34,102 bases of DNA, taken from the NCBI GenBank assembly GCA_020052955.1, contig JAGVOB010000097.1, positions 1-34,102 of the forward strand. The letters run 5' to 3'. The notes under the pieces were generated by a model. It saw only the letters and a program-made list of their open reading frames with translations. It ran no database searches and was not told where the DNA came from. The position numbers and the translations under genes were made by a program. This document shows, one piece after another, positions 1 to 34,102 of the stretch. This stretch comes from Candidatus Omnitrophota bacterium (GTDB taxonomy: Bacteria > Omnitrophota > Gorgyraeia > VGKN01). Each line of letters begins with the position of its first letter. Within the stretch, counting starts at the first letter, position 1.

Positions 1-2254
1 GCACGTCTATGGTATTGGCACCGAATTTTATAGCGTTACTAAATTCAGAGATTGACGATTTGTATTCGCCTTTATCGCGGTAGACCCTTCCCAGTTCTAA
101 ATAGACATCGGGGTTAACAGAACCGGATTCTATCGCCATTTTGAGTTCGGATATAGCTGAGTTATATTTTTTCTGTTTTCTATGCAGCTTTGCCATCTCT
201 AGGATAACAGTTTCCTCGTTTGGATAGCGAATCAAAAGAAAATTTAACTCTTTTAGGGCAAAATCGGTATTACCTTTACAGATATAACGCTTGACTATCG
301 CCAAACTTGTGGATAGGTCGTCAAAGTCATGTACCTTGGCATTTTTAAGCTCTTCTATGCCAAAATCATATTCCTTTTTTTTGGGATAAGCCATTGCCAA
401 GTCATATTTCTTTGAACATCCGCGAACTTCTGCAATTTTCATTTTAACAAGCTCGTTTTCTGGATAACGTTTTAACATTAAATTTAATTTTTTCAAGGCC
501 AAACCAAAATCACCTTTTTCACAATAGCACAGGGCCATCTCTAAATTAACGCTCAAATTATCAAAACCATATTCAAGCGCCTTATTAAACTCTTCAATAG
601 CCAACTCATACTTTGTCAATATCTTATAATTTATTCCTAAATCATAATGTATCTCCCCATTTTTAGGGTCTTTTATAAGAACTTCTTTAAATGTTTCGGC
701 GGCCAAAGCATATTCCTTCTTTAACGCATAGGTCCTTCCTAGTAAAATTTTAGCCTCAATGTGGTCTGGATTATGAATTAAGAAATTTTTTAGTTTTTCT
801 AGAACAATAAGATATTCTTCCTGTGCATAGGATGTTTTAATCCAATCAAAATTAAGTTCCTTCTTTATAGGAAAATGGAAGCAAAAATCACTATAATTCT
901 TCGCCAAAACCTTCTTACGATAAAACTGCATCTTATCAGAATTCCAAATCTCTTCTAAAGATGAATTATTTATATTTCCTACGACTTCTTGGCATTCACA
1001 AGAAGGCCTTATACCGCCTGTCCTATCTATGAATAAGTGCTGCCATGGTAAGTAGCAATACTTATTCTTTCTTAATTCAGGGCATTTATAAATTTCTAAA
1101 TCAGGATTTTCTCCTTCTCTCTTCGCTGAAATATCTGCATTAACCACAGTTTGGTTTCCAGTATCTTTTGAAATCTTCATCAAAAGTTCTATCTCATGCT
1201 CCTTTGCTTTCTTTTCAACCACTTCTATTGCCTTATTAATATACTTACTAAATTTCATACCTTCATGAATGAAAACATTCTGCGGATCAATAGTTCCATC
1301 TATAGGATATATTTGAAGAAAATCAAAATTATACCGCTTAGCAAAATCTACCGTGTCTTCTAATTCATGGTGGTTAGATTTCATAACAATAAAACTCATC
1401 GTTGTAGTCATTCTACCGCTGAAATTCTCATTCGAATTATTTCCTTTGATTACCTTGTAATTATTAACTAGTCCAATGCTTCTAATTAAATCTTCAAACC
1501 TCGCTCCTCTTCTAATTTTTTCATAAGTATCTTTAGTAACCCCATCTATAGCAAAAGAAATATTGATATTTTTTCCGGCTAGCATTTTTGCCCATTTCTC
1601 ATCAATCAAAAGTCCATTTGTGTTTATATTCTGACTTAAATGTGGATAGGTAGCGGCTTTTTTAAAAAGTTTAGCAAAATATTCTGAGAGAAATACCTCT
1701 CCTCCTTGCCAGTATAATTGTTCTAAATATGGAAGATATTCTTTAATCTCTTCAACAATATTTTTAGGAAGGTCCCAGGATTCTTTCCAGACTTCACACA
1801 TTACACATCTCAAGTTACATTTGGTAGTTAAAGTAACCCAAAGGCCTGTAGGTTTGGATTTGAGGATTGTTTTTCCTTGGGTAATCTCTATCTCATTAAG
1901 AATTTTATTACTAAAGAAAATCTCGTCTCTGGTTGGCATAACTTTATAGGCTTGTTTAAATGCTTCAATGGATTGTTCAAATTCTCCCTTTTTTCGATAT
2001 GCTCTGCCCAATTCAAGATAGATATCAACATCATTTGTACCAAGAAAAATCGCTTGCCTTAATTGGTTTATGGCTGAACTAAAATCACCTTTATTTAAAT
2101 ATGCAAAACCTAGGTCTTTATAGACGTCTTTACCATCATAACCTTTTTTAATCGCCTCTTTAAATTCTTCTATTGCCATGTTATATTTTTTTTGTTCTAA
2201 AAAAACTTTGCCTTTTTCTAGATGTTCATTGGAAATAACATTATCAGTAGGCAA
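1..2254 (-). CDS. TPR - radical SAM/SPASM-like (family A) - TPR protein, 3'-truncated by the left window edge
   Basis: Manual reverse translation. Probable TTG start at 2254 (EL PTDNVISNEHLEKGKVFLEQKKYNMAIEEFKEAIKKGYDGKDVYKDLGFAYLNKGDF...), then KCNLRCVMCEVWKESWDLPKNIVEEIKEYLPYLEQLYWQGGEVFLSEYF, FAIDGVTKDTYEKIRRGARFEDLIRSI, CYLPWQHLFIDRTGGIRPSCECQEVVGNI...EIWNSDKMQFYRKK. More TPR-like helices follow (HIEAKILLGRTYALKKEYA...). The frame stays open to position 2, so the ORF track, which needs a stop, omitted it. Confidence 0.85.
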   Translation of the reverse strand, partial: MPTDNVISNEHLEKGKVFLEQKKYNMAIEEFKEAIKKGYDGKDVYKDLGFAYLNKGDFSSAINQLRQAIFLGTNDVDIYLELGRAYRKKGEFEQSIEAFKQAYKVMPTRDEIFFSNKILNEIEITQGKTILKSKPTGLWVTLTTKCNLRCVMCEVWKESWDLPKNIVEEIKEYLPYLEQLYWQGGEVFLSEYFAKLFKKAATYPHLSQNINTNGLLIDEKWAKMLAGKNINISFAIDGVTKDTYEKIRRGARFEDLIRSIGLVNNYKVIKGNNSNENFSGRMTTTMSFIVMKSNHHELEDTVDFAKRYNFDFLQIYPIDGTIDPQNVFIHEGMKFSKYINKAIEVVEKKAKEHEIELLMKISKDTGNQTVVNADISAKREGENPDLEIYKCPELRKNKYCYLPWQHLFIDRTGGIRPSCECQEVVGNINNSSLEEIWNSDKMQFYRKKVLAKNYSDFCFHFPIKKELNFDWIKTSYAQEEYLIVLEKLKNFLIHNPDHIEAKILLGRTYALKKEYALAAETFKEVLIKDPKNGEIHYDLGINYKILTKYELAIEEFNKALEYGFDNLSVNLEMALCYCEKGDFGLALKKLNLMLKRYPENELVKMKIAEVRGCSKKYDLAMAYPKKKEYDFGIEELKNAKVHDFDDLSTSLAIVKRYICKGNTDFALKELNFLLIRYPNEETVILEMAKLHRKQKKYNSAISELKMAIESGSVNPDVYLELGRVYRDKGEYKSSISEFSNAIKFGANTIDV

Positions 2255-2354
2255 TTCCTAATCCTTTCTCTTTGTAGCCCTATGTAAGAGATAAACTTTG
2301 TATATTTTAAAATGAAATAAGTTTCTAAAGAATTTTGGCTTAAAAATACTCTGC

Positions 2355-3510
2355 TTATATTTTCAAAGATACATCTCGAACATCAGAAGGAATTAATCCA
2401 GAAAAGCAATTAGGGTTACATAAATCAAGTAAATCGTTATTCACAATCTTCTTTCGAAAAAACTGCATCTTTTCTCCATTCCAAATCTCAGTCAAACCTT
2501 CCTCAAGAACATTTCCAATCTTTTTTGATTCCTTAGAGCAATCCCCTTGGATACAATGACAGTGAGGATAAACATCCCCTCCCCACTCAATAACCATCTG
2601 TTGCCATGGTGCACAACAAGCTAGTGTGTTCTTTTTCTGATCTTCAACTTTCTTAGTATCTATTTCCCTACGAGGACTGTCTTGATTTGAACAACAAACT
2701 GCAGAAAGCCATTCTATTAGCTTAATACCAAACTCGTTAGCTTCTTTTTTCATTTCCTGTATAACACAACTACTATATTGCAATATTGCATTATCAGCAT
2801 TAAAGAAAATATTCTCTTTGTTATCAAAATTACCATTGACGGGCTGTAAAAGGACTCGCTCGAGTTTATATCTTTTGGCAAATTTTATAACCTTTTCTAA
2901 CTCCTGATAGTTAGACCTCATTATTACTACTTGCATTCCGGTAGTAGATAAATCAGAATAATTATTTCTCTTATACTTTTCCTTAATATGCATTTAAGGT
3001 TTCTATGCTTCTAATTAAATCTTCAAATCTTGCTCCTCTTCTAATGTGTTCATAGGTTTTCTTGGTAACGCCATCTATGGAGAAGATGATGTCAGCATTG
3101 CACCTGGCTAACTTTTCAGCCCATTTTTTATCAATAAGAAGCCCATTGGTTACTATAGTCTGTTTTAAATTTGGGTAAAATGCTGCTTTCTCGAATAGTT
3201 CCCCGAAATAATCTAATAGAAAAACTTCGCCACCTTGCCAACTTATACGCTTCAGAAATGGGAAAAGGCGTATAATTTCTGTAATTATATTTTGAGATAC
3301 ATCCCAAGTGTTTTCCGCGACTCTGCACATTATACACCTAAGGTTACACTTGCTAGAAAGAGTAACTCCAAGATACATTGGCTTAGATTCAAGAATTATA
3401 TTCTTCTGAGAAATTTCAAGCTCATTTAGCATTTTATTTCTAAAGAATATTGCATCTTTATCTGAGCTTTTTCCAATTACTTTCCTAGATTCCCCCAAGC
3501 GAGAGTTCAT
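2355..3510 (-). pseudogene. Family A radical SAM/SPASM gene split by an apparent frameshift into 2983..3510 (rSAM half) and 2355..2993 (SPASM half)
   Basis: 2983..3510 has SSKCNLRCIMC, ISWQGGEVFLLDYF and SIDGVTKKTYEHIRRGARFEDLIRS, and stops at LNAY*. 2355..2993 continues with MQVVIMRSNYQELEKVIKFAKRY, CCAPWQQMVIEWGGDVYPHCHCIQ, GNVLEEGLTEIWNGEKMQFFRKK and CNPNC. The two halves align to consecutive parts of intact paralogues such as 6195..7295. Confidence 0.75.
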
Positions 3511-3599
3511 ATTTACCTACTTTGCATTCTATCTGGACTAATCTAACTACATCTGTACGTTAGTTTTCAAGTTATATAATTAATTTAGTTAATATAACA

Positions 3600-4658
3600 T
3601 TAGTTTAAACCGCGTAATTCCTTTGATATAATACCTTTGATACAATTTGGATTACATAAATCTTCATAATCGCTGGCTACAATCTTCTTGCGATACATCT
3701 GCATTTTTTCATTATTCCAGATTTCATTTAGGCTTTCACCTAACACATTACCAACCATTTCTCTGCAATGACATGCGGGACATACATTACCAGCGGGGTT
3801 AATAACAAGTCTCTTCCATGGCATGTGGCAAAGTAGGCGATTGCCGGACAGTTTCTTTCCGTTTTTCTCTCCAATTTCATTATCCTCGTTATAATTACCA
3901 GAAAAGGGTAAGGAATTTAATAGATTCAACCCATATTCTTTTGCCTTTGCCTCTGCATGTTCAATGTGTTCTTTAATATAACTGAGGGCCGCAGAATCCT
4001 TGTGATAAAAAATATTCTCTTTGCTATCGGTATTCCCCCAAATAGGCATTAAATGAAGTGCATCGAAATGATATTCTTTGGCAAAATCAATAAATTTCTC
4101 CAGCTGAAGATAGTTGGAATCCATTATGACTGTATGCATCCTAAAAGACATGCCACTGGTTAAATCAAGCCGTTTTCTCAGGGTATTTATCAACTTAACA
4201 TTATTTATCAGTTTTTTAAATTCGGCTCCTTTTCTTATAGATTCATAAAGCTCCGTTGTTACTGCATCAATAGAAAAAGTTAGTTCCGCATTATTCCTGA
4301 CAAGTTTCTCCGCCAGTCTTTCGGTAAGCGGCAATCCATTTGTAATTATCGATTGGTGCAGACTTGGAAACTTATTCGCTTTTTCCACTAAATCCTCAAA
4401 ATAATTTAACAAGAGGACTTCGCCTCCCTGCCAAATTATTTCTTCGAGATATGGAAAAAGCTGAATAATTTCTTTAAGGATATTCTTCGGTATATCCCAC
4501 GGAATCGATTTTTCTTCGCACATTATACAAAAGATATTGCATCGTGTTGTCAGCGTAACGACGAGACTGGTTACCCGTGACTCTAACATTATATTTTTCT
4601 GCCGTATCTCTGTTTTATTTAATATTTTATTCTGAGAAAAAAGCTCTTTTCCCTGCAT
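3600..4658 (-). CDS. Radical SAM/SPASM-like protein, family A, no TPR block
   Basis: 352 aa; TTRCNIFCIMCEEKSIPWDIP, LFPYLEEIIWQGGEVLLLNYF, SIDAVTTELYESIRKGAEFKKLI, LLCHMPWKRLVINPAGNVCPACHC, GNVLGESLNEIWNNEKMQMYRKK, DLCNPNCIKG. Confidence 0.9.
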   Translation of the reverse strand: MQGKELFSQNKILNKTEIRQKNIMLESRVTSLVVTLTTRCNIFCIMCEEKSIPWDIPKNILKEIIQLFPYLEEIIWQGGEVLLLNYFEDLVEKANKFPSLHQSIITNGLPLTERLAEKLVRNNAELTFSIDAVTTELYESIRKGAEFKKLINNVKLINTLRKRLDLTSGMSFRMHTVIMDSNYLQLEKFIDFAKEYHFDALHLMPIWGNTDSKENIFYHKDSAALSYIKEHIEHAEAKAKEYGLNLLNSLPFSGNYNEDNEIGEKNGKKLSGNRLLCHMPWKRLVINPAGNVCPACHCREMVGNVLGESLNEIWNNEKMQMYRKKIVASDYEDLCNPNCIKGIISKELRGLN

Positions 4659-4662
4659 ATTT

Positions 4663-6198
4663 TTATAAAAATTTTAAATACCTCTCCGACACCCAACCTT
4701 CTATACATTCAGAATTACAAATTTCACTGCAATGATTATTAACAATTTTTTTACGATAGTCTTGCATTTTATTATTATTCCAGACCTCCTCTAATGAATC
4801 CTCGACTGCATGGCCAATACTTTCCTGTGGTTTACACACGCAATCCGGCCGTATAGTGCCATCATAATCAATATATAATTGAATCCACGGCAAATGGCAC
4901 ATCATCTTACTTTCGGTTTGCACCATATCTTTATTAAAACCGAGATTTTCGGCATACGGTCCTTTTTTTTCAATAGGAATCGGCAGGCGATTCTCTAAAA
5001 GAATGCCATACCTTTCTGCTTTTTCCTTTATCTTTGGAAGGACTCCCGCTATATATTCAAATGCCCGTTTATCGTTAAGATAAAAGATGTTCTCGGGGTT
5101 ATCATGATTGCCTCCTATCGGCAGCAAAGCAAGCAGTCTAAAGCCATACTCCTTGGCAAAATCTATAAAATCCTCTAATTGATGATAATTTGACCTCATA
5201 ATCACCGCATGAAGATTGGTATTAATTAAAGTGGGTTGCATATTTTTTAACTCATTAAATCTTTTCAAATTTTTTATTAAAATTTTAAATTGGGCTCCTT
5301 TTCTAATTCTTTCGTATATATCCGCAGTTACTCCGTCAATAGAAAACGCAAGGTCGACATTGCTCTTAATTAATTTATCTGCCCACTGTTCATTTATCAA
5401 TAAACCATTTGTTGTAATAACCTGTTTTAAATTAGCAAATTTGCCTGCGAGAGCCATTAAATCGCTGAAATAATCCAGTACAAATACCTCTCCTCCCTGC
5501 CATACTACCCGCTCAAGATAGGGAAAATAAGATATAATTTCCTTGACCATTTTCTCTGGAATTTCCCACCTTAGCCTTATTTCTTCGCACATAGTACATC
5601 TTAAATTACACTTTGTTGAGAGAGTAACTATTAAATTTCTTAATTTCGAATTTAAAATAAGTTTTTTTTGCGCTATCTCAAGTTCGCTTAATAGCTTATT
5701 TTGAGAGAATATATCATCCTTAGAAATAAGACTATATACTTTTTCTATTTCGTCGCTTGCCTTGGCATAATGACCGGTAAAATTATAATCCCTGATTTTT
5801 CTTATATACTCCGGATAGATATCGGCTAATTCTTTATTTACTTCATCCTTATAAGATGTGTCCTCAAGAATATGTTTAAGTTCCCACAATGCCAGGTCAG
5901 CTTTTTTTAAAATTTTATATACCTTTGCCAGCAAAAGATGATGATGCTTGGGTATAGAGCCGTGATATAAACATCCGGCTGTTTTTAACATATTTAAAGC
6001 TTCCTCGTAATTATCTTGAATATAATACAGTTTCCCGAGCTCAAAATAAGCTTCTCCATTATTTTGGTCGGTCGAAATAACCTTTTTGAATTTTTCTATT
6101 GCCAAATCATATTGTTTATTATAAGCATATTCTTTCCCGGCTGCCATTAAAGCAGCTTCATTAAAAACGGATTTATCGGACTTGTAACTATTGTTCAT
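4663..6198 (-). CDS. TPR - radical SAM/SPASM-like protein, family A
   Basis: 511 aa; N-terminal TPRs (YDLAIEKFKKVISTDQNNGEAYFELGKLYYIQDNYEEALNMLKTAG), STKCNLRCTMCEEIRLRWEIP, YFPYLERVVWQGGEVFVLDYF, MMCHLPWIQLYIDYDGTIRPDCVCKP, EICNSECIEG. Confidence 0.92.
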   Translation of the reverse strand: MNNSYKSDKSVFNEAALMAAGKEYAYNKQYDLAIEKFKKVISTDQNNGEAYFELGKLYYIQDNYEEALNMLKTAGCLYHGSIPKHHHLLLAKVYKILKKADLALWELKHILEDTSYKDEVNKELADIYPEYIRKIRDYNFTGHYAKASDEIEKVYSLISKDDIFSQNKLLSELEIAQKKLILNSKLRNLIVTLSTKCNLRCTMCEEIRLRWEIPEKMVKEIISYFPYLERVVWQGGEVFVLDYFSDLMALAGKFANLKQVITTNGLLINEQWADKLIKSNVDLAFSIDGVTADIYERIRKGAQFKILIKNLKRFNELKNMQPTLINTNLHAVIMRSNYHQLEDFIDFAKEYGFRLLALLPIGGNHDNPENIFYLNDKRAFEYIAGVLPKIKEKAERYGILLENRLPIPIEKKGPYAENLGFNKDMVQTESKMMCHLPWIQLYIDYDGTIRPDCVCKPQESIGHAVEDSLEEVWNNNKMQDYRKKIVNNHCSEICNSECIEGWVSERYLKFL

Positions 6199-7295
6199 AG
6201 TTTTAAAGGAACTTCTCTTGCGTCGGCAGAAATTAAACCTTTAATACAATCGGGGTTGCAGAGATTAGAAAAATCATTACCCGAGATTTTTTTTCTAAAA
6301 AGGCGCATTCTATCTCCATTCCAAATTTCAGCTAGGCTTTCTTTAAGAACGCTTCCTATTAACTTTAGCTCATTAGGGCCGTCCTGGATACAAAGACAAT
6401 GCGGATAGACATTCCCTCCCCATTCAATAAACATTTGTTGCCAGGGCGCATAGCATAACAGTTCCTCTCCTTTATGGAAAATATCATTCCCGATATTTAT
6501 TTCTTTTTTGGCAGAATCATTCTTTGAACTAAAGGGTATGGGGAGCAGTTCTACTAGTTTAATTTTAAAATCTTTCGCTTCTTTTCTTATCATCTGCCTG
6601 ACATTATCAAGATAATTCAGTATCCTTTCGTCATTATCGAAAAAAATATTTTCACCCTTGTCAAAATTACCTTTAACTGGCTGCAGGATAACCCTGTCAA
6701 ATTTGTATTTTTTTGCAAACCTCATAATCCCCCTTATCTCACGATAATTAGATTTCATAGTTGTAACAATCAATACCAATGTCAATGGGTTAGCGTTCTT
6801 CCCGCTTCTTATTTCGTTTAGAAGGTTAAGCGTCCTGATCAAGTCTTCGAATTTACTACCTTTTCTTATATGTTCATATGTCTCCTTCGTAATACCGTCT
6901 ATAGAAATATTTAAGGTTAGGTTGATCTTGTCGAATATATCAAGCCACTGATTATTTATAAGGTGCCCGTTTGTTGTTATCTCGTGCGATAAGTTTCTAC
7001 ATTCGCTTGCCTCTTCCAGTAGTTCTCTAAAATAATCCAACAGAAAGACTTCCCCTCCCTGCCATACAATCTCTTGCAGGTATGGAAAAAATGAGACTAT
7101 CTCACTTATCGTCTTTTGGGGTATCTGCCAAGAGATTTTTTTTACCTCGCACATAAGACAGGACAAATTACAATTTGTGGTTAATACGGCGTTAAGCCTT
7201 ATAGGTCTGGAAGAAAGGCCTGCCTTTTTATCCTGAATCTCTTTGCGGTTTAACTGTATATTCTCTTTAAAAATCTTGTCTGTATCGGTTACCAT
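6195..7295 (-). CDS. Radical SAM/SPASM-like protein, family A, no TPR block
   Basis: 366 aa; TTNCNLSCLMCEVKKISWQIP, FFPYLQEIVWQGGEVFLLDYF, SIDGITKETYEHIRKGSKFEDLI, LLCYAPWQQMFIEWGGNVYPHCLC, EIWNGDRMRLFRKK, NLCNPDCIKG. ATGA overlap with the next gene (6195-6198). Confidence 0.92.
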   Translation of the reverse strand: MVTDTDKIFKENIQLNRKEIQDKKAGLSSRPIRLNAVLTTNCNLSCLMCEVKKISWQIPQKTISEIVSFFPYLQEIVWQGGEVFLLDYFRELLEEASECRNLSHEITTNGHLINNQWLDIFDKINLTLNISIDGITKETYEHIRKGSKFEDLIRTLNLLNEIRSGKNANPLTLVLIVTTMKSNYREIRGIMRFAKKYKFDRVILQPVKGNFDKGENIFFDNDERILNYLDNVRQMIRKEAKDFKIKLVELLPIPFSSKNDSAKKEINIGNDIFHKGEELLCYAPWQQMFIEWGGNVYPHCLCIQDGPNELKLIGSVLKESLAEIWNGDRMRLFRKKISGNDFSNLCNPDCIKGLISADAREVPLKL

Positions 7296-7302
7296 AACGT
7301 TC

Positions 7303-8886
7303 CTATCGGTTAAACTTTAGATATCTTTCCGGTATGTTCCCTGCGATACAATCCGGGCTACATATATCCTTATGGGAATTATCAAGCAATTTTCTTCTAT
7401 AAAATTGCATACCTTCATTATTCCAGATATCTTTTATTGAAGCCTTCTTTACATTAGCTATCCCGTCATCAGGTGGCCATACACACATACAATCGGGGTA
7501 AACATTTCCATCCCAGCTTATATAAAGACGCTGCCAAGGAGCATAACACATTATCTTTTTGCAACCGTCTTGCCCCATGCAGACATTTTTATTATTTGCA
7601 TCCAAAGCGGAAGAATTGGGAGGAACCGGAATTCTGTTATCCAAAGCAATTTTATATTCCCTCGCTTTTTCTATCAAACTACAATTTATCGCTGCCATAT
7701 AATTAAGTGCATCATCATCCCGATTATAAAATATATTTTCCTCGCTATCAAAATTTCCCTGAACAGGTCTGAAAAGTACGGAACTAAACCCATATTCTCT
7801 GGCAAATTCAATGAAATCCAACAGCTGATGATAATTAGACTTCATAATAGTAACATTAAGATGTAAATGCAAATCAGAGTTATGCTGTTTCCTCTTGGAA
7901 TTTATAACGTTAATAGTGCTTATAAGTTTTTCAAAGCTTGCCCCTTTTCTAATGTTTTCGTAGCTATCCTTGGTTACCCCGTCTACGGAGATAGCAAGAA
8001 CTACTGACGGCTGAATAACCAATTTTTCTATTAAATCCTCAGAAAGAAGCATACCATTTGTTACAATAAGTTGTTTTATATTGGGATAACGTTTGGTCTC
8101 TTCCAAAATATCGCTAAAATAGTCTACCAGAAAAACCTCTCCACCCTGCCACATGATATACTCAAGGTATGGGAAAAAAGCCATAATTTCCTCTGCGGTC
8201 TTTCTCGGCATTTCCCATTTATATCTACGTGCTTCACAGGCAGAACAAGACAAATTGCATCTATTTGTAAGCGTAATAGTAAAACTTCTAACCTTTGACG
8301 AAAGAATTGTCTTTCCCTGTGCCATCTCAAGCTCGTTCAACAATAAATTTCTAAGAAAGACATCCTCTTTTGGTACTTCCTTCAAGCTGTCCGCCACTCT
8401 TTTCTCTATAGATTCGCATCTTCCTGTGAGCCGATATAGTTGAATCAGTTTCAGCAAAGCATCCTTTCTGTATCCGATATCTAATGAAAGTTCATATTCT
8501 CCTATGGCATCGTTATATTTATTAAACATTTCATAAATCCGCCCTAATTCAAAATGGGCGTCATCACTATTTTTAGCCTTTAACTCAATGGCTTTTTTAT
8601 ATTCTTTTTCCGCTAATTCGTATTGACCTCTTAAGTTATAGATATTCCCCATTAAAGTCAGAATCGTACCGTTAAGAGGATCGAGCTTAAGAGCAATCCT
8701 GATATTCTCTAACGCTAAATCATATTGCATCTTTTCCTGGTAAACAAGACCTAGCAAAATATGGGCCTCTGCATTTTGCGGTTCAAAAGACAAAACGGTC
8801 TCCAGTTCTTTTATTGCCATATTATATTCGCGTTTTTCTTTATGGATCTTGCTAATCAATATTTTTTGATGCACAAAAGTCTGCAT
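7303..8886 (-). CDS. TPR - radical SAM/SPASM-like protein, family A
   Basis: 527 aa; TPRs (YNMAIKELETVLSFEPQNAEAHILLGLVYQEKMQYDLALENIRIALKLDPLNGTIL), TNRCNLSCSACEARRYKWEMP, FFPYLEYIMWQGGEVFLVDYF, IMCYAPWQRLYISWDGNVYPDCMC, DICSPDCIAG. Confidence 0.92.
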   Translation of the reverse strand: MQTFVHQKILISKIHKEKREYNMAIKELETVLSFEPQNAEAHILLGLVYQEKMQYDLALENIRIALKLDPLNGTILTLMGNIYNLRGQYELAEKEYKKAIELKAKNSDDAHFELGRIYEMFNKYNDAIGEYELSLDIGYRKDALLKLIQLYRLTGRCESIEKRVADSLKEVPKEDVFLRNLLLNELEMAQGKTILSSKVRSFTITLTNRCNLSCSACEARRYKWEMPRKTAEEIMAFFPYLEYIMWQGGEVFLVDYFSDILEETKRYPNIKQLIVTNGMLLSEDLIEKLVIQPSVVLAISVDGVTKDSYENIRKGASFEKLISTINVINSKRKQHNSDLHLHLNVTIMKSNYHQLLDFIEFAREYGFSSVLFRPVQGNFDSEENIFYNRDDDALNYMAAINCSLIEKAREYKIALDNRIPVPPNSSALDANNKNVCMGQDGCKKIMCYAPWQRLYISWDGNVYPDCMCVWPPDDGIANVKKASIKDIWNNEGMQFYRRKLLDNSHKDICSPDCIAGNIPERYLKFNR

Positions 8887-8892
8887 ATTATT

Positions 8893-9951
8893 CTAAGAGC
8901 TTTTAAGTTCTTTGCCTATTTGTCCGGAAACACATGCTGCATTACACCAGGATTTATATTCATAATCTATTATTTTTTTTCTATAGACCTGTATCTGTTC
9001 GTTGTTCCAAAGATCTTTCAAGCCATTATTTAAAATATTGCCGATATTTTTTAGGCAAAGGCAACCGGGCCTGACACCGCCTCCCGGGTCTATATTTAAC
9101 TGTTGCCATGGAAGCAGGCAAAACAATCCATTATCAGCAATATAATCTATGCCTTTTTCTTGAGCGCTCCCTGCATGCTTTTCATTGCAGGGTAATGAAT
9201 TCAATAATTGTATACTATATCGTTTTGCCTTTTCTTCTATTCTCTCTCTTACGGTATCTATATAGGCCAAAGCCTTCTTTTCTCTATTATGAAAAATATT
9301 TTCGGCACTATTATTATTACCCCACATTGAAATTAAATGAACGGCATTAAAACCGTACTCTCTGGCAAATTCAATGAAATCTAAAAGCTGATAATAATTT
9401 GATCTCATTACAACAACATGGAGCCGCAAAGACATCTTTTCCGGATTATACTTTCTTCTGGCATCCCTAATAGCCTTAAGGTTGCTTATTACGCAGCTAA
9501 AATCGGCTCCTATTCTTATTTGCTCATAAACCTCCCTGGTTACCCCATCAATGGAAAAAGTAAGCTCAACATTGTTTTTCACTAATCTTTCTATCCAATT
9601 ATCTGTGATCAACAGTCCGTTTGTTACAATCATCTGCTTAAGATTTGAAAATTTAGACGCTTCATCAAAAAGCTCCTCAAAATATTCTAAAAAAAACGGC
9701 TCACCCCCCTGCCATATAACCGTTTCAAGGTATGGGAATAAACCGATAACCTCCTCAATAATATGACGGGGTATATCCCATTGCGTATTTCTTACTTCAC
9801 ACATTATACATTTTAAATTGCAACGGCTTGAAAGTGTTATAACCAGACCCTTCATAAGGGAATCAAGTATGACTTTTTTCTCTCGAATTTCTTTTTCATT
9901 CAAAAGCTTATTTATTCCAAACTGATTTTTCATCGTTTTGCCATCCAACAA
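8893..9951 (-). CDS. Radical SAM/SPASM-like protein, family A, no TPR block. The annotated 9951 start is a TTG; the ATG at 9933 (MKNQFGINKLLN) is a plausible alternative
   Basis: 352 aa; SSRCNLKCIMCEVRNTQWDIP, LFPYLETVIWQGGEPFFLEYF, SIDGVTREVYEQIRIGADFSCVI, LFCLLPWQQLNIDPGGGVRPGCLC, SWCNAACVSG. Confidence 0.9.
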   Translation of the reverse strand: MLDGKTMKNQFGINKLLNEKEIREKKVILDSLMKGLVITLSSRCNLKCIMCEVRNTQWDIPRHIIEEVIGLFPYLETVIWQGGEPFFLEYFEELFDEASKFSNLKQMIVTNGLLITDNWIERLVKNNVELTFSIDGVTREVYEQIRIGADFSCVISNLKAIRDARRKYNPEKMSLRLHVVVMRSNYYQLLDFIEFAREYGFNAVHLISMWGNNNSAENIFHNREKKALAYIDTVRERIEEKAKRYSIQLLNSLPCNEKHAGSAQEKGIDYIADNGLFCLLPWQQLNIDPGGGVRPGCLCLKNIGNILNNGLKDLWNNEQIQVYRKKIIDYEYKSWCNAACVSGQIGKELKSS

Positions 9952-10123
9952 AATTCAGTCAATCTTTTCCTTTTTACAATGGCCTAGGGGTCTTCTATAA
10001 ATAAAACTCTTCCTAATTTTCTGTTGTTTATTCTTAAAAAACTGAATTTTTTCCCATTTTAACTAAAGACACGGCCTATTTGCATATTTTTGCGTTCCCA
10101 CAGTATTCCAGATAAAATTATGC

Positions 10124-11692
10124 CTAAGCAAATGTAAATTTAAGATGTTCCGGCGGTATTACCCTTGAGGTACAATCAGTCCCGCACCATTTTGTATATT
10201 CGTTTCTTAAGAGTTTTTCTCTGTAGAGTTGCATTTTTTCATTATTCCAAACATCAATAAGAGAATCGTTAAAAATATCACCCACCGGCATAGAGCACAG
10301 ACATTCGGGGAAGACGTACCCTTTGACATTCATGGCAAGCTGTTTCCACGGCCTAAAGCAAACAGGTTCTTTTCTATCTTCAAATTTTAGGCCCTCCTTA
10401 TCGCCTTTTGGCTCTTTTGCGTTAGAGGGTTCCCAATCTTGATCAGTAGGAATCCAATCTAGTAATTTTATGCTATACCTTTTAGCTAATTCTCTAACCT
10501 TTGGCAATACTCCCGATATATATTTCATAACCTTCGGGTCCTGGTAAGTAAAAATATTTTCCGGGTCGTATCCGTCGCTTGAAATAGGCGCCATCTGTAC
10601 AACATTAAATTCATATTCCCTTGCAAATTCAACGAATTTTTCCAGCTGTTCATAATTAGACTTCATGATTGTACAGCGCAATGTTGTGACCATATTATAA
10701 GAATATTTCCTCCTCGCTTTGTTAATCACCTTTAAATTCCGGATTAATTTTTCAAAATCCGCACCTCTGCGTATTTTTTCATAGATATCCTTATAGGCGC
10801 TATCGATGGAAATCGTTAAACCGACATTACCTCTTGAGGCAAGTCGCTCCGCCCATTCCTCAGTAATTAAAAGTGCGTTGGTAATTATTATCTGCTTTAA
10901 ATTCTCCAATCCGAACGTCTTTTCAAACAATTTACTGAAATTATCCGCCAGAAAAACCTCCCCTCCCTGCCAAGTTATCAATTCAAGAAATGGCAATAAG
11001 GAAACTATCTGATTGGCAGTATGAGGAGAAATCTCCCAGGAAGAATTCCCCCTGCCACACATAATACAGTTTAAATTACAGCGGTTGGTTAAAGTTACGA
11101 GTAAAATCCTCGGCTTGGATTTAAGCATTAGTTTCCGCTGTGAAATTTCTAATTCGCTTAACAAACTATTTTCTAAAAAGGGACTCTTCCAAAAATTATT
11201 ACCCAACAAAGATTCCACATATTTTTGGACTTTTCCATATTCACCATGGAAATTATAAAGCTGAAGTAGGGTTATTACGCTTTTGTCGTTAGGATTATGT
11301 TTTAAGGCTCGTTCATACTCTTCTATAGATAACCCGTAATTTCCTTCTGCCTTAAAGATACCGGCAAGTTCAAGGTGTATATCTTTGTTTTCACTATCTA
11401 TTTTAGAGGCCTCTTTAAGCTTATTTAGGGCGATGTCATTCCTGCCCTCGTTTTTGTAGGCCTTTATAAGAAAAAGGTGGGCATCTATATTATCCGGATT
11501 AATTATGATGGATTCCTCTAATACTTCTATAGCCAAGGAAAATTGATTAAGCAGATAATAAAGCTTGCCTAATTCGAAATGTACGTAATCAGCCTTATGC
11601 CCTCTTTTAATAGCCAGCTGAAACTGTTCGATAGCTAGATCGTATTCTTTTTTCTCTATATATCTTTTACCGAGGTCTACGGGCGATAACAT
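10124..11692 (-). CDS. TPR - radical SAM/SPASM-like protein, family A
   Basis: 522 aa; TPRs (YDLAIEQFQLAIKRGHKADYVHFELGKLYYLLNQFSLAIEVLEESI), TNRCNLNCIMCGRGNSSWEIS, LLPFLELITWQGGEVFLADNF, PVCFRPWKQLAMNVKGYVFPECLC, KWCGTDCTSR. Confidence 0.92.
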   Translation of the reverse strand: MLSPVDLGKRYIEKKEYDLAIEQFQLAIKRGHKADYVHFELGKLYYLLNQFSLAIEVLEESIIINPDNIDAHLFLIKAYKNEGRNDIALNKLKEASKIDSENKDIHLELAGIFKAEGNYGLSIEEYERALKHNPNDKSVITLLQLYNFHGEYGKVQKYVESLLGNNFWKSPFLENSLLSELEISQRKLMLKSKPRILLVTLTNRCNLNCIMCGRGNSSWEISPHTANQIVSLLPFLELITWQGGEVFLADNFSKLFEKTFGLENLKQIIITNALLITEEWAERLASRGNVGLTISIDSAYKDIYEKIRRGADFEKLIRNLKVINKARRKYSYNMVTTLRCTIMKSNYEQLEKFVEFAREYEFNVVQMAPISSDGYDPENIFTYQDPKVMKYISGVLPKVRELAKRYSIKLLDWIPTDQDWEPSNAKEPKGDKEGLKFEDRKEPVCFRPWKQLAMNVKGYVFPECLCSMPVGDIFNDSLIDVWNNEKMQLYREKLLRNEYTKWCGTDCTSRVIPPEHLKFTFA

Positions 11693-11694
11693 GT

Positions 11695-13167
11695 CTACCT
11701 TCCATATACTTCTTGCTCATTTAACATTAAACTATGCTTTGGCATAACGCCCGATGTACATCTCAAGCTGCACCAGTTAAGGCTGCCACAATTTATAAGC
11801 CTCTGCCTGTATTTCTGCATAATGTCACTATTCCATATATCCTGCAAAGAATCTTTATTTACATTTCCGATGTGCTCCTCGCAAAAACCATACGGCTTTA
11901 CATTTCCGTCACGAAGTATATAAAGGCTCTTCCATGGCCAATAACATAACATATCCTTGCGCCCTGTCTTTGCATTAGGAGTGCTATTAGAAATATCTGA
12001 GCTATCAATCTCTGGCAGTTGATTAAATAATTTAAGCCCGATTTCCTCTGATTTTTTGACAAGTTTCGGCATAACATTTTTAATATAACTTAAAGCCTGT
12101 GGGTCATTATTTAAAAAAATATTTTCCTGCGTATCTGTATATCTAATCGGAATTATATTTAAGCAATCAAAATTATACTTTTCTGAAAACTTAACAAATT
12201 CTTCCAGTTCTATATAATTGGATTTCATCATAACGGCCTGTATTGTAATTGTCGAATGGGTTGGCATATCGCTATTTCGATATTTTGTCCTGTATTTATT
12301 AATAAGATTAATACTCATGATTAAATCCTCAAACTTTGCCCCATTCCTAATTTTTTCATAAGTTTTTTTATTGGTACCATCTATGGAATAAATAATATCT
12401 ACATTTGACCTTGCCAATTTTTCAGCCCAATCTTCATTAATAAGCAGTCCATTGGTAACTATAGTTTGGGATAGGGCTGGGTGCATGGAGGCCTTTTCAA
12501 ACAATTCCTCGAAATAATCCGAGAGAAACGGTTCTCCGCCTTGCCAATATATATATTTTAGATACGGCAGAATTTCTATAATCTCCTTTACTATTCTCTC
12601 GGGTATATCCCACGGTCTTTTACGGACCTCACACATGGTACAACCTATATTGCACCGATGCGTTAAAGTAACTCCGAGCACCATAGGCTTGGATTTTAGA
12701 AAGGTGCTTCTTTGCGAAATTTCAATTTCGTTCAAAATCATATTTTTGGAAAAACCATGCTTATTATATGGCTCCATGTTGCCGGCTCTCTCAAAATCGC
12801 TGACAGATAAACTGTACTCACCCTTTTCGCGATGTATCCATCCCAAGTTATAATAGATACACCCGTCATAAAGCTCATAATCTAAAGCGGTATTTAACTC
12901 TTTTAAAGCCTTATCATATTCACCCTTTTCGCAATATAACTTGGCCAAACCCAAGCGAACCTCATTATCATTACGCCCCAGTTTTAGCGCTTTTTTTAAC
13001 GATTCTATAGCCGAATCATTATCTTGAATATCATGATATAACCACGCCAATTCCAGATAAATATCGCTTGTGCCGTACCCAAGTTTTAGTGCCTTTTGCA
13101 ATTCTTCTATTGCAAGTCTATATTTTCTTTCTTTTTTATACTGTTTTGCAATTGATAAGCTATTCAT
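11695..13167 (-). CDS. TPR - radical SAM/SPASM-like protein, family A; variant auxiliary cysteine motif (GxC instead of CxC)
   Basis: 490 aa; TPRs (YRLAIEELQKALKLGYGTSDIYLELAWLYHDIQDNDSAIESLKKALKLG), THRCNIGCTMCEVRKRPWDIP, ILPYLKYIYWQGGEPFLSDYF, MLCYWPWKSLYILRDGNVKPYGFCEEHIGNV, NWCSLRCTSG. Confidence 0.92.
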   Translation of the reverse strand: MNSLSIAKQYKKERKYRLAIEELQKALKLGYGTSDIYLELAWLYHDIQDNDSAIESLKKALKLGRNDNEVRLGLAKLYCEKGEYDKALKELNTALDYELYDGCIYYNLGWIHREKGEYSLSVSDFERAGNMEPYNKHGFSKNMILNEIEISQRSTFLKSKPMVLGVTLTHRCNIGCTMCEVRKRPWDIPERIVKEIIEILPYLKYIYWQGGEPFLSDYFEELFEKASMHPALSQTIVTNGLLINEDWAEKLARSNVDIIYSIDGTNKKTYEKIRNGAKFEDLIMSINLINKYRTKYRNSDMPTHSTITIQAVMMKSNYIELEEFVKFSEKYNFDCLNIIPIRYTDTQENIFLNNDPQALSYIKNVMPKLVKKSEEIGLKLFNQLPEIDSSDISNSTPNAKTGRKDMLCYWPWKSLYILRDGNVKPYGFCEEHIGNVNKDSLQDIWNSDIMQKYRQRLINCGSLNWCSLRCTSGVMPKHSLMLNEQEVYGR

Positions 13168-13174
13168 ACCAGTA

Positions 13175-14926
13175 CTATATTTCCCAACGCGTCATACATT
13201 CAGGCCGGCATATCTCTTGAAACTGATTTTTTAATATATTTTCCCTATAAAATTGGGCTTCCTCGCTGTTCCATATTTCATCCAGGGTGTTACTATAGAC
13301 ATTCCCTATAGGTTTTGAACAAGAACCTGTTAAATAAACGGTCCCCTTGTCGCAGATAAACATATACTTCCAGGGCATAATACAATGTAATTTTCCCTCA
13401 TCTGATAATAACTCATTAGCCTCCTTATCATTTTTAAAGGTATCAAATTTAAGGTCTAATGTGGGAAGTAATATGTCTAAATCAATAGAATAATCCCTGG
13501 CCTTTTGTTTTAGTCGAGGAATAGCATCAGTCAGATACTCTGATACCTTAGGATCCTGCTTGGAATAAATAATATTTTCTTCTGGATCATTATCAAGATG
13601 GATTGCCATAATGGAAAGTTGTTCAAAGCCGAATTCTTTGGCAAAATCCAGAAAATCCTCCAATTGGTGATAATTTGACTTCATAATTACTGCATTTAAT
13701 CTCATCGGCGTTTTAGATGAAAGTTTCTTGCGTATCTTGACTGCAAGCTTTATATTTGAAATCAGTTTCTCAAAACTTGCGCCTCTTCTTATGTATTCAT
13801 AAACGTCCTTGGTTACCCCGTCTACAGAAATGGTAAGTTCCGTATTCGCACTCATAATTTTTTCAATCCATTCTTCGGTTAATATTACGCCGTTGGTAAT
13901 TAACTGTTGCCGTAGGTTTGGAAAAACCGAAGCCTTTTGAAAAAGCTCATCAAAAGATTTATATAAAAAGACTTCTCCTCCTAACCACACTACACGTTCC
14001 AGATACGGATAGTAGTCTATTACCTCCTTTACTGTCTTTTCCGGTATATCCCATGGTGTTGACCAAAGGCCGCAGGTTCTGCACCTAATATTGCATTTAG
14101 ACGTGAGAGTGACCCAAAGACGCTTGACTTTAGACTTAAGAACAGTTTTTTTCTGCAGAATCTCAATTTCATTAAGGACGGAATCTTTAACGAACATACT
14201 ATCTGATCTCAAGCTAAGAATCTCCGAGGCCTCTTTATCGGACAGGTTATGCTTGCCTTGCAGTACATATAACTGCAGTAACTTCAGGCGCACCTTTGTA
14301 TCCAAGGGGCTCAACTTTTTTGCCTCAGTTATCTCTTTTACGGCAGATTCATAATCTTTTTCTTCCTCATATATACCACCTAGCTCCAAATGTACATGTT
14401 TATTGTCAGGATTTATTTTTGCAGCCTGCTTCAAATTTAAAAGCATCTTTTCCCTATTTTTCTTAGCTTTATAAATTTGTGAAAAACAAATATAAATTTC
14501 GCTGTTATCCTTATTAATAGCAAGCGCTTTATACAGTTCATTTAGGCCCTTGTCATAATCGCAATTTTTTATAAATATTTTACTTAATTCAATATGGGCC
14601 TGCTCATTCAAAGGAAATTTTTTGACAATCTCTTCAAACTCTTTTTGTGCAAGGTCATGGCTATTGCATAGATAGGATACCTCTCCTAATTCTTTAAGCA
14701 GTTCCTTATTGTTCGGATTAATCCTGACTGCCTCAATAAAATTCTTAGTAGCCTCGGAGCATTTATTCATCATCTTATAAATTTTCCCTATCTCAAAGAA
14801 GGCCATTTCGTTTGAACGGTTTTCTTCGCTTAAAACCTTTAATTTTTTCAAGGCCAAATCATATTTATTATCTTTAATATATCCATATGCTATCTTTAAA
14901 TATTCGGAGAAATCAATATTTTTCAC
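13175..14926 (-). CDS. TPR - radical SAM/SPASM-like protein, family A; longest TPR block of the set; GxC instead of CxC
   Basis: 583 aa; multiple TPRs (CSEATKNFIEAVRINPNNKELLKELGEVSYLCNSHDLAQKEFEEIVKKFPLNEQAHIELSKIFIKNCDYDKGLNELYKALAIN...), TSKCNIRCRTCGLWSTPWDIP, YYPYLERVVWLGGEVFLYKSF, LHCIMPWKYMFICDKGTVYLTGSCSKPIGNV, EICRPECMTR. Confidence 0.92.
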   Translation of the reverse strand: MKNIDFSEYLKIAYGYIKDNKYDLALKKLKVLSEENRSNEMAFFEIGKIYKMMNKCSEATKNFIEAVRINPNNKELLKELGEVSYLCNSHDLAQKEFEEIVKKFPLNEQAHIELSKIFIKNCDYDKGLNELYKALAINKDNSEIYICFSQIYKAKKNREKMLLNLKQAAKINPDNKHVHLELGGIYEEEKDYESAVKEITEAKKLSPLDTKVRLKLLQLYVLQGKHNLSDKEASEILSLRSDSMFVKDSVLNEIEILQKKTVLKSKVKRLWVTLTSKCNIRCRTCGLWSTPWDIPEKTVKEVIDYYPYLERVVWLGGEVFLYKSFDELFQKASVFPNLRQQLITNGVILTEEWIEKIMSANTELTISVDGVTKDVYEYIRRGASFEKLISNIKLAVKIRKKLSSKTPMRLNAVIMKSNYHQLEDFLDFAKEFGFEQLSIMAIHLDNDPEENIIYSKQDPKVSEYLTDAIPRLKQKARDYSIDLDILLPTLDLKFDTFKNDKEANELLSDEGKLHCIMPWKYMFICDKGTVYLTGSCSKPIGNVYSNTLDEIWNSEEAQFYRENILKNQFQEICRPECMTRWEI

Positions 14927-15038
14927 AGACTTTTTCCTTTATGCAATAATTTTTAGCAAAAATCTCTTTGCTTTTATAACTTTTATATGTCAGTTTATTA
15001 TTCAGTTGCATATCAATCATATTATAAAGATAAAGAGA

Positions 15039-16340
15039 TTAAGCAAAGGGCAGCTCCCATTCGTCAAGCCAAAGGGGTGCCCAGCGTCTTTCTTCGCAAA
15101 CTATCATACATTTCCAGCATGGACAATTTTCCGAACCGCACTCTATAGCCTCGTCTAATAACTGGAAAGTATTTTGCGCTATATTCCCTATTTTAAACAT
15201 GCCGCCTTCTGCGCAACATCTATAAACATCTCCGTTAGGATAAATTCTTCCGTAGCTTTGTCCCATACGGCAGAATTTTCCTTTAGTAATATTTTTTTCT
15301 CCTTTTCTCCAGCCCATTACCAGCCTGCTTGCCTCATCTAAATTATAAATCTTAGAGATCTCCTCAATTTCATAAGCCCTGGGGTAACTCTTCCCATTAA
15401 ATTCACCAGAAAAAGGATGTGTTATAAAAGGAATATGCAGTTTTTCAAAAGGTTCTTTATATTCTTTTATTTTGTCTAAAAACGGCGGATAGGCCACACA
15501 AGAAACAACTAATTTAAACCCGCATTCATTAAGAACTTTTATCTTATCTACAAAATTTTCTATAGTACTAAATTCGGGATGAAAACTAGCATCTATCCTA
15601 ACCATTTCGGGGCTCGCTACCTTAGCAAACTCACTAACATCGAAAGAAAGATTTGTATTGATCTGAAGAAGATGTTGCCGTGAAACCTTTGCAACTAATT
15701 CAATAAATAAAGGGTACATAGACGGTTCCCCGCCGTCAAGCCGTATTCTACAAGAGCCATATTTCCCGTATATATTATCCCAAATCCTTATCCATTCATC
15801 CAAGCTAAGGTATAACGCCTTATTTTGATTTTTCTCGTCAAAAAGAAGCTTTTCCGGTTTTGGGGCATAGCAATAAGAACATCTGTAATTACATTCATAA
15901 TGCATACCCCAGGTAAAGAAAACACGATACGGCGCAATTTCTTTACGAAATCCATTTATGCATTCTCTATTTTTTATCCACTTATTTAACTTCTTATTGC
16001 AGGGATTAATCTTTAAGGCCTCTCTTAACTCTTGCATAGCTATGCCATAATTTCCACGAAGCCAATAAATTCCTCCGAGACAGATACAGACCTGTTCTTT
16101 CTGTTCACTGTTTAAGGTCATAGTCAAAGCTTCCCTAAATTCTTTTTCGGCATTGCCAAAATCCAGTTTGTTTCTGTATAACTTCCCTAGTTCAATCCGT
16201 GCCCAGATATTACCCGGATTCACATCCAGAGCTTTCTTAAACTTTTCTATTGCCATATCCCAGGCTTCATTTTTAATGCATAGGTACCCTTCTTTAAGAT
16301 ATGCCTGCTCTTCTTCGAACAAAACGTTTTCTTTATTCAT
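15039..16340 (-). CDS. TPR - radical SAM protein, family B core (chimeric with respect to the neighbouring families)
   Basis: 433 aa; TPRs (WDMAIEKFKKALDVNPGNIWARIELGKLYRNKLDFGNAEKEFREAL), then HYECNYRCSYCYAPKPEKL, IRLDGGEPSMYPLFIELVAKVS, ASFHPEF, KGKFCRMGQSYGRIYPNGDVYRCCAEGGMFKIGNI, CGSENCPCWKCM. Confidence 0.9.
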   Translation of the reverse strand: MNKENVLFEEEQAYLKEGYLCIKNEAWDMAIEKFKKALDVNPGNIWARIELGKLYRNKLDFGNAEKEFREALTMTLNSEQKEQVCICLGGIYWLRGNYGIAMQELREALKINPCNKKLNKWIKNRECINGFRKEIAPYRVFFTWGMHYECNYRCSYCYAPKPEKLLFDEKNQNKALYLSLDEWIRIWDNIYGKYGSCRIRLDGGEPSMYPLFIELVAKVSRQHLLQINTNLSFDVSEFAKVASPEMVRIDASFHPEFSTIENFVDKIKVLNECGFKLVVSCVAYPPFLDKIKEYKEPFEKLHIPFITHPFSGEFNGKSYPRAYEIEEISKIYNLDEASRLVMGWRKGEKNITKGKFCRMGQSYGRIYPNGDVYRCCAEGGMFKIGNIAQNTFQLLDEAIECGSENCPCWKCMIVCEERRWAPLWLDEWELPFA

Positions 16341-17139
16341 TTTCTAAAATCCATTGTGACTCTATGGGGCAGTAATCCTTTATACAATGTAAAGGTTCTT
16401 TATATAACATAAAATCCTTATCTAAAATATTTCCGACCGATCCGTCGGAATACTGACTGCACCTGTCAACCCTTCCATCTGTTCTAATAACTGCATAATG
16501 CTGACCTGCCCTGCAAAGCCTCCCTTTCGGAGAAATTCTCTGCAGTTGATACAACAATTTCTCCCCCTTATAAGGGCTTACCTCTTCAACAATTTTTTTC
16601 TCAGCCTCTGAATTAAGGACAAATCCATTTCCCCGCAGGGGTAGTGGTATAAGGCTTATGCCTTCCTTTTTGAATTTTCTACTTCTCTCCGGCATTTCTT
16701 CTATCTGGCCCGGATATGCCACATAATATATCTGAAAATTAGGCAGGTATTCCTTAATTCTAACAGCCCTCTCAAAAAACTCTTCAAATTTAGCAAAGGC
16801 GGGATGAAACGTCGGGGCAATCCGTAATACATTATTGGAAATCTCGGGTATCAGCTTATCCGTATCCCATGATAAATTTGTGCAAATCTCCAGCGTATGC
16901 TCGTCAGATAACATCCTTGCTAATTCAAAAAAATCCGGATATGTGCTTGGCTCACCACCTGATACAAATATATGAGCACTGCCATATTTTTTATACAGGT
17001 CGTGCCAGATATGCCGCCATTCCTGCGGAGATAGTAAAATATCCTTTCCGGATTTCTGCTCCCAGACGCCGCAATAAGGACAACGGTAGTTGCATGTATA
17101 GCATAGATCCCACCCAAAAGTTATTTTTCCATTATTCAT
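16333..17139 (-). CDS. Radical SAM protein, family B
   Basis: 268 aa; CYTCNYRCPYCGVW, IFVSGGEPSTYPDFFELARMLS, PTFHPAF, KGRLCRAGQHYAVIRTDGRVDRCSQYSDGSVGNILDKDF, IKDYCPIESQW. Confidence 0.9.
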   Translation of the reverse strand: MNNGKITFGWDLCYTCNYRCPYCGVWEQKSGKDILLSPQEWRHIWHDLYKKYGSAHIFVSGGEPSTYPDFFELARMLSDEHTLEICTNLSWDTDKLIPEISNNVLRIAPTFHPAFAKFEEFFERAVRIKEYLPNFQIYYVAYPGQIEEMPERSRKFKKEGISLIPLPLRGNGFVLNSEAEKKIVEEVSPYKGEKLLYQLQRISPKGRLCRAGQHYAVIRTDGRVDRCSQYSDGSVGNILDKDFMLYKEPLHCIKDYCPIESQWILENE

Positions 17140-17996
17140 CGTTCAACCAATAAAAAAGCCCATTCGTTACAGGGACAATATCGCGAGGTACACAAGATGG
17201 CCTTATCCAACAATTTAAACTCAGGGTCAAAGATGTTACCCAAAGGGCTATCCTCTCTTTCCCAGCTTCCGCCACCGCATCTTAACGCCTTGCCATCCGG
17301 ATGAATAGTCGCATAAGTACAACCGGCATTACATTTTTTTCCATATGTTATTACTGGTTTAAGTTGAAAGTCTTCTCCGGAACGTATTCCCAAATTCGGA
17401 CTTATTATCTCTTTTTCCCTTTCCGTGTAAGATTCGGGATAACGCTTACCGTTATATTCTCCCCAAAAAGTAAGAACTGAGAGACGAAAATCCTTATCTG
17501 CAAATTTAGCCATATAATCTAACAGGTCTTCTATCTGAGGCGGCCAGGCAAGATACGTTATTCCAATGGAAAAATTATTATCCCGCAATAAAACAGCTTT
17601 TTTTATAAATTCTTTAAAATCAGCGAACAGCGGGTGAAAAGTTGCATTAAACCTTAATTTATCCCTGTTCTCTTTTAATCCATAGACCAACCCGCCCATA
17701 TCTGCCGAAAGATTAGTATTAATTGTTATAGCATGATACGAGGTAAGCGCTGATAAAAATTCGATAAAACCGGGATATATCATAGGTTCGCCTCCTGATA
17801 TATCAATACGTGCGGGGCCGTATAAATCATATATTCTCTTCCAGACAGAAATAAGTTTATCAATCCCGGGATAGTGATTATGTTTTGAAATTTCGCCCCA
17901 CCGTCCGTGCCACCAGCAATAAGGACAGCGATAGTTACACTTCCAGTGGATATCCCATGAAAAACCTATTGTACCGTTTTTTTCGCTATTCATCAC
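17136..17996 (-). CDS. Radical SAM protein, family B
   Basis: 286 aa; HWKCNYRCPYCWWHGRWGEISKHN, RIDISGGEPMIYPGFIEFLSAL, ATFHPLF, KKCNAGCTYATIHPDGKALRCGGG, GNIFDPEFKLLDKAILC..RYCPCNEW. Confidence 0.9.
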   Translation of the reverse strand: MMNSEKNGTIGFSWDIHWKCNYRCPYCWWHGRWGEISKHNHYPGIDKLISVWKRIYDLYGPARIDISGGEPMIYPGFIEFLSALTSYHAITINTNLSADMGGLVYGLKENRDKLRFNATFHPLFADFKEFIKKAVLLRDNNFSIGITYLAWPPQIEDLLDYMAKFADKDFRLSVLTFWGEYNGKRYPESYTEREKEIISPNLGIRSGEDFQLKPVITYGKKCNAGCTYATIHPDGKALRCGGGSWEREDSPLGNIFDPEFKLLDKAILCTSRYCPCNEWAFLLVER

Positions 17997-18020
17997 TTTA
18001 AGATTTAAGCTCTATGAATC

Positions 18021-18875
18021 CTATATAATCCATCTGAATTCACAAGGGCAAATTTCCTGTGTGCAAGAGTACGGCTTGTCATATAATTTAAATTTACTAT
18101 CAAAGAGATTGCCAATCTTACCATTATCAGAATTCATTGCATAACGGGCACATCTGTAAACGGTACCATCATTATCTACGCGAGCATAGGATTGCCCCGC
18201 CTTGCATAATCTATCCTTGCTTCGGACCTGGATTAAATGTTTTTTGACTCTTTCCTTATGCTCCGTGCTTAAATCCATAGTCGAATCATAAACAATTTTC
18301 ATTTCTTCCTCAGTATGCGCAGAAGGATACTCGTTCCCATTATAGCTACCTCTGAATGGCAGGGGGATAAAATACAAACCGTTTTCCAGAAATCTCTTTT
18401 TGAAATATTTCATTTTTTCTAGCTGTGGAGGATAAGTAACATACTGGATACAAATATTGCTTACTCCGTTTTTCTTCAAAAATAATGCTTTCTCCAAGAA
18501 GACATCAAAATCTGCAAAGAGAGGATGAAAACTTAATCCCAATGAAACATTGGTTATGTCTACATTATTAATAAAATCAATTAAAATTTTTTTGCTGCAG
18601 GATAAATTTGTATCAAAACCAACTGAAATACGCTTTGATAAAACCTTAAGTAATTCCAAAAAGCAGGGGTAACAAAACGGTTCTCCCCCCGTAATAAGCA
18701 AGCGTACATTTTTATAACTTTTGGCGATTTTTCCCCATGCCTCTGTCCATTTTTCCAGCGGAAAGTATTTATTCCTTTCATCAACGGTTTCCCACATACC
18801 GTCAAAAAAACAATACGGGCAGCGATAATTACATTTATAATGAACCAACCACTCAAATTCAATATTTTGAATCAT
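18021..18875 (-). CDS. Radical SAM protein, family B
   Basis: 284 aa; HYKCNYRCPYCFFDGMWETVDERNKY, RLLITGGEPFCYPCFLELLKVLS, LSFHPLF, KDRLCKAGQSYARVDNDGTVYRCARYAMNSDNGKIGNLF, EICPCEFRW. Confidence 0.9.
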   Translation of the reverse strand: MIQNIEFEWLVHYKCNYRCPYCFFDGMWETVDERNKYFPLEKWTEAWGKIAKSYKNVRLLITGGEPFCYPCFLELLKVLSKRISVGFDTNLSCSKKILIDFINNVDITNVSLGLSFHPLFADFDVFLEKALFLKKNGVSNICIQYVTYPPQLEKMKYFKKRFLENGLYFIPLPFRGSYNGNEYPSAHTEEEMKIVYDSTMDLSTEHKERVKKHLIQVRSKDRLCKAGQSYARVDNDGTVYRCARYAMNSDNGKIGNLFDSKFKLYDKPYSCTQEICPCEFRWII

Positions 18876-18904
18876 TCGGCTTCCTTATCCAATAACCTTG
18901 AAAT

Positions 18905-21835
18905 CTATTCGGTTTTTCTGGGCGTTGCCCAATGTGACAACCATTCTTCTTCTTTACCTTCAATCATAGCCGTCCAGCAAGAACACTCCGGGTATTCGCA
19001 AAGCCTTGGTTCGTCATAGAGAGAGAATGTCCTATCAATAATATTTCCCAATACCCCTCTCTTGTCAATATAACAACATCTATACGCATCGCCGTTTGGA
19101 TGAATTTTAGTATACATCTGCCCCATCCTGCATATTGCACCGGTCCTGCAAAGTTTTTTCTCTCCGCCATAAGATTCCAGCATGCGCGGAGCTGTTCTTG
19201 GATCACAATCTCTAATCAGTTCTTTTTCGGCCTCGGTATACCCTTTAGGATATTGCCTGGAATTATATTCTCCCCGAAAGGGCATAACGTCAAAGGAGAT
19301 ATGGTGACATTCAAAAACCTTCTTACACTCTTTCATTTCCTTTAATTGTTCCGGATAGGCAACATAATTAACGCCTATATCAAAACCTTTCTGTTTTAGT
19401 AGTAAAACCTTGCTTAAATACGCATCCAATGAAACAAATTTCGGATGAAATGCGGTTGCAAACTTTACATTACCGGGTTTTATCTTTGCCGTAAATTCAG
19501 AAATATCGAATGATAAATTAGTATCAAATTCAACGCTAAAACGCTTTATCAAATGGGCTACTATATCAATAAACGCCGGATACGTAAAAGGTTCTCCTCC
19601 GGAAATGTGTATATGCCCCTCGCCATATCTTTTAAAAATATCATCCCAGATATCCTGCCATTGATGCAATTCAAGATAACGATTTTCCTTAGATATCTCA
19701 TCCCATCTTTTACTGAAAAAACAGTAGGTGCAACGGTAATTACACGCATATTGAATATCCCATGTAAAAAATATTCTCCCTGGCTGAACAAGCTTACAAT
19801 CAACATTATCCAATTTTTTATCAGCCTTGGGTGCATCCTTTTTAACCGCACTATTAACTACCGCAACATCACGGGAATCAAGTTTTAATGTTTCATTTCT
19901 ATTTATAAAATCTCTCATATATTCTGTCCTGTAGATAGGATGTTCAGAGGCTTCCCAAAGAGACAGCCACTTATCTTCCTCATCGCCCACAAGCATACTT
20001 TTAAAGCAAGGACATTTATCTGCCTCACAGGGTTTTGGCTCATCGAATAATCTAAAATTCAGATCAGTTATATCTCCCAAAATCCCTATGACTGCGCTAT
20101 CTTTTCCTACGGCACAGCACCGCGAAACTTTTCCATCGGGATGAATCTTTGCATACATCTGCCCCATCCTGCAGAGATTTCCCCGCTTTTCTCTATTTTC
20201 GTCCTCCTTTTTTACATGCCATTCATACCACCTGCTGTTTAGTTCGTTTAGGTGGGTATTAATAGAGTCTCCCGAGAGACCCTCCATCAGACACTTTTCC
20301 TTAGTCGTATAATCACGCGGAAGAAACCTATTCTGAAATTCACCCTGATAAGGTATTACCTTAAACATAATCCCCTTCCCCTCTGCGATTGACTTATATT
20401 TTTTAATTTTCTCAAGGTGGGGCGGATATGCAACATAAGCAATCGTAGACGGGTAACCATTCTTATGCAAAAAGATGACTTTTTCTAAAAAGGGGTCTAT
20501 TTCATTAAATTCTGGATGAAAGCTTGCAGAAATAGATATACCTCCCGGCTTCACCTTTGTTGCAAAGTTTGTAATATCAAAACTTAAATTTGTAGTAATA
20601 TCAACAGTATGTCTTTCCAAAAGAATTGCTACCAGATCAAAGAAATTCGGATATATAGTAGGTTCTCCGCCTGAAAACCTTACGTGAGAACACCAATATT
20701 TTTTAAATACTTCATCCCAAATCTTTCTCCATGAGTCAACAGTTACGCTTTCAAAAAAAGTATGCTTTTCCTCCTTGCCCTTTTTCCACCAAGGGCAATA
20801 AGAACACTGATAATTACACTTATAACTCAATTCCCAATTCCAGTGTACACGATAAGGAGGACTTGAACGTGGGTATTTGGGAGCTTCAATAATAAAATTT
20901 TGGGAAGCATCTTTCGATTTGCTTGCTTTGACATCTACAACCGTTATTTTTTCTTCTTCGGCTACTCCTTGCGCACCTTCAATTATGATCGGACTTTCAT
21001 AATGCGTCGTGTTTTCAATAATATTGTCATACTCATCGCATGGACAATAATCGGAACTACATAGTACCGGCTGGGTAAAAAGTTTGAAATTTTCATCCAA
21101 AATATTACCTATTGATTTCTCGCCCAAAGGACCGCATCTAACAACGTTGCCATCCGCCTGAACGCTTGCATACCTGTAGCCAGCATTGCATAATTTACCT
21201 CTGGGGCTTTTTGCATTCAAATGATATTTAACCCTGTCGGCATCCCCCATAAAAGGCCTCATCATTTCCCTTTCTTCTTCCGTATAAGATTCCGGATATT
21301 TTTTACCGTTATATTCACCCCAAAATGCCGCCAGGGCAAAACCTATCCCTTCTTTTTTAAACCTTTCACTTAAATACCCGATCTTGTACATCTGCGGCGG
21401 GTAGGCAAGATAACAAACCCCTCCCTTAAAATCCGCTTTCTTTAAAATTAAGGCCTTTCTTATAACCGTCTCCAGATCTATAAAAAGAATATGAAAGTTC
21501 AAATCCAAATCCACCCTTTCCGGATTAATCTCTTTTGCAAAATAGTCAATATCTCCGGATAAATTAGTGGTTATCTTCACCAAATGTATAGAGGAAAGTT
21601 TTTTGACTAATTCAATAAAATTCGGATATATAAAAGGTTCTCCTCCGACTATCTCTATTTTTACTTCTCCATATTTGTCATAAATTCTCTTCCAATGCAC
21701 CATCCACTCGTCAGGGGAAAGATAGACATTGCGCCTGCCCATATTTGCCCAGTCTTTATAAAACCAGCAATAGGGACATCTGAAATTACATTTATAGTGT
21801 ATATCCCAGCTAAAATGAATTATATTATGTCTCAT
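18905..21835 (-). CDS. Triple-module radical SAM protein: three family B modules in one 976-aa polypeptide
   Basis: Three complete modules. M1: HYKCNFRCPYCWFYKDW ... VGGEPFIYPNF ... GKLCNAGYRYASVQADGNVVRCG ... CPCDEY. M2: SYKCNYQCSYCPWWKKG ... SGGEPTIYPNF ... GNLCRMGQMYAKIHPDGKVSRCC ... CPCFKSM. M3: QYACNYRCTYCFFSKRW ... SGGEPFTYPAF ... GAICRMGQMYTKIHPNGDAYRCC ... CSCWTAM. Modules are joined by charged, low-complexity linkers (EEEKITVVDVKASKSKDAS; VNSAVKKDAPKADKKLDN). Confidence 0.93.
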   Translation of the reverse strand: MRHNIIHFSWDIHYKCNFRCPYCWFYKDWANMGRRNVYLSPDEWMVHWKRIYDKYGEVKIEIVGGEPFIYPNFIELVKKLSSIHLVKITTNLSGDIDYFAKEINPERVDLDLNFHILFIDLETVIRKALILKKADFKGGVCYLAYPPQMYKIGYLSERFKKEGIGFALAAFWGEYNGKKYPESYTEEEREMMRPFMGDADRVKYHLNAKSPRGKLCNAGYRYASVQADGNVVRCGPLGEKSIGNILDENFKLFTQPVLCSSDYCPCDEYDNIIENTTHYESPIIIEGAQGVAEEEKITVVDVKASKSKDASQNFIIEAPKYPRSSPPYRVHWNWELSYKCNYQCSYCPWWKKGKEEKHTFFESVTVDSWRKIWDEVFKKYWCSHVRFSGGEPTIYPNFFDLVAILLERHTVDITTNLSFDITNFATKVKPGGISISASFHPEFNEIDPFLEKVIFLHKNGYPSTIAYVAYPPHLEKIKKYKSIAEGKGIMFKVIPYQGEFQNRFLPRDYTTKEKCLMEGLSGDSINTHLNELNSRWYEWHVKKEDENREKRGNLCRMGQMYAKIHPDGKVSRCCAVGKDSAVIGILGDITDLNFRLFDEPKPCEADKCPCFKSMLVGDEEDKWLSLWEASEHPIYRTEYMRDFINRNETLKLDSRDVAVVNSAVKKDAPKADKKLDNVDCKLVQPGRIFFTWDIQYACNYRCTYCFFSKRWDEISKENRYLELHQWQDIWDDIFKRYGEGHIHISGGEPFTYPAFIDIVAHLIKRFSVEFDTNLSFDISEFTAKIKPGNVKFATAFHPKFVSLDAYLSKVLLLKQKGFDIGVNYVAYPEQLKEMKECKKVFECHHISFDVMPFRGEYNSRQYPKGYTEAEKELIRDCDPRTAPRMLESYGGEKKLCRTGAICRMGQMYTKIHPNGDAYRCCYIDKRGVLGNIIDRTFSLYDEPRLCEYPECSCWTAMIEGKEEEWLSHWATPRKTE

Positions 21836-22680
21836 GTATCTATGCTCCGCATTAAATCTCCCTCTTCAAAAATTTTATCTTCATCACAGGGACATATCTC
21901 TAAATTACAAGGTCTGTCTTCCGGTAAAAGCTCAAAGTTACCATCAAAAAAATTTCCAATTATACCATTATAAAACAGCTGTCCGCAGCGCGCTACAGCC
22001 CCATCGGGAAGCAATTCAGCGGTTTTCCTCCCAGCTTGACAAATTTTTCCCTTCTTTCTAATCTTATTGAACCAGTCTGGATCTATGGCCATAATCTCTA
22101 TTTCTTCTTCTGAATAACTCCAGGGATAGGCATTGCCCTTATATATGCCCCTGAAAGGTATCACCTTAAGCCTCTCTTTTATTTTATCAAATTCCTGCAT
22201 ATAAAATTCGATATTGCGTATATATGGGGGATAGGCCAAAAGATTCGTACATCCTTTAAAGCCGTTGTCCCTCAAAAACCTGGCTTTTTCCAAAAAACTA
22301 TTCAGAGTATCAAAATCGGGATGAAAGCTAACAGTGATCGAAACTTTTTCTGAATTAACTAACCTTACAAATTTCTTCAAATCACCTGAGGCATTCGTTG
22401 TAATATTAACCGGATAATGCATGCCGGATAAATCTCTCACTATCTCTATGAAATTAGGATACGTAAAAGGCTCTCCCCCCGTTATCAAAATAGCAAAACG
22501 TCCATATCTTCTATAAAGCCTCTTCCAGTGATTATTCCACTCATTCAAAGAAGCGTACTTATTGCGCTCTTTCAGTATATCCCATCCGCATCCTTCATAA
22601 TAAAAACAATACGGGCATCTATAATTACAATGATAATGGGTAAGCCATGTAAAGCGACTATTTATAACATTTTTTATCAT
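21832..22680 (-). CDS. Radical SAM protein, family B
   Basis: 282 aa; HYHCNYRCPYCFYYEGCGWDI, ILITGGEPFTYPNFIEIVRDLS, VSFHPDF, GKICQAGRKTAELLPDGAVARCGQ, EICPCDED. ATGA overlap with 18905..21835. Confidence 0.9.
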   Translation of the reverse strand: MIKNVINSRFTWLTHYHCNYRCPYCFYYEGCGWDILKERNKYASLNEWNNHWKRLYRRYGRFAILITGGEPFTYPNFIEIVRDLSGMHYPVNITTNASGDLKKFVRLVNSEKVSITVSFHPDFDTLNSFLEKARFLRDNGFKGCTNLLAYPPYIRNIEFYMQEFDKIKERLKVIPFRGIYKGNAYPWSYSEEEIEIMAIDPDWFNKIRKKGKICQAGRKTAELLPDGAVARCGQLFYNGIIGNFFDGNFELLPEDRPCNLEICPCDEDKIFEEGDLMRSIDT

Positions 22681-22691
22681 TTATTGGCATT

Positions 22692-25600
22692 TTAGCTGTC
22701 TATAGTCAATATTTTTTCCAGACGTTCTTTTTCCCCTCTGCGTATAACGTGCGACTCAAAGTCGTTTATACTGCTGGGATTTGCCCTAAAACAATGATTA
22801 AAGCAGGAATTGCATTGCTCAAGCAATGACCTCCTTAAATTCTGATAATAGCGACCATTCCATATTTCCATAAAATTCCTATTATCCGACAAAATTTCAT
22901 TACAATCCTCTGAAGCATCGCACGGCAGTACATGCCCTTGCATATCAAACATTATCTGGCTCCATGCTTCACGGCATGGGCCTAAGCTGGGATATACCTG
23001 CTGCTCAAACTTAGGAGGAAGGGTTATCCTTATCTTCAAATGATTCGCCAGGCTAGCCGCCTCTTCAAGTTTACTATTTGTAATTTCCTGTTTGAAAAAA
23101 CAAGAAAGAAATTTTTGCTCATAATTATATATATAATTGTAATAGCATATAACCCTATCAACGCCCATGCTGGCCGCAAGGCGGACAAAGTTTGATAAAT
23201 TTTCAACATTGAGCGCCGTTGCTACAAATATCAGGTTAATCTTTAGATTTTCTTTTCCGTTGCGCAATTTAAGCAGGTAGTTGATCTGTCCTAAAATTTT
23301 ATGGAAATTCTCTGTGTGCGTAAGCCTTTTGTGTAAAGCAGCATTGCTCGCATGTAAAGAAATATGGATAGTATACCTGCTCCTGCTATTAACAATTTTT
23401 TCACATATTCGTGGAATTAATGAGGAGCCGTTGGTGGAAAAACATTTTTCGACATCCGGAAAATTGGTATCAAAGAAATCCAATATATCCCCTGCGCCGG
23501 CAAGTTGTAAAAATTCACCCGAGCCTGTTAAGAAAAGTGTTTCGGACTTGGCGATAAACGGATAAAGATTTTTTTCAAAACGTTTACGGTGCTTATCCAG
23601 ACTGAACATTTCATATTCAGCTTCCCGGGAGCAAAAAACACAATTAGAATTACATGGCCCGGCAACTTGAATAAATATCGACTTAGGAGAAGATTCTAAA
23701 ATTATCTTACCCTCGCTATACTCTTTATCATTTAATAAAGAATTATTGCCATTCCCGTTCGCGGGAATAATAGCCATATTATTGTTTTGATTTTCAAATA
23801 TAACCTTCGCAGGCTCTTCTTCTCCAAACAGTTTATCTTCATCGCATGGACAAAATTCCGCATCACAAGGTAATTTTTCATCTAACAGGCTGAAGTTACG
23901 GTCAAAAAAATTACCTATAATCATTTTCTCGCCTATTTGTCCACATCGTGATACTTTGCCATCCGGGAAAACCAACGCTGAATCAAATCCTGAAGGGCAA
24001 ACCGAACCTTTTTTCCTTGTTTTATTAAACCAATTATTGTCAACCCCTATTGCGCGTTTTTCTTCATCGGTATATGCAAAAGGATACTCTTTACCTTTAT
24101 ACATGCCGCAGAAAGGAATAATCTTTAGGCCTTCGCCTATTGAGCTGAACCGTTCGATATAATGCTCAATATCCTTTATGACGGGAGGATAGGCAACAAA
24201 ATTTATACAGCCTTTGAATCTATTTTTTCTTATTAACCTTACTTTATCCAGAAACAAATCTATCTTATCGAAGTAGGGCTGAAAACTTACTGAGAGCGAA
24301 ACTCTTTCCGGGTCAATCTTATTAAGAAACGCGGTTAGGTTACCAGAGGCATTGGTTGATATGTTTATAGGATAATGTTTTTGGAAAAGCTTCTCAATTA
24401 ATTCAATAAAATTCGGATAAATAAACGGTTCTCCACCTGTGATAAGAATATAACATCTCCCATAACGCTCATAAATTCTATTCCAATAAATCATCCATTC
24501 GCTTACAGAAAGGTAGATATTTCTATTTTTATATTCATCCCATTTCCCCTCAAAAAAACAGTAGGGGCAGGAATAGTTGCAGTCATAATGTATATTCCAG
24601 GTAAAACGCCTTTGGATATCCTCTTTTTTTGATACCCTGTGCGTTGGATATGACTCACCGCGGGATATCTCATCCGGATCTTTAACCTTTTTTTTAAGTT
24701 CAAAGTCTACAAGAGAACCATTGGATTTTAGCTTATCCGAGCAATATTTGATCTTATTAGAGATAGTCTCATTCTCTTTATCAATTTCGCAATATCTTAA
24801 AAAACAATCCAATGCCTTTTTAAAATCTCCGCTATATTCGTAATAGTGGCCAAGATTAAACCAACGGTCGAGTTCTACGGAAGTTTGCACGCCACAACCG
24901 ACTTCAATCCCCAGAGAAGACGCCAAGCTGCAGAATTCTTCGCATCTCCTAAGCCTTTCCGGGTATGTACTGCTGCCATCTTTACTAGTCCAGTATAAGT
25001 GGTTAGGGGCATCCGGATTAATATTAAACTCATCTAAATGGCCAGCTAAATAACTAAATTCTTCGATGGCACAAAAAGTTCTAGAAGGATAAACCCTGTC
25101 TAGATAAGCAGAGTTTCTTTTTATAAAATTCAGGGTCATTTGGAAGTCTTCTTCGGTCTCCCCCGGAAAACCAAACATAAAATTGCAGGTTACTATAATT
25201 TTAGCCTCATGCAACTCTTTGACTATCCGATCAGCATCCGATATTTTGAAATTTTTTTTCATTAATCGTAATACGTTCGGAGAGCCTGACTCTATACCGA
25301 ATAAGACATGCTCGCAACCGGCTTCTTTCATTTTTTCTATTATATCAAAGGTCATATCCTGCCTTATGATCATATTAGCCGTCCATGCTATATTAAGCTT
25401 TGCCTTTATCAAGCATTCGCAGAATTCTACAAGCGACTTCATGCTTCCATTAAAAAGCAAATCTACAAAATCGATATGGCTAAAATGAGAATTTATCTTT
25501 CTCTGTTGATTTATGTGGAATTGTATCTCTTCAAAAATTCGCTTTCCGCTCATCGCCCTGTATCCCTTCCAGAATGAACGGGAGCTGCAGAAGGCACAAT

Positions 25601-26285
25601 TCAATATGCACCCCCTGCTGGCCATAAAAGGGACATGACGCGAGTCATCATAATCTCCTAGCGGCAAACCGCTGAAATCCAAAAATGGAAGGTTGTCTAA
25701 ATCCGGCATTAATTCTCTAGGCTCATTAACTATAGTTCTATCTCCATTTTTAAAGACAATGCCCTTGCAAGACGAGATATCCTTTTTGTTTTCAAGATAT
25801 TGGAGCAATTCGCAGAACATAACTTCGCCTTCACCTTTTACGGTGATATCTATGCTTGGCTCATCCAATACTGATACAGCGAATTTTTCGTCAAAAAAGA
25901 GGGGGCCTCCGAAAATAATGATAATTTTATCGTTACTTTGTTTAATCCTTTTTGAAATTTCAATGCTGGCCAGACGCGAAGAAGCATTTAGTGAGAACCC
26001 CACAACCTGAACTCCGCTATCTATTATATCTTTGATATACCCGTCTATGATTTTGCTGTTATCTTCGAAAAATTTCCTAACGCATTCTGGGTCATACCAG
26101 AATTGACTTTGCTCCCAGGCCCACATATCTTTATAATTCTCAGTTCGTCTCAAATACAGTTTAATGTTCATATCCAATACAAAAAGCTCATGCCCCTCAC
26201 TCTTTAAACAAGCGGAAAGCTGAGCTATGGATAGGGGAGGATCATATGTACCCCATGCCGGGGCTTGAATAAGGGTAACTTTCAT
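22692..26285 (-). CDS. Tri-modular radical SAM protein: B12-binding-like/class B rSAM + TPR-like spacer + family B rSAM + SPASM-type rSAM
   Basis: 1197 aa. N-terminal B12-binding-like fold (MKVTLIQAPAWGTYDPPLSIAQLSACLKSEGHELFVLDMN ... VVGFSLNASS ... IIIFGGPLFF) followed by ASRGCILNCAFCSSRSFWKGYR and FMFGFPGETEEDF; spacer (WFNLGHYYEYSGDFKKALDCFLRYCEID); HYDCNYSCPYCFFEGKW ... ITGGEPFIYPNF ... CPCDEDK; GPCNSNCVFCSREAEYEMF ... TGSGEFLQL ... SLHASNAALHKRL ... CREAWSQIMFDMQGHVLPCDASEDC ... EIWNGRYYQNLRR. Confidence 0.92.
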   Translation of the reverse strand: MKVTLIQAPAWGTYDPPLSIAQLSACLKSEGHELFVLDMNIKLYLRRTENYKDMWAWEQSQFWYDPECVRKFFEDNSKIIDGYIKDIIDSGVQVVGFSLNASSRLASIEISKRIKQSNDKIIIIFGGPLFFDEKFAVSVLDEPSIDITVKGEGEVMFCELLQYLENKKDISSCKGIVFKNGDRTIVNEPRELMPDLDNLPFLDFSGLPLGDYDDSRHVPFMASRGCILNCAFCSSRSFWKGYRAMSGKRIFEEIQFHINQQRKINSHFSHIDFVDLLFNGSMKSLVEFCECLIKAKLNIAWTANMIIRQDMTFDIIEKMKEAGCEHVLFGIESGSPNVLRLMKKNFKISDADRIVKELHEAKIIVTCNFMFGFPGETEEDFQMTLNFIKRNSAYLDRVYPSRTFCAIEEFSYLAGHLDEFNINPDAPNHLYWTSKDGSSTYPERLRRCEEFCSLASSLGIEVGCGVQTSVELDRWFNLGHYYEYSGDFKKALDCFLRYCEIDKENETISNKIKYCSDKLKSNGSLVDFELKKKVKDPDEISRGESYPTHRVSKKEDIQRRFTWNIHYDCNYSCPYCFFEGKWDEYKNRNIYLSVSEWMIYWNRIYERYGRCYILITGGEPFIYPNFIELIEKLFQKHYPINISTNASGNLTAFLNKIDPERVSLSVSFQPYFDKIDLFLDKVRLIRKNRFKGCINFVAYPPVIKDIEHYIERFSSIGEGLKIIPFCGMYKGKEYPFAYTDEEKRAIGVDNNWFNKTRKKGSVCPSGFDSALVFPDGKVSRCGQIGEKMIIGNFFDRNFSLLDEKLPCDAEFCPCDEDKLFGEEEPAKVIFENQNNNMAIIPANGNGNNSLLNDKEYSEGKIILESSPKSIFIQVAGPCNSNCVFCSREAEYEMFSLDKHRKRFEKNLYPFIAKSETLFLTGSGEFLQLAGAGDILDFFDTNFPDVEKCFSTNGSSLIPRICEKIVNSRSRYTIHISLHASNAALHKRLTHTENFHKILGQINYLLKLRNGKENLKINLIFVATALNVENLSNFVRLAASMGVDRVICYYNYIYNYEQKFLSCFFKQEITNSKLEEAASLANHLKIRITLPPKFEQQVYPSLGPCREAWSQIMFDMQGHVLPCDASEDCNEILSDNRNFMEIWNGRYYQNLRRSLLEQCNSCFNHCFRANPSSINDFESHVIRRGEKERLEKILTIDS

Positions 26286-26310
26286 TATAGATACTGGTTT
26301 TAAATTTCCA

Positions 26311-28983
26311 TTAAATCGTCGGATATTGTAACGTTGATGCGGTATCCAGATTAATCATGCCTAACTGTCTACAGTTAATACAGATATTACCAGTTTTATT
26401 ATTATAAATTCTCTTATTTGCTATATATTTCCTTGCAGTATGGTATTTTTCATTATTCCAAATATCCTTAAACGGCTGCTCTAATATGTTTCCAAAGTCA
26501 TCTTTCTCGTCCTCAACGGAACAGCAGGCTGAAATAGAGCCGTTTGAATTAACGGTTAACGCCTCCCAGGGCCAATTACAAAAAATTTCCTTGGATGGCT
26601 TAAAATATTCTGATGTAAATTCGTTTTCTATCACTGTCTTTTTGTAATTACTATACTCTTCATTTAAAGGGATCCACTCTTTATTTCCTATAAAAGCCTT
26701 CGTGATACCTACTGCATCCACGCCAATAGCCTTGCCCAATTCTTTAACGTTTTCTATCTCATGCTCATTATGCCTAAATACCAAAAATTGCCACGTTATA
26801 TGGGGGTTTTTCTTGCCAAGCTTTCTTTTTTTATCAATTAACATCTTTAGATTGTTAATAGCCTTACTGAAATCCCCTCCAACTCTATATTTAGAATACG
26901 TTTCTGGACTTGCTCCGTCAATCGAAACTATAAGCCTATCCAGCCCCGAAAGAACCAATCTTTCGGCATCTTCCTCACAAAACTCGTTTAAATTCGTATC
27001 AATCTTTGTATCCGCATTAAATTTCTTTGCATAAGTAATCATATCAAACAATTCTTTATTCAAAAAAGGTTCTCCCCAATTACAAAAATCTATATGAATA
27101 AGATAGCGCCCCAATTCATCCATTATCTTTTTGAAATCCTTAAAGGATAAAACCCTTTGTGGGCGCGAATTCCTTTGTTGGCCGGTTGGACAAAAGGGGC
27201 ATCTTAGATTACATATATTGGCAGGGTCTACGGTTAGCCAGTACGGGTAACCAAATACAGAACTGTTCCTTTTGTCAAGTTGGACGTTTATTATCATATA
27301 ATTAAGCAGCTTTTCCCAAAACCTTCTTTTAGACAGATTATCAATCATAAATTTCTGTAACTCGCCAAACTCATAATCAAATTTCGTACATAAGGATTCA
27401 TAAATATTTTCTGCTTCAGGGACGGATATTTTGTTTGAATACTCTAATTCTTTTACTGAGTTAATGGTTTTCTCTAGCGCCCCTATATTAAGGGGCAGAA
27501 ATTCGGTTGACAGGCAGGCCTTATGATAATCTTTTTTATAATTATAATAATCGTTCAGTAATACCCATTTGTCCGGTTTGTGCCTTAAAACTCCCGATGC
27601 CTCGGGAAGGCCTAAAGACAGGGCAAGGTAGCAAAACTCTTCATACCGCCTGAATCTCTCCGGATAGGTATTGACATTGTTGGCCTCCCAAAACAAAGAA
27701 TTATCTATATGTTTTATCTCGAACTCGCTGGAATTGCAGTAGAGATACGTTCCCTTGTCAATAACACAAAAAGACTGGCTAGCTAACACAGAATCCATAT
27801 TTTCTCTATTTCTTGTTAAAAACTTTAATGTTTCCTGAAAATCATCTTCAGTTTCAGATGGTATACCAAACATAAAATTTGCCTGTATCTCTATTCCCGC
27901 TTCACGCGTGTCCTTTAATACCCTCTCGGCATCGCTTATCTTAAAACGCTTGTTCATGCTGTTTATAACTCTCTGTGAACCGCTCTCTATGCCGTAACCA
28001 AGCCAGGTACAGCCGGCTCGTTTCATTTTTCCCAATAACTCTTTTGTCATCTCCGGACGTATTACAGCCTGACCTGCCCATTTTATTTTTATATTGTTCT
28101 CTATTATTAAATCACAGAACCTGGATATTGCCTTTATATCCCCGTTTAAAAGCGACCCTATAAAATAGAAATAATAAACTTTTGGGAAATTAGTAACCTG
28201 ATGCAGGATTTCTGCGAACATTCGCTCTCCGCTCATCGAGCGGAATTTCTTCCAATATTGCCACTCACTGCAAAAATGACATCTCATAAAACAGCCTCTG
28301 CTATCAAAAATCTCAAGGCGATGAGGCTCTCTATAAAGGCCTGCTTCAATATCTTCTTTAAAGTCGGAATAATCCGGGAATGGCAAGGCATCCAGATATC
28401 TCACAACCTCTCTCTCTCCGCAATCGATAATATCTCCGTTTTTACGCACGAGAAGCCCTTTGCAGGAATCCAGTTCTTTCTTAGAGTCTAATATTTTCAC
28501 TATCTCAAGTATCGTAAAATCTCCCTCGCCCAATGCTACAGCATCTATAAATTCATTTCTTGCTATATCAAAACCTCTTAATTCTCTCGAGCAGTATGGC
28601 CCCCCAAAGATTATAATCCTGTTTTTATCGAGTTCTTTTATTCTCCTGGCAACCTCTAGGCTGATTAGAAAGGAGCTAAAATGAACGGTAAAACCTATAA
28701 TCTTTGCATCTGTCTCTAAAATTTTGTTTATTTGTCCAGAAATAATTTCTTCATTTACCTTAACAAAGTCTGATATTGATTCCGTATCTGTCCAAAAAGA
28801 ATAGAAATCCTTATCATCCCACATCTTCCTGTATTCCATAGGACTTAAATGATATAGCTTGTTGTTTATATCAAAACAAAAAGCAGTATGGCCATCGCTC
28901 CTAAGCAAAGCGGAAAGCAGGGCCATGGCGTAGGGGGGGCAATCCCTTCCCCATGCGGGACACTGGACAAAAGCAACTTTCAT
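26311..28983 (-). CDS. B12-binding-like/class B radical SAM fused to a radical SAM/SPASM domain
   Basis: 890 aa; MKVAFVQCPAWGRDCPPYAMALLSALLRSDGHTAFCFDIN ... IIIFGGPYCS ... DSRGCFMRCHFCSEWQYWKKFRSMSGERMF ... FMFGIPSETEDDF; then ANICNLRCPFCPTGQQRNSRPQRVLSFKDFKKIM ... DFCNWGEPFLNKELF ... VSIDGASPETYSKYRVGGDFSKAINNL ... CNWPWEALTVNSNGSISACCSVEDEKDDFGNILEQPFKDIWNNEK. Confidence 0.92.
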   Translation of the reverse strand: MKVAFVQCPAWGRDCPPYAMALLSALLRSDGHTAFCFDINNKLYHLSPMEYRKMWDDKDFYSFWTDTESISDFVKVNEEIISGQINKILETDAKIIGFTVHFSSFLISLEVARRIKELDKNRIIIFGGPYCSRELRGFDIARNEFIDAVALGEGDFTILEIVKILDSKKELDSCKGLLVRKNGDIIDCGEREVVRYLDALPFPDYSDFKEDIEAGLYREPHRLEIFDSRGCFMRCHFCSEWQYWKKFRSMSGERMFAEILHQVTNFPKVYYFYFIGSLLNGDIKAISRFCDLIIENNIKIKWAGQAVIRPEMTKELLGKMKRAGCTWLGYGIESGSQRVINSMNKRFKISDAERVLKDTREAGIEIQANFMFGIPSETEDDFQETLKFLTRNRENMDSVLASQSFCVIDKGTYLYCNSSEFEIKHIDNSLFWEANNVNTYPERFRRYEEFCYLALSLGLPEASGVLRHKPDKWVLLNDYYNYKKDYHKACLSTEFLPLNIGALEKTINSVKELEYSNKISVPEAENIYESLCTKFDYEFGELQKFMIDNLSKRRFWEKLLNYMIINVQLDKRNSSVFGYPYWLTVDPANICNLRCPFCPTGQQRNSRPQRVLSFKDFKKIMDELGRYLIHIDFCNWGEPFLNKELFDMITYAKKFNADTKIDTNLNEFCEEDAERLVLSGLDRLIVSIDGASPETYSKYRVGGDFSKAINNLKMLIDKKRKLGKKNPHITWQFLVFRHNEHEIENVKELGKAIGVDAVGITKAFIGNKEWIPLNEEYSNYKKTVIENEFTSEYFKPSKEIFCNWPWEALTVNSNGSISACCSVEDEKDDFGNILEQPFKDIWNNEKYHTARKYIANKRIYNNKTGNICINCRQLGMINLDTASTLQYPTI

Positions 28984-29030
28984 TTTCGCCGTTATTAGTA
29001 GTTATTTATTTAAATAATTAGGTAGGCTTA

Positions 29031-32000
29031 TTATCTTTCTAATATATGGCCGCTACCGTAATACTTCAGATCTTCCAAAGAAATTCCATAGCGCTTCAGA
29101 GAAATCATATTAACGTGTGAGCGTATATTGTTTACATTTCCTGCATTTAGCTTATAGCAGTTCTTACAGGTACCGTTTGAATCTTTATCAAGTTGCGAAC
29201 GCCGTAAATATTGATACGCGGGTCCGTTCCAAATTTCTTCAAAATCTTTTTGATTTAAATACCCTATATGCCCTTCCGCAAAACAACACGGCAAAACAGA
29301 GCCCTGAGTCTCAACATAGAAATATTTCCACGGATCCGAACAAATATTTTTTCCGTTCCCTTTAGACTTCCCGTTAAACTTCGGGGGAATCTGCAATCGT
29401 AGCTTATGCTTCTTTGCAATATCTTCTGCCTCCATAATCATCTCATTAACTCTAGTTTGTTTATAAAAACATGAGAGCTCAAAATGATTGGGTTTATATA
29501 TAGTCATATAGTTACAGATTACTTCATCAACGCCTAGTTTTACCGCAAATCTTACAAAATTCGGCAAATCATTGATATTTATCGAATTCATAACGAAAAT
29601 CAAGCTTATCCCGGGCATAGTATTATCCGGCCTTATAGATACTAAATTTTCTATATTCTTGACAACCTTATCAAATACATCCATGCCAGTTAATAATTTA
29701 TGCAAACTTCCGTTTGAGGCATGCAATGAGAATTGTATATTATATCTGCTTTTTGATAACCTCTCTGAAACAACGACGTTTAAGGGGATGCCGTTCGTAG
29801 TAACAATTTTGTTAACATACGACAATGATTTGTTCAAATAATCCAAAAAAATCAGAATATCCGGCATTAAAAGCAACTCGCCATAGCCGCATAAATTCAA
29901 AGCCCTAGCATAAGGCAAAACTTTACCCAGCTTCTTTTCAAAAAACTTTTGATAGATATTTAGATCAAAATGAGGGTAATTCCCATCAAGGCAGAATATG
30001 CACTTAGCATTGCATTCATAATGGGCTCCGATACCTATTATCTGAGGTCCTGAGTTTAAGATAATCTTTTTTTGGATAAATTCTGTCTCATTGGCATCTA
30101 TATTGGCCTGCTGTATCTTGTTATTATCCAAACTATCTTTTGTGTCTTTACTAATAAGAATGGTGGGCCATTCTTCCTTTTTAAATATCTCATCTATCAC
30201 GGGAAAGACTATGCAGACAAGCCAGCAATGGCATTTCGCTTCTTTAATAGCATCTCTTGTAAACCTTGCCTCTTTTGACATCCAAAGCTGATCAAAATTC
30301 TTTTTGCGTATATTTCCTATTGTTTTTTCCTTTAAAATAGGGCAAAAAGAAAGGTTCCCGAAGGGATCAAGCATTGCAAACCTAGAGCCGGCGATACACT
30401 TTTTAAAATATCTCCTTTGATTTTTTTGATATTGAATTATATTTGACCAGAAATACAGCTTTGAAAAAAGACCATCACCGCAATATCCCTCTTTAGCATT
30501 ATGCAGTATCTTTTCGATATCCTGTTCTTTTGTAATCTCGCCTAAAATAGCATACACACCTTTTTCAGCCTTTTTAAAATGGTTCTTTCCCCATATAATC
30601 TTCTTTCTTGCCTTTTTAGGAATAGCAAACTGTGCAAAAAAGTTTATACCATTGCCATCGGCAAATTTCTTTGCCTGAATCATTTGTCCTGCATTATACG
30701 GGGTAAGGGTAAAAGTTAACGAAAGATCAACTCTTGGCAATTCTTCTTTGCATCTGGCAATAGTCTCCTTTAAAGAAGAAAATGCCTTTTTTCTCCCTCT
30801 GATTCTATCGTGAGTTTTTTCTATGCCATCCAGCGAACTGCCCAGAGATATTGACTTAGGATTGCATTTTTCTATAATTTGTTTTGTCTTTTTTATAATC
30901 TCTCCGGTATTTAAACCATTTGTCAATATGCCTATGGAAGCTTGCGGCAAATGTTTAACTATAACATTGCATATATCGACAATATCTTTTCTTAAGAACG
31001 GTTCTCCTCCGGATAATACAACATTATTAACTCTTTTTAGGTAAGAAGAGTTTTCTAATAGATTTTCGATCTCTTCAACGGTAAGCTCTTTGGTTAAATC
31101 AGCTGTTCTTTTCTCATAATCCCATATATCGCACATAATACATCTACTATTACAATTATAGGTCAGCTCAATATGAAGTTCTTCAGGGCCTTCTTCAGGG
31201 CCCTGCAACTCAACTATCTTCAGCCGTTCATCTACAATTTTATTAACCTCTTCAGAGATTTTACCTAAGGACAGATTTCTCACGGTATAATGCCTTGATG
31301 GATTTGATATAATATTCAAATATAGCTCGTCTAATTTATTCGCTATATCTTTCCAGTCATATTTGTACTCTATCAACCTTCGTGCATTTTGTGCAAGCCT
31401 AAGGGATAGTTCATCATCATTTATAACATTTATTACCTTATCGGCAAATTCTTTGGGGTTATTAGCGATTAATATTTCCCTGTCAACTTTGGCGTCAATG
31501 CCCATTGCTCCATTTTGGGTAGCGACAACGGGCACCCCGCAGGCCATAGCTTCTAAAACCTTACCTTTTATCCCAGCGCTTTTTCGAATCGGGCTGACAA
31601 AAACTCTGGCATCTCTTAGGTAAGGGCGAACGTCGTCAACTGTTCCTATAATCCTGATTCCCTCGTTCCCGGATAAGGATTTAACTGCTTCGGTTGGTTC
31701 GGAACCGACAATTAAGAATTCGGCATCTTGGACTTTTTGCCTTATAAGCGGAAATATTTCTTTAACAAAGTAAATAACCGCATCTTCATTTGGGTAATGC
31801 TTATAATGCCCTATAAAAATTATCTTTTTTGATCCCCCTTTGGTATGGTTGAAAGAGAAGAAATCCACATCCACAGCGGTCTGTATCAGTTTGAAGTTAA
31901 TATCCGGATATAGACTTGTTAATAATCCGCGGTCTTGTCTGGACAGGACGATAACATTATGCAACTTCGTATACGCGTTTTTGTGAAAAGCAATTCGTTT

Positions 32001-34102
32001 TAAATATTCAAACAGATTACCCGATAGATCATAATTGTCATATTTATAATAGGATTTATCAAAAGATAAAATACTAATGTCATGTTCGGTATAAACAACA
32101 GGCGCAACCCCAATAGAATCTAGTAGATACAGCAATTCGTTCGACTCTATCTGGATAATATCAAGAGGCAAGGCTTCCTGAATCTCTTTAAACCTCTCTA
32201 TCAAATCTCTGCTATATGCATATTTATAGGTAGTTGGAAACAACGCATCCGGCAAGCTGGGTCTATATTTATAAACCGTAAATACCTCTTTAAAGACTTC
32301 TTTTAATTTCGGTATATAATCAAATTCCATCCTGTTATGTGCCAGTGTTAATAAATAGATATTATATTTATGCTTAAGGAGTTTTGCTAAATTATAAATT
32401 CTGATACTCCCTCCCCGGTTAAGGGGATAAGGCATAAACAAGCTTACAATTAGTATGTTTTTTTTGTCGCTACCTTCGGAATGTCTAAATCCATTTTTTC
32501 TAAAATTTTCGTAATAATTCATGCAATGATTAAATACCGTTTTATCATCGCGTACAATATATCTTCTCTCGTTAAACCTATGTGATAGGATAACTGGCAG
32601 CAGATTTAACGCCCAGAGAAATCCCTTCAGGAAAGAAAAACCACTTTTTTGTAAATTTTCAGGCAACAGATTAAAATGTCTTTTCAATAAGTCCCAATCA
32701 GTTATGTTTTTCCAAGTAAACGATATTTCGTTCTTTATCTCCTTGTGCCTTTCGTATGTTAAAGTGGCTTTGCCTTTGTGATACATAATACTATTCGGCT
32801 CATATATAACTTTAAGACCTCTCTTCCATGCCCTGTAAGAGATATCTATATCTTCCCAGCAATTTGGCTTATAGATTTCATCAAAACCTCCAAGCCATAT
32901 AAAATCTTTCTTTCTGAAAACCATAGCGCCACCTATGGCAAACATTGTAGGAGAAGATATATATATCTTTTCGCCTTCCGGCGTATCCGCTTCATTCCAT
33001 AAACTTATATAGCCATTTTTAAAATAGCCTATATGCATTCCCCAAAGAAAAGTTTTCCTATCCCAGCCATATAGCTTGGGTGTTACGGCAAATACATTTT
33101 CATCTTTAAAATAGTTTTTTACGGGTCCCAGAAAGCCATCCGTTACAATGATATCGTTATTGATTAACACGATAAGCTCATTTTGCGCTTCTTTAATTCC
33201 TCTATTGCAGGTAAAACCAAAACCCATATTTCGTTTGTTCCGGATTATCCTAACATGAGGAAAATTTTCTTTGACATACTCGAATGTCCCATCGGTGCTT
33301 CCATCATCTACAACTAAAACCTCATCTTCTCCTTCTCTGAATTCTTTTATAGCCATGATTGAATTCAGGCATTCTTTCAGTAAGCTTAACCCCTGCCAAC
33401 TGGGAATAACGACACTTACTTTTAAATTATCAAATTGCACAACCTCCCTGTTTGAAACCTTATTTTTCAAAAATGGCCTTAAAACCCTCCAAAGAAAACC
33501 TTCAAGTATAAATACAATGCCTATAAAAAAAAATATCAAAGTGAAGCTTATAATTGCCAAAAACAAAATACATTTAGAAATTACTTTTTTTATCATCTTC
33601 GCCTTAATTTTAAGCTGCCACAAAACTGTCCATAAGGGCCTTAATAAATATTTAAAACCTTCGGAATTATATATCCCGCCAAGTTCTTTGATTTTGCTAT
33701 CAAGTTCGCATTTAACATTACTTAATTCTTCCAATTTCTCCTTGATAAAAATGTTTTTAGCTGTAAGATTATTATTTAGATTTATAATTTCTTCCTTATG
33801 TGCTTCAAGTTGCCGGTCCTTTTCTATTAGATGGGCATCCTTTAATAAAACTTCATCAATTCTTTGTTTAAGCTGGTTGGATAAATTTATGATCTCTTTC
33901 TTATGTGTTTCAAGTTGCCGGTCCTTTTGGGCGATTTGAGAGTCTTTTGCCTTAATATCGTCAATGCTCTCCTTTAGCTGCTCGAAAAGGCTGGTGAGCT
34001 CCTCTCTCAAATAGCCTGCCTCCTGGTCTCTCTCTATAAGCTGGCCGTCCTTTATCAAAAGTTCGTCTGTTTTTTCCTCAAGCTGGTTGGATAAATTTAT
34101 GA
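29031..34102 (-). CDS. Coiled-coil - transmembrane - GT2 glycosyltransferase - GT4 glycosyltransferase - radical SAM/SPASM - radical SAM/SPASM protein, 5'-truncated by the right window edge
   Basis: Heptad-like repeats (NLSNQLKQRIDEVLLKDAHLIEKDRQLEAHKEEII); TM (CILFLAIISFTLIFFFIGIVFILEGFLW); GT2 (VSVVIPSWQGLSLLKECLNSIM ... VVDDGSTDGTFEYV ... LINNDI ... GGFDEIYKPNCWEDIDISYRAWKRG); GT4 (ILIVSLFMPYPLNRGGSIRIYNLAKLL ... IIFIGHYKHYPNEDAVIYF ... AGIKGKVLEAMACGVPVVATQNG); rSAM1 (LTYNCNSRCIMCDIWDYEKR ... SGGEPFLRKDI ... CHCWLVC); rSAM2 (HYECNAKCIFCLDGNYPHFD ... CGYGELLLMPD ... SLHASNGSLHKLL ... SVLPCCFAEGHIG). The track's Met at 34058 is a TTG, and 14 further in-frame sense codons run to the edge (I N L S N Q L E E K T D E L), so the true start is upstream of the window. 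Confidence 0.92.
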   Translation of the reverse strand, partial: INLSNQLEEKTDELLIKDGQLIERDQEAGYLREELTSLFEQLKESIDDIKAKDSQIAQKDRQLETHKKEIINLSNQLKQRIDEVLLKDAHLIEKDRQLEAHKEEIINLNNNLTAKNIFIKEKLEELSNVKCELDSKIKELGGIYNSEGFKYLLRPLWTVLWQLKIKAKMIKKVISKCILFLAIISFTLIFFFIGIVFILEGFLWRVLRPFLKNKVSNREVVQFDNLKVSVVIPSWQGLSLLKECLNSIMAIKEFREGEDEVLVVDDGSTDGTFEYVKENFPHVRIIRNKRNMGFGFTCNRGIKEAQNELIVLINNDIIVTDGFLGPVKNYFKDENVFAVTPKLYGWDRKTFLWGMHIGYFKNGYISLWNEADTPEGEKIYISSPTMFAIGGAMVFRKKDFIWLGGFDEIYKPNCWEDIDISYRAWKRGLKVIYEPNSIMYHKGKATLTYERHKEIKNEISFTWKNITDWDLLKRHFNLLPENLQKSGFSFLKGFLWALNLLPVILSHRFNERRYIVRDDKTVFNHCMNYYENFRKNGFRHSEGSDKKNILIVSLFMPYPLNRGGSIRIYNLAKLLKHKYNIYLLTLAHNRMEFDYIPKLKEVFKEVFTVYKYRPSLPDALFPTTYKYAYSRDLIERFKEIQEALPLDIIQIESNELLYLLDSIGVAPVVYTEHDISILSFDKSYYKYDNYDLSGNLFEYLKRIAFHKNAYTKLHNVIVLSRQDRGLLTSLYPDINFKLIQTAVDVDFFSFNHTKGGSKKIIFIGHYKHYPNEDAVIYFVKEIFPLIRQKVQDAEFLIVGSEPTEAVKSLSGNEGIRIIGTVDDVRPYLRDARVFVSPIRKSAGIKGKVLEAMACGVPVVATQNGAMGIDAKVDREILIANNPKEFADKVINVINDDELSLRLAQNARRLIEYKYDWKDIANKLDELYLNIISNPSRHYTVRNLSLGKISEEVNKIVDERLKIVELQGPEEGPEELHIELTYNCNSRCIMCDIWDYEKRTADLTKELTVEEIENLLENSSYLKRVNNVVLSGGEPFLRKDIVDICNVIVKHLPQASIGILTNGLNTGEIIKKTKQIIEKCNPKSISLGSSLDGIEKTHDRIRGRKKAFSSLKETIARCKEELPRVDLSLTFTLTPYNAGQMIQAKKFADGNGINFFAQFAIPKKARKKIIWGKNHFKKAEKGVYAILGEITKEQDIEKILHNAKEGYCGDGLFSKLYFWSNIIQYQKNQRRYFKKCIAGSRFAMLDPFGNLSFCPILKEKTIGNIRKKNFDQLWMSKEARFTRDAIKEAKCHCWLVCIVFPVIDEIFKKEEWPTILISKDTKDSLDNNKIQQANIDANETEFIQKKIILNSGPQIIGIGAHYECNAKCIFCLDGNYPHFDLNIYQKFFEKKLGKVLPYARALNLCGYGELLLMPDILIFLDYLNKSLSYVNKIVTTNGIPLNVVVSERLSKSRYNIQFSLHASNGSLHKLLTGMDVFDKVVKNIENLVSIRPDNTMPGISLIFVMNSININDLPNFVRFAVKLGVDEVICNYMTIYKPNHFELSCFYKQTRVNEMIMEAEDIAKKHKLRLQIPPKFNGKSKGNGKNICSDPWKYFYVETQGSVLPCCFAEGHIGYLNQKDFEEIWNGPAYQYLRRSQLDKDSNGTCKNCYKLNAGNVNNIRSHVNMISLKRYGISLEDLKYYGSGHILER
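33795..34102 (-). repeat. 105-bp (35-aa, five-heptad) tandem repeats encoding the coiled coil, continuing past the right edge
   Basis: Exact 22-nt string agctggttggataaatttatga at 33871-33892 and 34081-34102 (spacing 210 = 2 x 105), with a diverged copy (agctgctcgaaaaggctggtga) starting at 33976. cttatgtg(c/t)ttcaagttgccggtcctttt starts at 33795 and 33900 (spacing 105). Protein units: NLSNQLEEKTDELLIKDGQLIERDQEAGYLREELT / SLFEQLKESIDDIKAKDSQIAQKDRQLETHKKEII / NLSNQLKQRIDEVLLKDAHLIEKDRQLEAHKEEII. Confidence 0.88.

Follow-up and report, generated by a model that had tools for sequence, protein, structure and literature searches.

The DNA analyzed here (the window) is a stretch of 34,102 nucleotides that makes up an entire contig, C217, of an Omnitrophota MAG of 2.38 Mb in 232 contigs. 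The minus strand carries all 20 long open reading frames (ORFs), with coding sequence making up 98.2% of the window; the intergenic gaps measure 172 bp or less and many of the gene junctions overlap, which agrees with the original prediction of a single-strand array with small or overlapping junctions. That prediction also proposed 19 radical SAM genes with about 25 domains. Counted per ORF, the window proteins contain exactly 25 CxxxCxxC triads (10 in A and C to K, four in L to O, three in P, one in Q, three in R and two each in S and T; Table 1), the same distribution among the genes as predicted, while shuffled window proteins averaged 0.25 and never exceeded 2. A Pfam search placed the genes in the radical SAM superfamily, as anticipated, with 25 stretches of PF04055, one per triad and with the triad inside each domain. 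Of these, 22 reach the cut-off by themselves, one does so together with its in-frame neighbours and the remaining two fall slightly short (27.6 bits against a cut-off of 29.5). The window holds 25 of the 108 PF04055 stretches in the whole 2.38 Mb genome.

The two ORFs B and C appear to be a single family A gene that a frameshift or a sequencing error has interrupted, although a true split is also possible: a TAA stop lies at the junction (2983-2993), the halves are in different frames and the distal half contains no triad. Because the two ORFs are taken as one gene, the window has 19 genes, the number predicted, and not 20. The genes fall into a few families. Family A (A, C/B and D to K) combines a radical SAM domain with a distal cysteine domain and, in some members, TPR; family B (L to Q and the middle of R) consists of units of about 280 aa with the motif CNYRCPYC; R and S have a B12-type radical SAM domain at the N-terminus and a radical SAM/SPASM-like domain at the C-terminus. 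A GGE motif is found in 20/20 units of families A and B, and each enzyme of the two families has at least four distal cysteines when the split gene is counted as one. PF13186 matches every intact family A gene as well as P, R, S and T. The distal cysteine cluster lies C-terminal to the radical SAM core, as defines SPASM/twitch enzymes. A complete SPASM domain is defined by a seven-cysteine motif and two auxiliary clusters; families A and B have mainly four to five conserved distal cysteines, a count of residues in the sequence and not of clusters, which puts them nearer to twitch, and the distal cysteines of family B form a single twitch-like set.

Table 1. Genes of the window, with their domains and the basis of each assignment
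Gene	Position	Strand	Features	Basis
A	2..2254	-	family A: TPR + radical SAM (CNLRCVMC) + distal Cys domain + TPR; truncated by contig end	Pfam TPR, PF04055, PF13186
B+C	2355..3510	-	apparently a single family A gene in two ORFs: radical SAM half 2983-3510, distal Cys half 2355-2993	
D	3600..4658	-	family A: radical SAM + distal Cys domain, without TPR	Pfam
E	4663..6198	-	family A: TPR + radical SAM + distal Cys domain	Pfam
F	6195..7295	-	family A, without TPR	Pfam
G	7303..8886	-	family A with TPR	Pfam
H	8893..9951	-	family A; Endomicrobia positional orthologue	Pfam, reciprocal best hits
I	10124..11692	-	family A with TPR; Endomicrobia positional orthologue	Pfam, reciprocal best hits
J	11695..13167	-	family A with TPR; model (pLDDT 88) with TPR helices + radical SAM + distal domain	Pfam, AlphaFold model
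K	13175..14926	-	family A with TPR; Endomicrobia orthologue 51-52% identical across the radical SAM unit	
L	15039..16340	-	TPR + family B radical SAM (CNYRCSYC)	
M	16333..17139	-	family B radical SAM; best-conserved position between phyla, 61-63% identity to Elusimicrobiota	
N	17136..17996	-	family B radical SAM	
O	18021..18875	-	family B radical SAM	
P	18905..21835	-	fusion of three family B radical SAM domains, P1-P2-P3; P2 and P3 are separate genes in Endomicrobia	
Q	21832..22680	-	family B radical SAM	
R	22692..26285	-	B12-type radical SAM + family B + radical SAM/SPASM-like; separate genes in Endomicrobia	
S	26311..28983	-	B12-type radical SAM + radical SAM/SPASM-like	
T	29031..34100	-	coiled coil + GT2 + GT4 + two radical SAM/SPASM-like domains; N-terminal GT2 + coil on C169 (L142:1-1278)	

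Because the window stops at a contig end on either side, the array extends beyond it. On the right, the last 50 bases are identical to the first 50 of contig C169 and the reading frame of T is continuous over the join; these 50 bases lie within coiled-coil repeats, and the join is backed by the reading frame and by synteny in relatives. C169 encodes the GT2 and coiled coil that complete T, a Wzt_C domain, an ABC ATPase (Wzt), an ABC-2 permease (Wzm) and a TPR protein that matches SGNH weakly; by way of this contig, the GT2 and coil, Wzt_C, Wzt and Wzm sit directly upstream of T. The locus had been described as pure, with no gene of any other class, and this part of the prediction is not supported. 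T itself also carries GT2 and GT4 domains, the genes past the contig end belong to glycan export, and the window occupies the central stretch of a larger locus in which GT2/GT4/GT9 enzymes adjoin the array and PMT-like (PMT_2) transferases and SGNH hydrolases recur on its flanks. On the left, the array probably continues on contig C93 (L011), which carries nine more ORFs from the window's families in a row: eight have a triad, and the ninth (4599-5849) is a TPR and SGNH protein. We propose this continuation from the sequence because the ends of C93 and of the window both lie within the TPR coding sequence of family A genes; a search for an exact overlap between the ends of C93 and C217 found none. 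If C93 joins the window, the array of this genome exceeds 47 kb. Elsewhere in the genome there are further clusters of B12-type radical SAM genes (C209, C157, C124, C69 and C34), and on contig C226 (L026) a reading frame that stays open for at least 3,921 aa includes a radical SAM stretch and a segment of more than 100 residues repeated near its end.

The association with export genes is conserved in relatives. ABC2_membrane, ABC_tran and Wzt_C domains beside glycosyltransferases, the composition of a Wzm/Wzt locus, are present on C169 and in at least eight other Omnitrophota (at least nine if split contigs are included). The order Wzm-Wzt-T continues into S on single contigs in four genomes (G112, on a contig of 1.26 Mb, G241, G158 and G049), and in five others (G164, G269, G302, G252 and G281) the Wzt contig continues into a T-type GT2 and coil. 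T is present in 13 of 384 Omnitrophota genomes and is followed by S on the same contig in 10 of the 13. Wzt_C occurs in 11 of the 13 T-bearing genomes vs 98 of the 371 others (Fisher p = 3e-5, uncorrected for kinship). The conserved order is Wzm - Wzt (+Wzt_C) - T (GT2-coiled coil-GT2-GT4-rSAM-rSAM) - S - R - family B - family A.

A search for syntenic arrays in other genomes found them in both Omnitrophota and Elusimicrobiota. In a profile scan of a genome collection with profile A2, which represents a subset of family A, the closest relatives came from the Omnitrophota MAG JAHISH01; the other strong matches were in Omnitrophota and Elusimicrobiota, with a few weak ones in other phyla (E no better than 4e-16). 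On one rumen Elusimicrobia contig the genes run O-N-M-L-K-I, the order of the window with J absent. We measured collinearity as reciprocal best hits of radical SAM units, compared with 20,000 permutations. The collinear fraction was 13/14, 12/13 and 14/15 in three Endomicrobia genomes and 11/12, 10/13, 9/10 and 8/8 in four Omnitrophota, and 0 of the 20,000 permutations equalled these values. Collinearity was weaker (7/9, p = 0.004) in G045, an Elusimicrobia genome with about 40 radical SAM units across 75 kb of one contig, and G048 has many of the array genes in an order that is not kept (permutation p = 0.32). Next to the array of G045, an ORF of 6,934 aa consists largely of N and was rejected as a gene. 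In a tree of family B, L, M, O, P2 and P3 each fall within starred groups that contain both phyla, and N joins the Elusimicrobiota N genes with a support of 90; the positions L, M, N, O, P2 and P3 therefore diverged from one another before the lineages parted or the locus was exchanged between them. In Endomicrobia, the domains fused in P, R, S and T of the window are encoded by separate genes. A comparison of two close Endomicrobia gave a pN of 0.05-0.17 and a pS of 0.47-0.78, so that change is mostly synonymous, and the ratios are rough because many dS values are near saturation. Carriage of the array by plasmids or phages was considered and rejected, since M had no match in the plasmid and phage collections searched. 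The original prediction had offered two views of the array, a dedicated system with divided labour and a locus that diversifies paralogues, and these data support both: L, M, N, O, P2, P3 and other genes are ordered across two phyla under mostly synonymous change, and family A varies from 1 to 28 copies per genome around a constant core of T-S-R and family B.

The flanks of the array in Endomicrobia have their own neighbours. An LptF/LptG-like gene pair lies just downstream in two genomes, identified by Pfam in G042 and by size and place in G041. Directly downstream of one Endomicrobia array (L069:11772-14783) LptF and LptG are followed by a gene of the Asp/Glu racemase family. The gene upstream of the T-type enzyme encodes a beta-helix protein by Pfam in G040 and G048, and a protein similar by eye in G042. 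Large proteins are encoded immediately upstream of the T-type gene at L078:7667-11560, L071:17382-20000 and L076:15366-17840; two of them have a NosD beta-helix by Pfam, and two have a GSSDID stretch that resembles, by eye, a nucleotidyltransferase motif.

Our best explanation, which we hold with modest confidence, is that the window covers the central section of a large surface-glycan locus whose radical SAM enzymes form a tailoring module. A surface glycan is the most likely product because the array adjoins Wzm/Wzt and glycosyltransferases and because this arrangement is kept in relatives. It suggests that a large set of radical enzymes decorates an exported sugar polymer, with substrates and chemistry that we infer as follows. 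The glycosyltransferases of T would build a lipid-linked polymer that Wzm/Wzt would export, Wzt_C reading the polymer to be exported. Each of the twitch/SPASM-type enzymes of families A and B may make one position-specific change on sugar residues, for which epimerisation, oxidation and deoxygenation are candidates, and the B12-type domains of S and R may C-methylate. The TPR arms could dock family A enzymes on a shared scaffold or on T. The decoration would vary by lineage, because family A enzymes differ in number between lineages around a fixed core. The absence of Wzt_C from four Endomicrobia genomes that retain the core counts against the glycan reading; the LptF/LptG-like pair is found in two of these four, and the upstream beta-helix protein belongs to the same group.

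The main rival, which we consider unlikely, is the modification of a peptide or protein: the enzymes would act at many positions on a protein that the TPR arms recruit, whether RiPP-like or a surface protein, for instance the Endomicrobia beta-helix protein. Those arms, present in many family A enzymes, could recruit a protein equally well, and a beta-helix repeat protein is encoded immediately upstream of the Endomicrobia T-type gene. Among solved radical SAM enzymes, the AlphaFold models of M (pLDDT 87) and J match both kinds, the peptide maturases SkfB, SuiB and anSME and the sugar or nucleotide enzymes BlsE, BtrN, SpeY, DesII and viperin. The models do not discriminate between sugar and peptide substrates; the resemblance of the SPASM/twitch folds to SkfB and SuiB favors the rival, and this split among the modelled folds counts against the glycan reading. 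A RiPP locus has a short precursor beside its maturase, but the gaps of the window are too small for a precursor of more than 35 aa and contain no ORF above that length, no window protein reaches an NCBIfam RiPP maturase cut-off, and the neighbours in Omnitrophota are glycan genes. We judge a second alternative to be quite unlikely, namely a pathway for a lipid or lipid-linked small molecule in which B12 enzymes of the HpnJ/BchE type act on the lipid and Wzm/Wzt or Lpt-type proteins move the product. The B12-type domains of S and R do match the HpnJ, BchE and TIGR03975 profiles (103-157 bits, all under cut-off), and LptF/LptG adjoin the array in Endomicrobiaceae; however, Wzt_C is a carbohydrate-binding export domain that adjoins the array together with GT2/GT4/GT9, and no lipid-synthesis gene recurs among the genes scanned. 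It is improbable that the array is mostly a reservoir of paralogues, with family A copies kept for recombination or antigenic variation instead of one step each. The wide range of family A copy number and the one split copy would fit such a reservoir, but family B and several family A copies hold their position and orthology across phyla, the metal ligands are kept in nearly all copies and pN is far below pS. Lastly, an assembly artefact or contaminant contig, which the fragmented MAG and the repeat-bearing coding sequence at both contig ends might suggest, has a negligible chance, as it is refuted by collinear arrays in independent assemblies (among them the 1.26 Mb contig) and by a tetranucleotide profile that resembles the rest of the genome.

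The tailoring of a surface glycan can be compared with several known systems. In loci for O-antigens and surface glycans that depend on an ABC transporter (E. coli O9a, WbdD), Wzm, Wzt and Wzt_C also lie beside a multidomain glycosyltransferase with a coiled coil. WbdD carries a kinase/methyltransferase cap, whereas T bears radical SAM domains and is followed by at least 20 more; we know of no Wzm/Wzt glycan locus with so many. The best NCBIfam match of the GT4 part of T is TIGR03087 (207 bits, under cut-off). That of family B is the STM4011 family (NF038073), with a cut-off of 200 bits that single domains do not reach (61-75) and that only the three domains of P pass when summed (204). The radical SAM/SPASM maturases TIGR04317 and TIGR04311 rank with the best NCBIfam matches both for family A and for the radical SAM/SPASM-like domains of S, R and T (58-120 bits against cut-offs of 380-400); no oxidoreductase partner was found in the neighbourhoods scanned. 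The carbohydrate-tailoring enzymes BtrN, SpeY, AprD4, DesII and BlsE are distant matches in sequence or fold. These act singly in antibiotic or nucleotide-sugar pathways and are not known from arrays of 20-40 enzymes. A defence role of the viperin type was rejected on profile scores: the weak profile and fold matches to prokaryotic viperins (pVip) reach 32-52 bits for single domains with PADLOC and 32-48 bits with NCBIfam, against a cut-off of 180, and the window domains are not members. In the titles and abstracts of the open-licence literature we found no published radical SAM arrays in Omnitrophota or Elusimicrobiota, and a search of open-licence papers on O-antigens and Wzm returned nothing relevant. 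One Elusimicrobia paper reportedly describes many radical SAM proteins near a nitrogenase paralogue, which may overlap with the array.

All the parts of the locus belong to known superfamilies and the export genes to a known type of locus; its scale, the conservation of its order across phyla and the fusion of glycosyltransferase to radical SAM domains are undescribed as far as we found in the open-licence literature. We put forward, tentatively and short of an even chance, that 15-40 radical SAM enzymes, including glycosyltransferase-radical SAM fusions, write a position-specific pattern of radical modifications on one exported surface polymer, in an undescribed system common to Omnitrophota and Elusimicrobiota. 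Radical SAM enzymes usually act singly or in small groups. We know of no dedicated radical-chemistry pathway that would match in size a conserved operon with about 25 to 40 domains that keeps its order between two phyla and is tied to a surface-glycan exporter. The array offers many enzyme families with distinct, testable reactions and, if our reading is true, would point to a cell-surface polymer as yet undescribed in these two, mostly uncultured, phyla.
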